Positions 1-64,000 of a stretch of 64,000 nucleotides of DNA are shown here, piece by piece; position 1 is the stretch's first letter, and each line of letters starts with the position of its first letter. Below the pieces are notes generated by a model, which was given only the letters and a program-made list of their open reading frames with translations, had not been told where the DNA came from and searched no databases. The position numbers and the translations under genes are program-made. This DNA comes from Porphyromonas cangingivalis. GTDB taxonomy: Bacteria; Bacteroidota; Bacteroidia; Bacteroidales; Porphyromonadaceae. The stretch lies in contig NZ_LR134506.1 of assembly GCF_900638305.1 (NCBI RefSeq), positions 2,108,001 through 2,172,000 on the forward strand, given 5' to 3'.

Positions 1-1145
1 CCTCTGAGGAGAAGGCTCTTGTCGAAGGTAGCAATGACTTTGCTTACAGACTCTTCGCTCAACAAGCGCGGAGAATGAGGGGCAAAAATCTGATCATCTC
101 TCCGCTGTCTTGGGACTACGCTCTTGCGATGGTCTCTGTCGGTGCAGATGACGACGTCCTTGCCGATATCCTCAAAACCATGGGATGGGATAAGGAGCAG
201 AGATCTCACATCCCCGCCTATCATAAGCACTTGACAAGGCACATGGAGACCTCAAGTGCTTATCAGAGGATCTTCGTCTCCAACTCTCTTTGGATCGATG
301 ACAACAGTGCTCGCGAAGTCAAGCCTGAATACCCAAAGGTCTTGAAGGAATACTTCGATGCGGGTATGAGTGTCCTTGACCTCTCGAAGATTGAGGCCGT
401 CGGGCACATCAACAACTGGGTGGAGCGTAAGACTTACGGCAAGATCAAAGATCTGCTCTCTCCCGGTATCGCCACCGATCAGCTTGCGTTTATCCTTGTC
501 AATGCGCTCTATTTCAAGAGCCCGTGGGAGGCTCCATTTGACTCTCGCATGACCGTGGATGGGACGTTCGTCAACGCAGAAGGCAAAGAGCAGAGCGTGA
601 AGATGATGAGGGCAGTGATGACCGAGACCTTTGTCGATCTGCCTGATGTGCAGATCTTGAGGATACCGACAGAGGGCCGTGCTTTCTTTGTGGACATCAT
701 CCTTCCGAAGGATAAGACTGCACCTCTGACCTCTGACTTCTTGACCAAGTATGCACCTCATGAGGTGTTTAAGAAGTATTCTCGCCAACTCAATGTGTCT
801 GTCCACCTGCCAAAGTTCAAATTCACGACAGACCAGCTTTTCCTCATGGAGAGAGTCAGACCGAAAGATGCCGAAGAGCTCGGCTTGCTCTCCATGCTTC
901 GTCCCAATGCTTTGATCAACATGATGGACAACCCTGAGCTCCGGATCGACAAGATCGTGCAGAAGTGTATGGTGGGATGGGATGAGTCCGGTGTCGAAGC
1001 TGCGGCAGCCACTGCCGTCATCGGTATAAAGACATCTCCAACAACGCCCGACTTCGAGTTCAAGGTGGATCATCCTTTCTTCTTCGCCATCACTCATGCC
1101 GGTAGTGACAAGTTGATGTTCGTCGGTCAGGTCAATAAGATCTAA
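1..1145 (+). CDS. Serpin-family protease inhibitor (5' end outside window)
   Basis: The first complete codon is at base 3, so the gene begins upstream; 380 residues are visible. The frame before the first internal ATG (base 75) already reads like serpin helix A (NDFAYRLF), followed by the family motif ISPLS. The reactive-centre hinge ESGVEAAAAT (about bases 981-1020) fits the inhibitory pattern E-x-G-x-E-A-A-A-A-T, except that P14 is Val where Thr or Ser is usual. By spacing, P1-P1' would be near Thr-Ser in IKTSP, which is uncertain. The C-terminal DHPFFFAI and LMFVGQV blocks are the conserved serpin end. Serpins trap serine or cysteine proteases by loop insertion; in a proteolytic bacterium the target could be host or self proteases (inference). 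The export signal would lie outside the window. Confidence 0.93.
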   Translation, partial: SEEKALVEGSNDFAYRLFAQQARRMRGKNLIISPLSWDYALAMVSVGADDDVLADILKTMGWDKEQRSHIPAYHKHLTRHMETSSAYQRIFVSNSLWIDDNSAREVKPEYPKVLKEYFDAGMSVLDLSKIEAVGHINNWVERKTYGKIKDLLSPGIATDQLAFILVNALYFKSPWEAPFDSRMTVDGTFVNAEGKEQSVKMMRAVMTETFVDLPDVQILRIPTEGRAFFVDIILPKDKTAPLTSDFLTKYAPHEVFKKYSRQLNVSVHLPKFKFTTDQLFLMERVRPKDAEELGLLSMLRPNALINMMDNPELRIDKIVQKCMVGWDESGVEAAAATAVIGIKTSPTTPDFEFKVDHPFFFAITHAGSDKLMFVGQVNKI

Positions 1146-1208
1146 CCTCTCCTTCCTCCTCTGACACAAGGCGGAGAAGGCAAAAAAAAGTTCTTTTCCA
1201 TAAACGAC

Positions 1209-1250
1209 AATAGGCATCCGTCCGATAGGGACAGATGCCTATTTATTTTT
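1209..1250. terminator. Bidirectional terminator between convergent genes
   Basis: Inverted repeat with arms at 1209-1223 and 1228-1243 (one mismatch), followed by a T-rich run on the plus strand. It lies between the serpin end and the end of the minus-strand glycosyltransferase. Confidence 0.75.
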
Positions 1251-1264
1251 GTGCAGATCGTTTT

Positions 1265-2005
1265 TTACTTCACAAAGATGGCTCTCATGACAAAGTAGAG
1301 GTGACTCCACACTGTGGAGATGAGCCCATAGTGCTTGCGCATGATCGCGAAACGCTCCATCAATGAGGCACGGTGGTGCTTGGTCGTCGCACCTTCGGAC
1401 AGGTAGTCGGTGAGCGTAAGGTGGGTGTTGTGATTGTGAGTGGATCGACGGAGGATCTTGATGCACCAGTCCACATCTGCCGACAGACGATAGGAGAGGT
1501 CGTAGTGAGGAGCAAGGTCTCTGCGGGCGTAGAATGACTGGTGACAGACAAGCATCCCCTTTCGGAAACTACCTGCGGTGAGGACTTCCGGTGGGGACAA
1601 GCGACGTCTTCGGATAAACTTCCCCGACTCATCGACGATGTCTGTATCTCCGAATATCACCCCGGGACGATCACTGCCTATTTGGTCAAAGACCCTTTGG
1701 AGAGTGTCCTCACGGTGAAAGACATCACCGGCATTCATGAAGCAGAGGTAGTCTCCGGTGGCGAGGTCGATGCCTTTGTTCATCGCATCGTAGATGCCAC
1801 GGTCGGGCTCGCTGAGGATGATGTCTATGTCTGCCTTGTGTCGCTCCAAGAGTTGTGGGGTCGCATCCGTCGACTCTCCGTCCACGACAATGTATTGGAG
1901 ATGAGGATAGGTCTGACATCTGACCGAGGCGATGGTCTTCTCCAGCTCTTTGGCAGCGTTGTAACAAACCGTAATTACGGATATCGTCGGCTTTTCTCCT
2001 TGCAT
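1265..2005 (-). CDS. Family 2 glycosyltransferase
   Basis: This 246-residue protein is a GT-A fold glycosyltransferase of the GT2 type. The N-terminus ISVITVCYNA is the typical first strand, DGESTD at about residue 42 is the nucleotide-sugar region, and the segment SEPDRGIYDAMNKGI followed by GDYLCFMNAGD carries the family's second acidic (DxD-like) site. There is no membrane segment, so it is probably cytosolic, adding a sugar to a lipid-linked glycan (inference). Donor and acceptor cannot be told from sequence. It is a single gene divergent from tRNA-Arg and convergent with the serpin, not part of a visible polysaccharide cluster. Confidence 0.9.
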   Translation of the reverse strand: MQGEKPTISVITVCYNAAKELEKTIASVRCQTYPHLQYIVVDGESTDATPQLLERHKADIDIILSEPDRGIYDAMNKGIDLATGDYLCFMNAGDVFHREDTLQRVFDQIGSDRPGVIFGDTDIVDESGKFIRRRRLSPPEVLTAGSFRKGMLVCHQSFYARRDLAPHYDLSYRLSADVDWCIKILRRSTHNHNTHLTLTDYLSEGATTKHHRASLMERFAIMRKHYGLISTVWSHLYFVMRAIFVK

Positions 2006-2030
2006 ATCATCTAAAAAAACTATACTTTTG
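2000..2030 (+). promoter_or_regulatory. Promoter of tRNA-Arg
   Basis: TTG at 2000-2002, a 20-base spacer, then TACTTTTG at 2023-2030, matching the Bacteroidota -33/-7 pattern (TTG ... TAnnTTTG). The tRNA starts 12 bases downstream. Confidence 0.65.
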
Positions 2031-2042
2031 TACCGTCAATGA

Positions 2043-2114
2043 GGCCCTGTAGTTCAACGGATAGAACGGAAGTTTCCTAAACTTTAAATAGGAGTTCGAT
2101 TCTCCTCGGGGCTA
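2043..2114 (+). tRNA. tRNA-Arg (CCT)
   Basis: A full cloverleaf can be folded: acceptor GGCCCTG/CGGGGCT, D stem GTTC/GAAC, anticodon stem GAAGT/ACTTT with loop TTCCTAA (anticodon CCT), T stem AGGAG/CTCCT with loop TTCGATT, discriminator A. The first acceptor pair is G-U. CCA is not encoded. Confidence 0.95.
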
Positions 2115-2122
2115 CTATCATC

Positions 2123-2166
2123 AGAGGGTGTGTCAAAATGCAGATTTTGGCACACCCTCTTTTTTG
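2123..2166. terminator. Bidirectional terminator after tRNA-Arg and deaD
   Basis: A 17-bp stem (2123-2139 with 2144-2160, one wobble position) followed by TTTTTT on the plus strand. It separates tRNA-Arg from the convergent helicase gene. Confidence 0.85.
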
Positions 2167-2172
2167 TGTCTG

Positions 2173-3966
2173 TTATCGTTTGCGCTTGCCTTCACGGCGG
2201 AAACCGGAGGTGAACTGGCGATTTTCTTTCCGTTTGCCATCTCGCTTGCCACGATTGTATTCGCCACGGCTCTCTTTGCGATCGGCTTCGGGCTTCGCGA
2301 TCTCGACCTTGATGCGACGACCGCCGAGATCATAGCTGTTCATCTCATCGATGACGGTGAAGGCATCTTCTTTCTTCACCTCAAAGTAAGCACGAGACTC
2401 ATAGATGTCGATCTTACCGATCTCGACAAAACTGCCAAGACAGCGGTTGATGATGTCGATGAGGGTGTTGGGGTAGACCTTGTCACGTTTGCCGAAGTTG
2501 ATGGTCAGTCGCTCGAAGCCTTTCTGTGCCACTCCACGACGACGCTCTTCTCGTGTCTTGTGTTCACGTTCGACAGCTCGTTCTTTCTTCTCGCTGACCT
2601 CTTGGATCTCTTCCGCATCCTCGTAGTACTTGATGAGGCGTTCGAGCTCCATGTAGACGACACGACGGATGAGTTGCTCGTTGTCCAACCAAGAGAGGCG
2701 ATTCATCACCCCATTGATGTACGGAGCGATACGCTCATCGTCCGGGATGGTGTTTTCGAGTCCATCGATGAAGTTGTACAACTGCTTCTCGCATATCTCT
2801 TTGCCTGATGGTATATGAGCCCTCTCAAACTCGACGCCTGTCAGCTTCGCAATGTCGCGAAGACGACCCTTCTCGCGAGAGTGGCAGATAGAGATCGAGA
2901 TACCGCTCTTGCCGGCACGAGCCGTACGGCCACTGCGGTGGGTATAAGACTCCGGGTCATCGGGAAGCCCGAACTGGATCACGTGCGTGAGGTTGTCCAC
3001 GTCCAGACCGCGAGCAGCGACGTCTGTGGCGACGAGGAGCTGGAGATTGCGCACGCGGAACTTCTGCATCACGTAGTCACGTTGCTGCTGAGACAAGTCA
3101 CCATGCAACGCATCCGCATTGTAGCCATCTTGTATGAGCTTGTCCGCTATCTCCTGCGTGTCTCGTCTGGTACGGCAGAAGATGATACCGTATATGCTTG
3201 GGTAGTAGTCTGCTATGCGCTTGAGGGCAAGGTATCTGTCCTTGGCCGAGACCATATAGTAGAGGTGGCGGATGTTCTTGTTTGTGACATTGCGTTCGCC
3301 CACCACAATCTCTTTGGGGTCGTGCATGTATTGACGGGTGATGCGAGCGATCTCTTCGGGCATGGTGGCACTGAAGAGGAGCATGTGTCGCTCTTGGGGG
3401 ATCTCTTTGAGGATCTCATCGATGCTCTCGGAGAAACCCATGTTGAGCATCTCGTCTGCCTCGTCAAGGACAACATCCGATATCTTCGAGAGATCGAGAG
3501 CTCCACGACGGACAAGGTCAAGGAGACGTCCGGGGGTCGCAACGACAATCTGTACCCCCTTGGAGATCTGCTTCATCTGCAGTTCTATGGATGCACCACC
3601 ATAGACAGCGACGACATTGAGGTCATCGAGGTACTTGCTGTAGTTCGCGAGATCTTTGGCGATCTGCACGCAGAGCTCACGGGTGGGAGATAGGATGAGC
3701 GCTTGTGGATAACGCTTGGAGGTGTCTATATTTTGTAGGATGGGAAGCCCGAAAGCCGCAGTCTTACCTGTACCGGTCTGTGCAAGTGCGATGATATCTA
3801 TACCTCCACCGAGCAGATGAGGTATGACAGCCTCCTGCACGGGCATGGGAGACTCGAAGCCCATCTCTTTGATAGCTTCGCATAAAGGGGCAGAGATGCC
3901 CAATGCTTCAAATGTTTTCAAATGTGTGAAATCTTTAGTTGTGTACGAAAAAAAGGGTGCAACCAT
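2173..3966 (-). CDS. deaD: DEAD-box ATP-dependent RNA helicase with DbpA-type RNA-binding domain
   Basis: An RNA helicase acting in RNA remodelling, ribosome assembly or cold adaptation. Visible in order: Q motif (MGFESPMPVQ), Walker A AQTGTGKT, PTREL, DEAD box DEADEM, SAT motif (FSATMP), HRSGRTARAG, then a linker and a C-terminal DbpA/RRM-like domain (near KIDIYESRAYFEV) ending in a basic Arg/Lys-rich tail. The length of 597 residues suits CsdA/DeaD relatives. The ATG at 3966 may not be the real start. A promoter-like TAACTTTG at 3981-3988 would leave almost no leader, while an in-frame TTG at 3919-3921 would give an N-terminus reading MKTFEALGI, which looks typical for Bacteroidota homologues. 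The gene is monocistronic and divergent from nothing close by. Confidence 0.96.
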   Translation of the reverse strand: MVAPFFSYTTKDFTHLKTFEALGISAPLCEAIKEMGFESPMPVQEAVIPHLLGGGIDIIALAQTGTGKTAAFGLPILQNIDTSKRYPQALILSPTRELCVQIAKDLANYSKYLDDLNVVAVYGGASIELQMKQISKGVQIVVATPGRLLDLVRRGALDLSKISDVVLDEADEMLNMGFSESIDEILKEIPQERHMLLFSATMPEEIARITRQYMHDPKEIVVGERNVTNKNIRHLYYMVSAKDRYLALKRIADYYPSIYGIIFCRTRRDTQEIADKLIQDGYNADALHGDLSQQQRDYVMQKFRVRNLQLLVATDVAARGLDVDNLTHVIQFGLPDDPESYTHRSGRTARAGKSGISISICHSREKGRLRDIAKLTGVEFERAHIPSGKEICEKQLYNFIDGLENTIPDDERIAPYINGVMNRLSWLDNEQLIRRVVYMELERLIKYYEDAEEIQEVSEKKERAVEREHKTREERRRGVAQKGFERLTINFGKRDKVYPNTLIDIINRCLGSFVEIGKIDIYESRAYFEVKKEDAFTVIDEMNSYDLGGRRIKVEIAKPEADRKESRGEYNRGKRDGKRKENRQFTSGFRREGKRKR

Positions 3967-3980
3967 GCAGCCTCAGCCTG

Positions 3981-4010
3981 CAAAGTTACACATAAATAAA
4001 TGAATCTCAA
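3981..4010 (-). promoter_or_regulatory. Promoter of deaD
   Basis: On the minus strand: TTG (4008-4010), 19-base spacer, TAACTTTG (3981-3988). Transcription would start near 3975, which favours a start codon downstream of the ATG at 3966. Confidence 0.65.
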
Positions 4011-4141
4011 TCTTCTTGTCGTGTTTTCTATTGACTTTCAAGCCTTTTGGTTGCTTCTTTGGGCGTTAGTCGGAGTAAGAGCTCCCCAACCACCGCACGC
4101 CGATCAGTTACGGCCGACCATTGGTGAACGAGAAAAAGAGA

Positions 4142-4180
4142 ACCGCCCTTGTACCAATAAGCGTACAAGGACGGTCTTTT
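4142..4180 (-). terminator. Terminator of the outer-membrane protein gene
   Basis: Arms at 4142-4154 and 4163-4175 (one mismatch). T-rich sequence flanks both sides, so it may act in both directions; it lies just downstream of the minus-strand gene ending at 4214. Confidence 0.7.
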
Positions 4181-4213
4181 TATCGTCAAGTCCAACAGTA
4201 AATACTTTGTTGA

Positions 4214-4765
4214 TTAGAGCTTGAATGAGACACCAAGTTCGAGTGCCGAAAGACCGTAGCCTACTTCTGCGAATATTGCAAATCTTGGGGCTACGTAATA
4301 CCTTGCTCCAAGGTATGTAGAGTAGAATGAGCCACTTCCTGTTGCAGAATTGATAGGGGTGCCGGTTCCACTGCTGTAGTAGCTTGCAGTGACGATGTTG
4401 TAACCCAAGATTAATCCTACATAAGTATCAAGCTTGCTCACAAACTCATAGTGTAATGCTCCACGAGCACCAATTAGGAAGTTGTTGTATTTCCATCCGT
4501 AAGAGTAGGTCGGAAAAGTGAATTCGGTCTTGTTGGAAAGGAAGCCTGCATATCCACCGATTGTGATAGAGCTTTTGTTATCGAAGAGTCTGTCCTTCAC
4601 TCCATAGTCAAATGATACTGATAGGGGAGGGAACGAGGTGGTTTTACCGTAAGTTCCGAACCCCACACCGATATTGACGATCTTGTCTCCCTTTCTTACT
4701 GTCTGCGCATTAGCCATGAAGATACCTGCGATCATCATGAATGCAACGAGCATTATTTTCTTCAT
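4214..4765 (-). CDS. Outer-membrane beta-barrel protein, unknown function
   Basis: A 183-residue protein with a clear Sec signal peptide (MKKIMLVAFMMIAGIFMANA, cleavage before QT). The rest is built of alternating-hydrophobicity strands rich in Gly, Tyr and Phe, and ends in LELGVSFKL with a C-terminal hydrophobic residue after aromatic strands. This is the pattern of small 8-stranded outer-membrane barrels of the OmpA/porin-like superfamily. No enzymatic motif is visible. It has its own promoter and terminator, so it is probably monocistronic. It does not closely resemble the two paralogous barrels at 20.6 and 22.1 kb. The function is unknown. Confidence 0.8.
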   Translation of the reverse strand: MKKIMLVAFMMIAGIFMANAQTVRKGDKIVNIGVGFGTYGKTTSFPPLSVSFDYGVKDRLFDNKSSITIGGYAGFLSNKTEFTFPTYSYGWKYNNFLIGARGALHYEFVSKLDTYVGLILGYNIVTASYYSSGTGTPINSATGSGSFYSTYLGARYYVAPRFAIFAEVGYGLSALELGVSFKL

Positions 4766-4898
4766 AGATTGGTTTTGTAGTTTTTAGTTTTTTATTGGAC
4801 TCTCTTTGGTGTCAATCACTTTCGGACGCCGGAGGGATGTCTTGTATAATACCTTTATCGTGCACCCTTTTTAGCATTTCCGGAAGACTTTGACTACG

Positions 4899-4906
4899 CA
4901 AATATA
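4899..4906 (-). promoter_or_regulatory. Candidate -7 element for the outer-membrane protein
   Basis: TATATTTG on the minus strand, fitting TAnnTTTG. It would give a leader of about 130 bases. No clear -33 element was found. Confidence 0.45.
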
Positions 4907-4962
4907 TGCCTTTTTATTCTCTTTCGATTCATTTTTGGATATTTTGGGGAATAAAAAAGAAA

Positions 4963-4984
4963 CACGACCCTTTCGGATCGTGCT
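4963..4984 (-). terminator. Terminator of rnz
   Basis: A short hairpin (4963-4970 with 4975-4982; one G-U pair on the minus strand) followed on the minus strand by a T-rich run. It starts directly at the rnz stop codon. Confidence 0.65.
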
Positions 4985-5957
4985 ATTTTGAGAGAGATTT
5001 GAAGTCGATGATGAGCCCTTCGTCACCTGCGATGACTTGGGGGAATATGGATAAACACTCTTGTCTGAGCCGTTCTATGTCTTCACGACTACCATAACGA
5101 GCCGAGTAGTGTCCGATCAATAGTGATCCCACCCCTGCCAACTTTGCTATCTGAGCTGCCTGATGGGTGGTCGAGTGTTTCGTAGTTTCGGCACGTGCGG
5201 TGTGAGAGGCTTCGAACGTCGTCTCGTGATAGAGGAGATCTACTCCCTCTATGTGAGGGATGATCTCCTCCCTATATGCCGTGTCCGAACAGTAAGCATA
5301 GCTGTACGAAGCCCTTGGGGCCTTTGTCAGACGGTCGTTCGGGATGACCGTGCCATCAGGCTGAACGAAGTCCTCTCCCTGCTTGATCCTTCCGAAGTAC
5401 GCCATCGGCACACCATAGAAGTCTGCCGAAGCCCTGTCAAGATGTCTTTGAAGTGGAGTCTCTCTGAATAAGTAGCCTATCGTGGGCACTCTGTGATCCA
5501 GCCTGAAGGCAGATACGGATACGGACTTGTCCGAGTATATCTCTTTGCACCCATCAGGGATGATTTCGTGAGCAATGATCCGTTCGGCATCTTCACGGCA
5601 GAAGAGGTCGATGATCATGTCGACATACCTCTTGATCCCTTTGGGACCATAGATGTGTACGGGATGGGTGGTGCCGAGGAGTGCCATCGAGTTGAGCAAT
5701 CCCGGTAGACCCAGACAGTGATCTCCGTGCAGGTGGGATATGAAGATCCTGTGCAGGTGTGCGAACGAAGCCCTGTACTTGAGCATCTGCAACTGCGTCC
5801 CTTCTCCACAATCAATGAGGAAGAGCTTCTCCCTGAGCCTCAATATCTGAGCCGAAGGGTGGTGGGTCAATGTCGGCTTGGCCGATCCACAGCCAAGTAC
5901 TTGGAGGTACATCCCGTCCCCCGTGATGGACTTCAAGTCCGGTCTTGATCCTGTCAT
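4983..5957 (-). CDS. rnz: Ribonuclease Z (tRNA 3' endonuclease)
   Basis: Cuts the 3' trailer from tRNA precursors lacking encoded CCA, which fits the two tRNAs here. It is a metallo-beta-lactamase fold: LIDCGEGTQLQ, the zinc motif HLHGDH at about residue 75, GIKRY, DHRVPTIGY, SDTAY, and a late HSTTHQAAQIAK and GHYSARY block carrying the last metal ligands. The length of 324 (or 309) residues is normal. The start is ambiguous: ATG at 5957 or ATG at 5912, which would begin MYLQVLGCGSA, the usual first strand. It lies 14 bases after the lipoprotein gene and is probably cotranscribed with it. Confidence 0.95.
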   Translation of the reverse strand: MTGSRPDLKSITGDGMYLQVLGCGSAKPTLTHHPSAQILRLREKLFLIDCGEGTQLQMLKYRASFAHLHRIFISHLHGDHCLGLPGLLNSMALLGTTHPVHIYGPKGIKRYVDMIIDLFCREDAERIIAHEIIPDGCKEIYSDKSVSVSAFRLDHRVPTIGYLFRETPLQRHLDRASADFYGVPMAYFGRIKQGEDFVQPDGTVIPNDRLTKAPRASYSYAYCSDTAYREEIIPHIEGVDLLYHETTFEASHTARAETTKHSTTHQAAQIAKLAGVGSLLIGHYSARYGSREDIERLRQECLSIFPQVIAGDEGLIIDFKSLSK

Positions 5958-5971
5958 CTTCTACTGTCTTG

Positions 5972-6478
5972 TCAGGGTGCAAAGTCTCCCAAGCCCATGA
6001 CCGTCACTCGGGCATCGTCCGGATCATGGATACCGATATTGGCCCGATCTCTGTGCTCATGGATTTTGTTGCCATTGAGGAATCCCTGCGCAAAAGTCTC
6101 TATGAGTGCGTACCCTGTATGTTTTGGGGCGACTTTGACCGTCACTTTCAGACCGGTTTCGGATCTTTGGCTTGCGATACGATACCTATTGCTTCCCATG
6201 GCATCGAAAACAACTTTTTGACTGACATGGGTCCGTTCGTCGTTGATGACGACAAACTCGTGGCGTGTTGTCTCGAATGTGAAGGTGATGACACTTGGTC
6301 GCGACACCGTGATGTCATAAACTTGTTCGTAAATTCCGGGTCCCCTGTTGGTATGGAGATCATCTATGCCCGTGCTACAGCCGACAAATAGCGGCAGACA
6401 TACCGCAACAATGAGAAGCGGTACGATATACAGTGATTTTTTGAATATGCGAAACATAAATAAACTGTCTTGAATCAT
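5972..6478 (-). CDS. Lipoprotein of unknown function
   Basis: A 168-residue protein with a type II signal peptide: basic start FRIFKKS, hydrophobic core and lipobox LFVGC (Cys near residue 34). The start may be the second Met, giving MFRIFKK (base 6457). The mature part is mostly beta-rich, and I recognise no family motif. It resembles small Bacteroidota lipoproteins in size, and a GldH-like identity was considered but cannot be supported. It is transcribed just ahead of rnz. The upstream region may form a long structured leader (6479-6790). Confidence 0.75.
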   Translation of the reverse strand: MIQDSLFMFRIFKKSLYIVPLLIVAVCLPLFVGCSTGIDDLHTNRGPGIYEQVYDITVSRPSVITFTFETTRHEFVVINDERTHVSQKVVFDAMGSNRYRIASQRSETGLKVTVKVAPKHTGYALIETFAQGFLNGNKIHEHRDRANIGIHDPDDARVTVMGLGDFAP

Positions 6479-6790
6479 TATTTAACCCTCACCGATCCAC
6501 ACTTCGGATCGATATCCTATATACGAGAAAACTACCTTGTAGCCGAAGAATGCTGTGTACAAGGTAGCTTTCTATATGATAGCCGCGCCGGGAGATTGTG
6601 ACGAAACTCCAAGAAAACAAGTTTTGAGGTTGACGTACACTTTGTAATCCGCCGTACCCCCTTTCGGAGATAATCTCGAAAGATTGCGGCCCGCCATTAT
6701 GCTTGCCAAAGATCTCGGAATTGTAAAAGAATGACGAGTTCCCCGATCGCCCGACACGACCTTTATCCATCTTTCTTTATTGCAAATATA
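6479..6790 (-). other. Possible structured leader or small RNA upstream of the lipoprotein gene
   Basis: The minus strand carries TATATTTG (6783-6790), and from there to the lipoprotein start are about 300 bases without a convincing gene. Two inverted repeats are visible: 6532-6541 with 6558-6567 (CTACCTTGTA/TACAAGGTAG, 10 bp) and 6493-6498 with 6506-6511 (CGATCC/GGATCG). Two overlapping open frames of 93 and 61 codons cross the segment in different frames, neither with family features. It could be a long 5' leader, a small RNA, or the relic of a repeat element. Confidence 0.4.
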
Positions 6791-6925
6791 AAGAAAAACG
6801 ATGAGGTTTCAAAGATCGAAGGCTGTTTTCTTGGACGAATCTGTCAAGTAGACTCGATCTGCTTGAGTGGGTACGTGCTCTCGATTGCGTTTATTTGCTC
6901 ACGACTTAGATCGGGAGTGACTCTG

Positions 6926-7013
6926 ATGAGAAAAGGTCGTAGGATGGTCGAGATCAAGTTATACGACTTTCGTCATCGATCTTAACGACTTTCTTCATCG
7001 AGTCGTACGACTT
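6926..7013 (-). repeat. 22-bp tandem repeat, family 1, copy 1 (reverse orientation)
   Basis: Read on the minus strand, four consecutive 22-bp units (7013-6992, 6991-6970, 6969-6948, 6947-6926). The first unit begins AAGTCGTACGACT followed by CGATGA and matches the first good unit of copy 2 at 20 of 22 positions; the last unit is degenerate. Each unit holds a palindrome of the type AGTCGTACGACT. It is preceded on the minus strand by a run of A. Confidence 0.8.
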
Positions 7014-7035
7014 TTTTCAGTACGTCATATCCTCA

Positions 7036-7084
7036 AATAAAAGCCCCCCGCTTCGGTCGACGGTGATCGATCCGAAACGGGGGG
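7036..7084 (-). terminator. Terminator of the dxs-trkA-trkH-pdxH unit
   Basis: Arms at 7044-7056 and 7072-7084 (CCCCCCGCTTCGG with CCGAAaCGGGGGG), followed on the minus strand by CTTTTATTT. It is 77 bases after the pdxH stop. Confidence 0.75.
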
Positions 7085-7160
7085 ATACGGCGGTCCTAAT
7101 TCCCGTGCCTGGGGTGGGGACGTATGTGTGGCCTTGTTGTGTGTCTGTGTTGTTGCGAAC

Positions 7161-7805
7161 TTAGGGAGCAAGTCTGTCCAATGACCATGTGCCGTCGGCC
7201 TGCTTTTGGTATAGGAAGCGATCGTGCAGACGGCTTTCGCGACCTTGCCAAAACTCTATGCGAGACGGTTCGACGGCATATCCACCCCAGTTGTCGGGTC
7301 GGGGTACGGTGCGGCCGGTGTACTTGAGACTCTCTTTGACGAACTCCGACATGATGAACGTACGTGATGGTATGGGTTGGCTCTGTGGCGAGATCCTTGC
7401 ACCGACACGGCTTTTGTAGGGGCGTTGGGCGAAGTAGGCATCAGACACCTCGGGAGCGACACGACGGCAAATACCTTCGATGTGTATCTGACGCTCAAGT
7501 TGGTGCCAGAGGAAGGTGATGCAGACGTGAGGGTTCTCGGCGATGTGCTTACCTTTACGGCCTTCGTAGTTGGTGTAGAAGATAAATTGTCCGTCGTGGA
7601 TCTCCTTCAGCAAGAGCGTGCGAGAAGCAGGGCGACCCTGCGCATCGGCTGTAGCCAAGATGATGGCCGTAGGCTCAATGACTTGGAGACGGATGGCTTC
7701 GGCAAGCCACTCTTCGACTTTGACGATAGGATCGGCAGGCATATCGCTGCGAGAGAGACTGCCCACGGTGAAGTCTCTTCGTATATTCTGTATTTCGATA
7801 TCCAT
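7161..7805 (-). CDS. pdxH: Pyridoxamine 5'-phosphate oxidase
   Basis: FMN-dependent oxidation of pyridoxine or pyridoxamine 5'-phosphate to PLP, the last step of DXP-dependent vitamin B6 synthesis. At 214 residues it is the usual length. Visible are SRTLLLKEI, the FMN-phosphate block FYTNYEGRKGKHIAENP, VCITFLWHQLERQIHIEG, the helix with YFAQRPYKSRVGA, and the conserved C-terminal RLAP that closes the PLP site. It is the last gene of a minus-strand run after trkH (35-base gap). PLP made here could feed tryptophanase (58.4 kb), and pdxB of the same pathway lies at 55.4 kb. Confidence 0.97.
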   Translation of the reverse strand: MDIEIQNIRRDFTVGSLSRSDMPADPIVKVEEWLAEAIRLQVIEPTAIILATADAQGRPASRTLLLKEIHDGQFIFYTNYEGRKGKHIAENPHVCITFLWHQLERQIHIEGICRRVAPEVSDAYFAQRPYKSRVGARISPQSQPIPSRTFIMSEFVKESLKYTGRTVPRPDNWGGYAVEPSRIEFWQGRESRLHDRFLYQKQADGTWSLDRLAP

Positions 7806-7840
7806 GATTTGTTTGTATGGGTTTTATGTGGTTTGTTTCG

Positions 7841-9334
7841 TTAGCTGCGCCAGAAGCTGGGTAGGATGATGGTGAGGACGGTGAAGATCTCCAGACGTCC
7901 CATGACCATGATCACGCTGAGGAGGATCTTGGAGTGTGAGGAGAGGCTCGCAAAGTTGTTCACCGGACCGAAAGTGCCGATGCCCGGCCCTGTGTTCGAG
8001 ATAGAGGTCAAGGCAGCGGAGATGCTCTCCTCCACAGTGAAGCCATCCATGCTGACAATCACTGCGCCTATCATCATCAGGCAGAGGTAGGCGAAGAAGA
8101 AGGCCAAGACCTGATGGACGACCTTCCCGGGTATGGGGTGTCCGTCTATGCGGACGGGGAGCATGGCATTGGGGTGTGTGCGTTTGTGAAACTCGTTGCG
8201 GAGATTCTTGCCGAGGATGATGAAGCGTGCGACCTTGAGCCCCCCACTGGTAGAGCCGGCACAACCTCCGACAAACATCGCAAAGAGCATGACGAAGCTG
8301 AAGAAGGGGTACCAGTTGTTGTAGTCATCCAAGACATACCCCGTGGAGGTGATGATACTGACGATGTGATAGAATGCACCCCAGACCGCTTCGAAGAGAG
8401 TGGGCTTTACACCCTTGAAGAATAGGAACAACGATGCTATCAGCGTGAGTACACCGATGATGGCAAGGAAGGCTCTGAATTCGACATCCGTAAAGAGCTT
8501 GGCTCCTCTCCCTCTGAGCGCAAAGTAGAGGAGCGAGAAGTTGGTCGCCCCACAGAGCATGAAGATGACGGTGATGACCTGTATATAGAAGGAGTCGTAC
8601 GCTGCGATAGAAGCATTGCGAGGAGAGAAGCCTCCTGTGGAGATGCAGGTCGTGGCGTGACAGACGGCATCATAAAGTCCCATGGGGCCGGCCCAGAGGA
8701 GAAGGACACAGAGCATGCTCAGACCGACATAGATGAGTGAGACCCATTTCGCCATCATCCCCACTCGTGGCAGGAAGCGTTCGTGGGTGACACCTGTGGT
8801 CTCGCTATTGTACAGAAGTGAGGCACTGCCGCCCATGATGGGTACGAGTGCCACGACAAAGACGACGATCCCGATACCGCCGACCCACTGTGTCACACTT
8901 CGCCAGAAGAGGATGCTCCGAGGGAGGGCTTCGATGTCTGTGAGGATCGTCCCGCCTGTCGTCGTAAAGCCCGAGATGGTCTCAAAGAAGGCATCTGCAA
9001 AAGTTGGTACAAAATCCCCCAGCAGATAGGGCAACATCCCTATCAGTGAGACGACAAACCAACTCATTGCCACGCTCAACATCCCCTCTCTCCGTCCGGC
9101 ATTGTAGTCTTTGGCATTGCGCCCGATGAAGAGAAGGAGCAGTCCTACCACGGCCATCAGTCCTGCGGTGATCTCAAGCGGTCGCAGTCCTGCATCGTGA
9201 TAGTAGAGCGAGATGAGGATGGCAATGACCAAAAACGGGACTTGCATCGTACACAAGAAGCCCATCATCTTGGCGACGTAGCGATAGTTAAACTTCCTTG
9301 AGAATGAAGGGTTGTCAAATATCCGTTGTGGCAT
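7841..9334 (-). CDS. trkH: Potassium uptake channel subunit TrkH
   Basis: Membrane subunit of the Trk/Ktr potassium uptake system, 497 residues, multi-span. The four pore-loop filter motifs with the conserved T-G pairs are visible: GFTTTGGT, CISTGGFSP, ITSTGYVLDD and ISNTGPGIG. The basic loop RNEFHKRTHPNAMLPVRIDG lies before the last membrane pair. It partners with the cytosolic NAD-binding TrkA encoded 28 bases upstream. The C-terminus is short, as in the TrkH/KtrB branch. Confidence 0.96.
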   Translation of the reverse strand: MPQRIFDNPSFSRKFNYRYVAKMMGFLCTMQVPFLVIAILISLYYHDAGLRPLEITAGLMAVVGLLLLFIGRNAKDYNAGRREGMLSVAMSWFVVSLIGMLPYLLGDFVPTFADAFFETISGFTTTGGTILTDIEALPRSILFWRSVTQWVGGIGIVVFVVALVPIMGGSASLLYNSETTGVTHERFLPRVGMMAKWVSLIYVGLSMLCVLLLWAGPMGLYDAVCHATTCISTGGFSPRNASIAAYDSFYIQVITVIFMLCGATNFSLLYFALRGRGAKLFTDVEFRAFLAIIGVLTLIASLFLFFKGVKPTLFEAVWGAFYHIVSIITSTGYVLDDYNNWYPFFSFVMLFAMFVGGCAGSTSGGLKVARFIILGKNLRNEFHKRTHPNAMLPVRIDGHPIPGKVVHQVLAFFFAYLCLMMIGAVIVSMDGFTVEESISAALTSISNTGPGIGTFGPVNNFASLSSHSKILLSVIMVMGRLEIFTVLTIILPSFWRS

Positions 9335-9362
9335 ATCGTCCGATTTATCTTAGACTTGTGTG

Positions 9363-10706
9363 TTAAGCGAAGAGACTCCTGATCCGAGACATCGGTGTAT
9401 CGACACAGAAGATCATCACGACATCCTTGGGGCGGATGACCGTGTTACCATCGATGAGGATGGCCTGCCCTTCGCGCAAAAGACCACCGAGGGTGATGCC
9501 TTTGGGTAGTTTGAGGTCTTTCACCGGAGCCTTGGTGATCTTCGACGCCGGTGTGGCGACGACCTCCAACACATCTGCCTGACCGATGGAGAGACACTTC
9601 ACGTTGGTGACGTCGATATTGAGCAAATGGCGGAAGATGGATGCTGCGGCAAGGAGCTTTTTATTGATAAGGTTGCCGATGTCCATCTGTACCGCTATGT
9701 CGAGGTAGTCGATGTTTTCGATGCGAGCGACGGTACGGTAGACACCCATACGCTTTGCCGCCACGGTCGCCAGCATGTTGGCTTCCGAATTGGCCGTGAG
9801 GGCAAGGAATGCCTGCGAAAGCTCGATCCCCTCCTCCTTGAGGAGTCGAGGGTCTCTTGCATCACCGTTGATCACCATGACATTGCTCGGAGCCGCATCT
9901 ATAAGGCGTTTGCAGTGGTCGTGATCAAGTTCGATGATCTTGATCTTGAAGTCCGATGGCAGGAGTTCGGCCGCACGTAGCGCGATACGGCTCCCACCCA
10001 TGATGAACACCTTCTTGACCTGTATGTCCTCCTTCCCACAAAACTGTCGCACGGTGTCTTTATCCTCCGGAGCGCACGTAAAGAAGACGATGTCTCCGGC
10101 TTGTATGATGTCGGCACCCGTAGGTATGATGGTGTGGTATAGTCTCCGTACCGCCACGATGTGGAAGAGCTTCGTCTCCAGATCTCCCAACTCGTACAGA
10201 TGTCGCCCCACAAGTCTTGAGTGGGGCTCGATCTTGACGGCGATAAGATCAAGTTTGCCATCGAAGAGGCTCCAGTACTGACGCGTCCAAGGCAACTTCA
10301 GTCCCGAGGCGATCTCTTTCGCCGCCAGGAGCTCGGGATAGACCATGTCGTCGATACCGAGAGAAGCGAGGAACGCCTTCTTGTCCGGCTGGAGGTATTC
10401 GTTGTTGTTGATGCGTGCCATGGTCTTTTTCGCACCCAACTTCGATGCCAAGATGCACGCCACGACATTCATACTCTCCTCGGGGGTGACACTGATGAAG
10501 AGTTCGGCCTCTCCGGCACCCGCCATGGCGAGAGCCTTCATCGAGGTCGGATTGCCGAGCACAGGCATGATGTCGAAGTTGTCATCGTGCGCAAACTCCA
10601 GCCGCTTGTGGTCGTTGTCCAAGAGGACGATGTCGTGATTTTCGGTCGAAAGTAGTTTGGCAAGGTGGGTGCCGACCTCTCCCGCACCTGCTATGAGTAT
10701 CTTCAT
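9363..10706 (-). CDS. trkA: Trk potassium transporter regulatory subunit TrkA
   Basis: Cytosolic gating subunit for TrkH. The 446-residue protein has two RCK_N/RCK_C tandems. The first Rossmann fold has a perfect IAGAGEVGTHLAKLL and acidic LLDND; the second starts VFIMGGSRIALRAAELL and lacks the canonical GxGxxG, so it probably binds nucleotide weakly or not at all (inference). The start is set at 10706 (MKILIAGAGEVG) because the open frame upstream lies inside dxs. Its ATG comes one base after the dxs stop, a tight coupling. Confidence 0.95.
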   Translation of the reverse strand: MKILIAGAGEVGTHLAKLLSTENHDIVLLDNDHKRLEFAHDDNFDIMPVLGNPTSMKALAMAGAGEAELFISVTPEESMNVVACILASKLGAKKTMARINNNEYLQPDKKAFLASLGIDDMVYPELLAAKEIASGLKLPWTRQYWSLFDGKLDLIAVKIEPHSRLVGRHLYELGDLETKLFHIVAVRRLYHTIIPTGADIIQAGDIVFFTCAPEDKDTVRQFCGKEDIQVKKVFIMGGSRIALRAAELLPSDFKIKIIELDHDHCKRLIDAAPSNVMVINGDARDPRLLKEEGIELSQAFLALTANSEANMLATVAAKRMGVYRTVARIENIDYLDIAVQMDIGNLINKKLLAAASIFRHLLNIDVTNVKCLSIGQADVLEVVATPASKITKAPVKDLKLPKGITLGGLLREGQAILIDGNTVIRPKDVVMIFCVDTPMSRIRSLFA

Positions 10707-10707
10707 T

Positions 10708-12618
10708 TTAGTTTGTTCGAGCGTTTTGCAATATCTCCAGAGCCTTCGTTTCCATACTCCGGACATCCAGACCGCAGTGTTCGTGCTGGATGTCCACACG
10801 ACCCTGCTTGACAAAAGTATCCGGTATCCCCCATCGTGTCACAGGGACGATGGCACCATGTGTCGAGAAGAGCTCCAGCACAGCACTCCCCATGCCACCC
10901 ATGAGCGCACCATCCTCGATGGTGATCACGTGCTTGTAGGTCTTCGTGAGTCCAAGTAGCAACTCCTCATCCAAGGGCTTGACAAATCTGAGGTTGACGT
11001 GTCCCGGGTCATATCCTTTTTCGACAAGGTTGCTGACCACCTTAGACACCTCGCTCCCGAGAGGTCCATAGCTCACGAAGACGATGTCACTGCCTTGTCG
11101 CTTGATCTCGGCCTTACCGAGTGGCAACTCTCTGAATTCCGTGCGCCAATGTGGACAAGACCCCGTACCTCTCGGATAACGGATGACGAAAGGCCCTTCC
11201 TCGTGGTGCTTGTACGCCGTGTACATCATCATCCTGAGCTCCTCTTCGTCGTATGGAGACATGAGGGTAAGTCCTGGGATACATCTCAGGTAGGGGATGT
11301 CGTACACCCCATGATGTGTCATGCCGTCTTCGCCCACAAGTCCTCCTCTGTCGAGGCAGAAGATCACGGGTGCCGACTGCATTGCGGCATCGTGGATGAC
11401 TTGGTCGTAGCCTCTCTGCATAAAGGACGAGTAGACATTGCAGAACGGTATCGCCCCCTGCAGTGCCATCCCTGCCGAGAAGGTCACGGCATGACCCTCG
11501 GCGATCCCCACATCGAAGCTCCTGTCGGGGTACTTCTTCATGAGATAAGTCATCGAGCACCCCGAAGGCATTGCCGGAGTGACCCCCACGACCCTCTCAT
11601 CCATGTCTGCCAGCTCCACAAGGGTATGACCGAAGACATCCTGGAACTTCATCGGATCATCCGGAAGAGGCACTTTGGCCTTGATCTGTCCCGTCTCCAC
11701 ATCGAAGCACCCCGGAGCGTGCCAGACGACGGCACTCTCTTCGGCAGGGGCATAGCCTTTGCCCTTTACGGTCTGAATGTGAAGGAGCTTGGGGCCATCG
11801 AAGTCCTTGATGTCTCGGAGGACACGGACGAGTCCCTGGACATCGTGCCCATCGACAGGTCCTATGTATCTGATGCTGAAGCCCTCGAAGAGGTTATGTC
11901 TGTCGCTGAGGAGGGCTTTGAGGCTGTTGTTGAATCTAAGGATGCTTGATCTGCGCTTTTCGTCGATGAGGTTAAGGTTTTTGAGCGTCTTGTAGCCCTC
12001 ATGGCGCACCTTATTGTACGTCTTGCTCGTGATGATGTCGACGAGATAACGGCTGAGTGCACCGGTGCTCTCATCTATGGACATGTTGTTGTCGTTGAGG
12101 ACGATAAGGAGGTTGTTGGGGTGTGTGCAGGCATTGTTGAGCCCTTCGAAAGCAAGTCCGCCCGTCATGGCACCATCACCGATGACCGCCACGACCTGAT
12201 TGTCCTTGCCCGCCAAACGATCCGCCACAGCCAGGCCAAGTGCCGCCGAAATGGAGTTGGAGGCATGTCCCGCCACAAAAGCATCGTACTCACTCTCCGC
12301 AGGGTGGGTAAAGCCACTGAGCCCACCCCACTTGCGCAAGCTGTGGAAGTTGTCCCTGCGCCCCGTGAGTATCTTGTGCGGATAAGCCTGATGTCCCACG
12401 TCCCAGACCAGCTTATCATCCGGCAGGTCAAAGACATAGTGGAGTGCCACAGTAAGCTCCACGACCCCGAGCCCTGCGCCCAAGTGACCGGGATTGCGGC
12501 TCAGTTCGTCCAACAAGAATGTCCGTATCTCTGCGCACAACTCGGGGAGCTGTTCCTCTTTCAGTTGCTTGAGATCTTTAGGGCTGTTGATATGGTATAA
12601 GTACTTATAATCCTTCAT
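10708..12618 (-). CDS. dxs: 1-deoxy-D-xylulose-5-phosphate synthase
   Basis: Thiamine-diphosphate enzyme condensing pyruvate and glyceraldehyde 3-phosphate to DXP, the precursor of MEP-pathway isoprenoids, PLP and thiamine. At 636 residues it is typical. Visible: [17 protein letters not shown], the ThDP/Mg motif GDGAMTGG ... LNDNNMSI, the second half [31 protein letters not shown] and the C-terminal transketolase domain. It heads a minus-strand unit with trkA, trkH and pdxH; pairing with pdxH is metabolically sensible since DXP is a PLP precursor, while trk genes next to dxs suggest a housekeeping operon. Confidence 0.98.
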
Positions 12619-12670
12619 TTACGATACGCTGTGAGGTTCTTTTAGTGTATCAAGCATTCTATTTTAATTG

Positions 12671-12702
12671 CAAATGTACCCAATTCCGCCCAATCTTGAC
12701 AA
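12671..12702 (-). promoter_or_regulatory. Promoter of dxs
   Basis: Minus strand: TTG (12700-12702), 21-base spacer, TACATTTG (12671-12678). The dxs ATG follows about 50 bases downstream. Confidence 0.6.
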
Positions 12703-12889
12703 TGATAACACCCTCAATCGCAAATATCCACACCGAGATCCCCTCGTGTCTGTGCTAATTGGCAGTTGTTCAGATAATTTCATAGGGATCGTAGTGCCCT
12801 TTTTACAGCCTTCTCACTTGTGAAAGCCTCGACACGCCACATGCTAACGGTCGACAGAAAACATTCCGATTCGAAACGACATCATGAGA

Positions 12890-12919
12890 CTTGAAAAAGC
12901 GATAATTATTGTATATTTG
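12890..12919 (+). promoter_or_regulatory. Promoter of the TM2-domain gene
   Basis: CTTG (12890-12893), 18-base spacer, TATATTTG (12912-12919); the ATG is 42 bases downstream. Confidence 0.65.
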
Positions 12920-12960
12920 AGCCAAATTAATAATACAAAATCTAAACACCCAACACGATT

Positions 12961-13305
12961 ATGGATGTCGAAAAAGTAGACCAATATCTGATGATGTCTG
13001 CGAAGTTTTTTCCTGAAAACCAGCTCCCGTTCATCAGGCAAGCCCTCCTTGGTGCCAATGAAGCACAGTTCAGCAACGTACAGTTTTTGCAGTACAAAGA
13101 CCCCACGATAGCACTCATCTTGTCACTCCTTGCCGGCACTCTCGGTGCAGACCGCTTTTATCTCGGACAGGTAGGATTGGGTCTGCTCAAACTATTCACC
13201 TGCGGAGGTGCGACCTTGTGGGCATTGGTGGACATCTTCCTCATCATGGGTACGACAAAGGAAGAGAATATGGCGAGGCTCTTTCAGGTGCTTCATCTCA
13301 GGTGA
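12961..13305 (+). CDS. TM2-domain membrane protein
   Basis: A 114-residue protein. A short cytoplasmic-looking N-terminus (about 45 residues) is followed by the TM2 domain: KDPTIALILSLLAGTLGADRF, then FYLGQVGLGLLKL and a second helix ending DIFLIMG. The G-x-DRFYLGQ motif between the two helices is diagnostic. Function in bacteria is not established; it is a small two-helix membrane protein. The next gene (DUF2752) starts at a GTG overlapping this stop codon (GTGA), and these two families often occur together. Confidence 0.9.
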   Translation: MDVEKVDQYLMMSAKFFPENQLPFIRQALLGANEAQFSNVQFLQYKDPTIALILSLLAGTLGADRFYLGQVGLGLLKLFTCGGATLWALVDIFLIMGTTKEENMARLFQVLHLR

Positions 13306-13718
13306 GCCCACGTCGCTTTTATACCTTTGCCATCATACTCTTCGGGGGAGCTTATCTATGGCTTTGGAAGGTCGGGGGGAGTGAGTCCTCGGGCGGTGTG
13401 TTTTGCTGGTTCAGACGCTTGTTCGAAGTGCCTTGCCCCTCCTGTGGCTCTACACGAGCCGTGCTGTCCGCATGGGATGGTCACCTGCTCGAAGCATTGA
13501 AGCTCAATCCTTTGGGGGTGCTGTATCTGGTGCTTCTCATCGTGTTTCCACTCTGGCTCTTGTGGGATTTGCTCTCTCGCAAGCGTACGATGTACCGCAC
13601 ATACGACAGATGTGAGATCTTGCTGGGGCGTAGACCGGTGCTGTATGCCGTCATTGCACTCATCCTCATCAACTGGGGCTGGGTACTGTACAACCACTTT
13701 TCACACACTTCACTCTGA
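13302..13718 (+). CDS. DUF2752 membrane protein
   Basis: A 138-residue protein when started at the GTG at 13302, which overlaps the TM2 stop (GTGA, translational coupling); the open frame upstream of it is inside the TM2 gene. It has about three membrane helices and the DUF2752 signature CPSCGSTRAVLSAWDGHLLEALKLNP, whose start lies near residue 40. The CPxCG cysteines are reminiscent of a metal or redox site, but the function is unknown. A coupled TM2-DUF2752 pair suggests a shared membrane role (inference). Confidence 0.88.
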   Translation: MSPRRFYTFAIILFGGAYLWLWKVGGSESSGGVFCWFRRLFEVPCPSCGSTRAVLSAWDGHLLEALKLNPLGVLYLVLLIVFPLWLLWDLLSRKRTMYRTYDRCEILLGRRPVLYAVIALILINWGWVLYNHFSHTSL

Positions 13719-13757
13719 ACTCTCTTTCGGCTCGTGCCATTTTTACCCATTCGGGTA

Positions 13758-13788
13758 TTGTGGGGAGGATGGTGTTTGCATACTTTTG
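13758..13788 (+). promoter_or_regulatory. Promoter of the transglutaminase-like gene
   Basis: TTG (13758-13760), 20-base spacer, TACTTTTG (13781-13788); ATG 28 bases further at 13816. Confidence 0.6.
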
Positions 13789-13815
13789 CGTCAAAATCTA
13801 ATTAATGTATCGAAT

Positions 13816-14733
13816 ATGAAGAAATTTCTAAAAATTTTGGGGCTTGCCATTGCATCTGTTTTGGCTCTGCTGGTCGTCTTGATTCTCCTTGCACGGTATG
13901 TGTTCAAAGAACAGCTGCAGGGCTGGGTCAATGACATGGATAAGGGATCCCGTGTCGAACTTCTCCGTACTTCGGGAGCTTTCGAGCCCGATACCATCTC
14001 ATTTGACTTCGAGTACATCTCTTCTGTGGAGCGTACGCAGGCCATACGCGACTATTTCGGTCTCGACAGCCTGCTTGTCGGGAGTACGGACACGTGGAGC
14101 AAAGCCATTAAGTTGGCGGGCATTGCCGCCCAGGTCAAGCACGACAATTCTGATCCATGGCCTTCCAAGCACAACGCCATCGACTTATGGGAGTGGAGCA
14201 AGCAGAATCCGGGTGGCTTCAACTGCCGTATGCACTCCATCCTCCTGCATGAGTTGCTCCTCGCCGAAGGTATCTTCAACCGTGTCGTGACCTGTATGCC
14301 TGAGGATGAGTCCGACAGTGACTGTCATGTCGTCAACGTCGTATGGCTCCCCGAACAAGAGCGGTGGGTGATGATAGACTCGGACAATGGTTGCTATATC
14401 GCAGACGAAAACGGTACCCCTATCTCACTCAGAGAGATGCGCGAACGCTTCATCGCTGACCAACCGATGCAGATACACAGGCTCAATGGAGAGAAGATCA
14501 CCAATACTTACCTCCTCCCTTATTGGGCTAAGAACCTCTACTACTTCAGTTCGATAGAGACCACTGCATACGATATCGAGACCTCGGGTACTTCGGATCT
14601 GATTTATGTCTATCTTCTCTCCGACCCCAAGGTCCGAGACCGGGTACGTTCCGACAGATCCAAAGCGGTCTTCACGACGGATGTCGACCGCTTTTGGGCT
14701 GCACCTTCGGACACGATCAAGATTGTCCCCTGA
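13816..14733 (+). CDS. Transglutaminase-like domain protein, membrane-anchored
   Basis: 305 residues starting MKKFLKILGLAIAS; the start at 13816 is chosen because it follows the promoter and opens with a membrane anchor (residues 5-30). A plausible Cys-His-Asp triad of the transglutaminase-like fold is visible: Cys in GGFNCRMHSILLHELLLA, His in DCHVVNVVW, Asp in WVMIDSDNG. Members of this superfamily act as proteases, peptide N-glycanases or crosslinkers, so the substrate is open. The bulk of the protein would lie outside the inner membrane (inference). It is a single gene with a hairpin downstream. Confidence 0.8.
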   Translation: MKKFLKILGLAIASVLALLVVLILLARYVFKEQLQGWVNDMDKGSRVELLRTSGAFEPDTISFDFEYISSVERTQAIRDYFGLDSLLVGSTDTWSKAIKLAGIAAQVKHDNSDPWPSKHNAIDLWEWSKQNPGGFNCRMHSILLHELLLAEGIFNRVVTCMPEDESDSDCHVVNVVWLPEQERWVMIDSDNGCYIADENGTPISLREMRERFIADQPMQIHRLNGEKITNTYLLPYWAKNLYYFSSIETTAYDIETSGTSDLIYVYLLSDPKVRDRVRSDRSKAVFTTDVDRFWAAPSDTIKIVP

Positions 14734-14758
14734 CCGCAGATCAAGATACACCAAGATG

Positions 14759-14803
14759 CAGGCGACGGTAGGGCTCGATGCTCTGCTGTCGCCTGTCTTG
14801 TTT
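14759..14803 (+). terminator. Hairpin after the transglutaminase-like gene
   Basis: Stem CAGGCGAC (14759-14766) with GTCGCCTG (14788-14795), followed by the moderately T-rich TCTTGTTTG. Confidence 0.5.
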
Positions 14804-14815
14804 GAGCGGATTTTG

Positions 14816-14823
14816 TATCTTTG
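14816..14823 (+). promoter_or_regulatory. -7 element of the nitroreductase gene
   Basis: TATCTTTG fits TAnnTTTG; the ATG lies 34 bases downstream. The -33 element is not clear. Confidence 0.5.
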
Positions 14824-14857
14824 TGTCAATGTTGTACAATAAAATGGATATAAAATA

Positions 14858-15409
14858 ATGAAAGACTTAAAGCTCATCGATGCCATCCGCACACGCCGTA
14901 GCATCCGTATCTATCATAAAGACCGCCCTGTCACCGAGGAGCAACTCGCCCTCATCATCGAAGCCGGTCTCCGTGCCCCTTCTTCGATGAATAGGCATAC
15001 GACACGATTTCTCATCATCGAAGACAGAGAGAGGCTCACTGCCCTTGGCGCATTGAGGGAGAAAGGCTGTGCCTTCCTTGCCGATGTCCCTGTCGCTGTC
15101 GTCCTCCTCTCTTCGCCCGAAGACTGTGCTCTCTGGATGGCAGATGCCGCTCTTGCAGCCGGTTATATGCAACTCCAGGCTTGGGATATGGGGCTTGGCT
15201 CATGCTGGGCTGAGGTCGATGGACGCTTCCGCCCCGACGGAGAGCCTTCTGAAGAGTACGTACGCCGACTGCTGGACATCCCTTCGGACCTCAAGGTCGT
15301 CTGTGTCCTCGGCTTCGGCCATGTCAATGGAGATGCTCCCGAGCGACCCATAGACAGCTTGAAGTGGGAGAAGGTGCACCGTGGCTCTCTCGATAAGTCT
15401 TACAAGTAA
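14858..15409 (+). CDS. Nitroreductase-family FMN oxidoreductase
   Basis: 183 residues with the FMN-binding start IRTRRSIRIYHKDRPVTEEQ, the helix EAGLRAPSSMNRHTTRFLII (Ser-rich FMN loop), a central AALAAGYMQLQAWDMGLGS and a final VVCVLGFGHVNG. This is a short, dimeric NAD(P)H-dependent flavoprotein family. Substrates range from nitroaromatics to quinones or halotyrosines and cannot be assigned. It is cytosolic with no signal peptide and probably monocistronic. Confidence 0.93.
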   Translation: MKDLKLIDAIRTRRSIRIYHKDRPVTEEQLALIIEAGLRAPSSMNRHTTRFLIIEDRERLTALGALREKGCAFLADVPVAVVLLSSPEDCALWMADAALAAGYMQLQAWDMGLGSCWAEVDGRFRPDGEPSEEYVRRLLDIPSDLKVVCVLGFGHVNGDAPERPIDSLKWEKVHRGSLDKSYK

Positions 15410-15491
15410 AAGAGGTTTCGGGGCGATCGGCTCATCATGGGCGAACCCCTACGAAGATCTCAATAAGTGACACCATAATACCTCGTACCGT

Positions 15492-15914
15492 ATGCAACCA
15501 TTATCTCTGACGACACCATCGCTCCTCTTTTCGGCGATCACACTCATCCTCTTGTCTTACACCAATAGGTTCCTCTCCTATGCTCAGCTCGTGCGCACCC
15601 TTCAGCAGCAGAGTGCGGACAACCCCGCCCGTACACGAGGACAGATCGCCAACCTCTACCGCCGTCTGCGTCTCATCCGTGCCATGCAGGTGCTCGGGGT
15701 GGGCAGCCTCCTCTTGTGTGTGGTGGCTATGTTCTGCATCTACATTACCTGGCAGGTGGCCGGTGAAGTGATCTTCGGTCTCGGCATGATCTCGCTGGCA
15801 CTTTCGCTGGCATTGTGTCTCAAGGAGATACTGATCTCGATAGAGGCTCTGCACATCAACCTTGAGTCCATGGGGCCTGAGGAACAAGTCATGGACGAAA
15901 AGGAGAAGGAATAA
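15492..15914 (+). CDS. DUF2721 membrane protein
   Basis: 140 residues with three predicted membrane helices (about 8-26, 65-86, 92-112). The motifs TPSLLFSAITLILLSYTNRF and QLVRTL with a basic stretch IANLYRRLRLIRAMQ match DUF2721. The function is unknown. The C-terminus is acidic and Lys-rich (MDEKEKE). It follows the nitroreductase gene by 82 bases and is followed by a strong hairpin. Confidence 0.85.
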   Translation: MQPLSLTTPSLLFSAITLILLSYTNRFLSYAQLVRTLQQQSADNPARTRGQIANLYRRLRLIRAMQVLGVGSLLLCVVAMFCIYITWQVAGEVIFGLGMISLALSLALCLKEILISIEALHINLESMGPEEQVMDEKEKE

Positions 15915-15945
15915 GTCCGCCGTCCCCTGCATACAAGTAAATCAC

Positions 15946-15987
15946 CAAGGGCGGTACCGACACTCTCGAATGTCGGTATCGCCCTTG
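15946..15987 (+). terminator. Hairpin terminator after DUF2721
   Basis: A 17-bp stem (15946-15962 with 15971-15987, one mismatch). The T tract is weak (TTGATG), so its strength is uncertain. Confidence 0.6.
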
Positions 15988-16029
15988 ATGTATCCGTATG
16001 ACTTTAGGTGTAAGGCGATCGCTCCCCAA

Positions 16030-16113
16030 AAGTCCATGGAAGCGATAAAACAAGTCTTACGACTCGATGACGAAAGTCGTAAGGATCGATGAAACAAGTC
16101 CTACGACTTTTTT
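16030..16113 (+). repeat. 22-bp tandem repeat, family 1, copy 2
   Basis: Units at 16030-16051, 16052-16073, 16074-16095 and a last partial unit 16096-16113 that ends CTACGACTTTTTT. Every unit begins AAGTC. The two middle units contain TACGACT or GTAAG halves that pair as CTTACGACT/AGTCGTAAG. The 404-base gap 15915-16318 holds only this repeat, the preceding hairpin and the next promoter. Confidence 0.85.
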
Positions 16114-16206
16114 ATGGTGGGCGAGTGATGCTGTCTTTGAGGACTTTGTGATGAAGACTGAAGTTTGTGCTAATCTCTCTGAAATTCAGACATAAAAGGT
16201 GTAAAA

Positions 16207-16240
16207 TTGAAAACTCATTCGTTTCTTCTTTTTATCTTTG
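16207..16240 (+). promoter_or_regulatory. Promoter of the O-acetylation gene cluster
   Basis: TATCTTTG at 16233-16240; a TTG at 16207-16209 is 23 bases upstream, slightly long. The first ATG of the cluster is at 16319. Confidence 0.5.
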
Positions 16241-16318
16241 CACTCTCCTGAGATCCGAGCTCTGTACGAGAGACTTCGTGAAGGATAGGGTATAATCTTT
16301 ACATCTTTCAAAAATATA

Positions 16319-17758
16319 ATGAGCGAAAAGCAGCAAAATAGTAAAATGTTTGCCCTTTGGGTGATGTTGGTCATTGTTCTCTTCATCGTCGTGGGGATGT
16401 ATTACCTTCCGACAAAGTTGGGCGAGTTCGAACTGAAGCCAGTGGATATCCTTTCCGAACTGAGAGTGGATCAAGACAAGGGCAGCGATGCTGACAGCCT
16501 GTTCTTGGGGGGCGACGAAGGTGATGACCTCTTGGCTCAGCAGAGGAGAGACAGCCTCAGATTGCTTGCGATGCACAACGACTCCCTCCGTGTGTTGGCA
16601 CGACAGGACTCTCTCTACCGTAGTCTCAAGGAGAGTCATGTCGCTGACAGTGTGACCGCCGAGGAGGTGCTCTTCGAGGACTTCTCTCCGGGACATACGG
16701 GGTTGAAGTCGTTCTTCGATGGACTCAAAGGGCGCACGATGTCGGATGCTCCGATCTATATTGCTGCCCTCGGGGATTCGTTTATCGAAGCGGATATATT
16801 TACTCTCGACGTCCGTCATCTCCTGCAACAACGCTATGGCGGAGGTGGGGTAGGATGGATGCCTCTGTATTCGCAGGTCAGTGGTTATCGCCAAGGGGTG
16901 ACGCAGAGAAGCAAGGGGTGGAAGGAGACGACCCTGCTCCAAAAGTCAAAGTCCCCCTTCCCTCTCTCCGGAAGGTCATTCAAAGCATCGGGCAAGGCTT
17001 CGGTGGAGTATGAGCTCTCGGACGCTCCCGATGTCGCAAGCAGTGTCACACGCCTTTACTATGCCTCGCCTCAGGATTTAGAAGTGAGCTACAAGGCCGG
17101 TGACAGCACAATGATGCTGACCCTACCGGCCATGACGACCATCGGCGAATACACGTTCCCTATCTCTGCCGGAAAGGTGGCACTCTCGGTAGACAATGCC
17201 GCAGAGGCTACATTTTACGGAATGTCGCTGGAGACCGATAGAGGTGTGGTGCTGGACAACCATTCGCTCAGAGGCAATAGCGGTATCCCTTTTGCAAGTC
17301 TGGACAAGGATCTGGGATATGGACTTCAGGCTGAGCGTCCTTATCGTCTGATCATCCTTCAATACGGACTGAATGTTGCCAATACCAAGCAACGCAACTA
17401 TCGCAGTTATGGAAACACTATGATAAAGGCGGTACAACGCCTTCAAGAACTCTTCCCCGATGCATCGATCCTCATCATGGGCGTGTCGGACAGAGGGGTG
17501 AGGGAGTCGGGCAAGTTTGTCTCGATGCCGACTCTGTCTCACTTCATCGCCGAGCAACGCCGTGTGGCACAGGAGACGGGAGTGGTCTTCTGGGATACCT
17601 ATGCCGCCATGCAGAGACTCGGAGGCATAGGCACATTTGTCTCCAAGGGGTGGGCCGCGAAGGACTACACCCACATGAGTTTCAAGGGGGGACGACGCCT
17701 GGCGGAGGAGATGCTCAAGGCATTTGATTTTGAAAACAAGTATTATGAAGCATTGTAG
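16319..17758 (+). CDS. SGNH/GDSL-hydrolase protein, membrane-anchored (first of pair)
   Basis: 479 residues. One N-terminal membrane helix (about 12-30) anchors it. Residues about 78-112 form a charged stretch with a roughly 10-residue repeat centred on DSLR/DSLY, probably a coiled or helical stalk. The SGNH domain follows: ALGDSFIEAD (block I, nucleophile Ser), QYGLNVANTK (block III-like Asn) and KDYTHMSFKGG (block V, Asp-x-x-His). Block I reads GDSF rather than GDSL. Periplasmic SGNH proteins next to an MBOAT transfer acetyl groups onto glycans (AlgJ/AlgX, PatB); that role is inferred here from the cluster. The next gene begins inside its last codons. Confidence 0.85.
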   Translation: MSEKQQNSKMFALWVMLVIVLFIVVGMYYLPTKLGEFELKPVDILSELRVDQDKGSDADSLFLGGDEGDDLLAQQRRDSLRLLAMHNDSLRVLARQDSLYRSLKESHVADSVTAEEVLFEDFSPGHTGLKSFFDGLKGRTMSDAPIYIAALGDSFIEADIFTLDVRHLLQQRYGGGGVGWMPLYSQVSGYRQGVTQRSKGWKETTLLQKSKSPFPLSGRSFKASGKASVEYELSDAPDVASSVTRLYYASPQDLEVSYKAGDSTMMLTLPAMTTIGEYTFPISAGKVALSVDNAAEATFYGMSLETDRGVVLDNHSLRGNSGIPFASLDKDLGYGLQAERPYRLIILQYGLNVANTKQRNYRSYGNTMIKAVQRLQELFPDASILIMGVSDRGVRESGKFVSMPTLSHFIAEQRRVAQETGVVFWDTYAAMQRLGGIGTFVSKGWAAKDYTHMSFKGGRRLAEEMLKAFDFENKYYEAL

Positions 17759-18953
17759 TAAGACAAGTATATATTGGCCATGCCGGACATTCCGACAGCG
17801 TGCCCTCCTGCTGATGGTGGTGGGATGGCTCTCTGTCATCGGAGGCATGGCGCAGGGCAGAGCTCCGGCAGACTCTCTCTCTCATAAGGGCGTGGAGGGC
17901 TATCTCAGAACACTGCTACAACCCATACGTGAGGGGCTCAAGTCCGGTAATTCTGTCGTGGAGGTCATCCATCTCGGTGACAGTCACACGCAGTCGGGGT
18001 ACCTGACACAGGTCATACGCGAACGCCTGCAGGCCAAGTATGGTGATGCCGGTCGTGGTTGGCTCACCCCATACAAGATGGCGAGGACGAACCAGCCCTT
18101 CGATTACAGCATCACTTCGACGGGGAAAAACTGGAAGTCGGAGAAGATCAGTTATGTCAATCCCGCACCTCTCGTAGGTCCGGGAGGGGTCGTCCTCACT
18201 CAGACACAGAAGTCCGCACCGATGTTTCATGTCTCGGTGCGTTCAGGGACTTTTGATCGTGTCCTCGTCTGTCGCAGTGCTCGTTCGCCATCACTCTTCG
18301 TCGTGGGGGCAAAGGGGGTGACGAGACCCGGCTACGGCTACGGTACGGAGTATGTCATGGATACGATAGACCTCGTCTCCCCTACGGATAAGATACAATT
18401 GCAAGGACAACGCCCTACTTCCGGATCGGTGGAGTATGCAGGCTTCAGTCTTCATCTCAAGAAGGCACACGGTGTGCGTTACCACGACATTGCGCTCAAT
18501 GGTGCTATGTTCAGGGTCTTCAACCGTCCTCACTTCGTCCAGAACCTGAGCTTGCTCAAGCCTCGCCTCATGATCATCTCCCTTGGGACGAATGAGGCCA
18601 TCGGCAAGTGCGATGCTGATATCTTCCGCAAGGACGTCAAGAACCTCCTCTCTGCTCTCCGTAAGGAGCACCCTCGCACCGTCTTTATCTTCACCACCCC
18701 TCCTGTGGCTTACAATAAGAAAGGTGCACCGGTGCCGACCATCGAGACCGTCCACAAAGTGCTTCACGAAGTGGCAGATCAAGAGCGGATCGGTGTCATC
18801 GACCTCTTTCAACTCATGGGGGGATTTGACAAAGGTAGTCGTCTCATGAAAGATGCCAAATACCTCTCACGTGATGGCATCCACTACACCGTCTCCGGCT
18901 ATCTCTATCTGGGGGACCTCGTGGCCGAGGCACTGATGAAGGCATTGGAGTGA
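17745..18953 (+). CDS. SGNH/GDSL-hydrolase protein, exported (second of pair)
   Basis: 402 residues from the ATG at 17745, which overlaps the previous gene by 14 bases. A signal-like N-terminus with hydrophobic RALLLMVVGWLSVIGGMA ends before QGRAPADS. SGNH blocks: HLGDSHTQSGY (block I), ISLGTNEAIG (block III, GTN) and DGIHYTVSGY (block V, Asp-x-x-His). All three catalytic blocks are intact and closer to consensus than in the first protein. A beta-rich insert lies between blocks I and III, as in PatB/OatB-like carbohydrate O-acetyl proteins. Probable periplasmic acetyl transferase or esterase partner of the MBOAT encoded next. Confidence 0.87.
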   Translation: MKHCSKTSIYWPCRTFRQRALLLMVVGWLSVIGGMAQGRAPADSLSHKGVEGYLRTLLQPIREGLKSGNSVVEVIHLGDSHTQSGYLTQVIRERLQAKYGDAGRGWLTPYKMARTNQPFDYSITSTGKNWKSEKISYVNPAPLVGPGGVVLTQTQKSAPMFHVSVRSGTFDRVLVCRSARSPSLFVVGAKGVTRPGYGYGTEYVMDTIDLVSPTDKIQLQGQRPTSGSVEYAGFSLHLKKAHGVRYHDIALNGAMFRVFNRPHFVQNLSLLKPRLMIISLGTNEAIGKCDADIFRKDVKNLLSALRKEHPRTVFIFTTPPVAYNKKGAPVPTIETVHKVLHEVADQERIGVIDLFQLMGGFDKGSRLMKDAKYLSRDGIHYTVSGYLYLGDLVAEALMKALE

Positions 18954-19007
18954 ATGATACACTAATTATAACAGACTGAAACAGCAATCAACACATACCC
19001 TTACGAA

Positions 19008-20558
19008 ATGATGGATGATATCTTATCCTTCTTTGGCGGACTCGACTTTGCCCGCATCCTTGACCTGCTGAAGTACAATCCCGAGTCTCCGATGATATTC
19101 TCTTCGGGGTTGTTCTTCTTATTGTTTATAGGCTTCTTCACGATCTACGGACTTTTGAGGCACGCTCCCCGTTTGCGTATCTTGTATGTCGTGGCATTTT
19201 CGCTCTTCTTCTACTACAAGAGTAGCGGTATCTATGTCTTGTTATTGATACTTGCGGCGACAAGCGACTTCATCATTGCGAAGATGATGACCAAAGAGAC
19301 GATACCGACGAAACGAAAGTTGTGGTTGCTCCTCAGTATGTGTGTCAATCTCGGCATCCTCTCTTACTTCAAGTACTTCAACTTCCTCGGAGACCTCGGA
19401 GTCAATCTCCTTCACACCATCGGCACATGGACAGGCTATGCTCCATTTGCAGAGCTGGAGTGGACTGTGCTTCCGATCTTCCTGCCGGTGGGGATATCCT
19501 TCTATACGTTCCAGACGATGAGCTACATCATCGATATTTACAGAGGACGCATCACTCCGCTCAAGAGATGGATCGACTATGTCTTCTATGTGTCCTTCTT
19601 CCCACAGCTCGTCGCCGGTCCTATCGTGCGTGCCCTCGACTTCATCCCACAGATACATCGTGTGCCTGTGGTGACCAATTCCGATCTCGGCCGAGGTGTC
19701 TTTCTCATCATCACCGGTCTGATCAAGAAGGCCCTAATCTCCGACTACATCAGTCTCAACTTTGTCGACCGTATCTTCGATGCCCCACAGTTGTACACGG
19801 GGTTTGAGGTCTTGATGGGCGTATACGGCTATGCCCTCCAGATCTACTGTGACTTCTCCGGCTACTCGGATATGGCGATAGGTATTGCACTCTTCCTGGG
19901 ATTCAAGTTCAACATCAACTTCAACTATCCCTATCGCTCCGCAACGATCACCGAGTTTTGGAGAAGGTGGCATATCTCCCTCTCCACATGGCTCAAAGAC
20001 TATCTCTATATCCCCCTCGGTGGAAATCGTAAAGGTAAGTGGCGCACCTACCTCAATCTCTTCATCACCATGCTTCTCGGCGGGCTTTGGCACGGTGCTG
20101 CATTACGTTTTGTGCTCTGGGGCGCGATCCACGGTGTTGCCCTTGCGATCCACAAACTGATGATGCAGATCTTCCCGAGCCTCAAGACCGAAGGCCATGA
20201 GATGAAGCCCCACTGGAGGATCCTTTCGATGATCGGCACCTTCCACCTCGTCTGCTTCTCGTGGATCTTCTTCCGAGCGACAGATATGGCTCAGGTACAA
20301 GAGATATTGGTACGTATCACCACGGAGTTTCATCCCGAGCTGATGTGGGAAGTCATCACCGGCTATTCGACAGTCTTTGCGATCATGCTCTTCGGTTATG
20401 TCGCACATCTCCTCCCACAGAGAGCACTTGATGGTCTCGAAGGTGGTATCACTCGCTCACCGCTTGTGCTCAAGTCTCTCTATATCGCCATCGTGATCTT
20501 CATCATCTTTCAGGTAAAGAGTGCAGAAGTACAACCATTCATCTATTTCCAATTCTGA
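19008..20558 (+). CDS. MBOAT-family O-acyltransferase (AlgI/DltB/PatA type)
   Basis: 516 residues, about ten membrane spans. AlgI-like landmarks: YFKYFNF, LPVGISFYTFQTMSYIIDIYRG, QLVAGPIVRA, YCDFSGYSDMAIG, FWRRWHISLSTWLKDY and IPLGGNR, then LLGGLWHGAALRFVLWG with the catalytic His. Such proteins pass acetyl groups across the inner membrane to periplasmic SGNH partners. With two SGNH genes directly upstream the trio looks like a dedicated O-acetylation machine for a periplasmic or surface polymer. No polymer synthase is adjacent, so the acceptor (peptidoglycan or LPS glycan) is unknown. Confidence 0.93.
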   Translation: MMDDILSFFGGLDFARILDLLKYNPESPMIFSSGLFFLLFIGFFTIYGLLRHAPRLRILYVVAFSLFFYYKSSGIYVLLLILAATSDFIIAKMMTKETIPTKRKLWLLLSMCVNLGILSYFKYFNFLGDLGVNLLHTIGTWTGYAPFAELEWTVLPIFLPVGISFYTFQTMSYIIDIYRGRITPLKRWIDYVFYVSFFPQLVAGPIVRALDFIPQIHRVPVVTNSDLGRGVFLIITGLIKKALISDYISLNFVDRIFDAPQLYTGFEVLMGVYGYALQIYCDFSGYSDMAIGIALFLGFKFNINFNYPYRSATITEFWRRWHISLSTWLKDYLYIPLGGNRKGKWRTYLNLFITMLLGGLWHGAALRFVLWGAIHGVALAIHKLMMQIFPSLKTEGHEMKPHWRILSMIGTFHLVCFSWIFFRATDMAQVQEILVRITTEFHPELMWEVITGYSTVFAIMLFGYVAHLLPQRALDGLEGGITRSPLVLKSLYIAIVIFIIFQVKSAEVQPFIYFQF

Positions 20559-20567
20559 TAATATTTA

Positions 20568-20575
20568 TATATTTG
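20568..20575 (+). promoter_or_regulatory. -7 element of the outer-membrane protein gene
   Basis: TATATTTG (TAnnTTTG), 34 bases before the ATG at 20610. The same arrangement precedes the paralogue at 22148. Confidence 0.55.
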
Positions 20576-20609
20576 CAAGAAGAAATATAATTGATTAAAC
20601 ACATAAACT

Positions 20610-21218
20610 ATGAAAAAGATCATCATCACCCTCATCCTTGCAGCCTCATCGCTCTTTATGGCGAAGGCGCAAGATTACAAGCCCGAGTGGCAACAAGTAG
20701 ATACGATGACCGTCACACGAATGCAGGCCGAAAGACGCCTTGCCTTTGTGGAAAAGACAGATGTCATCCCCATGTCTTTCTTTATCGAAGCCGGAGGGGC
20801 AGGATTAAGCCCTTTGAGTTTCAACTTTGAGACCCGTTTTGCACGTCAGCTCAATGGTTTGGGACTTCGTGTCGGTGCTTCATTTTTAGGATTTGGTAGC
20901 ACAGGAATCGTCACTGTCCCTGTCCAGCTGACTTATTTGTTGGGACGGCGAGGCAACTACTTTGAGATAGGTGCCGGGGCAACTCTATTTCATGGTTATT
21001 CGTCTCTCTTCAGAGATCGTGATTATGGACCGGATTCAGGTAAGTCCAAAGACACCTATACAAGGCTGATTGGGACAACGACCTTTGGTTATCGTTACCA
21101 ACCGGTCAAGGGGGGCTTCATGTTCAGAGCCGGTTTTGCTCCATTCCTGCATATAGAGGATGGTGATGTTATATTCTTCCCTTATATGCCTTACATTTCT
21201 TTGGGTTACTCCTTCTAA
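20610..21218 (+). CDS. Outer-membrane beta-barrel protein, paralogue A
   Basis: 202 residues with a signal peptide (MKKIIITLILAASSLFMAKA, then QDYKPEW). The mature part has barrel-like strands and the blocks SPLSFNFETRF, VTVPVQLTYLLGRRGNYFEIGAGAT and GFRAGF-like GGFMFRAGFAPFL, ending ISLGYSF with a terminal Phe typical of BAM substrates. It is clearly paralogous to the frameshifted gene at 22148-22755 (shared NFETRF, TVPxQ, YLLGRRG and YQPVKGGFMFR). The family function is unknown. Confidence 0.85.
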   Translation: MKKIIITLILAASSLFMAKAQDYKPEWQQVDTMTVTRMQAERRLAFVEKTDVIPMSFFIEAGGAGLSPLSFNFETRFARQLNGLGLRVGASFLGFGSTGIVTVPVQLTYLLGRRGNYFEIGAGATLFHGYSSLFRDRDYGPDSGKSKDTYTRLIGTTTFGYRYQPVKGGFMFRAGFAPFLHIEDGDVIFFPYMPYISLGYSF

Positions 21219-21235
21219 AGGAACAAGACAAGATA

Positions 21236-21276
21236 CAAAACGGCGGAAGTCAGAGCATCTGACTTCCGCCGTTTTG
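21236..21276. terminator. Bidirectional terminator
   Basis: A perfect 19-bp stem with a 3-base loop region (CAAAACGGCGGAAGTCAGA and its complement), with A- and T-runs on either side. It lies between the convergent OMP gene and fRMsr gene. Confidence 0.88.
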
Positions 21277-21303
21277 CTTTATGTTTATGGCCGGCCTATC
21301 GGA

Positions 21304-21819
21304 TCATATCTCTTGCAGACGAGCCCAAGGCAGGGTACTCAAGGCATCGCACACCATGGTCAGGTACTTCGCATCCACTTCGTCGAATGTCCCGACCTCT
21401 TCGCTGTCGATGTCCAAGACTGCCACCACTTCGCCCTTCAAAGAGTGTACCGGAAGGACGATCTCACTGCGCGAACGCGACGAACAAGCGATATGCCCCG
21501 GAAATAGTTCGACATCAGGTACGACCAATACCTTGTCCTGAGCCCAAGACTGTCCGCAGACACCCTTCCCATGCTTGATGCGTGTGCAGGCGAGAGGGCC
21601 TTGAAATGGGAAGAGTTGGAGCTCATCCTCTATCACGACATAAAATCCCGTCCATAACGGACGGAGGGTTTCGTGTATGGCAGCCACGATGTTGGATAGC
21701 TTGCTGATGGGATGATCGTCACTGGAGACGAAGTCCTCCACGACAGAAAGCAATAGGGGATATTTGCCCTCCTTTGTTTCAGAGGCGTTGATATTGTCTT
21801 GCAGATGTTCGAAACTCAT
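21304..21819 (-). CDS. msrC: Free methionine-(R)-sulfoxide reductase (GAF domain)
   Basis: Reduces free L-methionine-(R)-sulfoxide using thioredoxin. 171 residues from the start at 21819 (MSFEHLQDN); the open frame continues upstream but through promoter sequence, so the shorter start is taken. It is a single GAF fold with WTGFYVV, PFQGPLACTRIKHGKGVCGQ, VPDVELFPGHIACSS, RSEIVLPV and VLDIDSEEVGTFDEVD. The three Cys of the fRMsr catalytic set (LAC, GVC and IAC) are all present. Cytosolic and monocistronic between two outer-membrane protein genes. Confidence 0.95.
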   Translation of the reverse strand: MSFEHLQDNINASETKEGKYPLLLSVVEDFVSSDDHPISKLSNIVAAIHETLRPLWTGFYVVIEDELQLFPFQGPLACTRIKHGKGVCGQSWAQDKVLVVPDVELFPGHIACSSRSRSEIVLPVHSLKGEVVAVLDIDSEEVGTFDEVDAKYLTMVCDALSTLPWARLQEI

Positions 21820-21881
21820 AGGTCTTCTCTTGATTATAAATTGCTCAAAAACTCGGGACTGCCGGATCCGCATGTCCCCTG

Positions 21882-21889
21882 CAAATATA
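21882..21889 (-). promoter_or_regulatory. -7 element of the fRMsr gene
   Basis: Minus-strand TATATTTG (TAnnTTTG), 62 bases before the start codon at 21819. The -33 element is not evident. Confidence 0.5.
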
Positions 21890-22106
21890 GCAATAGTCCC
21901 GAAACCTCCGTTCAGCATCGTTCGATTAAAGAACTCTGATCGAAGTGTGTACAAACGTGGAGAAAGCGGCTCAATTCTGTTTTTTCTCGACTCGCTCCCC
22001 ATGGTAATGGGGGCAAAAAGTCGTAAGATTTGATTTCTACTCTCGGATGAGAGGTCTTTTTGATGCAAATATGGACGAGAGCCATCCTTAGTTCGGACAT
22101 GTTTTA

Positions 22107-22114
22107 TATATTTG
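22107..22114 (+). promoter_or_regulatory. -7 element of paralogue B
   Basis: TATATTTG, 33 bases before the ATG at 22148. This is nearly the same spacing as in paralogue A (34 bases), which supports 22148 as the true start. Confidence 0.55.
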
Positions 22115-22147
22115 CGCGAATCAATTAAACAGTATGAATGTTTGTAT

Positions 22148-22755
22148 ATGAAAAGAATTGTGATTGCCACCTTTTTGGCTGTTTGTTCATCTTTTGTGCT
22201 TCAGGCTCGGGGGAGTATAATTCCGAGTCGCAACAGCTGAGTGCCTCAAATGACCGGAGAATAAAAGTAGAAAGGCGGTCTGTTTCTGTGGATAGGACTG
22301 ATGTTGTGCCGAAGTCCATCTTTGTCGAAGCGGCAGGGCTCGGCCTGACTCCTTTGAGTTTGAACTTTGAGACCCGTTTTGATCGTCGCCTCAACGGCTG
22401 GGGACTTCGTGTCGGTGGCTCTTACTATGGATCCGGTTCGAACGGTGTGGTGACCGTCCCCATACAAGTCAACTATTTGTTGGGTCGTAGAGGACGATAC
22501 TTCGAGATGGGAGCAGGAGCGACATTCATGCGTGGTCACTACAGTCTCTATGACACGGGATGTGTCAGGAGGCATCGAAGCGGTTCAGACTTTAATTTGG
22601 CCGGGACATTGACTTTGGGCTTCCGATATCAGCCTGTAAAGGGGGGCTTTATGTTCAGAGTCGGATTTTCACCTATCCTTACGACCAAAGGAGAGGCGAA
22701 TAAGCTTATTTTTGTACCCTATATACCTTATCTTTCGCTCGGATATTCTTTCTGA
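22148..22755 (+). pseudogene. Outer-membrane beta-barrel protein, paralogue B, frameshifted at a G5 run
   Basis: From ATG 22148 the sequence encodes a textbook signal peptide (MKRIVIATFLAVCSSFVLQA) like that of paralogue A, but this frame stops at 22238-22240. The rest of the protein (EYNSESQQL through to YLSLGYSF, stop at 22755) is in another frame. Adding one G to the run of five at 22209-22213 would join the two into one protein of about 202 residues, the length of paralogue A. The downstream frame opens upstream at an ATG (22138), but that reading destroys the signal peptide. Either a real inactivation, slippage-based on/off switching, or an assembly error. Confidence 0.82.
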
Positions 22756-22923
22756 GGGCGGTACATGAGGTGTTGTGGTGAGTGTGAGGGGCAAGATGCA
22801 TCAGTTGGATCTAAGGAGATACGCCGTAAAGCGAACAAGAGTTTGTAAATCAATCCATTTTGATCTGTGTCTTGTCTTTACATGTACCTCCGCTAAATAT
22901 CGGTAACTATTAGAGACTGTGCG

Positions 22924-25503
22924 TTATATGGTGATAGAGAAGTCAAAAAACACCTCTCTCGGGCGTAGATGGTATATGGAGTACATATCGGTGGTAGAAG
23001 TCTGCCATCTCATCTGATACTGATTGTTCCCAAAGACATTTCTACAGGAAAGTCTGAATTCGTATCTATCCTTCTTATAGGCGATGTGTGCATCGGTAAA
23101 TAGATTGTTTTGTAGGCTCTTATCGGTGTGATGATAAAATTCACTCTTACATCCTATTTCCAGATACTTAAGAGGGAAAATAAATAATTCGAGTGTGTGA
23201 GAGAAAGATGTTATCCGAGGGTTGGAGATGGAGCGATCCTCTTTATTTATCTGTTTATTGCTCAATATCTTGCTTGTCAGCTCATAGGAGATATACTTAG
23301 CCGGTTGCATAGAGAGAGCCAAGCTCAGCTCGGTATTCTGCATTTGCCAAGGTGCTTTTTCATCCCTATTCAATAGGTAGTAATCACTCCATAGCTGTCG
23401 TCCCCTGAGGGATATCAACGTCCTACACCAGTAGAATGATTTTGCCAAGTTTGCGTTCAGAAAATAGCTTGAGGCGTGGTATCGCTGTTCAGTGGGTATC
23501 TGCCTATAAATCGAGGTTTGTAGGACGCTTTGGTAGAGTACCTCATTAGTCCGTTTATTCCACGAAGCGTTGATACTTGCAAACTGCCCCTTGATTGGAT
23601 GTTGATACTTGAACCCAAGGATTACTGCATGATTGCCCCTCTGCTCCAAGCTCCCGGTGTGTGCCGTGACCACCCTATAAGAGGTGAAGATAGGTGTGCG
23701 GTAGATAGATGTGAGGGCATCGGGGTACTCGAGGTAGTTATAGGAGAGTGAGGCGGTAGAGGTGCCACTATATTCATATTGTACGTGTAAGTCAGGCTGT
23801 AATGTAGCCCTCACTTTTTTCTTTGTCCCATATTGTCGGTGTACGATATCGGCTTTTAATGTTGCCCTTAGGGTTAGTGCTTTCCTTCGGAAGTTCATTC
23901 CTGTCGATGCATACCAATTCTGCTGGGTGTACCTTTCTCTACTATCCACCTCCGGGTAGCGCACCACGATCTCTTGGTGCTTCAGTCGGTAGCCTATGCG
24001 TTGGCTTAGGATAAAGCCTCTGATGGTGTGATTGAATGCGACATGATTATCCGACTGAAATGCCGATATATCCAAACGCTCATTAAATCCCTTTGCCGTC
24101 AGCAGCTGACCGGGTAGATAGCTGTAAGTGCTAAGGGAAGCCCCCTCGATCGTATTGCCATTTTTTAGGCGATGTGTGATCTCAAAATCTTCCGTGAGAT
24201 AAGACTTCTTGAGTGCAACACTCTGCTGTATCAACTTTTGTTGTAGGAGGGATGTCCCATCGCTTCTGTCTACTGTGAAGCTTCCGTATAGGCGGTTGTT
24301 GATGTAATTCCTCTCTTTATTGACATTGTAGGTCAGCTCCCCTTTCAGGTTGCTCTCCCTCGAGCCCACGCTACTTTCCTCCGATAGGGTCATACCTTCA
24401 TGCTCCAAATACTTCGTTAATAATGCCGTATTTCCTCTTGTCTTATCCCAAAAGTATGATAGCTGGAGACGGATATCGTTAGTACTCTTGGTCTTTACAA
24501 GGTGGTTGGTGGTGATGAGGTGTGATTGATTGAATGTAGATCGCTCCCGATCTATTGCTGTTGCAGGTGCTACCAGCCTTCTCAATAGACCGGTTTCCGC
24601 CTGATTGCCATGTAGCTCTGTCGCCAAGTCTTGTATTTCATTGGTGATATCTTTGCCTGTGTTGTCGCACTTATACATGGAGAGGTTCTGCATCTTACGG
24701 CCAAATACCATCCCCATCATGCGTGCGCTGTAGAGAACCTCTCTCCTGCTTTGTGTCAAGTCTTGTGCTGTACTACCGATCCCGGCATTCAGTATCCCTG
24801 ACCATACATTCTTCATCTCATCTTTTAGTACGATGTTTAGTGCTGCTTGATCACTAAATCGTACCCCTTTCAGACTCCTTACCGGCTGATGGTTTTGCAG
24901 TACCTGTACATCCTTTATCATGTCGGCACTTATGTTTTCGCTCGCTTGGGCATATTTAGAGCCAAGTAGATCTAAACCCTCTATGTAGAATTTATTTATA
25001 GGCTTCCCTTCGAAGGTGATTTGCCCATCTGAGCGTACAGCCAGCCCCGGCATCTTATTTATCACATCGGCAATGCTTCTGTCTTGGCTTAGCTTGAAGC
25101 CGGATACATTGTACACCAGTGTGTCTTGCTTCTGCTTGATCCTCTCGACGCGGACATTGACCTCTCGGAGTTCAAACGTGACACTTTGTAGCTTAATATC
25201 CATACCACTTCTATACTCCTCGATTTTTATGCGCTTCGTCTCGTAGCCCTGTAGCACAAATCCTATAGCTACCGGGTCGACATCTCTCTCAGTCGTTATC
25301 TGAAATCTGCCGTCCTCCTCGGTAAAAGTGTAGCCGACGAGTGAAGATTGATTGCGGTAGAGCAGTACATTGACATCTTGTATGGGTACACCTTTTTCGT
25401 CTATTACTCGCCCATTGTATGTAGTTTGCGCAACAGCCATAGTGGATATAAGCGAGAGTAGTATCCATAGGCATAAAGGGAGCAAACGCACATTACCTAT
25501 CAT
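22924..25503 (-). CDS. TonB-receptor-like outer-membrane protein with carboxypeptidase-regulatory domain
   Basis: 859 residues. The signal peptide ends near MAVAQT. Residues about 28-110 form a CarboxypepD_reg-like Ig domain (NGRVIDEKGVPIQDVNVLLY). A plug-like region follows with DVINKMPGLAVRSDGQITF, INKFYIEGLDLLG and DMIKDVQVLQNHQPV, then a long beta-barrel to the end. No TonB box or type IX sorting domain was recognised. It overlaps the GLPGLI gene by ATGA. Such pairs are recurrent in Bacteroidota, but substrate and partner are unknown. The region is visibly richer in A+T than its neighbours, which hints at separate origin. Confidence 0.87.
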   Translation of the reverse strand: MIGNVRLLPLCLWILLSLISTMAVAQTTYNGRVIDEKGVPIQDVNVLLYRNQSSLVGYTFTEEDGRFQITTERDVDPVAIGFVLQGYETKRIKIEEYRSGMDIKLQSVTFELREVNVRVERIKQKQDTLVYNVSGFKLSQDRSIADVINKMPGLAVRSDGQITFEGKPINKFYIEGLDLLGSKYAQASENISADMIKDVQVLQNHQPVRSLKGVRFSDQAALNIVLKDEMKNVWSGILNAGIGSTAQDLTQSRREVLYSARMMGMVFGRKMQNLSMYKCDNTGKDITNEIQDLATELHGNQAETGLLRRLVAPATAIDRERSTFNQSHLITTNHLVKTKSTNDIRLQLSYFWDKTRGNTALLTKYLEHEGMTLSEESSVGSRESNLKGELTYNVNKERNYINNRLYGSFTVDRSDGTSLLQQKLIQQSVALKKSYLTEDFEITHRLKNGNTIEGASLSTYSYLPGQLLTAKGFNERLDISAFQSDNHVAFNHTIRGFILSQRIGYRLKHQEIVVRYPEVDSRERYTQQNWYASTGMNFRRKALTLRATLKADIVHRQYGTKKKVRATLQPDLHVQYEYSGTSTASLSYNYLEYPDALTSIYRTPIFTSYRVVTAHTGSLEQRGNHAVILGFKYQHPIKGQFASINASWNKRTNEVLYQSVLQTSIYRQIPTEQRYHASSYFLNANLAKSFYWCRTLISLRGRQLWSDYYLLNRDEKAPWQMQNTELSLALSMQPAKYISYELTSKILSNKQINKEDRSISNPRITSFSHTLELFIFPLKYLEIGCKSEFYHHTDKSLQNNLFTDAHIAYKKDRYEFRLSCRNVFGNNQYQMRWQTSTTDMYSIYHLRPREVFFDFSITI

Positions 25504-26333
25504 TGTTCTTTTTCCAAAAATAGTGCTACTCTCTCCGGATAGGTCTTATCCTTGCCAAACTGATCTTTCCCTCGGCTCCTAAAGCCGGTCAACTTCTCAA
25601 ATAGTGCATCAGGTGATTTCCATAGCAGCTTCATGAGGTTGCGATACTCTTGCTTGCTGCATTCAACGTATTTCCCTTTGGGATAGAGAAGGGTTTCATC
25701 CTCGACACGCTCTATCTGTATGCACGAAAAGGCAAATAGACCTTCGCTCTCCTCTGCGTGCAGGATAAGCCCCGGTAATCCGTAAAGCTTCCAAGGACCA
25801 TCGCTATAGGGTATCTCGGTGGTAAACCATGCCGTCCAATGTCGCCCTAAGTATTCGGTCTTGGCCTGCTGACAGTGATAGTCTGCGATGATACTATCCT
25901 TTGGTACCAAAGTCCACTTAGGCTTGCTCATCGGTTCTGTATAGCGCAGGTGCTTAAAGGTCTTTTCAGTGAAAGTGAAGCTATTCGTCGTGGGATAATT
26001 CTTCCATACCTGATAATTTAGGTTTGTTCTTGGGTAGCCTGCACGCTCGCAAGCATTCATCACATCTCCTTGGCTACCCCCTTGAGCCAAAATACGTTCT
26101 TTAATCAACTCCCTTTGGACATTATTGAGTCCATAGAAGTGGGAGATCTTGCCACCAATATCCAAGATGGCCTCATCCACAAGTGCTTGTTTTTGCCCTT
26201 CAAATTGATGGTACTTGGTAGTGTAATGGACTCTTATCTGTACCTTCTTCCTCCCTTCTCCCTTTGCTACAGAAGGTGTCCATACCATCATGGGGAGAAG
26301 TATCAATCCGAATATAACTCTATCTATTCTCAT
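25500..26333 (-). CDS. GLPGLI-family exported protein
   Basis: 277 residues with a signal peptide (FGLILLPMMVWTPSVA). The family name motif is present as KLYGLPGLILHAEE, preceded by WTAWFTTEIPYSDGPW, the usual context (TIGR01200 type). The N-terminal half matches GLPGLI members with a YxxxxY-type start and the central KTEYLGRHWTAWF. Function is unknown; these proteins often sit with a large TonB-receptor-like partner, as here, where the stop codon overlaps the start of the receptor gene. Probably periplasmic or surface. Confidence 0.9.
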   Translation of the reverse strand: MRIDRVIFGLILLPMMVWTPSVAKGEGRKKVQIRVHYTTKYHQFEGQKQALVDEAILDIGGKISHFYGLNNVQRELIKERILAQGGSQGDVMNACERAGYPRTNLNYQVWKNYPTTNSFTFTEKTFKHLRYTEPMSKPKWTLVPKDSIIADYHCQQAKTEYLGRHWTAWFTTEIPYSDGPWKLYGLPGLILHAEESEGLFAFSCIQIERVEDETLLYPKGKYVECSKQEYRNLMKLLWKSPDALFEKLTGFRSRGKDQFGKDKTYPERVALFLEKEQ

Positions 26334-26776
26334 TGGTAATTATTAGTTCGTTCAAATAGAATAAAATTGGAATCCCCTCTTTTATACATCATGGCCTGTA
26401 TCTCAATTGGTCTCTCAATCAGGATCCTCTGCCAAATTATGGTCAAGGCTTCTTTTTTCTATTGTCTATGTGTGATGTGTCTCTAAATATATAAAAAATA
26501 GTGCTAAAACCAATAAATAAGTTCAAGGAACTCAGGTACTGACATTCAAGGCTGTCTTCAAGGATGTTACAACACATACAGATACTTTTGTCTCGTAAAT
26601 TAACTTGATCCCCTGAGCTTTTATTCGTTCTGCGATACCTCAAAGTAGGGTGAGCCAAAGTTTTCTATTTGGACTCACCCGATTCTCGTTTATTATTGCT
26701 ACATTGCGGTGTAGAGTTTGCAGAAATATGGGATATTTGTGCTAATGTAGGTAATGAACTTAACAGTGTATTGGTT
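26334..26776. other. AT-rich gap between GLPGLI and cytidylate-kinase-like genes
   Basis: A 443-base region. A hairpin with GGGTGAG (26648-26654) and CTCACCC (26674-26680), plus CCAAA/TTTGG inside it, is the only clear structure. A 71-codon minus-strand frame (26443-26658) has no support as a gene. No promoter fitting TAnnTTTG exactly was found. Confidence 0.6.
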
Positions 26777-27418
26777 ATGACAACTAATTCATCTCCCAAC
26801 TATTTCATCACCATAGGGCGTTCGTACGGCAGTGGGGGACTGGCCCTTGCCGAGGCTATCAGTAAGGCACTTGGCATACCTATGTATGACAAAAACCTCT
26901 TGGATCTCACCGCCAAGGAGACCAACATACAGGCGGACATCCTGCGCAAGGTCGATGAGCGGAATACCCGAGCGTTTCCCTATATCTATGACTCGGGCTA
27001 TCCGATGACCAACGCATTCTATACGTACACTTCGGGATTTCTCAGCGATGAGAGCCTCTTTGCTCGTCAGTGCGCTACGATCGAACACCTTGCGACACAA
27101 GGCCCCGCGGTGTTTGTGGGGCGTTGTAGCGATTATGTCCTGAGGGAGCAGCCTCGGCTCATCTCGATCTTCGTGACCGATGACATGGAGCGTCGGGCTG
27201 CTCGGGTCATGGAGCGTCTCTCGATCTCGAAGGAGGAGGCCATAGAGAAGATCGAAAGGGTGGACAAGGAGCGTAAGGAGTACTATCTCTACTACACGAC
27301 AAGAGAGTGGGGTGTGGCAGACAATTATGACTTGTGCGTCCGACTTTCGAAGTTTGGCACGGATTGTGTAGTGAGAATGGTAAGGGACTTGGTGAGTCGT
27401 CTCACTCAGGTGCCTTGA
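26777..27418 (+). CDS. Cytidylate kinase-like family protein
   Basis: 214 residues starting MTTNSSPNYFITIGRSYGSGG; the frame is open 108 bases upstream but that part is intergenic in character, so ATG 26777 is chosen. The Gly-rich P-loop variant GRSYGSGGLALAEAISKALG, DKNLLDLTAKE, VFVGRCSDYVL (Walker B-like) and the lid FVTDDMERRAARVMERL match the cytidylate_kin2 family. It differs from the essential Cmk. The exact substrate is unproven. It lies 27 bases before the ClpC-type gene and is likely cotranscribed with it. Confidence 0.88.
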   Translation: MTTNSSPNYFITIGRSYGSGGLALAEAISKALGIPMYDKNLLDLTAKETNIQADILRKVDERNTRAFPYIYDSGYPMTNAFYTYTSGFLSDESLFARQCATIEHLATQGPAVFVGRCSDYVLREQPRLISIFVTDDMERRAARVMERLSISKEEAIEKIERVDKERKEYYLYYTTREWGVADNYDLCVRLSKFGTDCVVRMVRDLVSRLTQVP

Positions 27419-27445
27419 CAGTCGAACTACATTTTGACCGGAATA

Positions 27446-29596
27446 ATGATAGAAAAAGATACATACAACGATGATATGCGTATGAGCACCCCTCAGCCTT
27501 TCAAGGAGGACAACCCGGAAGAGAACTGGGGCGACGAGTTGCTCAACAACGATAAAAAGGAGAAGAAGCCGACCGAAGATAAGACGGACAAAGCTCCTAA
27601 GGAAAAGGGTAAGAAGGACACACCGATGCTGGATGCTTACGGCGTGTCGATCAATGATGCCGCTCGTAGCGGTAAGCTCGACCCTGTATATGGGCGCGAG
27701 GATGAGATGATGCGTATCGCTCAGATCCTCTGCCGAAAGAAGAAAAATAACCCTATCTTGCTCGGTGATCCGGGTGTAGGGAAGACGGCCATTGTCGAGG
27801 CTCTCGCTCAGAGGATAGAGGAGAAGAAGGTCCCCATCGCACTGATGGACAAGAAGATCGTCTCACTTGATCTGGCAAGTCTCGTGGCGGGATCGATGTA
27901 TCGTGGGCAGTTCGAGGAGCGTCTCAAGACAGTCATCTCAGAGCTCAAGGAGCATCCGGAGATCATCCTCTATATAGATGAGATACATACCATCATGGGG
28001 AGTGGTAATCCCGAAGGTGGACTCGATGCCGCAAATATCCTCAAGCCGGCTTTGGCTCGTGGTGAGGTGCGTTGTATCGGAGCGACGACCATGGAGGAGT
28101 ACCGCAAGTCGATAGAGAAGGATGGGGCGATGGATCGTAGGTTTCAGAAGGTGGTCGTCGCAGCAACTGATGAGGCAGAGACGCTCAACATCCTCAGACG
28201 ACTTCGCCCGACATACGAGAAGTTTCACAAGGTCAAGTACACGGACGAAGCTCTCGAGGCTTGTGTCAAGCTGACCGCAAGGTATGTCACCGAGCGACAG
28301 TTCCCTGACAAAGCCATAGATGCCCTCGATGAGTCCGGAGCACATACGTTCATCATGCATCAGGCTGAGCCTACACGCATCTCTGATTTGGAGGAGCGAC
28401 TCAAGACGGTACATGAGGCGAAGCTCCTTGCGGTCAAAAATCTCGACTATGAATTGGCAACAAAGTACAGGGATGAGGAGAAGGTCGCTCGTGAGGAACT
28501 AGATAAATATATCGAGGACTTGAAGAACGGAGTCGAGACTGCCGCACCACTCATCGTGGATGTGGATACGGTGGAGAAGGTCGTGTCGCTGTCTACCGGA
28601 TTGCCTTTGGAGTCGCTCACTCGTGACGATCTCAAGAACCTTTCAGGGCTCTCGGAGCGTCTGTCCGCTCGTGTCATCGGACAGGATCATGTCGTCTCCG
28701 ACATCTCGAGTGCCATCCAGCGTAACAAGGTAGGACTCCGCAATCCCTCCAGACCGATCGGGACTTTCCTTTTCCTTGGTTCTTCGGGTGTCGGTAAGAC
28801 CCATCTCTCCAAGCAGATCGCACGTGAGCTTTTCGGTAGCGAAAATGCCCTGATCAGGGTCGATATGAGTGAGTTTATGGAACGTCATGCGGTGTCACGT
28901 CTTATCGGTGCGCCTCCGGGATATGTGGGATACAATGAGGGGGGCGAACTGACAGAGAAGGTCCTCCGTAAGCCGTATTCGGTCGTCCTCTTCGATGAGA
29001 TAGAGAAGGCAAACCCCGAAGTGCACAACCTCTTGCTTCAGCTCCTCGATGATGGTATCCTCACGGACAGTACCGGTCGACGAGTCAACTTCAAAAACAC
29101 AATCATCATCATGACTTCGAATGTCGGGACACGACAGCTCAAGGACTTCGGTGATGGCATAGGCTTCCGTGATGCGGATACTTATGATCCCTCGGGTGTC
29201 TCACAGGCGGTGATACAGAAGGCTCTCAAGAGGAGTTTCTCTCCGGAGTTTCTCAACCGTATCGACCGAATAGTGACCTTCAATGCCCTCGGATCTGACG
29301 ACATACGTAAGATCGTGGATCTTGAACTTGGTGACTTGGACAAGCGTCTCGAACAGCTCAATATCACAGTCTCTTATACCGATGCGACCAAAACCTTCTT
29401 GGCTGAAAAGGGCTATGATCCACAGTATGGTGCGAGACCACTGCGGCGTGCCATCGCCAAGTATGTCGAAGACCTCATCACACAGGAGATCCTCGATGGC
29501 AATGTCCGACATGGTGGTGCTTACATCGTCGACATCTCTCATGAGGGTGGCGAACAGGGACTGAGAGTGATTGCTCCCGAATTGTCACTGTCGTAG
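27446..29596 (+). CDS. ClpC-type AAA+ unfoldase lacking the Clp N domain
   Basis: 716 residues from ATG 27446 (a TTG 12 bases earlier is also in frame). Two AAA+ modules: D1 with GDPGVGKT (about residue 106) and LYIDEIH (about 174); D2 with GSSGVGKT (about 446) and VLFDEIE (about 515). A UVR-like coiled middle region (NLDYELATKYRDEEK) marks the ClpC branch. The first 60 residues are a Lys/Glu-rich disordered segment, so the paired Clp N repeats normally present are absent. In D2 an IGF tripeptide (about residue 571) sits where ClpP-binding loops occur, so it probably still feeds ClpP. Adaptor-dependent substrate choice may therefore differ (inference). Confidence 0.92.
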   Translation: MIEKDTYNDDMRMSTPQPFKEDNPEENWGDELLNNDKKEKKPTEDKTDKAPKEKGKKDTPMLDAYGVSINDAARSGKLDPVYGREDEMMRIAQILCRKKKNNPILLGDPGVGKTAIVEALAQRIEEKKVPIALMDKKIVSLDLASLVAGSMYRGQFEERLKTVISELKEHPEIILYIDEIHTIMGSGNPEGGLDAANILKPALARGEVRCIGATTMEEYRKSIEKDGAMDRRFQKVVVAATDEAETLNILRRLRPTYEKFHKVKYTDEALEACVKLTARYVTERQFPDKAIDALDESGAHTFIMHQAEPTRISDLEERLKTVHEAKLLAVKNLDYELATKYRDEEKVAREELDKYIEDLKNGVETAAPLIVDVDTVEKVVSLSTGLPLESLTRDDLKNLSGLSERLSARVIGQDHVVSDISSAIQRNKVGLRNPSRPIGTFLFLGSSGVGKTHLSKQIARELFGSENALIRVDMSEFMERHAVSRLIGAPPGYVGYNEGGELTEKVLRKPYSVVLFDEIEKANPEVHNLLLQLLDDGILTDSTGRRVNFKNTIIIMTSNVGTRQLKDFGDGIGFRDADTYDPSGVSQAVIQKALKRSFSPEFLNRIDRIVTFNALGSDDIRKIVDLELGDLDKRLEQLNITVSYTDATKTFLAEKGYDPQYGARPLRRAIAKYVEDLITQEILDGNVRHGGAYIVDISHEGGEQGLRVIAPELSLS

Positions 29597-29615
29597 TAAT
29601 ATTCTCGTAAAATAA

Positions 29616-29646
29616 TTTGCCTGTTCGGAAAAAAGCGTTAACTTTG
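29616..29646 (+). promoter_or_regulatory. Promoter of tRNA-Met
   Basis: TTTG (29616-29619), 19-base spacer, TAACTTTG (29639-29646): the best match to the Bacteroidota consensus in this window. The tRNA starts 11 bases later. Confidence 0.8.
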
Positions 29647-29656
29647 CAGGGCAAAT

Positions 29657-29730
29657 GGCGAGATAGCTCAGATGGTTAGAGCGCATGATTCATAATCATG
29701 AGGTCCCGAGTTCAATTCTCGGTCTCGCTA
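29657..29730 (+). tRNA. tRNA-Met (CAT), elongator type
   Basis: Cloverleaf: acceptor GGCGAGA/TCTCGCT, D arm with GCTC/GAGC, anticodon stem CATGA/TCATG with loop TTCATAA (CAT), T stem CCGAG/CTCGG, discriminator A. The first pair is G-U, as in the tRNA-Arg of this window. CCA is not encoded. An Ile2 (lysidine) identity cannot be fully excluded. Confidence 0.93.
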
Positions 29731-29740
29731 CTCAAAGTGT

Positions 29741-29781
29741 AAGCCTTGAAATTCTCTTAGTGAGACTTTCAAGGCTTTTTT
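29741..29781 (+). terminator. Terminator of tRNA-Met
   Basis: A perfect 11-bp stem AAGCCTTGAAA/TTTCAAGGCTT (29741-29751 with 29767-29777) and a T run to 29781. Confidence 0.88.
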
Positions 29782-29874
29782 GTGTTGCTTTGTCTGTGGG
29801 AGAATTTGCCTCAAGAGAATCAACGGTCTATGCATGAAAGGCTTGGGGGCGTTGAGGAGGTGTCACCTCATTAG

Positions 29875-32487
29875 TCAGAAGTTGAAGCGGAGTTCCCCTT
29901 TGATGCCATAATCAGGACCGGCATTGATCCCGGGAGGGGTGAGGCGTCTGAAGACATCGACACGCAAGATTCGCAGGATGTTTTCGAATCCGAACCCTAT
30001 CTCCACGTGTGTGGTGTGAGTCATCTCCGAGGTCGATGAGGGGAGGATGAAGAGTTCTTTGCTTGTCTTGACACTATTGAGTTTGGAGGTGTTGCCATAG
30101 AGGGCATTGAGAGAGAGTACTCCTCGAAGGTTGAGACGGTTGAGGAGTGGGATGCGACTGATGAGCCATCCTCTCATGTGGTAAGATGCAAAGAGTGTCG
30201 CATATTCGTCTCCTATGTATTCGAGTGGTCGGAGGAGCTGAAATGAGTGTTCATTGTAGGCTATTGCCGAGTTGGTAGGCGGGGTATAGAGGTGAGGGAA
30301 GGGGACATTGTTCCAGATTTTACCCACCACCATCTTGTAGTCCAAGTTGCCATACGATGAGAACCATAACCTTTGTTCGATCCCGGCTTCGGTCTTGTTG
30401 AAGTAGAAGTCTCCGCCGAGGAGCTTCACCGAGGTGTCATGTCGTAGGGTGAAGATGGGGAGATCTCTTTGCTGTTGTCGTCTTGAGCCTGCCTTGAGGT
30501 TACCTTCGTAGACACGCTCGCCCGGAGCATAGCGTAGCTGAATGCCGAAAGACATGTCTTGAAGGTGAGGGAGATTGAGGAAGGTCGAATCCTTCTGAAC
30601 GTAGACATAGGAGAGCGACCCTGTAGGTTTGTCGAGCGTGTGTCTCGCTGAGAGCTCGACGGATAGCCCATTCAGTCCGTTGTGTCGGTATCTGAGTCGC
30701 CATGTCTTGCGATACGAACGGCTCGTGAGGTACGAAGTCCCGAGGTTGCGTAAGATGTTGTCCTTATCATTGTCATTGTAGATCTGCCCGGGGGTATGGA
30801 GGTCGTACTCGTGCATGAGTGATAGATCATGCCTTGGGAACTCGTCAAGGAAGTAGCGTTTGTCTTTGAAGCTATAAGTCACTTCTCCATTGTACTTCCA
30901 CTGCTTATCGCCGAAGCCGTAAGCTCCATAGCCGGAGATGAAGAGTCGTGGGGACAGGTAGCCCGTGCTCCGTCCCCCGAAGCGCAGACGGACCCCCTCG
31001 ATGTCGTTTTTGCTATAGAAGGTCGGTATCGGGCCGATGTCAAACTTACTCCCTCCATAGTACTTGTACGGTGAGTAAGATGTGCGGATGTAACCTCGTG
31101 AGATCATCTCAGCAGCGTCCAATGCTATTTTGTAGAAAGGGACACGTCGTACTTCCTCGAGAAAACCCTTTGCTCCATCATCCGATGCCAGGAGCGGTTG
31201 GGACGTGAGTTCTACACCATAACGAGCAGCCTCGGGAGCATCGGACAAGTTGCGTATCGGGATAGGGCTGCGTGTGAGCAGAGTGTCCGGAGTCTCAAAG
31301 TTATACTTATCGTATTTCCTCGTGTGCTCGGCATAGAGGGCGAGAGCCTTCTTAAAGAGTGTGAGGTTGATGTTCATCTCCTCCTTGTCTACCACCCAGC
31401 GGCCGTTGTCGCTCTCTTTGAAATCCTGAGTGATCTTGAGTGCTCCGACGAAATTGAGATTGATCGTCTTCGGGACTTCCATCTCACATCTCAATACCTG
31501 TAGCTCACCATCCGACATCGTCAAGTAGAGCTGCCCCCTGAAGCAGAAAGTCCTGGGGTTGTATGGGTAGTACTGTATGACCTGTGTGACCCGTCCCCGG
31601 GTGATGATCGTGTCCGTGAGATAGTATTTGTAGAACCTCGGTGCCGTACTTGATAGTGGAGAGACAAAACGATTATCGAGGAGCTTGATGTCATCCTTGA
31701 ATATGTCTATGCGAGGGAAGATCTCCTCCAAACTTTGTGTCATCGTACCATCGTCGATGTTCTGATCGACGCCGGTACGGTTACGGTAGCGTATGATCTC
31801 CCGCACTCGATCATCGTCGGGATTGTGTCCGATGTCGTACACCGTCTCTCTGAGTGAGAGTGGAAGCACCCACTTGCCATTGAGCTTGGAAGTCGTGACG
31901 TAGTTGCGAAAGAATGGAAAAAGTCGGTTGAGTAACTTATTATTCAGATCAAAGTTGGCGATAGCCAGGTTCAGCTTGTCATACACGCGATAAGTGTACT
32001 CATCTCTCTTCGATGCTCTCGCCTGAATAAGGGTGTCGAGGAGGAGTAGCGCGGGATTGCCCTGAGCTTGGTACACCGACCGTGCACGCTCGACCAAGAC
32101 CTCATTGGCCAACTGTCCGATCGGCATCATCTCTATGCGTACGGTGTCACCTGCAAGATCTCGTGGGATATAAGTGTGTGTGATGGGGTGGTAGTCCGAG
32201 TGCACCAAGTTGATGCTTATTGCCTTTCCTGAAGAGATGACCTCCTGCGAGATCTTGAGCCTGAATGCTCCCGATAGCAGTGTTGTGTGCTGTTGCTTCG
32301 TGGGGAGGTATGAGACAGCGGACACCCCATGGATAGGCTTGTGGTTGAGTGCATCGGTGACCTTGACAATGTGGGAGACTTGGGCATGAATATCCATCGA
32401 CATGACCGATAGGGTACAAAGACCTACGACCAGCCACACCACATATCTCCACGGTACCATGCCCGATACAACTCTCATCCTCTTCAC
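29875..32487 (-). CDS. DUF5686 outer-membrane protein with carboxypeptidase-regulatory-like domain
   Basis: 870 residues. A signal peptide (LVVGLCTLSVMSMDIHAQ) is followed by a CarboxypepD_reg-like beta domain (VKVTDALNHKPIHGVSAVSY) and then the DUF5686 region. Landmarks are the long periplasmic segment with DEYTYRVYDKLNLAI, IIRYRNRTGVDQNI and FYKYYLTDT, and a C-terminal barrel ending LKGELRFNF-like (final residue Phe). These are large Bacteroidota outer-membrane proteins without known function. The last residues fit a BAM signal. It is monocistronic, convergent with tRNA-Met. Confidence 0.87.
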   Translation of the reverse strand: MKRMRVVSGMVPWRYVVWLVVGLCTLSVMSMDIHAQVSHIVKVTDALNHKPIHGVSAVSYLPTKQQHTTLLSGAFRLKISQEVISSGKAISINLVHSDYHPITHTYIPRDLAGDTVRIEMMPIGQLANEVLVERARSVYQAQGNPALLLLDTLIQARASKRDEYTYRVYDKLNLAIANFDLNNKLLNRLFPFFRNYVTTSKLNGKWVLPLSLRETVYDIGHNPDDDRVREIIRYRNRTGVDQNIDDGTMTQSLEEIFPRIDIFKDDIKLLDNRFVSPLSSTAPRFYKYYLTDTIITRGRVTQVIQYYPYNPRTFCFRGQLYLTMSDGELQVLRCEMEVPKTINLNFVGALKITQDFKESDNGRWVVDKEEMNINLTLFKKALALYAEHTRKYDKYNFETPDTLLTRSPIPIRNLSDAPEAARYGVELTSQPLLASDDGAKGFLEEVRRVPFYKIALDAAEMISRGYIRTSYSPYKYYGGSKFDIGPIPTFYSKNDIEGVRLRFGGRSTGYLSPRLFISGYGAYGFGDKQWKYNGEVTYSFKDKRYFLDEFPRHDLSLMHEYDLHTPGQIYNDNDKDNILRNLGTSYLTSRSYRKTWRLRYRHNGLNGLSVELSARHTLDKPTGSLSYVYVQKDSTFLNLPHLQDMSFGIQLRYAPGERVYEGNLKAGSRRQQQRDLPIFTLRHDTSVKLLGGDFYFNKTEAGIEQRLWFSSYGNLDYKMVVGKIWNNVPFPHLYTPPTNSAIAYNEHSFQLLRPLEYIGDEYATLFASYHMRGWLISRIPLLNRLNLRGVLSLNALYGNTSKLNSVKTSKELFILPSSTSEMTHTTHVEIGFGFENILRILRVDVFRRLTPPGINAGPDYGIKGELRFNF

Positions 32488-32781
32488 TGACTCTTCTGCC
32501 CCTCTACGAATACTTATCGCACAAGTGTTTTTAACATTGAGTTTCAGACGAATTTACAAACAAAATTTGGTTTCTACTTACCAAGTCTGCAGAAAAATAC
32601 ACACTCTTCTGGATATAAACACATCACCAAGAAGGGCTCATTAGTCAACACAAAGACAACGTACGGACATTCACTCCGAGTTGGTTATCGTCAATTACAG
32701 TCAAATAAATCGCCACATCGAAACAAGATCAAGCCCTTGGATATGAAGTCTACGATAGAATTTGGTGTTAAAAGAAAAAAG

Positions 32782-33186
32782 TTATTTCAATTCCCTATGC
32801 AAATCCTTACCCTCAGGGGACGTTTTATACTGTGAGAGAAATCCCGAAAGAATGACGACAGCTAAAGCACCACTAAGCATCACACTTATCACCTCAGATA
32901 TTCCCTTGACAAAGAAGGCATAAACCGAAACCCCTACAGTCACCACTACGAAAACGATGATGCCCATAAGGACTACCTTGAAGTAACTTGTTCTCTCCTT
33001 TGGAGTCATCTTGTGAGATTTCGTTTTCGGATCCAAGAACACAGCCATCAACAAGATCGCGGCAAAGAAGAAGTAAAACGATTGATCAAGGTAAGAGTCT
33101 CCTTCAGAGATGTTCCAAAAAGCATAAGCCACATAGCCGATAGCGAGAAGAAGTTCGGCAAGTTTACGGAAAGAAGTAGAAGTCAT
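32782..33186 (-). CDS. Small membrane protein, unknown
   Basis: 134 residues with four hydrophobic segments (about 8-26, 36-51, 68-92, 96-114) joined by basic, Lys-rich loops (DPKTKSHKMTPKERTS). No recognised motif. It resembles the many small uncharacterised inner-membrane proteins of Bacteroidota. The surrounding region is AT-rich, and no exact TAnnTTTG element was found upstream. Confidence 0.7.
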   Translation of the reverse strand: MTSTSFRKLAELLLAIGYVAYAFWNISEGDSYLDQSFYFFFAAILLMAVFLDPKTKSHKMTPKERTSYFKVVLMGIIVFVVVTVGVSVYAFFVKGISEVISVMLSGALAVVILSGFLSQYKTSPEGKDLHRELK

Positions 33187-33474
33187 AGTATTTTAATTAT
33201 ATGTTATTTGATGGTTAATCATTTATCATTTGAAGTCTTTCATACTCGGTAGTAATTCGGTAGTTATATTTTGTCAGAGATCGTATTCTCTGTCCTACAA
33301 TGATACTGATTTTTAATCAAAAAATACAAATAGTTGATCCATTTTAAGCTAAAGTCCTCATATCACTCATGCGCACAAAGTAGAGAGAACAGTTTTCTGT
33401 CGATCCTCAATTAACGGCTGGAGACGAGCTGAGTCACCATATCTTGGGTCGTGGGGCGGGTTGGCAGCTCGCTA
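33187..33474. other. AT-rich intergenic region before the TetR gene
   Basis: Nearly 290 bases (about 345 counting to the TetR start) without a gene. I see no repeat or strong hairpin before the palindromes at 33475. Confidence 0.5.
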
Positions 33475-33523
33475 AATACCGAGATGATGGTATTGTGAAC
33501 ACTGTTCATGGGTGATAACTTTG
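33475..33523 (+). promoter_or_regulatory. Promoter with two palindromes, probable TetR operator
   Basis: TTG (33493-33495), 20-base spacer, TAACTTTG (33516-33523). The spacer contains the palindrome TGAAC-act-GTTCA (33496-33508). A second palindrome, AATACC-8-GGTATT (33475-33494), covers the -33 box. Both are where a TetR-family repressor would block RNA polymerase. Confidence 0.65.
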
Positions 33524-33531
33524 TGATAGGT

Positions 33532-34152
33532 ATGAAACAGGATTTGAGCAACAACAAGACCAGATGGAGGATACTCCAGGCTGCCCGTGAGGAATTCATC
33601 GCGAAGGGCTTCAGGGATGCCTCTCTCCGAGTGATCGCCAGAGAGGTAGGGGTGACGGTGAGTAATATCTACAACCATTTTGACAACAAGGATGCCTTGT
33701 TCAGGGCTGTCCTCACACCACTGCTGGAGGCGAGCGAGACGATACTGAAGGAGCATTGTAGCGAAGAGAACATGGAGCTGTACATGAATACCCCCTCTCG
33801 CTACCGAGACGTGACAGTGGATGAGTTTGTCAAGCTGACGAAGCACTACCGCACGGAGATCAAACTCCTCTTCCTACGTTCCGGCGGATCCTCTCTGGAG
33901 CATTACAAGGATAGTCTCTTGGAGCGGCAGGTGGCATTCGGATTGACTTACCTGCGAGCGTTTAAGGAGAAGTATCCACAGGTTTATAGTGAGGTCTCTC
34001 CCTTCTTCCTCAAACTGTCCTCTACATGGTGGGTCAATATCCTCACCGAGATCGTATCTAACGATGCTCTCACCGAGGCCGAACTCGAACAAGGTCTGAG
34101 GGAATACGTCACCTTTGCGACGGCAGGGTGGAAAGAATTGATGCAGATATAA
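33532..34152 (+). CDS. TetR/AcrR-family transcriptional regulator
   Basis: 206 residues from ATG 33532; an in-frame ATG at 33508 lies inside the promoter and is disfavoured. The N-terminal helix-turn-helix reads ASLRVIAREVGVTVSNIYNHF then DNKDALFRAV, the classic TetR DNA-binding block, followed by an all-helical ligand domain with no recognised ligand signature. It precedes the MMPL exporter by 27 bases and probably represses its own operon through the palindromes in the promoter. The mRNA would be leaderless or nearly so; a TTG at 33544 is another possible start. Confidence 0.93.
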   Translation: MKQDLSNNKTRWRILQAAREEFIAKGFRDASLRVIAREVGVTVSNIYNHFDNKDALFRAVLTPLLEASETILKEHCSEENMELYMNTPSRYRDVTVDEFVKLTKHYRTEIKLLFLRSGGSSLEHYKDSLLERQVAFGLTYLRAFKEKYPQVYSEVSPFFLKLSSTWWVNILTEIVSNDALTEAELEQGLREYVTFATAGWKELMQI

Positions 34153-34179
34153 TACATAATTTATTTATACCATACACAC

Positions 34180-36522
34180 ATGAAGATCGAACGTATCAAC
34201 AGATGGTTTCGCCGACAAGGCGAGTGGATCATCGGGAAGCGGTGGTTCGTCCTCGGAGTCTTTGTCCTCCTCGTCCTCTTCGGGCTGAACGGTATGCGCT
34301 TCCTCAACATCAAGACATCATGGGAGGACTACTTCCTCGAGGATGACCCCATGATCGTACAGACCGAAGAGTTCAAGAGCATCTTCGGCAATGACAACTT
34401 TGCCGCCGTGCTGGTCGAGAGTGAGGATATCTTCACCCGCCCCAACCTCGAACTCATCCGTCGTCTCTCCAACGAGATGCTCGACAGCATGTCCTATGCC
34501 GAAAAGATCACTTCGCTGACAGACATCGAGTTCATGATCGGTGAAGAGGAGGGCATGGTCATCGAGCAGATCGTGCCTGAAGAGATCCCTTCCGATCCTG
34601 AGGGGCTGGAGGAGATCAAGCGAAAGGCTTACCTCAAGCCCAATATCGCCAACAGGCTCGTATCAGCCGACGGCAGACTGACCTGGATACTGCTCAAGTT
34701 GCGCCCCTTCCCCGCCGATACGGTCGGGGACAAGAAGGGGGCAGGTTCTCCTGCCGAAGCCCTCACGGGTCAGGAGCTCCATCACATCATCACCAAGCCC
34801 GAATACGCTCCTCTCAACCCCAAGGGAACCGGTATGCCCTATCTTGCCGAACGCAAGATGGACTGGATCAATAAGGAGATGCCTCGAGTCTTGGGCTTTG
34901 CGATCCTCCTCGCGATCGTCGTGCTGGCACTGGCGACAAGGACTGTCCGAGGTGTCGTGGTACCTGTCATCACAGCCATCTCATCCATCATCATGGCTTA
35001 TGGTATAGCAGGCTATCTCCGCTTGGAGATCGACAGTGGTATGATCATGATACCGATACTCCTGGCTTTTGCCGTTGCCATCGCCTACAACATCCACATC
35101 CACTCCTACTTCCGACGGCAGATGCGCCGGCATGGCAAGCGCAAACTCGCTGCGATAGAGACGATCGAAGAGACAGGCTGGCCCATCCTCTTCAGTGCCT
35201 TGACTACCTTTGCCGCCCTGTTGTCCTTCTTGGCAATCCCTGTCGTCCCCCTTCATTTCGTAGGGATCACGACCTCGGCCAGTGTCCTCTTCTCTTTCTT
35301 GATTGCCATCATGGTCATGCCCACCACACTGAGTATGGGCAAGGATCGCACACCGAACCCCTCCGCCGTTGAGAAGCGTTCGTGTATGGACAGTCTCCTC
35401 GAGAGATTCGGTGTCTGGGTACTTGGGCACGAGAAGTCCATCTGGCTCATCTCCGGACTGCTTACGGCAGTGATGATCTATGGGTTCACGAGGATGGAGA
35501 CTGCTTTCGATGTCGAGCGTACTATGGGTCGAAAGGTAGAGTATGTGCGTGATCTCCTCCATGTGGCGGAGAGCGAACTCGGATCGCTCTACTCCTATGA
35601 CCTCATGATCCATTTCCCCAACGAAGGTGATGCCAAGACTCCTCGGAGCCTACATGCCCTCGATGTCGTCACGAAGGAGGTCGAAAGCTATCCTCTCACC
35701 AAGCGTACAACTTCACTCCTCAACATCCTCAAGGATCTCAATCAGACCTTGCACGATGGTGACGAAGCCTACTATACCATCCCCGACGATGCCGAGGAGA
35801 TCGCTCAGCAGCTACTGCTGTACGAAAATGCAGGGGGCAGCGAGGCCGAAAACTGGATCGACTACGAGTACAAACGCCTCCGTCTGAAGGTCGAGATACG
35901 CAAATACAACTCGGGTGAAGCCGAGCGTGAGCTCGCCCGGATCACGGACTTTGCACGGAAGGCATTCCCGACAGCAAAGATCACACCCGTAGGGAGTCTG
36001 CCACAGTTCACCACGATGATGCAATATGTCGTGCACGGACAGTTGTCCTCCTTCGTCATCTCGCTGATCATCATCGGTGTATTGATGATGATGGTCTTCG
36101 GCAGCATCCGTGTGGGGCTGATAGGCTTGATCCCGAATATCATGCCTGCCCTCGTGGTGGGTGGTCTGATGGGACTGCTCGACTATCCTCTGGACATGAT
36201 GACCGCGACGATCATGCCGATGATCCTGGGTCTTGCAGTGGACGACACGATCCACTTCTTCAACCACGGTCATTTGGAGTTTGACCGCCAGCGCAACTAC
36301 CGAGGGGCGGTACTCAAGTCGTTCAGGATCGTGGGGACACCCATCGTGCTGACGAGTGTCATCGTCTCGTCCAACTTTGCGGCCTATACGATTTCCGAAG
36401 GGGCTTCATTCGTCCATATGGGCATCCTCTCTGTGGCCGGGATGTTCACTGCAATTTTGGCGGACTTGTGTATCACTCCTCTACTCTTCCGTCGCTTCAA
36501 CATCTTCGGCAAGGAGGCTTGA
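34180..36522 (+). CDS. RND/MMPL-family exporter
   Basis: 780 residues with the two-fold RND plan: membrane helix near 22-40, a large periplasmic domain, a five-helix block from about residue 235, then a single helix near 420, the second periplasmic domain and a final helix block from about residue 620. IDSGMIMIPILLAFAVAIAY and the LGLAVDDTIHFFNH block (charged residues in the helix) are typical of the MMPL/SSD-type lipid exporters (HpnN-like) rather than AcrB drug pumps. It is followed by LolA-like and DUF1302-like genes, the usual partners. The probable job is moving a lipid or hydrophobic ligand to the outer membrane. Confidence 0.9.
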   Translation: MKIERINRWFRRQGEWIIGKRWFVLGVFVLLVLFGLNGMRFLNIKTSWEDYFLEDDPMIVQTEEFKSIFGNDNFAAVLVESEDIFTRPNLELIRRLSNEMLDSMSYAEKITSLTDIEFMIGEEEGMVIEQIVPEEIPSDPEGLEEIKRKAYLKPNIANRLVSADGRLTWILLKLRPFPADTVGDKKGAGSPAEALTGQELHHIITKPEYAPLNPKGTGMPYLAERKMDWINKEMPRVLGFAILLAIVVLALATRTVRGVVVPVITAISSIIMAYGIAGYLRLEIDSGMIMIPILLAFAVAIAYNIHIHSYFRRQMRRHGKRKLAAIETIEETGWPILFSALTTFAALLSFLAIPVVPLHFVGITTSASVLFSFLIAIMVMPTTLSMGKDRTPNPSAVEKRSCMDSLLERFGVWVLGHEKSIWLISGLLTAVMIYGFTRMETAFDVERTMGRKVEYVRDLLHVAESELGSLYSYDLMIHFPNEGDAKTPRSLHALDVVTKEVESYPLTKRTTSLLNILKDLNQTLHDGDEAYYTIPDDAEEIAQQLLLYENAGGSEAENWIDYEYKRLRLKVEIRKYNSGEAERELARITDFARKAFPTAKITPVGSLPQFTTMMQYVVHGQLSSFVISLIIIGVLMMMVFGSIRVGLIGLIPNIMPALVVGGLMGLLDYPLDMMTATIMPMILGLAVDDTIHFFNHGHLEFDRQRNYRGAVLKSFRIVGTPIVLTSVIVSSNFAAYTISEGASFVHMGILSVAGMFTAILADLCITPLLFRRFNIFGKEA

Positions 36523-36544
36523 ACTGCGCGAGAAACAAGGTGCT

Positions 36545-36632
36545 GACAGAACATATTCCGGACAACGACAGAATGTATTCTGTCCCGTAATAGAAAACAT
36601 TCTGTCCCACGACAAAAACAAATTCTAAGAGA
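36545..36632 (+). repeat. 22-bp tandem repeat, family 2, copy A (inside an operon)
   Basis: Four consecutive units (36545-36566, 36567-36588, 36589-36610, 36611-36632). The second unit contains the palindrome GACAGAAT-gt-ATTCTGTC; the fourth is degenerate. Unit 2 matches the second unit of copy B at 18 of 22 positions. It lies in the 215-base gap between the MMPL and LolA-like genes. Confidence 0.8.
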
Positions 36633-36737
36633 GACTTTACTAACATTTTTTTCACCATAAGGGAGTCCCGATCATGGTCGTATGGCTCGTCAAAGGGTTA
36701 CGGCAGACAGCTCCCCTCAAAAAAAGATTTTACCGAT

Positions 36738-37523
36738 ATGAAACGCATGGCAACAAACATACTGCTGATTTCTCTCCTCTCTATCTTCGGAGTCCAAGCA
36801 CAGAGCGGTCGAGACATCATGCAGATGGCGAAGGATCGTCCCAACGGTGATACCCGTCAGTCAGAGTTGACGATGACCTTGATCAATAAGCGCGGCAGTA
36901 CACGTGAGCGCAAACTCATGTCTTACTCCATCGATGTGGGCAAGGGGAAGAAAGACCGCAAGACCCTGATGTTTTTCCTCTATCCCGGGGATGTCAAGGG
37001 GACCGGTTTCCTCACATGGGACTACGACGAGATGGGCAAAGATGATGATAAGTGGCTCTATCTTCCTGCGATGAAGAAGACAAGACGTATCAGTGGTTCG
37101 TCCGCAAAGAAGGATTACTTCATGGGTAGTGATTTCACTTACGACGACATGGGCAGTCGCAATGTGGACGAAGACACACACAACCTTTTGGGCGAGGAGA
37201 CGCTCGACGGACAAAAGTGTTGGAAGGTGGAGTCGGTCTCCAAGGACAAGCGTGATGTGTACTCTCGTAAGTTGGTCTGGATCCGTCAGGACTGCCACAT
37301 ACCCGTAAAGGTCGAGTATTATGACAAGATGGATAAGCTCCACCGCCGGCTCATCCTCTCACGGATCGAGAAGGTCGATGGATTTTGGACAGCCAAGAAG
37401 ATGGAAATGTCCAACGAGCAGACCGGTCACAAGACAGTGCTGGAGTTTGGCAGACTCAGCTTCAACATCCCTCTCGAGGAGTCAAAGTTCAGTGTCTCCA
37501 CTCTTGAAAAAGGCAGTATGTGA
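36738..37523 (+). CDS. Outer-membrane lipoprotein-sorting protein, LolA-like
   Basis: 261 residues with a signal peptide ([14 protein letters not shown], cleavage before QS). The fold of the LolA/LppX-like family is indicated by [64 protein letters not shown] and [17 protein letters not shown], all standard for the COG2834-type proteins next to MMPL exporters. It would carry a hydrophobic ligand across the periplasm. The next gene begins at the stop codon (TGATG), so the two are coupled. Confidence 0.92.
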
Positions 37524-38794
37524 TGAAGATGCTCGGGATCACCAAGGGATGGAACTTGTTCGTCTCGGTCGTACTGACCTTTGCCGTGTCCCTTGTGGCA
37601 TGGGGACAACAAGATGATAAGCAGAGATTTGAGGTCAAGGGCTTTGTCGATACTTATCAGGCCTTGAGGAGCAGTTCGCCCTTTGACTTCATGAGCTCAC
37701 GATCGACGGTGAGGACGGAGGTAAAGAAAACTTTCGGGTCTTCTCAGGTCAATGTCTCGCTCAACATCGTACACAATGCCCTCCTCAAGGAAGAGACCTC
37801 GATCCGTCTGCGGGAGGCTTACTTCGAGCATAGGGAACACCACTGGGGACTCAAAGCCGGGCGACAACTCATCATCTGGGGCGTGGCCGACGGCATCCGT
37901 ATCACCGACCACTTGTCTCCGATGGACTTGACCGAGTTTTTGGCTCAAGACTACGACGACATCCGTATGCCGATGAATGCGTTGCGCTTCTTGCTCTTCA
38001 ACGAGAAAGTGCAGTTTGAAGCGGTGCTCGTACCCACCTTCGAGGGCTATAAGTTGCCCACAGACAGTCGCAACCCCTGGTATCCCTTTGCTGCTCTTGA
38101 TGCCCATCCGGGGCTGAAGGTATCGTGGGATACCGATGCCGGCAGGCCGGACTTCAACATCCGCAACATTGAGTACGGCGGGCGGCTGAGTTTTACCCTC
38201 CCGGGCGTGGACTTCTCTCTCTCTGCACTGCATACTTGGAACAAGATGCCCATCTTCGAACAACAATGGGTATCGCCACAAGCCCTCACCATCGTGCCAC
38301 GACACTACCGTATGGGATTGATAGGTGCAGACATTGCGCTTCCTGTAAGACAGGTCGTGATCCGAGGAGAGGCAGCGCTGAGCATTGACAAGCATTTCAC
38401 ATACAGTGCGCCGAAACCTTCGGAGGGCTTCGAGACGCTCAACTGGCTCATGGGTATCGACTGGTATGCCCCCAACGACTGGATGATCTCGGGGCAGGTC
38501 TCCTCCGAAAGTATCTTCGGCTACAAGTCGCACATCAGCCAAGATCAAACGACTGCCCTCCTCACCCTCAGCATCTCAAAAAGCCTGCTGGGCAATACTC
38601 TCAAACTATCCGACTTCGCTTACATCGATATGGTGGGGCAGGGGTGGTTCAGTCGCTTCACCGCAGACTATGCTCTGAGCGATCAGATCCATATCATGGG
38701 TGGCTACGACTGGCTCGGCAGCAGGAAAGGGGGGCTGTTCGATGCTTACAAGAAAAATTCTGAATTTTGGCTGAGAGTTAGGTACAGCTTCTGA
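37523..38794 (+). CDS. DUF1302-like outer-membrane protein
   Basis: 423 residues; the ATG at 37523 shares its A with the LolA-like stop codon (TGATG). The signal peptide (VLTFAVSLVAWG, before QQDD) is followed by a beta-rich, aromatic barrel with RLREAYFEHREHHWGLKAGRQLIIWG and a final RVRYSF. The G-R-Q-x-x-x-WG block and the size fit the DUF1302 outer-membrane family that accompanies RND/LolA-like modules. Likely the outer-membrane end of the export route. Strong terminator downstream. Confidence 0.82.
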   Translation: MKMLGITKGWNLFVSVVLTFAVSLVAWGQQDDKQRFEVKGFVDTYQALRSSSPFDFMSSRSTVRTEVKKTFGSSQVNVSLNIVHNALLKEETSIRLREAYFEHREHHWGLKAGRQLIIWGVADGIRITDHLSPMDLTEFLAQDYDDIRMPMNALRFLLFNEKVQFEAVLVPTFEGYKLPTDSRNPWYPFAALDAHPGLKVSWDTDAGRPDFNIRNIEYGGRLSFTLPGVDFSLSALHTWNKMPIFEQQWVSPQALTIVPRHYRMGLIGADIALPVRQVVIRGEAALSIDKHFTYSAPKPSEGFETLNWLMGIDWYAPNDWMISGQVSSESIFGYKSHISQDQTTALLTLSISKSLLGNTLKLSDFAYIDMVGQGWFSRFTADYALSDQIHIMGGYDWLGSRKGGLFDAYKKNSEFWLRVRYSF

Positions 38795-38840
38795 GATCAG
38801 AAGGGCACCCTTGACGAAATACATCCAAGAATTGTAGTCT

Positions 38841-38877
38841 CGACCCTATGCCATTGAGCATAGGATCGGGATTTCTT
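38841..38877 (+). terminator. Terminator of the TetR-MMPL-LolA-DUF1302 operon
   Basis: Stem CGAcCCTATGC (38841-38851) with GCATAGGaTCG (38858-38868), followed by a T-rich run. Confidence 0.75.
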
Positions 38878-38905
38878 TTATATCATCAGATTAGTAACTT
38901 CGTCG

Positions 38906-38937
38906 TTTGAGCCTTTCGCCTAAATCTTGTACATTTG
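38906..38937 (+). promoter_or_regulatory. Promoter of rnr
   Basis: TTTG (38906-38909), 20-base spacer, TACATTTG (38930-38937); the ATG is 51 bases downstream. Confidence 0.72.
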
Positions 38938-38988
38938 TATGAAGGATAAAAATGGCTTCATCCTTCTCTCAAGATCAAACAGAACATA

Positions 38989-41190
38989 ATGAGTAGTAAA
39001 TATATACCAAGGAGCAAGGCTCCGGGGCGCAAGGCGAGAAAGTCAAGAAGTGCCGCAGGCAATGACTTTGTCGACAAGATGCCTTCTATCACGAGGTTGA
39101 GGGGAAAGATCATGGAGTACTTCCGTGAGCATCCCAACACCCCCGTCAATTACAAACAAATAGCTGCTGCCATCGGTGTACATGGCGATGTTGCTTATGA
39201 GGTGGTGTCTGAGCTTGTCGCAAGCCTGTCGGACGAGAAGATCATACAGCGTTCGGGGCGTGGCAAGTACTTCTACAAAGCACCGAGCAAAAGCCTCGAA
39301 GGTATATTTCGCCGTACGGGAGGTAGGGGGCACAACTCGTTCGTTCCAGATGATGGAGGAGCCCCCATACGTATTGCCGAACGCAACTCTCGCAACGCCA
39401 TGGATGGCGACCGTGTGGTGATACAACTCCATGCCAAACGCAGAGGTACAGCTCCTGAAGGGGAGGTCGTACAGGTCATCGAACGTGTGGAGGCCAATTT
39501 TGTGGGCAGGCTCGAAGTCAACAATGGAGTGGCTTTTCTTCTGACGGAGAGCAACAAGCTCGCCAACGACATATTTATCCCCGATAGATTTGTGCGTGGA
39601 GCAAAGGATGGCGACAAGGTCATCGTCCGTGTGGTCGAATGGAAAGAGGGGGCAAAGAATCCCGTGGGTGAGGTCATCGATGTCATCGGCCGTGCCGGAG
39701 AAAATGACACAGAGATGCATGCGATCCTTGCGGAGTTCGGTCTGCCTTATGTGTATCCCAAGGAGGTCGAAGAGGCTGCCGACAGGATCGACGAACAGTC
39801 TGCATACGACCCGAAGTACAACCGAGAAGACTTCAGGGAAGTACCTACGCTCACGATAGACCCAAAGGAGGCGAAGGACTTCGACGACGCCCTATCTTAC
39901 CGTGTCCTTGAAGACGGCAATCTGGAGGTCGGGGTGCACATCGCAGACGTGACGGCTTACGTCCACGACAACGACATCATCGACAAGGAGGCTCAGAAGC
40001 GTGCAACGAGCGTGTACCTCGTCGACCGCACCGTGCCGATGCTTCCCGAAAGGCTCTGCAACGACTTGTGCTCGCTCCGTCCGAATGAGGACAGGCCGGC
40101 CTTTTCGGTGATCTTCAAGCTTGACAAGGAAGCCAAGATCCTCGACTATCGCATCGTACGGACGGTCATCCACAGTGATGCAAGGCTTGCCTACGAAGAG
40201 GCACAGGCGGTCATAGAGGGTGGAGAGGGAGTATTCAAGGAAGAGATCCTTGCACTCAATGTCCTGGCTCAGAAGCTCAGGGCAGAGCGTTTTGCAAACA
40301 ACGCGATCGACTTCGATCGCAGTGAGCTGAAGTTCGAGATCGATGAGGCTGGCAAACCTATTGCTGTCAAGAGTGTGGTGAGCAAAGAGGCCAACAAACT
40401 CATCGAAGAATTTATGCTCCTTGCCAACCGTACTGTCGCTTGTCACATAGGTAAGGCCGAGGCCGGCAAGAAAGCACCGGTATTTGTGTATCGTGTGCAC
40501 GACTTGCCTGATCCCGAAAAGTTGCAGAACCTATCGGAGTTTGTGATGCGCTTCGGTTACAAGCTCAAGTACATGGGCACTCCGAGCGCGACAGCCAAGT
40601 CGATCAACGCCCTCTTGGATGCTGTCCAAGGCAAACCCGAGGAAAAGCTGGTAGAGACGATCACCATACGCACGATGGCGAAGGCAACATATACCGTGGA
40701 CAATATCGGACACTATGGGCTGGGCTTCGAGTATTACACCCACTTCACCTCTCCCATCCGCCGTCACCCCGACATGCTGGTACACCGCTTGCTGACACAC
40801 TACCTCGCAGGAGGGAAGAATGTGGACAAACGTGCCTACGAACAGATGTGCGAGCATGACTCTGCGATGGAAAATACCGCAGCGCAGGCTGAGCGTGCTT
40901 CGATCAAGTACAAGCAGGTGGAGTACATGATGGATCGCATAGGTCAGGAGTACGAGGGGGTCATCTCCGGTGTCACGGACTGGGGACTCTATGTGGAGAT
41001 CATCGAGAATGGTTGTGAGGGACTTGTCTCCATACGTGAGCTTGATGATGACTACTACGAGTTTGACGTGAAGAACTACTGTCTACGTGGCTTCCACAAA
41101 AAGAAAACGTACAGTCTCGGAGAGAAGGTGACCATAAGGGTGGCGGATGCCGACCTTGAGCGCAAACAGCTTGACTTCACCCTCGTCTGA
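38989..41190 (+). CDS. rnr: Ribonuclease R
   Basis: Processive 3'-5' exoribonuclease able to degrade structured RNA. 733 residues: basic start, winged-helix HTH_12 (LRGKIMEYFREHPNTPVNYK), cold-shock/OB domains, the RNB catalytic domain (TIDPKEAKDFDDALSYRV with the metal-binding Asp set, then EVGVHIADVTAYV), and a C-terminal S1 domain (GQEYEGVISGVTDWGLYVEI). It ends shortly after S1 without the long Lys-rich tail of the E. coli enzyme. ruvB follows 33 bases later. Confidence 0.97.
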   Translation: MSSKYIPRSKAPGRKARKSRSAAGNDFVDKMPSITRLRGKIMEYFREHPNTPVNYKQIAAAIGVHGDVAYEVVSELVASLSDEKIIQRSGRGKYFYKAPSKSLEGIFRRTGGRGHNSFVPDDGGAPIRIAERNSRNAMDGDRVVIQLHAKRRGTAPEGEVVQVIERVEANFVGRLEVNNGVAFLLTESNKLANDIFIPDRFVRGAKDGDKVIVRVVEWKEGAKNPVGEVIDVIGRAGENDTEMHAILAEFGLPYVYPKEVEEAADRIDEQSAYDPKYNREDFREVPTLTIDPKEAKDFDDALSYRVLEDGNLEVGVHIADVTAYVHDNDIIDKEAQKRATSVYLVDRTVPMLPERLCNDLCSLRPNEDRPAFSVIFKLDKEAKILDYRIVRTVIHSDARLAYEEAQAVIEGGEGVFKEEILALNVLAQKLRAERFANNAIDFDRSELKFEIDEAGKPIAVKSVVSKEANKLIEEFMLLANRTVACHIGKAEAGKKAPVFVYRVHDLPDPEKLQNLSEFVMRFGYKLKYMGTPSATAKSINALLDAVQGKPEEKLVETITIRTMAKATYTVDNIGHYGLGFEYYTHFTSPIRRHPDMLVHRLLTHYLAGGKNVDKRAYEQMCEHDSAMENTAAQAERASIKYKQVEYMMDRIGQEYEGVISGVTDWGLYVEIIENGCEGLVSIRELDDDYYEFDVKNYCLRGFHKKKTYSLGEKVTIRVADADLERKQLDFTLV

Positions 41191-41223
41191 CCTACGAAAA
41201 AATATACTTGGGAATACAACCAA

Positions 41224-42276
41224 ATGAAGATGCAAAACAACAACGGCTTGGAGGAGTTTGACATCAGAGCGATGGAGCCGGACAGACTCAAGGAACAAGC
41301 CGATCCCGACAGAGCCCTTCGCCCTTATACCTTCGACACATTCAAGGGACAGGACAGTGTGGTGGAGAACCTTCGTGTCTTCGTCATGGCGGCGAAGATG
41401 CGTGGTGAGTCTCTCGATCACGTGTTGCTACATGGTCCTCCCGGTCTGGGCAAGACAACACTCTCTCAGATCATTGCGAACGAACTGGGAGTGGGTATCA
41501 AGGTGACTTCGGGTCCTGTCCTTGACAAGCCCGGTGACCTTGCCGGGGTATTGACGTCGCTTGAGCCGAACGATGTCCTCTTCATCGATGAGATCCATCG
41601 TATGCCTCCGGTCGTCGAAGAGTACCTCTACTCAGCCATGGAGGACTACCGTATAGACATCATGATCGACAAGGGCCCCGGAGCGAGGAGCATACAGATA
41701 GATCTCAACCCCTTCACACTCATCGGAGCGACGACACGTAGCGGTCTCCTTACCGCCCCACTGAGAGCTCGTTTCGGCATCAACCTACACCTCGAATACT
41801 ACGACATCGACACGCTCAAGGGGATCGTCTTGCGTAGTGCAGGAATCTTGGGTGTCGAGTGTGAGCAAAATGCGGCACAAGAGATTGCAGAGCGGAGTCG
41901 CTGTACACCTCGTATCGCCAATGCTCTCCTCCGACGTGTCCGTGACTATGCACAGGTCAAAGGCTCGGGGCGCATCCACCACGATATCGCTTGCTACGCC
42001 TTGGAGGCACTCAACATCGACCGCCACGGACTGGATCAGATCGACCACAAGATCTTGACGGTGATCATGGATAAGTTCAGTGGAGGTCCGGTCGGTCTCG
42101 GTACGATAGCCACAGCCATAGGCGAAGACCCCGGGACTGTCGAGGAGGTGTACGAGCCGTTTCTCATCAAAGAGGGCTTCATGAAGCGCACCCCCCGAGG
42201 CAGGGAGGTCACAGAGCAGGCGTACAACCACTTCGGACGTACGATGCACCCCAAGGAGCGTTCTCTTTTCGACTGA
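41224..42276 (+). CDS. ruvB: Holliday junction branch-migration ATPase RuvB
   Basis: 350 residues, normal length. AAA+ motor driving RuvA-bound Holliday junction migration: Walker [13 protein letters not shown], Walker [12 protein letters not shown], sensor region [20 protein letters not shown] and the C-terminal winged helix with [16 protein letters not shown] and [12 protein letters not shown]. It follows rnr closely and precedes a flippase gene by 51 bases, without a hairpin in between. Confidence 0.98.
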
Positions 42277-42327
42277 AAAGAACAATCGAATGCGGATGTC
42301 CAAACTATCGTTAATTATCGATCTTCC

Positions 42328-43836
42328 ATGAGCGATACAAAGGTCAATAAATCCTCCGGCTTGGGTGGACTCGCCAAAGATACCGTGATCTACGGCATCA
42401 CCAACATCGTGAGCAAGTTCCTCAACTGGCTCTTGGCTCCATTCTATATCCGTGTCCTTGCCGACAGTGCAGAGTACGGCATCGTGACGAACCTCTATGC
42501 GTGGGTGAGCGTCATCCTCGTGGTGCTGACCTTGGGATTGGAGACGGGCTTGTTCAGGTACATGAACACCTCCGATGCACCGAATAAGGTCTATGGGACG
42601 ACACTGAGGATACTCGGTGTCGTCGTGGGGCTTTTCCTACTGATGGGGCTACTTTTCGTAGATAACATTGCGTCGGGACTGGGGTATCCCGATTATCCCG
42701 AATACATAGGCATCTTCGTGACCATTGTGTCGATGGATGCACTACTGTCGCTGCCCTTTGCTTATCTGAGACATACGAAGAGGCCATTGAGATTTGCATT
42801 CTTCAAGTTCCTTTTCATCTTCCTCAATATTATATTCAATCTCTTCTTCCTTGTCCTCTGTCCTTGGCTCTACAAGCATCATCCTGAGAGTGTTTCGTGG
42901 TTCTACAGGACGGATTATGGTGTAGGGTACATCTTCGTCTCCAACCTCTTGGCGACGGCTATCGAGCTGCTCTTCATGCTCCCTGTGATCCGTCCCGGGC
43001 TAAAGTCGTACGACAAGACCCTCATTGTGCCGATGCTCCGCTACTGCCTGCCCCTCATGCTCCTCGGTGTGATGGGCAACTTCAGCCGTATGGCAGGACA
43101 GATACTCATTCCCGAACTCTATGAGGACAAAGCCTATGCCATGAGTCAGCTGGGTATCTATGGGGGGTGTCTCAAGATCTCGGTGGTAATGGTGATGTTC
43201 ATGCAGGCATTCAGATTTGCATACGATCCATTTGTCTTCTCAAAGATGAAGAAGGACGATGCTCCACGAGCCTATAGGGTAGCGATGAACTACTTCTTGC
43301 TCTTCACCTGCATCATCTTCCTTGGCGTGATGTACTGGATCGACTTCTTCAAGCATATCGTCAGCCCCGACTACTACGAGGGTCTGCGCATCGTGCCCAT
43401 AGTGATGGCAAGTGAGATCATTTTCGGGATCTACTACAACCTCTCAATGTGGTACAAACTCAGCGATCGTACGTACTTTGGGACGGTATTTTCGCTCGTG
43501 GGATTTGTGATCACTGTGGGGCTGATCCTCATCTTCACCCCCAAGTACGGCTATGTCGCTTGTGCGTGGGCCTCGCTCATGTGTAATGTGGTGATGATGT
43601 TGCTCTCTTATGCTTTCGGACGGAAGTATCACCCGATAGAGTACGATGTGCGCAGACTTCTTATCCTGGCGGCATTCACGACCATTGCTTACTATGTCGG
43701 CATGCAGATCATGGTCGACTTCATCCCCGTGCGCATAGCCCTAAGGACAGTGCTCCTCATGGCCTTTGCCGCTCTCTCACTTAGATTGATCAATCCGAAT
43801 ATACTACAAACAATAAGACAACTCACAAGACGATGA
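42328..43836 (+). CDS. Polysaccharide flippase of the MOP superfamily (Wzx-like)
   Basis: 502 residues, about 12-14 membrane helices, with the characteristic Wzx N-terminus (GLGGLAKDTVIYGITNIVSK) and LLAPFYIRVLADSAEYG, and the second half with PLMLLGVMGNFSRMAGQIL. Such proteins flip lipid-linked oligosaccharides across the inner membrane. It is separated from any glycan gene cluster; ruvB is upstream and DUF389 downstream (ATGA overlap). A function in LPS or capsule glycan export is likely, but the substrate is unknown. Confidence 0.9.
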   Translation: MSDTKVNKSSGLGGLAKDTVIYGITNIVSKFLNWLLAPFYIRVLADSAEYGIVTNLYAWVSVILVVLTLGLETGLFRYMNTSDAPNKVYGTTLRILGVVVGLFLLMGLLFVDNIASGLGYPDYPEYIGIFVTIVSMDALLSLPFAYLRHTKRPLRFAFFKFLFIFLNIIFNLFFLVLCPWLYKHHPESVSWFYRTDYGVGYIFVSNLLATAIELLFMLPVIRPGLKSYDKTLIVPMLRYCLPLMLLGVMGNFSRMAGQILIPELYEDKAYAMSQLGIYGGCLKISVVMVMFMQAFRFAYDPFVFSKMKKDDAPRAYRVAMNYFLLFTCIIFLGVMYWIDFFKHIVSPDYYEGLRIVPIVMASEIIFGIYYNLSMWYKLSDRTYFGTVFSLVGFVITVGLILIFTPKYGYVACAWASLMCNVVMMLLSYAFGRKYHPIEYDVRRLLILAAFTTIAYYVGMQIMVDFIPVRIALRTVLLMAFAALSLRLINPNILQTIRQLTRR

Positions 43837-45224
43837 ATAATACACCTAATCCTCCTGTGGATCAGAATAATAGTGAGCCGAGACAGAACCTTTGGGAATT
43901 CCTTATCTCCTACTTCGACGTCAAAGGCGAGAAAGAAAACGAGCTCCTCACCATCGAAGCCATGAAGTCGGATGTGGACTTCCGTGGTACAAAGGCTTGG
44001 ATCTTGATCTGTGCAATCTTCATTGCTTCGCTGGGGCTCAACACCAATTCCACAGCCGTCATCATCGGTGCCATGCTTATCTCCCCTCTCATGGGTCCTA
44101 TCATCGGGCTCGGCTTGGGACTCGGCATCGTGGACTTCAGGCTGGTACGGAAGGCTTTACGCAACTTTGCGATAGCGACAGGGATAGCACTCCTGACCTC
44201 CACACTGTACTTCCTCATCTCTCCTATCTCTACGGCACAGAGCGAACTGTTGGCACGTACACAACCTACACTGTATGATGTGCTTATCGCCCTTGTCGGT
44301 GGTGTGGCAGGTGTACTCGCAGGAGCCACGAAGTCCAAGGGGAATGTCATCCCGGGGGTAGCCATCGCGACAGCACTCATGCCTCCGCTTTGTACCGCAG
44401 GGTACGGCATAGCTACGGGGCAGCCGAACTTCTTCTTCGGAGCCTTTTACCTCTACATGATCAACTGTGTGTTCATCGGTCTGGCGACATATATGATGAT
44501 CAAGTTGCTCAAATACCGTAAGGTGAGTTACATGAACCCCATCAGGGCAAAGCGTCTGAGTTACCTTGTGCTGACCATCGTGACCTGCACGGCTGTGCCG
44601 AGCGTCTTCTTGGGTTACAAACTGATCCAGGCAAACATCTTCGAAGAGCAGAAGATGAGGTTCATCCGCTCGGAGCTGGCATTCCAGGATACCCAGGTCC
44701 TCAAGCATCATGTGTTCCAACGTGGAGACAGCAGCATCATCGAAGTGTCGATGATAGGTAAGGAACTTACACCGGACATGGTACAATACCTCCAAGCCAA
44801 ACTGCCGGATTATGGGCTCAAAAATACGGCTCTTGTCGTGCGCCAAGGTTTCGGTAGTATGAACCTCGACAATTTCCGTTCTGACATCATGCAGGACATC
44901 ACCAAGTCTTCGAGCGACTACATCAAGTACCAACAGCTTGTCATCGACTCCCTACGCACACAGATCAATGACAACAAACAGCTCTCAGTACGAGCACTTA
45001 CCGTATCTGCGGACATGAAGACCCTCTTCCCCGAGATCGTCAGAGCAGATTTTTCCAACAGTTACTCGATCTCCCTCAATTCGCTCGGCCTCGATACTGT
45101 CCTTACAGTGACTTTGGTCTCTGAGAAGGCTCTCACAACCGATAGCAAAGAGCGTCTGCGGAGATGGTTGAGTGACTCGCTTCCGGGTGCATTTATCCAG
45201 TTCCATACATTGGATGAGAACTAA
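43833..45224 (+). CDS. DUF389 (TIGR00341-type) membrane protein
   Basis: 463 residues. The conserved DUF389 membrane region is clear: AWILICAIFIASLGLNTNS, TAVIIGAMLISPLMGPIIGL, IALVGGVAGVLAGATKSKG and GVAIATALMPPLCTAGYG. A C-terminal soluble part (from about residue 265) with predicted helices and DSLRTQINDNKQLSV follows. The family is uncharacterised and is proposed to be a transporter (not established). The start overlaps the flippase stop (ATGA), so translation is coupled. Confidence 0.92.
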   Translation: MNNTPNPPVDQNNSEPRQNLWEFLISYFDVKGEKENELLTIEAMKSDVDFRGTKAWILICAIFIASLGLNTNSTAVIIGAMLISPLMGPIIGLGLGLGIVDFRLVRKALRNFAIATGIALLTSTLYFLISPISTAQSELLARTQPTLYDVLIALVGGVAGVLAGATKSKGNVIPGVAIATALMPPLCTAGYGIATGQPNFFFGAFYLYMINCVFIGLATYMMIKLLKYRKVSYMNPIRAKRLSYLVLTIVTCTAVPSVFLGYKLIQANIFEEQKMRFIRSELAFQDTQVLKHHVFQRGDSSIIEVSMIGKELTPDMVQYLQAKLPDYGLKNTALVVRQGFGSMNLDNFRSDIMQDITKSSSDYIKYQQLVIDSLRTQINDNKQLSVRALTVSADMKTLFPEIVRADFSNSYSISLNSLGLDTVLTVTLVSEKALTTDSKERLRRWLSDSLPGAFIQFHTLDEN

Positions 45225-45251
45225 TCTTCCGATCTCTATCACATAAATAGT

Positions 45252-45259
45252 TATCTTTG
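45252..45259 (+). promoter_or_regulatory. -7 element of the S46 peptidase gene
   Basis: TATCTTTG (TAnnTTTG), 49 bases before the ATG. No convincing -33 box. Confidence 0.5.
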
Positions 45260-45307
45260 CGCACAAAGCATATTTAATCACATTATATAACGTAACATCA
45301 ACAAGCA

Positions 45308-47410
45308 ATGAAACTAAAAAGACTACTTTTGGCAGCCGTTGCTCTCCTCTCTCTGAGCCCTATGGCAAAGGCAGACAAGGGGATGTGGCTCCTCAATGAG
45401 CTCAAGAAGGAAAACATCCAGAGGATGAAGGAGCTCGGCTTCACGCTTAACCCTGAAGCACTCTTCAACAATGATGCTCCCAGCATCGCAAACGCAGTCG
45501 TCATCTTCGGACGTGGTTGTACCGGCATCACGACCTCCAATGAAGGGCTTATCTTCACCAACCACCACTGTGGGTACGACGCCATCCAAAGCCAAAGTAC
45601 GGTCCAACACGACTATCTACGTGACGGATTCGTCGCTCACAACAAGACACAAGAGCTTCCTATTCCCGGGCTTACCGTGAGCTACCTCAATAGCATCAAG
45701 GACGTCACAGCTGAAGTGGAGGCTTCTGTAGCAGGGATTTCTGACGAAATGACTCGTATCAGGAAGATCAGCGAAACTCTCGATAAACTCGCAGAGCCAT
45801 ACAACAAGACAAAAAACACTAAGGCTCAAGTCTATCCATTCTACGAAAACAACGTCTACTACCTCATCATCTACGATGTATTCACAGACGTACGTATGGT
45901 CGTTGCTCCTCCCAGCTCTATGGGTAAGTTCGGTGGTGACACAGACAACTGGATGTGGCCTCGTCATACCAACGACTTCTCTGTCTTCCGTGCTTATGCG
46001 GATGCTAAGAACAGACCTGCCGACTACTCTCCGAAGAATAAACCTTACCGCCCTAAGTTCTTCGCAAAGGTCTCTCTCAGAGGTGTCAAGGAGAACGATT
46101 ATGCCATGACCATCGGTTTCCCCGGATCGACAGACAGATATCTCAGCTCTTGGGGGGTAGACAACCTCATCAAGTACGAAAACGAACCTCGCATCCTCGT
46201 TCGTGGTCTCAAGCAAGACGTATGGCTCAAGCATATGAAGGCGGACCAAGGCATCAACATCCAATACGCTTCTAAGTATGCCCAAAGCTCCAACTATTGG
46301 AAGAACTCCATCGGTATGAACAAAGGCCTCAAGCGTCTCAATGTCATCGAAGAGAAGCGTAAGATCGAAAAAGAATTTGCTCAATGGGCGAATTCAACAC
46401 CCGAACGCAAAGCGAAGTACGGATTTGTCCTCGACAGCCTCCGTATTCCTCTCGAAGCACAGGGACGCTATGAAAAGAACTATACCATCCTTACCGAAGC
46501 CCTCGCAGGCACCGAGCTTCGCAGCCTCGTCTCTCTTCCCGAAAAGGCTAAAGACTTCGATGTCGAAGCTCGCTACAAGGACTTCAACCCCAAAGTGGCA
46601 AAGGAGACCCTTCCCGTGATGCTCCGTGCAATCAAGGAGAATGTAGATCCCGAGTTCCAGCCAAGCGTCATTGCTGCTGTCGAGGAGACTTTCGGAGGAG
46701 ACTACAGCAAGTTTGCCGAACTTCTCTACGAAAACTCAGTCGTGGTGGATCGAGACAGAATGGTCAAGGCGATGGAAGACTATCCCGCACTCAAGGCTGC
46801 CATGGACTCCGATCCTGCGATGATGCTCGTCAGCGATCTTATGCACTCCATTTCCAAGGTAGGCGAAAAGATCGGCGCGACTATGGGACAATACCTCAAG
46901 GGTCGTCGTCTCTTCTTCGCAGGTCTCAGAGAGATGTGGCCTGAAAGAGCACTCCCATCAGATGCCAACTTCACCATGCGTATGAGTTATGGCTCAGTCA
47001 AGGGCTACAAGCCATTCGATGCAGCGACTTATGACTACTACACCACAGAAGCAGGTATCTTCGAAAAACAAGATCCTGACAGCCATGAATTTGCCGTACA
47101 ACCTGAGATCCTCAAGCAACTTGGCGAAAAGGATTTCGGTGACTATGCAGATGCAGACGGTACACTCCACCTATGCTTCCTTTCTGACAACGACATCACC
47201 GGTGGTAACTCAGGTAGTCCGGTCTTCGACAAGGATGGTCACTTGATCGGTCTTGCTTTTGACGGTAACTGGGAGGCAATGAGTGGTGACATCGAGTTTG
47301 AGCCCAACCTCCAGCGCACCATCAGCGTAGACATCCGCTACGTGCTATGGGCAATCCACAAGTGGGGCAAGGCAGACAACATCATCAAGGAGCTTGAATT
47401 CGTGCGTTAA
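45308..47410 (+). CDS. dpp7: S46 dipeptidyl-peptidase, DPP7 type
   Basis: 700 residues with a signal peptide (MKLKRLLLAAVALLSLSPMA, before KADKG). Chymotrypsin-like catalytic triad: His in TNHHCGYDA, Asp in DNWMWPRHTNDFSVF and Ser in GGNSGSPVF. Counting 18 residues from that Ser gives Gly in AFDGNWEAMSGD; Gly there marks DPP7 (hydrophobic P1), whereas DPP11 (acidic P1) has Arg. S46 enzymes release dipeptides in the periplasm and feed amino-acid catabolism in asaccharolytic Porphyromonas. Monocistronic. Confidence 0.94.
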   Translation: MKLKRLLLAAVALLSLSPMAKADKGMWLLNELKKENIQRMKELGFTLNPEALFNNDAPSIANAVVIFGRGCTGITTSNEGLIFTNHHCGYDAIQSQSTVQHDYLRDGFVAHNKTQELPIPGLTVSYLNSIKDVTAEVEASVAGISDEMTRIRKISETLDKLAEPYNKTKNTKAQVYPFYENNVYYLIIYDVFTDVRMVVAPPSSMGKFGGDTDNWMWPRHTNDFSVFRAYADAKNRPADYSPKNKPYRPKFFAKVSLRGVKENDYAMTIGFPGSTDRYLSSWGVDNLIKYENEPRILVRGLKQDVWLKHMKADQGINIQYASKYAQSSNYWKNSIGMNKGLKRLNVIEEKRKIEKEFAQWANSTPERKAKYGFVLDSLRIPLEAQGRYEKNYTILTEALAGTELRSLVSLPEKAKDFDVEARYKDFNPKVAKETLPVMLRAIKENVDPEFQPSVIAAVEETFGGDYSKFAELLYENSVVVDRDRMVKAMEDYPALKAAMDSDPAMMLVSDLMHSISKVGEKIGATMGQYLKGRRLFFAGLREMWPERALPSDANFTMRMSYGSVKGYKPFDAATYDYYTTEAGIFEKQDPDSHEFAVQPEILKQLGEKDFGDYADADGTLHLCFLSDNDITGGNSGSPVFDKDGHLIGLAFDGNWEAMSGDIEFEPNLQRTISVDIRYVLWAIHKWGKADNIIKELEFVR

Positions 47411-47433
47411 GCCCTGATCAAGTAACAAAAATA

Positions 47434-47476
47434 AATAGGTCCTTCCGAGATATATCGAAAGGGCCTATTTTATTTT
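47434..47476 (+). terminator. Terminator of the S46 peptidase gene
   Basis: Stem AATAGGtCCTTcCGA with TCGaAAGGgCCTATT (47434-47469), followed by TTATTTTT. Confidence 0.75.
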
Positions 47477-47509
47477 TATCAGTACGATGTAGGTTCTGAA
47501 AAAGTCAAT

Positions 47510-47550
47510 AAAAAATCCCCCGAAGGTGTGGTTTTATTGGCCTTCGGGGG
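47510..47550 (-). terminator. Terminator of the metal-efflux operon
   Basis: Stem CCCCCGAAGG (47517-47526) with CCTTCGGGGG (47541-47550), followed on the minus strand by ATTTTTTATT. It lies 24 bases after the TolC-family gene's stop. Confidence 0.8.
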
Positions 47551-47573
47551 AAACGAAATTAAGAGTTTTTACG

Positions 47574-48752
47574 CTACAACTCAGTCGCATATAGTTCAGC
47601 AAGAGCTTTTTGGTAGTCTTTCTCGGCTGTGAGCATCTGATTTACTGTATCGTAGTAGATGCCTATCTCCAGGATGTAGTCGAGGAGGGAGAGTTCGCCG
47701 GCATCATGGGCTTTCTTGAGTAGATCGGCATTATTGGCTTGTGAGAGTGTGTTGCGGTAACTGTGAGCGATGTCACGAAGTCCTGCGGTGCGGTTATAGA
47801 GGGATTTGAGACGGTTGTACACTTCTCGACGAGTGTCGTTTGCCCGCGCTTCAGCTGCACGTATGGAGGCTTTGGCATGGCGGACTTTGTTTTTGTTTTC
47901 CCAAAGAGGTATGGTGATGCCTACGGAAATGCCTTTGAAGTCCTCTTGGCCGACTTTCTCACTCGCATAGCCTGCCGAGAAGGAGGGCAGCCCCATCGCT
48001 TTGGTCAGTGATAGTTGCCTCTTGCTGACTTCGATCTCTTGTCGTGCATGAGCAAGAGTCGGATCGGTCGTCTCGATATGGCTGTACCAAGTGTCGAAGT
48101 CCGTGGGGAGCATCGTCGCAGGATAAGTCGTGAGACCGAATGAGATGTCGATATCACCATTGAGCCGTCTAAGTCTCAAGAGGAGGGTTTGGCGTTCGAT
48201 CTCGATGAGACGGAGTTCGTTTTGTGCGCGAGTGACATTGAGGCGTACCTTGTTGTACTCGATGATGTTGGCATCTCCTTTTTCCATCCTTGACTTGTAA
48301 CCGTCAGCGATGAGTTCGGCATGTCGCAGGCGCATGGAGAGTTCTTCTCTCAGGGCATTGCAGTAGATCAAGTCGATGCAGGTCTGCTTCGCTTCGAGAA
48401 GGATCGCCATACGGTCGGAACGGTATTGGCGGTCTATGAGGGTGTTTTTATCCCTGGCCAGTCTGCTCTTCATGCCTGTGAGAGTGGCGATGTCGAAAGT
48501 CTGCGTGACATTCAATGCCGTACGATTGCCTATCTCTGTGGGCTTACCCCAATGGTGACCGTACTCCACTTCGGGATTGGAGAGGTAGATCTCGGTTTTG
48601 TTGGCAAGTTTGTCGGCTTCGGCCGTCTCTCGGAGACTCTTGAGCGTGGTGTTGTTTTGTTCGATGACCTTCAACACCCTGTCGATATCGCTTTGTGCGC
48701 AGATCGATAGGGGCAATGTGAGGCTCAGTATAAAAGATAATATGGTACGCAT
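47574..48752 (-). CDS. TolC-family outer-membrane efflux protein (CzcC-like)
   Basis: 392 residues with signal peptide (FILSLTLPLSICAQS). TolC-fold repeats: long amphipathic helices with NNTTLKSLRETAEADKLANKT in the first half and YTLARQ-like DPTLAHARQEIEVSKRQLSLTKA in the second. It is the outer-membrane channel of an RND metal efflux complex, consistent with the CzcA-type pump gene that ends 10 bases before it. Shorter than E. coli TolC, as usual for CzcC/CusC-like proteins of Bacteroidota. Confidence 0.92.
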   Translation of the reverse strand: MRTILSFILSLTLPLSICAQSDIDRVLKVIEQNNTTLKSLRETAEADKLANKTEIYLSNPEVEYGHHWGKPTEIGNRTALNVTQTFDIATLTGMKSRLARDKNTLIDRQYRSDRMAILLEAKQTCIDLIYCNALREELSMRLRHAELIADGYKSRMEKGDANIIEYNKVRLNVTRAQNELRLIEIERQTLLLRLRRLNGDIDISFGLTTYPATMLPTDFDTWYSHIETTDPTLAHARQEIEVSKRQLSLTKAMGLPSFSAGYASEKVGQEDFKGISVGITIPLWENKNKVRHAKASIRAAEARANDTRREVYNRLKSLYNRTAGLRDIAHSYRNTLSQANNADLLKKAHDAGELSLLDYILEIGIYYDTVNQMLTAEKDYQKALAELYATEL

Positions 48753-48762
48753 GAGTGGGAGA

Positions 48763-51700
48763 TTATTCGGTTATCGATTCAGTCTTCTTACCGGTCATGA
48801 GGTACATGATCGGGATGATGAATCCATTGAGGAATGTCGATGTCAGCAGGCCTCCGAGGATGACCTTTGCCATAGGGCTTTGGATCTCATTGCCCGGCAG
48901 GTCACCTCCGAGAGCGAGAGGGATGAGGGCAAGGCCTGAGGTGAGGGCTGTCATGAGGATGGGGTTGAGTCGGTCGAGCGAGCCTGCCATGACACTTTCT
49001 CGGATACTCAACCCTTCGGATCTCAGGTCGTTGTACCTCGATATGAGCAGCATCCCATTGCGTGTGGCGATGCCGAAAAGCGAGATGAACCCGATGATGC
49101 CCGGTATGCTCAGTACACCTCCCGTGAGCGCGATGGCACAGACTCCTCCGATGAGTGCGAGAGGAAGGTTGAGGATCACAACGAGGGACTGAGATACGCT
49201 CTTAAACTGACTGAAGATGAGCATGAAGATGACCAAGATCGAGAATATCGATGTGATGAAGAGGGTGCGGGATGCAGCTTGCTCGCTCTCAAACTGTCCT
49301 CCATACTCGATGTGGTAACCTTCGGGAAGTGTGATCTCCTCGTCGATGGTGCGTCGGATGTCTTCGACGACACCACGGAGATCACGCCCGGAGACATTGG
49401 CAGAGATGACGATCTTGCGCATGACATTCTCACGGTTGATGGTATTGGGCCCTGTCGAAGATGTGATCTTCGCAACATCGGAGAGAGCCACCTTGCGATC
49501 TCCTGCATCGATCAGCAGGTCTTTGATCTTGTCCATCGACTCCCGTCCGGTATCTTTCACTTTCAATGTAAGGTCAAAGGATCGGTTCCCTTCGTACACT
49601 TGAGAGACCACCTCTCCTGCCAAGAGTACCTTGACGATGTCCGCAAAGTCCGGTAGGGAGATGCCGTACTTCGCCAAGAGCTCACGGCGTGGCTCGATCT
49701 TGAGTTGGGGGCGTTCGACCTGTTGTTCGACATTTAGGTCTGCGATCCCCCTGATGTCTTGGATGGACTCTTTGATCTCGTTACCGAGGCGGAACATATG
49801 GTTGAGGTTCGAGCCGAAGAGCTTGATGGCTATGTTTGCTTTGGTGCCTGACAGCATCGCATCGATACGGTGCGAGATGGGCTGACCGATCTCGATGTTT
49901 ACGCCGGGTAGGGCAGACAACTTTTCGCGCACTTCTTCGACCATCTCGTCCTTCGATCTCTTGTCGAGGACAAATGGAGCCTCGATTTCAGAAGCATTGA
50001 CCCCGAGGGCATGCTCATCGAGTTCGGCACGACCGGTCTTTCGTCCCACGGTCTGTATCTCGGGTATCGAAAGGAGCAGTTCTTCGGTGATACGTCCCAT
50101 CTTGTCCGACTCTTCGAGGGATATCCCCGGCAACGTGCTGACATTGATGGTGAGCGAACCCTCGTTGAACGCAGGCAAGAAGCTGCGTCCAAGGGAGAAG
50201 AAGACAATGAGTGTCAGCACAAGCACTAACCCTGTCCCACCGAGCACCCAACGTCGGTGGATGAGAGTCCAGGATAATGCTCGTCGATAGACACTTTTGA
50301 GTCTGCGTGCCACAAATGGCTCTTTGTCATCTTTTTCGCTGTTTCTCGGATTGCCGAGCAGGTAACTGCACAGCACCGGGGTGAGAGTGAGTGCCACCAA
50401 GGTGGAGGCTATGAGCGCGACGATGAAAGCCACACCCAATGGTGCAAGCATCCTGCCCTCCATCCCGGAGAGAAAGAAAAGGGGCACGAAGCTGGCGATG
50501 ATGATGAGGGTCGAATTGAGGATCGGCATACGCACCTCTTTCGATGCCTCGAAGACGACGGTAAGCACCGGTAGTTGTTCGCTCTTGGGCTTGTGTCGGT
50601 TTTCTCTCAGTCGTTTGAATACATTTTCGACATCCACGATGGCATCATCGACGAGAGAGCCTATGGCAATAGCCATCCCCCCGAGACTCATCGTGTTGAT
50701 CGTCAACCCCATGATTTTGAGCGCAAGGATCGAACAGAGTAAGGCAAGAGGGATAGTGATCAGAGAGATTGTTGTCGTGCGGACATTCATCAGGAAGATG
50801 AAAAGTACGATGATGACGAATATCCCTCCCTCGTAGAGAGACTTCTTTACGTTGTCGATCGAACTATCGATGAATCTCGCCTGACGGAAGACATCGGTCG
50901 ATATCTTGATGTCCGAAGGTAGGCTATGTCGGAGCTCTTCAAGAGAGATGTCCAGCTGCTTTGTCAGATCCAAGGTGCTCGAAGCCGGCTGTTTCGTCAC
51001 CGTGATCAGGACTGCCGGCTTGGCATCATTCGAAGCCACCCCCAACCTTGGAGCTTTGTCGCCTATCCGTACCTCTGCAATCTCTTCAAGCAGAAGTGGT
51101 GAATTGTTTACGCTTTTCACAACTGCTTTTCCCAGCTCTTCGGCCTTGTTGGTCGAGAGCATCCCACGGATGATGTACTCATTCCCATACTCATACAATA
51201 TGCCTCCGGCAGCGTTTTGGTTCATCTCCTTGACCACCGGCAGTACTTCATCGAGAGCCACACCAAAGTGCTTCATCCGCTCCGGATCGAGGAGGATCTG
51301 ATACTCCTTGATCTCTCCACCGATGACTGCGACTTGTGCCACACCACCCGTAGACAGGAGACGAGGTCGTATTGTCCAGTCCGCTATCGTTCGCAGTTCT
51401 TGCAACGAAGTCTTTTCCGAAGTCAGTCCTATGATCATCAGTTCGCCAAGGATCGAAGACTGAGGACCGAGTGTCGGGTTGCCCACGTTTGAAGGCAGGG
51501 CATCACGGATCACGGCGAGCTTCTCCGAGACAATCTGTCGTGCCCGATAGATGTCCGTCCCCCAGTCAAACTCGACCCAGACGATCGAAAACCCGGTCGT
51601 CGACGACGAACGCACACGGCGCACATCTGTCGCTCCATTGAGAGCCGTCTCGACCGGGAAAGTCACCAAGTACTCGACCTCCTCCGGTGCCATGCCCGTG

Positions 51701-51858
51701 GCCTCTGTCATCACCACCACGGTAGGGGCATTGAGGTCGGGGAATACATCTACCTCCATATTCGTTGCGGTGTAAGTCCCCACGATCATCAACAGCACAG
51801 CCGCTCCCAGTACGATCAAGCGATTGTGGAGCGAAAAGTGTATGATTTTGTTCAGCAT
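48763..51858 (-). CDS. CzcA/CusA-family heavy-metal efflux RND pump
   Basis: 1031 residues with the standard RND plan of two membrane blocks and two large periplasmic domains. N-terminus HFSLHNRLIVLGAAVLL, then VDVFPDLNAPTVVVMTEA, TFPVETALNG and SSSTTGFSIVWVEF, all typical of the TIGR00914 metal pumps. The proton-relay helix IGSLVDDAIVDVENVFKRLR has the Asp, Asp and Glu of CzcA. The exported metal (Co, Zn, Cd, Cu or Ag) cannot be read from this alone. The gene lies 21 bases after the adaptor. Confidence 0.94.
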   Translation of the reverse strand: MLNKIIHFSLHNRLIVLGAAVLLMIVGTYTATNMEVDVFPDLNAPTVVVMTEATGMAPEEVEYLVTFPVETALNGATDVRRVRSSSTTGFSIVWVEFDWGTDIYRARQIVSEKLAVIRDALPSNVGNPTLGPQSSILGELMIIGLTSEKTSLQELRTIADWTIRPRLLSTGGVAQVAVIGGEIKEYQILLDPERMKHFGVALDEVLPVVKEMNQNAAGGILYEYGNEYIIRGMLSTNKAEELGKAVVKSVNNSPLLLEEIAEVRIGDKAPRLGVASNDAKPAVLITVTKQPASSTLDLTKQLDISLEELRHSLPSDIKISTDVFRQARFIDSSIDNVKKSLYEGGIFVIIVLFIFLMNVRTTTISLITIPLALLCSILALKIMGLTINTMSLGGMAIAIGSLVDDAIVDVENVFKRLRENRHKPKSEQLPVLTVVFEASKEVRMPILNSTLIIIASFVPLFFLSGMEGRMLAPLGVAFIVALIASTLVALTLTPVLCSYLLGNPRNSEKDDKEPFVARRLKSVYRRALSWTLIHRRWVLGGTGLVLVLTLIVFFSLGRSFLPAFNEGSLTINVSTLPGISLEESDKMGRITEELLLSIPEIQTVGRKTGRAELDEHALGVNASEIEAPFVLDKRSKDEMVEEVREKLSALPGVNIEIGQPISHRIDAMLSGTKANIAIKLFGSNLNHMFRLGNEIKESIQDIRGIADLNVEQQVERPQLKIEPRRELLAKYGISLPDFADIVKVLLAGEVVSQVYEGNRSFDLTLKVKDTGRESMDKIKDLLIDAGDRKVALSDVAKITSSTGPNTINRENVMRKIVISANVSGRDLRGVVEDIRRTIDEEITLPEGYHIEYGGQFESEQAASRTLFITSIFSILVIFMLIFSQFKSVSQSLVVILNLPLALIGGVCAIALTGGVLSIPGIIGFISLFGIATRNGMLLISRYNDLRSEGLSIRESVMAGSLDRLNPILMTALTSGLALIPLALGGDLPGNEIQSPMAKVILGGLLTSTFLNGFIIPIMYLMTGKKTESITE

Positions 51859-51879
51859 GATATGGTCAGATTTTGGAGG

Positions 51880-53109
51880 TTAATGACTATGACCATGAGG
51901 GATGACCGAAGATGTCGCTGCCAGCTTCACCTGATATACCCCTCTTGTCACGACCTCGTCCCCTTCGTTGAGCCCCGAGAGGATGTGTACACGATTCCCA
52001 TCGCACTGTCCGAGTGTCACCTCCAGCTTTCGGTAGTGCCCTTCGTTGAGACGGACGTAGACGAAGTGCAGACCCTGCTCCTCGGTGATCGCGCTCATGG
52101 GTACCGACAATACATCGCTCAGAGAGCCACCGAGGAGATATACCTCTGCGAAGGAGCCCGGTACGAAGTCTGCCCCGATGTTGTCAAACTCAAATGTCAC
52201 CGGAATGAGAAAAGAACTTTGCCCTACATCCTTGCCATGCGAAAGCAATCGGCCATTCAAATCTGCCAACCGGTACACCCCCTCGTCATAAGATGGTCGG
52301 AAGTTAGCTCCCGATATGCCCCTTATGGCCTTGTAATGCCTCTCTGACACTTCTGCACGAAGGTGCAATTTGCGGTTTTGAGAAACTGTTGCGATGGCTT
52401 GCCCCACGGAGACATACTCTCCGTGTGAGACGAGTCTGTTCTTGAGGAAGCCCGAGATCGGAGCCGTGATGACGACACCGTGGGGTGTCACCGCGGTGGA
52501 CTGTTCTTGATAGGCATTCTTTGTCGTTTCGTAGCGCAGTCTGATCTGTTCGAAGTCCTTTGTGGAGATGATCTTATCCTGTACCAAACCCTCCGCACGC
52601 TCATACTCCTTGAGCGCAGTCTCATACTCCGCTTTGGCTCTGACGAAAGGGTCACCGTCCAAGAGCTTTTTGCCCGAAATCGTCACAAGGCTCTGCCCTG
52701 CTTGGATCGAAGCTCCTTCGGTCAGTGATTTGTGGGGGAAGGTCACGATGCCGTTCGAAGTCGCCACGACAGTGATCTCATCTCCTTGGGCGGGAAGTAT
52801 CTGCCCGCTCGTCTTGATCACGCAGGCGAAGTCTCCGCGTGTGACCGTTTCGGTCTCCAGACCTATGAGTTCGGCCTGTGCTTCCGAAAACTCGATCGCA
52901 TCCGTCAGATCTATCTCCTCGTGATTGTGATCACAGTTCCCTTCATCATGATCGTGCGAGTGCTCGTGCTCTTTCGAGTGATCATGATCGTGTTCGTGCG
53001 CATCGGTGACAGATGTGTGTGTGGCATCGGACAGTTTTCCCGATGATGAATTACATCCGGTCATGATTATGCCCAATGCTGTCAGCAGGGTCAGTGTATA
53101 TGTTTTCAT
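51880..53109 (-). CDS. Periplasmic adaptor (CzcB/CusB-like) lipoprotein with His-rich patch
   Basis: 409 residues from ATG 53109; the open frame upstream has no signal-like start. Lipoprotein signal with ALGIIMTGC. After the lipidated Cys there is a very His-rich segment (about residues 33-65; 14 or more His mixed with Asp and Glu, e.g. HEHDHDHSKEHEH), likely to bind metal ions. The MFP/HlyD body follows: GQILPAQGDEITVVATS, lipoyl-like halves, the hairpin KAEYETALKEYERAEGL and the barrel with GHYRKLEVTLGQCDGNRV. It bridges the CzcA-type pump and the TolC-type channel. Confidence 0.93.
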   Translation of the reverse strand: MKTYTLTLLTALGIIMTGCNSSSGKLSDATHTSVTDAHEHDHDHSKEHEHSHDHDEGNCDHNHEEIDLTDAIEFSEAQAELIGLETETVTRGDFACVIKTSGQILPAQGDEITVVATSNGIVTFPHKSLTEGASIQAGQSLVTISGKKLLDGDPFVRAKAEYETALKEYERAEGLVQDKIISTKDFEQIRLRYETTKNAYQEQSTAVTPHGVVITAPISGFLKNRLVSHGEYVSVGQAIATVSQNRKLHLRAEVSERHYKAIRGISGANFRPSYDEGVYRLADLNGRLLSHGKDVGQSSFLIPVTFEFDNIGADFVPGSFAEVYLLGGSLSDVLSVPMSAITEEQGLHFVYVRLNEGHYRKLEVTLGQCDGNRVHILSGLNEGDEVVTRGVYQVKLAATSSVIPHGHSH

Positions 53110-53237
53110 TGTTGTTGGGGTTAGGTGTGGGTACGATGGATCTACCGATCCGAATAGACACAAAGTGCCATGCCGATATGGTCATCTGCATAGCAAACGA
53201 AAAGCACTCATGCCTCAACTATGAAGCAAGTAGCACC

Positions 53238-53681
53238 TTACACTAACCCAAAAGGAGGAGCACGCAACCCCTGTGGGGCATCTACATCTGCGGAGATATA
53301 ATCCCCCTGTCGGTCATCGGGATGTCTTGAGGGAAGGGGGGAGGAGTCGTCGAAGTTGAGCAGATCGGCGACAATGAAGCAGAGTGGATAGTGAGAGATC
53401 AGGTCATGCCCACAGTCGACCGACTGTAAGGCTTTGTATAGGGGTTCGTTATCCAAGTGCGCAACGAAGAGTGCATCCTCAATGATACACGAGCCGTCCT
53501 CATGCCCTGTACAGCCGTCATGTCCATGGTCGTGGTGACCCTCACAACAAACCTTGGCTCCCTCGCACACCTCCATTGTCAAGCAAGGCATCCCACCATG
53601 GTGATGGTGAGGCACGACGGCAAATATCAGCAGTAACACCACCGATATGAGGATGAAAGGTATGGAGATGATACGTCTCAC
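53238..53681 (-). CDS. Small His/Cys-rich exported protein (DUF6769-like), first gene of the metal-efflux operon
   Basis: 147 residues if started at GTG 53681, where a signal-like stretch VRRIISIPFILISVVLLLIF begins; longer starts at 53726 or 53741 are in frame but lie upstream of the predicted transcription start. After the signal comes VVPHHHHGGMPCLTMEV, then CEGAKVCCEGHHDHGHDGC, a dense His/Cys motif that looks like a metal site. I recall a DUF6769-like family of this shape beside such pumps, but could not check it. Probably a periplasmic metal-binding accessory protein. It is 128 bases before the adaptor gene. Confidence 0.72.
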   Translation of the reverse strand: MRRIISIPFILISVVLLLIFAVVPHHHHGGMPCLTMEVCEGAKVCCEGHHDHGHDGCTGHEDGSCIIEDALFVAHLDNEPLYKALQSVDCGHDLISHYPLCFIVADLLNFDDSSPLPSRHPDDRQGDYISADVDAPQGLRAPPFGLV

Positions 53682-53704
53682 TTGGCACTTCTTTTTGATA
53701 CGAA

Positions 53705-53740
53705 CAAAGATAAGATAAATTTTCATGCAACAGTGTTGCA
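53705..53740 (-). promoter_or_regulatory. Regulated promoter of the metal-efflux operon with palindromic operator
   Basis: Minus-strand TATCTTTG (53705-53712). Upstream of it, at 53726-53740, is the perfect palindrome TGCAACA-c-TGTTGCA, covering the -33 region, with a poor -33 box (TTG, spacing 15). Typical of a metal-responsive repressor or activator site. Confidence 0.6.
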
Positions 53741-53760
53741 ATGTTTTTTCTCTGCCCGGG

Positions 53761-53826
53761 GACAGAATGCGTTCTGCTCTCTGAAAGAATGTTTTCTGTC
53801 CCTCGACAGAAAACCGGAAGTCCTTG
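53761..53826 (+). repeat. 22-bp tandem repeat, family 2, copy B
   Basis: Three units (53761-53782, 53783-53804, 53805-53826) with palindromic parts GACAGAATgcgTTCTG and GAATGttTTCTGTCCC. It is in the gap between the divergent metal-efflux operon and the glutaminyl cyclase gene. The third unit is degenerate. Confidence 0.78.
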
Positions 53827-53907
53827 ATCCTTTATATGGAGCATTGCGTGTACGGTGGATCTCTGAGTCCGGCTGTCATTTTGCCCCTCCGAGTGACAAG
53901 AATATGT

Positions 53908-53915
53908 TATCTTTG
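53908..53915 (+). promoter_or_regulatory. -7 element of the glutaminyl cyclase gene
   Basis: TATCTTTG (TAnnTTTG), 36 bases before the ATG at 53952. Confidence 0.5.
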
Positions 53916-53951
53916 CCCCATGATAAGATCACTAAAAGACAATGTAACAGT

Positions 53952-54962
53952 ATGAAACCACTTTATATGCTCTTCCTTCTGACGGCATTGACGGCCTGTG
54001 GCGGACAGAAAAATGCCAAGAAGACCACCGAGACCCGGGAGACAGAGACAAGAGTCGCCGAGGCATCGCCTTTCAGTGCCGACTCTGCCTACCTACATAT
54101 CAAGAGACAAGTAGACTTCGGCCCTCGTGTGCCCAATACTCAGAGTCACAGAGCTTGTGCCGATTATCTTGCCTCTGCTCTCGAAGCTCAAGGGCTCACG
54201 ATGTATGTGCAGGACGTCGATGTCACCGCTTATGACGGTACCATCCTCAAGGCAAAGAACATCATCGGGGTGCACAATCCCGAGGCCAAGAGACGTATCC
54301 TCCTTTTTGCTCACTGGGATACACGTCCCATGGCGGATCACGACGGCGATAAGTCGAAAAGAGACCTCCCCATCGATGGTGCCGATGATGGCGGCAGTGG
54401 TACCGGCGTCCTCTTGGAGATCGCACGTCTCCTGCGTCTCCATCCGATGAAGAATATAGGTATAGATATCGCCCTCTTTGATGCCGAGGATTATGGTGCG
54501 CCCGAGCACGCCAATTACAGCGGAGAGAGTACTGTCACTTGGGCTTTGGGCACACAGAAGTGGACGCAGAGTCCCCATGTCCCCGGCTATCGTGCAGACT
54601 TCGGTATCCTGCTTGACATGGTGGGATCGAAGGGTGCGACCTTCTATCGTGAGTATTTCTCTCAAGAGTCTGCCGGTAAGACGGTCACAAAGATATGGGA
54701 CACCGCACGTCGTCTCGGACATCAGGAGTACTTCATCAACGAGATGGGGGGAGCGGTGACGGATGATCACTACTTCGTCATCCGCAACCTCGGTATCCCT
54801 TGTGTCGACATCATCAACTTCAAGCCCGATACCCACAATGGCTTCGGTGCTTACTGGCATACCCACGACGACAACATGAGCATCATCGACCGTGCCCCAC
54901 TCAAGGCCGTGGGCGAAACCGTATGGCAGGTGCTCCTCGACTATGACAACAGTATCAAATAA
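53952..54962 (+). CDS. Glutaminyl-peptide cyclotransferase, M28-type lipoprotein
   Basis: 336 residues from ATG 53952 with a lipoprotein signal (LFLLTALTAC). Converts N-terminal Gln to pyroglutamate; homologous to the glutaminyl cyclase known from P. gingivalis. Landmarks: FGPRVPNTQSH, ILLFAHWDTRP (zinc site region), GADDGGSGTGVLLEIARLL with the metal Asp, IALFDAEDYG (catalytic Glu), GGAVTDDHYFVIRNLGIP (His ligand) and YWHTHDDNMSIID. The enzyme would act at the envelope. The gene heads a run with sufE (6 bases later) and pdxB. Confidence 0.93.
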   Translation: MKPLYMLFLLTALTACGGQKNAKKTTETRETETRVAEASPFSADSAYLHIKRQVDFGPRVPNTQSHRACADYLASALEAQGLTMYVQDVDVTAYDGTILKAKNIIGVHNPEAKRRILLFAHWDTRPMADHDGDKSKRDLPIDGADDGGSGTGVLLEIARLLRLHPMKNIGIDIALFDAEDYGAPEHANYSGESTVTWALGTQKWTQSPHVPGYRADFGILLDMVGSKGATFYREYFSQESAGKTVTKIWDTARRLGHQEYFINEMGGAVTDDHYFVIRNLGIPCVDIINFKPDTHNGFGAYWHTHDDNMSIIDRAPLKAVGETVWQVLLDYDNSIK

Positions 54963-54968
54963 ATCAAT

Positions 54969-55397
54969 ATGAACACGAAGCAAATCAACGAAATACAAGA
55001 CGAGATTGTAGAGGAGTTTTCATTCCTCGATGACTGGATGGACAGATATCAGATGATCATCGACATGGGCGATACCCTCCCTGATATGCCTGAATCCGAT
55101 AAGGTCCCTGAGCACATTATCGAAGGGTGTCAGAGCCGTGTGTGGATCACCGCTCGTGCCAACGAAGACGGATCTCTGCACTTCGAAGCTGCGAGTGATG
55201 CCGTCATCGTCAAGGGGATCATCGCCATGCTCCTCAAGGTGGTCAATGATCAGAAGCCTACCGACATCTCTTCGGCCGAACTCTACTTCATCGACAAGGT
55301 CGGCTTGAAAGAACACCTTTCGCCTACACGCTCGAACGGTCTCCTTGCGATGGTAAAGCGTATCAAGGCTTACGCACACGCTGCACAGACAAAGTGA
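54969..55397 (+). CDS. sufE: SufE-family cysteine desulfurase activator
   Basis: 142 residues. Accepts sulfur from SufS and passes it to the SUF iron-sulfur scaffold. Signature: EIVEEFSFLDDWMDRYQMII, then the active Cys in IEGCQSRVW, and GIIAMLLKVVN. The length and single Cys site are typical. Its stop codon overlaps the start of pdxB (TGATG). The SUF core genes are not in the window. Confidence 0.96.
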   Translation: MNTKQINEIQDEIVEEFSFLDDWMDRYQMIIDMGDTLPDMPESDKVPEHIIEGCQSRVWITARANEDGSLHFEAASDAVIVKGIIAMLLKVVNDQKPTDISSAELYFIDKVGLKEHLSPTRSNGLLAMVKRIKAYAHAAQTK

Positions 55398-56509
55398 TGA
55401 AGCCCCTCAAGATCATTGCCGAACACTCCGTCCCTTACCTCCGTGGGGTGATCGAATCACTGGGGGAGGTCACCTACCTCCCTTCGTCGGACTTTACCCC
55501 GGAGGCTGTACGTGATGCCGACTGGCTCATCGTCCGAAGCATCACGAAGTGTTCGCGTGAACTCTTGACCGGCTCTCGTGTACGCCTCATCACGACGGCA
55601 ACGATAGGCTTCGACCACATCGACACAGAGTACTGCGATGCTGCGGGGATCACGTGGCGCAATGCTCCCGGATGCAACGCCGAAGCCGTGGGGCAGTACT
55701 TTGCCGGTGTGATCGCTTCGCTCGTCACCGAGACCGGATTTTACCCCAAGGGGAAGGTGCTCGGCATCGTCGGAGTCGGTCATGTCGGGACGGTGGTGAA
55801 GAGGTATGCCGAGGCTTTCGGTATGGTCTGTCTCCTCAACGACCCACCACGAGCGGAGAGAGAGGGAGACGAGGGTTTTGTCTCTCTCGAAGAAATAGCT
55901 TCCCGATCCGACATCATCACACTGCACACCCCACTCACCAAGTCGGGGGCGCATCCGACCTATCATCTCTTCGATAAGGCTCTCGTGGCACGCCTTGGGC
56001 GCAAACCTGTGGTCATCAACGCCTGCCGTGGTGGCGTGACAGACACCGAGGCTCTTCTGGACGGCTTGGCGACGGGAAGGATCGATAGGGTGATCATCGA
56101 CTGTTGGGAGGGTGAACCACACATTTCTATTGCATTGCTTGATAGGGCTTTCATCGGCACGCCCCACATCGCGGGCTTCTCTGCTGACGGCAAGGCCAAT
56201 GGCGCAAGGATGTGCGTCGAGGCAGGGATGAAGTTTTTCGGTATCGACCGACCTGACATCCTCTCGCCGATGTCGCCCCCTGCACCTCTGCACCCCGAGA
56301 TAGATATGTCTCAGTGGAGCGAAAACGCTCTTTTCGAAGCCATCCTCAAGACCTTCGATCCTCGTAAGGTGGACGGCGATCTGAGAGCAGGCTATACGGA
56401 CTTCGAGTACCTTCGCAAGACCTACGACTATCCGCGTGAGCCTCACGCCTATACCCTTGTCCATGCGACAGAAGGACAACGCAAGGCCTTCGACCGGCTC
56501 TTGCCCTGA
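55397..56509 (+). CDS. pdxB: 4-phosphoerythronate dehydrogenase
   Basis: 370 residues from ATG 55397 (shares one base with the sufE stop). Oxidises 4-phospho-D-erythronate in DXP-dependent PLP synthesis. D-2-hydroxyacid dehydrogenase fold: ATIGFDHIDTEYC, NAPGCNAEAVGQY, Rossmann GIVGVGHVGTVVKRYAEAFG, the Arg-containing NACRGGVTDTEALL, DCWEGEPHISIALLD and the catalytic His in GTPHIAGFSADG. The extra C-terminal region (from about 280) is the PdxB dimerisation part that separates it from SerA. PLP-pathway partner pdxH is at 7.2 kb. Confidence 0.95.
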   Translation: MKPLKIIAEHSVPYLRGVIESLGEVTYLPSSDFTPEAVRDADWLIVRSITKCSRELLTGSRVRLITTATIGFDHIDTEYCDAAGITWRNAPGCNAEAVGQYFAGVIASLVTETGFYPKGKVLGIVGVGHVGTVVKRYAEAFGMVCLLNDPPRAEREGDEGFVSLEEIASRSDIITLHTPLTKSGAHPTYHLFDKALVARLGRKPVVINACRGGVTDTEALLDGLATGRIDRVIIDCWEGEPHISIALLDRAFIGTPHIAGFSADGKANGARMCVEAGMKFFGIDRPDILSPMSPPAPLHPEIDMSQWSENALFEAILKTFDPRKVDGDLRAGYTDFEYLRKTYDYPREPHAYTLVHATEGQRKAFDRLLP

Positions 56510-56569
56510 GTCTCCGATACATACACATTACCCACAGTCTCTCTTTATCCTCCATACAAAAAAGCGTAG

Positions 56570-56653
56570 AAGCCACGAAAAAAAGTCGTTTGACTCGATG
56601 ACGAAAGTCCTTGGACTCGTTGCATCAAGTCAAACGACTTTTTTCGTGGCTTC
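56570..56653. repeat. 22-bp tandem repeat, family 1, copy 3, forming a long bidirectional hairpin
   Basis: Units at 56583-56604, 56605-56626 and 56627-56644. Each starts AAGTC, and the first matches copy 2's unit at 19 of 22. The array is embedded in a longer inverted repeat: GAAGCCACG (56570-56578) plus A-run and AGTCGTTTGACT match the complement AGTCAAACGACT, T-run and CGTGGCTTC (to 56653). Its right arm includes the stop codon of the minus-strand gene. It sits between convergent pdxB and the cardiolipin-synthase-like gene and probably ends both transcripts. Confidence 0.85.
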
Positions 56654-58136
56654 AGAGGAGAGGTGCAAAGAGACGCATGAAGGACTCTGAGAGTCGTGTG
56701 CCGAAGGGGCGTTTGCGCCAAGTCTTGGCGGTGATGGGGGTGCAGTGCTTGAGGTCTTGTGCAAAGACGGCTTTCATCTCTTCGTTCACGGCACGGTCGT
56801 AGATGCATCCTGTGAGTTCGAAGTTGTGCTCCATGCTTCGGAAATCCATGTTGGCCGAGCCAATGATGGTGAGTTCGTCATCCACGATCATCAGTTTGGA
56901 GTGTAAGAAGGAGCGGTGGTATCTGTACACTTTGACGCCGGCATTGAGGAGATCGGCGATATAGGAGTCGCTTGCCAAGCGCACGCTACGGCTGTCTCCT
57001 CTGAGGGGTATCATGAGACGGACGTCTATGCCACTGAGGGCTGCACCGATGATGGCTTTGTAGAGGGAGTCATTGGGGAGGAAATAAGGTGTCTCTATCC
57101 ATACGGACTTACGGGCATTGGTGATGGCACGGACAAGTGCGAGCAGGAGGGTGCGCCATGGACCGGTCGGGCCGGATTGGAAGAACTGTACCGGGATCTG
57201 TCGTTCGGGCGGTGTCGTCTCCGAGTGATCGGCATAGTAGACATCTATCGGAAGGATGCGCTGAGAAGCTACATACCAGTCGGTCATGAATGACGTCTGG
57301 AGACCGTTGATGGCAGGCCCGGTGATGCGGACATGGGTGTCACGCCAGATGCCGAGTTCGTTGCCTATGGTGTAGCGGTTGGCGATGTTCATCCCTCCGA
57401 CATAGCCTATCTTTCCGTCGATGACGATGAGTTTGCGGTGATTGCGATAGTTGACTTTGCTTGTGAGCAGAGGGAAGATCACGGGTAGGAAGGGATAAAC
57501 TTCGATCCCTTTCTTTCTCATGCCTTTGAAGAAGCGAGAGGAGGCTTCCCAGCTCCCCACATGGTCATAGATGACACGCACCTTGACCCCTTCGCTTGCC
57601 TTGATGGCAAGGAGATCGGCCAAGGCTTTCCCTGTATCATCGTCCGAAAACACGTAGTACTGTACGTGTATATGCTCTTTGGCCTGTCTTATGTCTTCGT
57701 ATAGACGTCCCATCTTGCTGTGCCCATCGGTGAAGACTTCGAGAGAGTGGGCGACCAGTATGGGTGCATTGGTCTGCCCTTCGATGAGGTGGGATAGGGG
57801 AGTCTTGGGTATGAGAGGAGAGACTGCCTGAGTGGTCATTGCTTTGCCGTCGTCCTCCTGAGGTATGCTCGGTATGGAGTTGTTCATGATACGACGGTAG
57901 GCTTGTCTGGAGAGGAGTCGGAGCCGTCTGTTGTCTCGCCCGAAGAAAAAGTAAGTCACGAGTCCTACGGCAGGGAGCAGGATGAGGATGATGACCCATC
58001 CGACAGCTTTGATCGGGTTGCGATTTTCGAGCATCACGAGGAGTATGATACTCAGCGTGATGACGACATACAGCGTCCTCCAAAACATACCATGGGAGAA
58101 AATCTCTGCGATCAACTGTGCAAAACTCTCAAGCAT
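56652..58136 (-). CDS. cls: Cardiolipin synthase (phospholipase D superfamily)
   Basis: 494 residues. Two N-terminal membrane helices (about 15-33 and 43-62, the second followed by FFFGRDNRRLR) anchor it to the inner membrane. Two HKD motifs: HRKLIVIDGKIGYVGGMN and HSKLMIVDDELTIIGSANMD. A typical bacterial cardiolipin synthase that makes cardiolipin from phosphatidylglycerol. Start at 58136 (MLESFAQLIAEI). The gene is monocistronic and convergent with pdxB; its stop codon lies inside the repeat hairpin. Confidence 0.96.
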   Translation of the reverse strand: MLESFAQLIAEIFSHGMFWRTLYVVITLSIILLVMLENRNPIKAVGWVIILILLPAVGLVTYFFFGRDNRRLRLLSRQAYRRIMNNSIPSIPQEDDGKAMTTQAVSPLIPKTPLSHLIEGQTNAPILVAHSLEVFTDGHSKMGRLYEDIRQAKEHIHVQYYVFSDDDTGKALADLLAIKASEGVKVRVIYDHVGSWEASSRFFKGMRKKGIEVYPFLPVIFPLLTSKVNYRNHRKLIVIDGKIGYVGGMNIANRYTIGNELGIWRDTHVRITGPAINGLQTSFMTDWYVASQRILPIDVYYADHSETTPPERQIPVQFFQSGPTGPWRTLLLALVRAITNARKSVWIETPYFLPNDSLYKAIIGAALSGIDVRLMIPLRGDSRSVRLASDSYIADLLNAGVKVYRYHRSFLHSKLMIVDDELTIIGSANMDFRSMEHNFELTGCIYDRAVNEEMKAVFAQDLKHCTPITAKTWRKRPFGTRLSESFMRLFAPLL

Positions 58137-58320
58137 ACCGATAAAAAAGAACGGCGAAGTCGAATTGTTGAATTGTTGCTATTGTGTGGTAAAATGTCTC
58201 TACTTCGTCGCAAGTTACATATTATTTTTGTTAAAATGATGTCGAGATGCCGTGATTTGTGATCCAAAAGTTATCTATGTGTCTCTGTGGTAGTTGTTTG
58301 TGTGTGTAAAATGCTCCGAC

Positions 58321-58349
58321 TTGGAGGTAGCATTGTATTGTTATTTTTG
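58321..58349 (+). promoter_or_regulatory. Promoter of tnaA
   Basis: TTG (58321-58323), 18-base spacer, TATTTTTG (58342-58349); leader about 50 bases. No TnaC-like leader peptide was recognised. Confidence 0.62.
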
Positions 58350-58404
58350 TAACTTTAGCGCGAAAACAAACAGAGAAATCTCTAACCTCTAAAAAAGATT
58401 TATT

Positions 58405-59784
58405 ATGAAACTACCTTATGCCGAGCCGTATAAGATTAAAATGGTAGAGCCTATCCGTGTCTCTACAAGAGAGGATCGTGAGCAATGGATCCGCGATGCG
58501 AAGTACAACCTCTTCATGCTTAAGAGTGATCAAGTGTTTATCGACCTTCTTACCGACTCAGGTACAGGTGCCATGAGTGACCGCCAATGGTCTGCGATGA
58601 TGCTTGGGGACGAGAGCTATGCCGGTGCATCGAGCTACTTCAACATGAAGAGTGCGATCAAGGATATCCTTGGCTTCGACTACTTCTTGCCTACACACCA
58701 AGGTCGTGCAGCTGAAAACGTGCTCTTCTCGACCATCGTCAAGAAGGGAGACATCATCCCCGGTAACTCACACTTCGACACCACCAAGGGTCACATCGAA
58801 TACCGTCAGGCTTATGCTCCCGACTGTACCATCGATGCCGCTGCGGACACTCAACTTGAGATCCCATTCAAGGGAGAGATGGACCTCAACAAGCTCGAAA
58901 AGATCCTCAAGGAGACACCAAAAGAAAAGATCCCTTGTGTCGTCCTTACGGTGACGAACAACACTGCCGGTGGCCAGCCTGTATCTATGAAGAACATCCG
59001 TGAGACTTCTGAGCTCTGCCGTAAGTATGGTATCACCCTCCTCCTCGACTCTGCACGCTTTGCCGAAAATGCATACTTCATCAAGACTCGTGAAGAGGGC
59101 TATGCTGACAAGAGCATCAAGGAGATCGTCCGTGAGATGTACTCTTATGCAGATGTCATGACCATGTCGAGCAAGAAAGATGCGATCGTCAACATGGGTG
59201 GTTTCGTGGCGTTCAAGAGCGAAGAGCTATGGCGTAAGTGTCAGATGTTCTGTATCATGAACGAAGGTTATATCACCTATGGTGGTATGAGCGGTAGAGA
59301 TATGAATGCCCTTGCTCAAGGTCTTGACGAGGGTACAGAGTTCGACACCCTCGATGCCCGTATCCGTCAGGTGGCTTATCTCGGTTCGAAGCTCGACGAG
59401 TATGGTATCCCTTACCAACGTCCTGCGGGTGGTCACGCTATCTTCGTGGACGCTAAGCAGATCTTGACGAATGTCCCTAAGGAACAATTCATCGCTCAGA
59501 CCCTCGGTATCGAACTTTATCTTGAAGCAGGTATCCGTGGTGTGGAGATCGGTGCCATCCTTGCAGACCGTGACCCCGATACACGTGAAAACCGCTATCC
59601 ACGTCTCGAACTCCTTCGTCTCGCCATCCCACGCCGTACCTATACCAACAACCACATGGATGTCGTAGCGGCAGCTTTGGCCAACGTCAAGGAACGTGCT
59701 GCAAGCATCAACAAGGGCTTCGTCATCACTCACGAGCTTCCTGTGATGCGTCACTTCACCGTCGAACTCGAACGCGCGAAGTAA
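58405..59784 (+). CDS. tnaA: Tryptophanase (L-tryptophan indole-lyase)
   Basis: 459 residues. PLP enzyme cleaving tryptophan to indole, pyruvate and ammonia. Landmarks: FLPTHQGRAAEN, PGNSHFDTTKGHIE, VLTVTNNTAGGQPVS, LLLDSARFAENAYFI and MTMSSKKDAIVNMGGF with the PLP Lys. The alternative, tyrosine phenol-lyase, carries an Arg in the C-terminal MERG motif; here the same place reads GVEIGAIL with Ile, which favours tryptophanase. It has its own promoter and a hairpin downstream. An indole-positive phenotype is predicted. Confidence 0.94.
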   Translation: MKLPYAEPYKIKMVEPIRVSTREDREQWIRDAKYNLFMLKSDQVFIDLLTDSGTGAMSDRQWSAMMLGDESYAGASSYFNMKSAIKDILGFDYFLPTHQGRAAENVLFSTIVKKGDIIPGNSHFDTTKGHIEYRQAYAPDCTIDAAADTQLEIPFKGEMDLNKLEKILKETPKEKIPCVVLTVTNNTAGGQPVSMKNIRETSELCRKYGITLLLDSARFAENAYFIKTREEGYADKSIKEIVREMYSYADVMTMSSKKDAIVNMGGFVAFKSEELWRKCQMFCIMNEGYITYGGMSGRDMNALAQGLDEGTEFDTLDARIRQVAYLGSKLDEYGIPYQRPAGGHAIFVDAKQILTNVPKEQFIAQTLGIELYLEAGIRGVEIGAILADRDPDTRENRYPRLELLRLAIPRRTYTNNHMDVVAAALANVKERAASINKGFVITHELPVMRHFTVELERAK

Positions 59785-59821
59785 TCCGCAACGCAACGAC
59801 ATAATACAACCAAATGTAGAC

Positions 59822-59860
59822 AAGGGGCAGTGTCATCCATCATCCGTGACACTGCCCCTT
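59822..59860 (+). terminator. Terminator of tnaA
   Basis: Perfect 14-bp stem AAGGGGCAGTGTCA with TGACACTGCCCCTT (59822-59835 with 59847-59860). The T-run after it is weak. Confidence 0.65.
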
Positions 59861-60008
59861 CGTGTGTTTCAGATAAGGTGTGAACTTTAGGGAGTTCCTT
59901 TTGGTTTTACCTAAGTTGAAACTCAATAGTGGTCAGAGGGTTGTCGGAGAGTGTAAAGACTGTATGCCCGAGACCTCTTGTTTTTTTCGTTGATGATAAG
60001 ATCGGTAG

Positions 60009-61127
60009 ATGATGATACTTTATGAGACAATAGAAACCTTGCGTAAGGCCATGGCCGTAGGTGAGATGACGGCGGTGGCGGTGCAGGGTATAGACTTTGG
60101 TGCGATAGAGGATGAAGTGATGACTGTGAGGTGGATGGACTGTCTCTTCCTCGGATGTGAGATGCCTCCACGGGTGAGTTGTTATTTGTCGACGGACAAC
60201 TATGTCTTCCCTCGTCTCGATGTGCCGTTCAAAACCTACCCTAAGACTTTGTATGACGGAGCATCGTTGTATGAGGGGTATCGCAGAGGTTTGCCCGAAT
60301 CATACCAAGACTGTTATGACAAACGTGTCTACGACTACTACAAAGGCTCGGAGAGGAAGCCTTCGATCAAGGACTCTTTGGCGCAGACACTTCATGACCA
60401 CTCTATCACCGAAAATCTCAACGACTTCCTATCCCCATATCCTGTCCATAAGATTGTTGCGATCATGGGTGGGCACAGTGCTGCTCGTACCGATGGGATG
60501 TATCGACAGGTGGTACTTCTCTCCAAGAGGTTGACGGAACTTGGTTATCTCTTACTTTCGGGAGGTGGCCCGGGAGCGATGGAAGCCACACACTTGGGAG
60601 CTTGGCTCGCCGGGCATTCTGAGGAGGTGGTCGAAGAGGCTCTGGGTATCCTATCCTCCGCACCGAAGTACAGTGATGAGGGGTGGTTGGAGACGGCATT
60701 GGAGGTGATGCACCGCTTCCCATCGCCACAGTATTTCAGTCTCGGGATCCCTACATGGCATTATGGCCATGAGTTGGCAACTCCTTTTGCTACACACATC
60801 GCCAAGTATTTTGCCAACAGCATTCGCGAAGAAGGTCTCCTTGCCCTTGCCAAAGGTGGTGTCATCTTCTCGCCCGGTAGTGCAGGTACGATGCAGGAGA
60901 TCTTCCAAGACCTTGCACAGAACCACTATGTCAGTTACGAGATGTCCAGCCCGATGATCTTCTTGGGCAAAGACTACTGGACACACGAACGTCCCATCTA
61001 TCCACTCCTCGAAGGGATGTCGGCCGAGGGTAAGATCAATGGCATCCTCCTCTCCATCACCGATGACAACGATGAGGTAATCTCTACGATTCGTTCTTTC
61101 ACAGATGAGTGTGAGGAGTGGAGATAG
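60009..61127 (+). CDS. LOG-family Rossmann-fold nucleotide-binding protein
   Basis: 372 residues. The LOG core (lysine-decarboxylase-like fold) begins near residue 148: VAIMGGHSAARTDGMYRQV, LLLSGGGPGAMEATHLGAWL and GGVIFSPGSAGTMQEIFQD, corresponding to the PGGxGTxxE motif with Ser-Ala in place of Gly-Gly. The roughly 140-residue N-terminal extension is unlike short LOG proteins. LOG enzymes hydrolyse nucleoside 5'-monophosphates to free bases or cytokinin-like products; activity here is inferred only. Single gene. Confidence 0.85.
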   Translation: MMILYETIETLRKAMAVGEMTAVAVQGIDFGAIEDEVMTVRWMDCLFLGCEMPPRVSCYLSTDNYVFPRLDVPFKTYPKTLYDGASLYEGYRRGLPESYQDCYDKRVYDYYKGSERKPSIKDSLAQTLHDHSITENLNDFLSPYPVHKIVAIMGGHSAARTDGMYRQVVLLSKRLTELGYLLLSGGGPGAMEATHLGAWLAGHSEEVVEEALGILSSAPKYSDEGWLETALEVMHRFPSPQYFSLGIPTWHYGHELATPFATHIAKYFANSIREEGLLALAKGGVIFSPGSAGTMQEIFQDLAQNHYVSYEMSSPMIFLGKDYWTHERPIYPLLEGMSAEGKINGILLSITDDNDEVISTIRSFTDECEEWR

Positions 61128-61277
61128 TTTCGGTGGCCTTTTGAATCCTATCTTCAAAGATGTTTTTTGAGAATGTTATGTGCTCTTGTTGCACTGCATA
61201 AGGGAAGTAGAGAAAAATTGCTACCTTTAGCTTCCCAATCAAACAAAGTAACAAGAAAGTAGATAGTATAACTGACA

Positions 61278-61493
61278 ATGAGAAGAGGACGAAAGATAAT
61301 CTGTCTTGACTGTGGCTACGAGTGGTATGTCCCCTATGATGCCGATGGCAACTGGGAGAGCAATGTCATGCTCATGGATGACGACGATGATGACCATGCC
61401 GGAGGCCCCGGCCCATACGTGTGTATGTACTGTGGTTCGACCAATGTGGAGATCATCGAGGATGTCATCATTCCTGATGACTATAACGGTTAA
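61278..61493 (+). CDS. Small zinc-ribbon protein, unknown function
   Basis: 71 residues, with two CxxC pairs (CLDCGYEW near residue 9 and CMYCGSTN near residue 49), the spacing of a zinc ribbon. Between them is an acidic run of six Asp at about residues 35-40. It is compact and acidic with no signal peptide. It is separated from the LOG gene by 150 bases and from the next gene by 137. A near-consensus TACCTTTA lies at 61222-61229. Possible nucleic-acid or protein-binding role, not established. Confidence 0.75.
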   Translation: MRRGRKIICLDCGYEWYVPYDADGNWESNVMLMDDDDDDHAGGPGPYVCMYCGSTNVEIIEDVIIPDDYNG

Positions 61494-61630
61494 GGCTCGG
61501 CTCTACCCGGAGTCGTGAGGGGCTGTCGCTCATGAGACTTGTACGGCGGAGGAGGAAAATGTTGTGTAATTCGAAGACGGCAGTCGTCTGACTTGTTTTG
61601 TCGCCTTCGGTATCTTTTCTTGTTGTCATC

Positions 61631-62155
61631 ATGAAGAAGATCTTGTACATCCACGGATACAACTCTTCGTCCGAGTCGAGGACTGCTCAGGTCTTGCTGG
61701 CTCATCTGGGCGAGGGGTTCGAACTCATTCATCCTACCTTCTCCAACGATCCCGAAGAGGCCATCCCGATGGCTCGGCGTATCATCAGAGAGGAGGGCGT
61801 CGATATGGTCGTTGCTACCTCTTTGGGTGGGTTTGTTGCGCTCAGTCTCAGAGGTATACCAAAGTTTGTGATCAACCCGAGTGTCGCTCCTCATCTCACG
61901 CTCCCTAATAACGGCTATGACGGTGATCTTTCCGGTTTTGAAAGGCTGTCGAAGGTCATCTGGGATGATATCGATGAGGCAGAACGCACGAATACGACCG
62001 GTCTTTTTGGTCTCAATGATGAACTCTTTTCGTACCGAGACATCTTCTCCACACACTATGCGCATGTCATAGAGACGGAGGACTCGCATCATGTCTTGGA
62101 TGAAACGATCACGGACATTGTCATTCCCCATATTCATTCATATTTCGGAAAGTAA
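61631..62155 (+). CDS. YqiA-like alpha/beta-hydrolase esterase
   Basis: 174 residues from ATG 61631; the frame is open a little further upstream but the first strand KKILYIHGYNSSSESRTAQ begins here. Fold landmarks: oxyanion IHGYNSS, nucleophile elbow ATSLGGFVAL (G-x-S-x-G variant T-S-L-G-G with Ser), and late His in TEDSHHVLDET. The protein is close in size to E. coli YqiA (UPF0227). The substrate is unknown; no signal peptide. Confidence 0.85.
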   Translation: MKKILYIHGYNSSSESRTAQVLLAHLGEGFELIHPTFSNDPEEAIPMARRIIREEGVDMVVATSLGGFVALSLRGIPKFVINPSVAPHLTLPNNGYDGDLSGFERLSKVIWDDIDEAERTNTTGLFGLNDELFSYRDIFSTHYAHVIETEDSHHVLDETITDIVIPHIHSYFGK

Positions 62156-62223
62156 GAAGGGCTTTGTCGCTCTTTTTTTGCACTTTAAGGAGATAGGAGA
62201 GCGGAAGTGTCTCCCAAAATTCA

Positions 62224-62231
62224 TATCTTTG
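62224..62231 (+). promoter_or_regulatory. -7 element of the bamD gene
   Basis: TATCTTTG (TAnnTTTG), 21 bases before the ATG at 62252. Confidence 0.55.
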
Positions 62232-62251
62232 CACCACAAAAGCGCGTTTTT

Positions 62252-63067
62252 ATGAGACAATATCTATATATCGGCTTGTCGCTCCTGATGGCAATACTCT
62301 TGGGTACGGGGTGTACTGAGTTTACACGTATTCAGAAGAGTACAGACGTCATGGAGAAGTATTCCTATGCCAAAAAGTACTATAATACGAAGAAGTACAG
62401 TCATGCTGCCCAACTCTTGGAGGAGGTCGTGCCTTATCTCAACGGTACGACCGAGGCTGAGGCTTCGTTGTATCTCCTTGGTCAGTCGTATTTCGAGATG
62501 AAGGATTACTATCAGGCCAATGATAAGTTCGTACAATACTATTCAAGATACCCAAGCGGTGAATATGCAGAGTTGGCACGTTTTTATGCCGGCTATGGGC
62601 TCTCGCTTGATATCCCTGATGTGAGGTTAGATCAGGGTCCGACCTATGCTGCCATCAAGGAACTTCAGGGATTTTTGGATCATTACCCCCAGAGTGAGAA
62701 GGCTCCTCAAGCCAAGGAGGCTCTTGTGATGCTCCAAGAACAGTTGGCCCTCAAGGTATTGCTCGAAGCAAGGTTGTATTACAATCTTGGGAATTATATC
62801 TTCAACAACTATGAGTCTTGTATCATCACGGCTCGTAACGCAATGAAGGACTTCCCCTTCTCCAAGTACAAAGAGGAGATGCACTACCTTGTCGTGGCTT
62901 CACTCTACGAAATCGCTTACAACAGTGTCATCGAGAAGCAACAAGCGCGTCTGAGAGACCTTCGTGACGAGTATTACAACTACCTCAATGAGTATCCTGA
63001 AGGGAAGTATGCCAAGAAGCTTGAGAAGTACTTCCTCTACGCAGATAAGAACATCAAAGACGAATAA
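62252..63067 (+). CDS. bamD: Outer-membrane assembly lipoprotein BamD
   Basis: 271 residues from ATG 62252 with lipoprotein signal (LLMAILLGTGC). TPR-containing BAM-complex lipoprotein that helps insert outer-membrane barrels. TPR helices: EKYSYAKKYYNTKKYSHAAQ, EASLYLLGQSYFEMKDYYQA, the conserved YPSGEYAELARFYAGYGLS and a final block with PEGKYAKKLEKY. It is followed by rpoZ (29-base gap) and DUF4293, a Bacteroidota gene order. Confidence 0.95.
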   Translation: MRQYLYIGLSLLMAILLGTGCTEFTRIQKSTDVMEKYSYAKKYYNTKKYSHAAQLLEEVVPYLNGTTEAEASLYLLGQSYFEMKDYYQANDKFVQYYSRYPSGEYAELARFYAGYGLSLDIPDVRLDQGPTYAAIKELQGFLDHYPQSEKAPQAKEALVMLQEQLALKVLLEARLYYNLGNYIFNNYESCIITARNAMKDFPFSKYKEEMHYLVVASLYEIAYNSVIEKQQARLRDLRDEYYNYLNEYPEGKYAKKLEKYFLYADKNIKDE

Positions 63068-63096
63068 ACAATACTAAAAACTGAGATATACAGAAC

Positions 63097-63447
63097 ATGG
63101 ACTACAGAAAAATCAATGCTCCACTATCTACCGTAACTCGTGACGTCAACGAATTGAGCAAAGAGACGGGCAATATCTATGAGTCGGTCATGATCATGGC
63201 TCGCCGTGCCAACCAGATCTCACAGGAGGTGAAGAAGGAGTTGGAGTTGAAGCTTCAAGAGTTCTCTACCTACACGGACAATATGGAGGAAGTGTCGGAA
63301 AACAGGGAGCAGATCGAGATATCAAAGTTCTACGAAAAGCTCCCTAAGCCCACGCTCATCGCAGCGAAGGAGTTTACCGATGGTGAGGTGTATCACCGCA
63401 ATCCTGCAAAACAGATGCGTAACCTCGATGATGACGCAGAGGTCTGA
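63097..63447 (+). CDS. rpoZ: RNA polymerase subunit omega-like protein (Bacteroidota RpoZ)
   Basis: 116 residues. The segment GNIYESVMIMARRANQISQEVKKEL is the conserved omega/Rpb6 core (helix binding the beta' subunit), with PTLIAAKEFTDGEV downstream. Longer than E. coli omega (91), as in Bacteroidota homologues. Omega assists folding of beta' and responds to (p)ppGpp in some bacteria. It lies between bamD and DUF4293, likely in one transcript. Confidence 0.9.
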   Translation: MDYRKINAPLSTVTRDVNELSKETGNIYESVMIMARRANQISQEVKKELELKLQEFSTYTDNMEEVSENREQIEISKFYEKLPKPTLIAAKEFTDGEVYHRNPAKQMRNLDDDAEV

Positions 63448-63494
63448 TCTGCCATCATACCTGCAGAATCAACAAAAAAAACTGAGACAGCGAC

Positions 63495-63950
63495 ATGATA
63501 CAACGCAAACAAACACTGTACCTGCTTCTCTCTGCGGTCTTGATGACTCTCGTGGTCTTCTTGGATTCGGCTAAAGTCTTTACGATGGCAGATGGAGCGT
63601 ATTCGTTCACTTCGCTCGGGTACTCGGATGCTACCGGTACTCTGGTGGTACCGATGTGGCTCCTTGCAGTGCTCAATGTCCTTTTGGTGCTCTTCTCATT
63701 CTTCACGATCTTCTTGTTCAAGAACAGGATATTGCAGATGAGATTTACAATGTTGGGGCTACTCCTCAAGTTTGGCTTCATCGTCTTGGCTTACGTCCTG
63801 ATGACGAACTTCAAGCCGGAAGGGTATGTCGGGATGGCGTTCACACCATGGGCTGCTCTGCCATTCTTGGCCATCATCTTGGACTATCTCGCCCATAGAG
63901 GCATCGCCATCGATGAGCGCAAGGTGAGATTTATGGACAGACTCAGATAG
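63495..63950 (+). CDS. DUF4293 membrane protein
   Basis: 151 residues with four membrane helices (about 8-26, 50-72, 80-100, 112-130), preceded by the short MIQRKQTLYLLL start that is standard for DUF4293. The C-terminus YLAHRGIAIDERKVRFMDRLR is basic and cytoplasmic. Uncharacterised Bacteroidota family found next to rpoZ and bamD. The function is unknown. Confidence 0.88.
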   Translation: MIQRKQTLYLLLSAVLMTLVVFLDSAKVFTMADGAYSFTSLGYSDATGTLVVPMWLLAVLNVLLVLFSFFTIFLFKNRILQMRFTMLGLLLKFGFIVLAYVLMTNFKPEGYVGMAFTPWAALPFLAIILDYLAHRGIAIDERKVRFMDRLR

Positions 63951-63985
63951 TTTCCAATCGTAAGAGTGGAGGAGTATTAAAAAAT

Positions 63986-64000
63986 ATGTGCCGTTATGGA
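63986..64000 (+). CDS. Possible start of the next gene, cut by the window edge
   Basis: An ATG at 63986 opens MCRYG in frame to the last base, preceded by an A-rich stretch. Only five codons are visible, so the product cannot be named. Confidence 0.25.

What the first reader, a model, noticed from the sequence alone, without database searches (positions are those of the whole stretch)
6926..56644. Family 1: dispersed 22-bp tandem repeats in intergenic gaps
Three separate intergenic sites (6926-7013 reversed, 16030-16113, 56583-56644) carry tandem units of exactly 22 bp. Each unit starts AAGTC and usually contains a palindrome such as AGTCGTACGACT followed by CGATGA. Unit identity between sites is 19-20 of 22. 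All three lie outside genes, next to operon ends. 22 bp is about two helical turns, so protein sites would face one side of the DNA. Possible roles: terminator-like hairpins, iteron-like protein binding arrays, or remnants of a mobile repeat.
Basis: seen in the sequence. Interest (0 to 1): 0.75.

Follow-up and report, generated by a model that had tools for sequence, protein, structure and literature searches.

The report
Two-helical-turn DNA arrays in Porphyromonas
Scattered between the genes of this Porphyromonas genome are about a hundred copies of an 88-base element built of four near-palindromic sites 22 bases apart, and its relatives carry arrays with the same spacing but different sequences, which suggests that something measures the spacing while the sequence changes quickly.

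Summary
The three window sites belong to family F1: an 88-bp element, four 22-bp slots, at 96 or more sites in the 2.40-Mb genome. One end is near invariant (AAAAAAGTCGT). Slots 2 and 3 occur in either orientation, dyad centre in register. A second, sequence-unrelated family (F2, GACAGAA-N4-TTCTGTC) in the same genome also has period 22. All nine Porphyromonadaceae genomes sampled at 40 kb or more, own included, show lag-22 arrays; units look unrelated by eye except in the nearest relative, G001, which has the F1 scaffold with a changed core. Of 28 G001 gaps orthologous to own array gaps 14 hold an array (length-matched expectation 6.5), but so do 6 of 19 orthologues of gaps without a detected array. 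General terminator function is not supported: no gene-end enrichment, no orientation bias, no covariation in F1. Best reading: platforms of four sites for an unidentified dimeric DNA-binding protein on one DNA face, spread and homogenised REP/MITE-like. No binding protein was searched for. The nearest published element is BrickBuilt (23-nt repeats, P. gingivalis).

The parts
6930..7017 (-). F1 element, 4 x 22 bp; near-invariant A6/T6 end at 7012-7017
   Evidence: model hit 2114931-2115017 in the genome, 73.3 bits
16026..16113 (-). F1 element, 4 x 22 bp, slots in mixed orientation
   Evidence: model hit 2124028-2124113, 62.4 bits
56579..56644 (+). F1 element, short inverted form (66 bp, T1 end on both sides) between convergent pdxB and cls
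   Evidence: RNA fold -50.4 and -55.0 kcal/mol, z -9.0 and -11.1 for the two strands of 56564-56658
56569..56653 (.). locus-specific 15-bp inverted repeat that encloses the array (GAAGCCACG... / ...CGTGGCTTC)
   Evidence: 100% complementary arms 56569-56583 and 56639-56653
53761..53811 (+). F2 array (GACAGAA-N4-TTCTGTC units), period 22
36545..36606 (+). F2 array, three units at 36545, 36567 and 36589
7161..7805 (-). pdxH (pyridoxamine 5'-phosphate oxidase), neighbour
   Evidence: TIGR00558
7035..7084 (-). GC-rich hairpin with A/T run 3' of pdxH, between pdxH and the F1 array
   Evidence: read by eye; not listed by the scan, whose loop limit is 8
6575..6761 (-). 6S RNA (Bacteroidales-1); the F1 array lies upstream of its 5' end
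   Evidence: RF01693, 85 bits
55394..56509 (+). pdxB, neighbour of the third array
56652..58136 (-). cls (cardiolipin synthase), neighbour of the third array

Best explanation
Each element is a platform of about four quasi-palindromic sites whose dyad centres lie exactly two DNA helical turns apart, so that four dimers of one sequence-specific DNA-binding protein can sit side by side on one face of the DNA. The elements are tolerated in intergenic DNA and are copied and homogenised across the chromosome like REP or MITE elements. They grow or shrink in whole 22-bp steps and flip single slots in register. Between species the recognised core changes across the genome while the spacing and, in the sister species, the end and linker scaffold stay. 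SHOWN: copy number, register, flips, sharp limits, a second family with the same period, lag-22 arrays in nine of nine sampled genomes of the family (own included), core change with kept scaffold in G001, lack of gene-end bias, lack of compensatory changes inside F1 units. INFERRED: a protein reads them; it is a dimer; binding is in phase on one face; it helped to spread or homogenise them. Whether the platform serves the host (for example as an architectural or insulating site between transcription units) or mainly itself is not settled.
For: Dyad distances, duplicates removed: F1 22/44/66/88 in 89/56/14/6 of 179 pairs; F2 22/44/66 in 51/26/4 of 102, next best 2. Slots 1-3 in patterns +++ 32, ++- 15, +-- 7, +-+ 4, -++ 1 of 59 elements, centre kept. 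Near-invariant first slot over 53 of 62 elements (A2). G001: 50 of 242 gaps of 100 b or more reach 25/40 at lag 22; lag 44 gives 7; the other lags from 12 to 45 mean 0.6, maximum 2. Same 88-bp layout in G001 with core GTTGTCTAAC (68 T1-anchored rows). Cores are bound to species: G006 unit 363 places in G006, 0 in six other genomes; G002 unit 414 in G002, 0 to 2 in six others; G001 unit 328 in G001, 24 in the own genome, 0 to 2 in five others. Within-array core dinucleotide identity 0.585 versus 0.284 shuffled. In G001 units both arms vary together at one core position (paired 0.50, expected 0.36), and in G028 at three. Orthologous gaps with arrays: 14 of 28, length-matched expectation 6.5, P about 0.001. 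Site L152/L304: the same place in a locus 88% identical over 3 kb holds an own F2 core and a different G001 core.
Against: No binding protein was identified or searched for, and no binding was tested. The orthologous-gap excess is weaker against the small direct control: 6 of 19 orthologues of own gaps without a detected array also hold one (on a nearly identical table one search gave Fisher P 0.24). Of three own elements whose gap could be anchored in G001 by DNA on both sides, two are absent there (L028, L037). 21-bp lags also occur in G009 and G014, so the period is not 22 everywhere. In-register counts were poor for my rough G009 pattern (5 of 31 pairs) and middling for G014 (12 of 24), G024 (26 of 39) and G001 (195 of 253).
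Confidence: 0.5

Rival explanations
1. Ordinary MITE or REP-like selfish repeat: a transposase in trans moves an 88-bp element whose ends it recognises; the 22-bp inner repeat is incidental minisatellite and no host protein is involved.
For: 96 or more dispersed copies; sharp edges with almost no information in the flanks; intergenic, roughly in proportion to gap length in G001; near-identical pair L050/L051 (78 of 84 bases) with mostly different flanks; G001 lacks the element at L028 and L037; BrickBuilt is such an element in P. gingivalis (PMC4596501).
Against: No target-site duplication noticed by eye (not tested systematically); no Y1 (REP-type) transposase in the genome (other transposase families were not searched); an incidental repeat does not explain one period in F1, F2 and unrelated families of other species.
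Confidence: 0.27
2. Bidirectional intrinsic transcription terminators: the A6...T6 hairpin stops transcription from both sides.
For: Ends AAAAAAGTC...GACTTTTTT; RNA folds better than shuffles on 5 of 6 strands of the three window F1 arrays (z -2.6 to -11.1, the sixth -1.05), though shuffling also destroys the tandem repeat; the array 56579-56644 lies between convergent genes; 6 convergent array gaps in G001 where about 3 would follow from length.
Against: 20 divergent, 30 codirectional, 7 convergent of 57; 13 with versus 15 against transcription; median distance to a gene 3' end 115 b. F1 unit hairpins pair in 89.2% of cells but show no covariation (2 cells changed on both sides, 6.8 shuffled), nor do the two ends (14, 13.0 shuffled). 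A separate hairpin lies between pdxH and its array (by eye).
Confidence: 0.1
3. Neutral by-product of replication: quasi-palindromes that expand by slippage and are flipped and homogenised by hairpin template switching, with no protein and no transposition.
For: Homogenisation within arrays, in-register flips and whole-unit length changes; three arrays with the T1 end on both sides and the inverted copy running 9 to 11 of 12 bases into the flank (own 56579, G001 L271 and L311).
Against: Does not explain dispersal of one core to a hundred loci per genome nor a fixed period across unrelated cores.
Confidence: 0.13

Closest known systems
BrickBuilt MITE of Porphyromonas gingivalis (PMC4596501)
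   Same: Dispersed, strictly intergenic, short tandem repeat of about two helical turns inside a defined element, many copies per genome; found in P. gingivalis and, as homologues, P. gulae.
   Different: 23-nt repeats, 1 to 22.8 per element, with leader (up to 285 nt) and tail (up to 318 nt) and IS5-type terminal repeats such as GAGACCTTTGCA; 19 copies. Here 22 bp, usually four slots, no leader or tail, A6GTC/GACT6 ends, slots in both orientations, 96 or more sites.
REP / BIME elements (features recalled; REP is named in the review PMC10969869, passages seen)
   Same: Dispersed intergenic imperfect palindromes in clusters with mixed orientation.
   Different: REP units are tied to a Y1 (RAYT) transposase (recalled); none was found in this genome. 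Exact 22-bp register of dyads is not a REP trait that I know of.
Iterons / phased operator arrays (recalled)
   Same: Tandem protein sites spaced by about two helical turns.
   Different: Iterons sit at a replication origin; here about a hundred chromosomal gaps. No initiator or other protein is linked.
22-nt tandem direct repeats of P. gingivalis W83 (mentioned in PMC4596501 section 7, original not read)
   Same: Same unit length, same genus.
   Different: That paper says that their exact locations were not identified.

Membership tests
BrickBuilt MITE | 23-nt tandem unit | tested here: not met
   Unit spacing 22 and multiples
BrickBuilt MITE | Leader and tail segments with IS5-type terminal repeats | tested here: not met
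   30-b flanks of 46 elements carry almost no information (at least 3 of the 46 in the wrong orientation); ends are A6GTC and GACT6
BrickBuilt MITE | Strictly intergenic, dispersed | tested here: met
   Of 62 elements, 1 (L037) overlaps a called ORF by more than 40 b, at that ORF's 5' end where my start choice is uncertain; 2 of 64 hit clusters lay in genes and were dropped as chance. Genes were called by my own script
MITE in general | Terminal inverted repeats | tested here: inconclusive
   Ends pair in 66.6% of cells over 14 column pairs, no covariation
MITE in general | Target-site duplication | tested here: inconclusive
   None seen by eye, no systematic test; the two sites empty in G001 are too diverged to align closely
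REP/RAYT system | Y1 transposase (PF01797) in the genome | tested here: not met
   0 of 1 genome; positive in 5 of 14 control genomes
Intrinsic terminators | Placement at gene 3' ends, oriented with transcription | tested here: not met
   G001
Intrinsic terminators | Transcript ends at the T run | not testable with these tools
   needs RNA 3'-end mapping
Protein-binding array | Sites in helical register, orientation-free dyads | tested here: met
Protein-binding array | A protein that binds the unit | not testable with these tools
   needs pull-down or ChIP; no candidate was searched for

The most novel reading that the evidence does not exclude
Porphyromonadaceae carry a fast-evolving protein-DNA system: one or more paralogous dimeric DNA-binding proteins read arrays of about four dyads spaced two helical turns apart, at about a hundred or more intergenic sites per genome. 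The spacing is conserved across the family, while the recognised core is replaced genome-wide between species, partly in place, like the turnover of satellites with their binding proteins in eukaryotes.
Probability: 0.3. Interest if true: 0.9.

Novelty: new variant of a known kind. Interest (0 to 1): 0.74.

Why it matters
If the period is read by a protein, these arrays are a natural experiment in the co-evolution of a bacterial DNA-binding protein with about a hundred sites per genome, with a species pair (this genome and G001) close enough to follow the change at single sites. If they are selfish, they are a class of element spread over a bacterial family with an unknown mover. Either way they occupy a sizeable share of the longer intergenic gaps (50 of 242 gaps of 100 b or more in the G001 sample), and none of the papers that nine searches turned up describes them as a class, as far as the listings, abstracts and passages seen tell.

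Tried and rejected
Terminators as the general function: rejected on placement, orientation and covariation. Hairpin kept by compensatory change within units: not seen for F1. In the other families it is mixed: most variable positions lie at or below expectation (G006, G002A, G014, G009), but G001 has one core position above it (0.50 against 0.36) and G028 (17 units) three; the F1 and F2 rows used too lax thresholds (999 and 360 hits) and are noise. REP/RAYT: no Y1 transposase. A parent transposon with arrays at its ends: the one close group of sites (1780283-1781822) is a 770-bp tandem gene duplication that carries a truncated array. A third 22-bp family in the own loci: none found, but these scans are insensitive (caught F2 at lag 22 only 7 times), and the own genome has 24 matches to the G001-type core (control 3), at least three of them ordinary F1 units. 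Another Bacteroidales family (G038): two lag-22 copies, not a genome-wide family, 3 matches against 1 control. F1 and F2 do not cluster in the listed places: 3 F1 sites within 600 b of an F2 cluster, 3.4 expected (the F2 list is cut at about 100 of 184 matches).

Errors of mine, corrected: one search gave several elements the wrong orientation (replaced); alignment A1 held one row from a wrong place (replaced by A2); one search used the older orientations (at least 3 of 46 rows wrong); one search counted overlapping loci twice (recounted, which still includes one 3-kb locus of another genome, L069); the loose array test, also behind the list, flagged at least one own gap without an array (window 59784-60008) and was repeated strictly.

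Rows left out: 2 of 64 clusters (in genes); 5 of 62 elements without a called gene on one side; 3 of 62 without a clear orientation; A2 uses 53 of 62. One search scored 150 of 1015 candidates and listed 150 of 161 matches, so 96 sites is a lower bound.

Papers: PMC4596501 (abstract, sections 5 and 9, part 1 of 2 of section 7, passages), PMC5771137 (abstract, outline, passages), PMC10969869 (passages); all others as search listings only. That the class is not described rests on searches of this library alone.
Full report
CHECK. The window is G000:C1:2108001-2172000 of a single-contig genome of 2,404,857 bases. The genus is Porphyromonas by its nearest named relative (Cls 74% identical); the species was not identified. 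The 19-base unit with up to 3 mismatches matches 94 times in the genome, the reversed control 0 times. A sequence-only model built from 53 elements gives 161 matches at E 0.1 or better; the 150 listed merge into 96 sites. Only 150 of 1015 candidates were scored, so this is a lower bound.

ANATOMY. The element is 88 bp, four slots of 22. Slot 1 (AAAAAAGTCGTNNGAYTYGATG) is nearly invariant; slot 4 (..TCCTANGACTTTTTT) is weaker; the 30 b on either side carry almost no information (46 rows, at least 3 wrongly oriented). Slots 2 and 3 occur in either orientation with the dyad centre at the same place: +++ 32, ++- 15, +-- 7, +-+ 4, -++ 1 of 59. Longer elements differ by whole slots (L028 nine units, L062 five). 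The variable core dinucleotide agrees within an array more than between arrays, 0.585 against 0.284.

A SECOND FAMILY. At window 53761-53811 and 36545-36606 lies F2, unit GACAGAA-N4-TTCTGTC. A core pattern matches 80 + 104 times, controls 17 + 12; the pattern is nearly palindromic, so some places count on both strands. Of 102 distances between F2 units, 51 are 22, 26 are 44, 4 are 66, any other at most 2. F1 and F2 share no sequence that I can see, only the period and the dyad.

RELATIVES. The F1 pattern is at control level elsewhere: 28 of 60 other genomes have 1 to 3 matches, the reversed control 0 to 3 per genome, against 163 in the own genome. A degenerate 30-base pattern gave 0 in the named genome collection, which may leave out the own genome. 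But a lag scan that assumes no motif finds lag-22 arrays in every Porphyromonadaceae genome sampled at 40 kb or more. At 27/40: G002 7, G003 4, G006 7, G009 5, G014 7, G024 4, G028 4 places, own window 4; lag 22 is the commonest lag, in G003 tied with 44; shuffles of these samples gave 0. In G001, 50 of 242 gaps of 100 b or more reach 25/40 at lag 22, 7 at lag 44; the other lags mean 0.6 and maximum 2. In short pieces from 32 genomes of the family, some sampled before (247 kb), lag 22 is again first, 8 places in 7 genomes. Other Bacteroidales: G037 (40 kb), G043 (40 kb), G044 (60 kb) and G059 (15 kb) none; G042 (60 kb) one weak, and there shuffles gave 6 hits over all lags; G038 two copies in 15 kb that are not a genome-wide family. 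The limit at the family is therefore likely but rests on little sequence. The period is not 22 without exception: G009 and G014 also have 21-bp arrays.

CORES ARE SPECIES-BOUND. The G006 unit matches at 363 places in G006 and at none in six others; the G002 unit 414 times in G002 and 0 to 2 times elsewhere. The G001 unit matches 328 times in G001, 24 times in the own genome (control 3; at least three of the 24 are F1 units) and 0 to 2 times in five others. Own F1 and the G001 family share the A6 end, the linker and the 88-bp layout but not the core: AAGTC..GACTT against AAGTT..AACTT, so both arms changed together. The own genome keeps a few arrays with the G001-type core.

DO SITES PERSIST? 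With 0.92 Mb of G001 in hand, 28 G001 gaps lie next to an orthologue of a gene that flanks an own array; 14 hold a lag-22 array (24/40), where length-matched gaps would give 6.5 (P about 0.001, 3000 draws). Of 19 gaps orthologous to own gaps without a detected array, 6 hold one; that difference is not significant (Fisher P 0.24 on a nearly identical table). So persistence is suggested, not shown. One case is striking: in a 3-kb locus 88% identical (L152/L304) both species have an array at the same place with different cores. Of 99 own arrays, three could be anchored in G001 by DNA on both sides: one gap holds an array there, two (L028, L037) do not.

NOT TERMINATORS IN GENERAL. Of 57 elements with both neighbours, 20 are between divergent, 30 codirectional and 7 convergent genes; orientation 13 with and 15 against transcription; median distance to a 3' end 115 b, to a start 225 b. 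In G001 the 50 array gaps are 15 divergent, 29 codirectional and 6 convergent; gap length alone would give about 13, 34 and 3. F1 units show no compensatory changes, nor do the two ends; G001 and G028 units do at one and three positions, as expected of a dyad read by a dimer or of a hairpin. The window array 56579-56644 is an exception in shape: T1 ends on both sides and a locus-specific inverted repeat outside, -50 to -55 kcal/mol; two G001 arrays have the same form. Such forms are what hairpin template switching would make (inference).

READING. Two unrelated families in one genome with one period, and the same period with other cores in relatives, are hard to explain unless something measures about two helical turns. 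I take that to be a dimeric DNA-binding protein, unidentified and not searched for (0.5). The dispersal and homogenisation look REP/MITE-like. The nearest published element is BrickBuilt (PMC4596501), which fails the unit length, the ends and the leader/tail test, so this is not filed as a member; it is similar in kind. No paper found by nine searches of this library describes the class, as far as the listings, abstracts and passages seen tell.

Noticed in passing
window 53761-53811 and 36545-36606: Second 22-bp family F2 (GACAGAA-N4-TTCTGTC), genome-wide, same period as F1.
   Followed up: partly
own genome 208204, 1464271, 1465852, 1557918, 2225130: A few places in the own genome carry the core that dominates in the relative G001.
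   Followed up: no
own genome 1780918-1782400 (L056): 770-bp tandem duplication of a small gene (predicted, membrane-like by eye) together with a truncated F1 array.
   Followed up: partly
window 6575-6761 (-): 6S RNA (Bacteroidales-1) next to the first array.
   Followed up: no
G001 L271:8539, L311:4072; window 56569-56653: Short inverted arrays with a locus-specific inverted repeat just outside, as if copying ran past the end.
   Followed up: partly
G009 and G014 pieces (L203, L204, L207, L210): 21-bp lag arrays besides the 22-bp ones.
   Followed up: no
G042 pieces L219-L221: Many 18-, 36- and 45-base lags in a genome of another Bacteroidales family.
   Followed up: no
window 22018-22036: A lone F1-like unit (4 mismatches of 17) without a detected array.
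   Followed up: no
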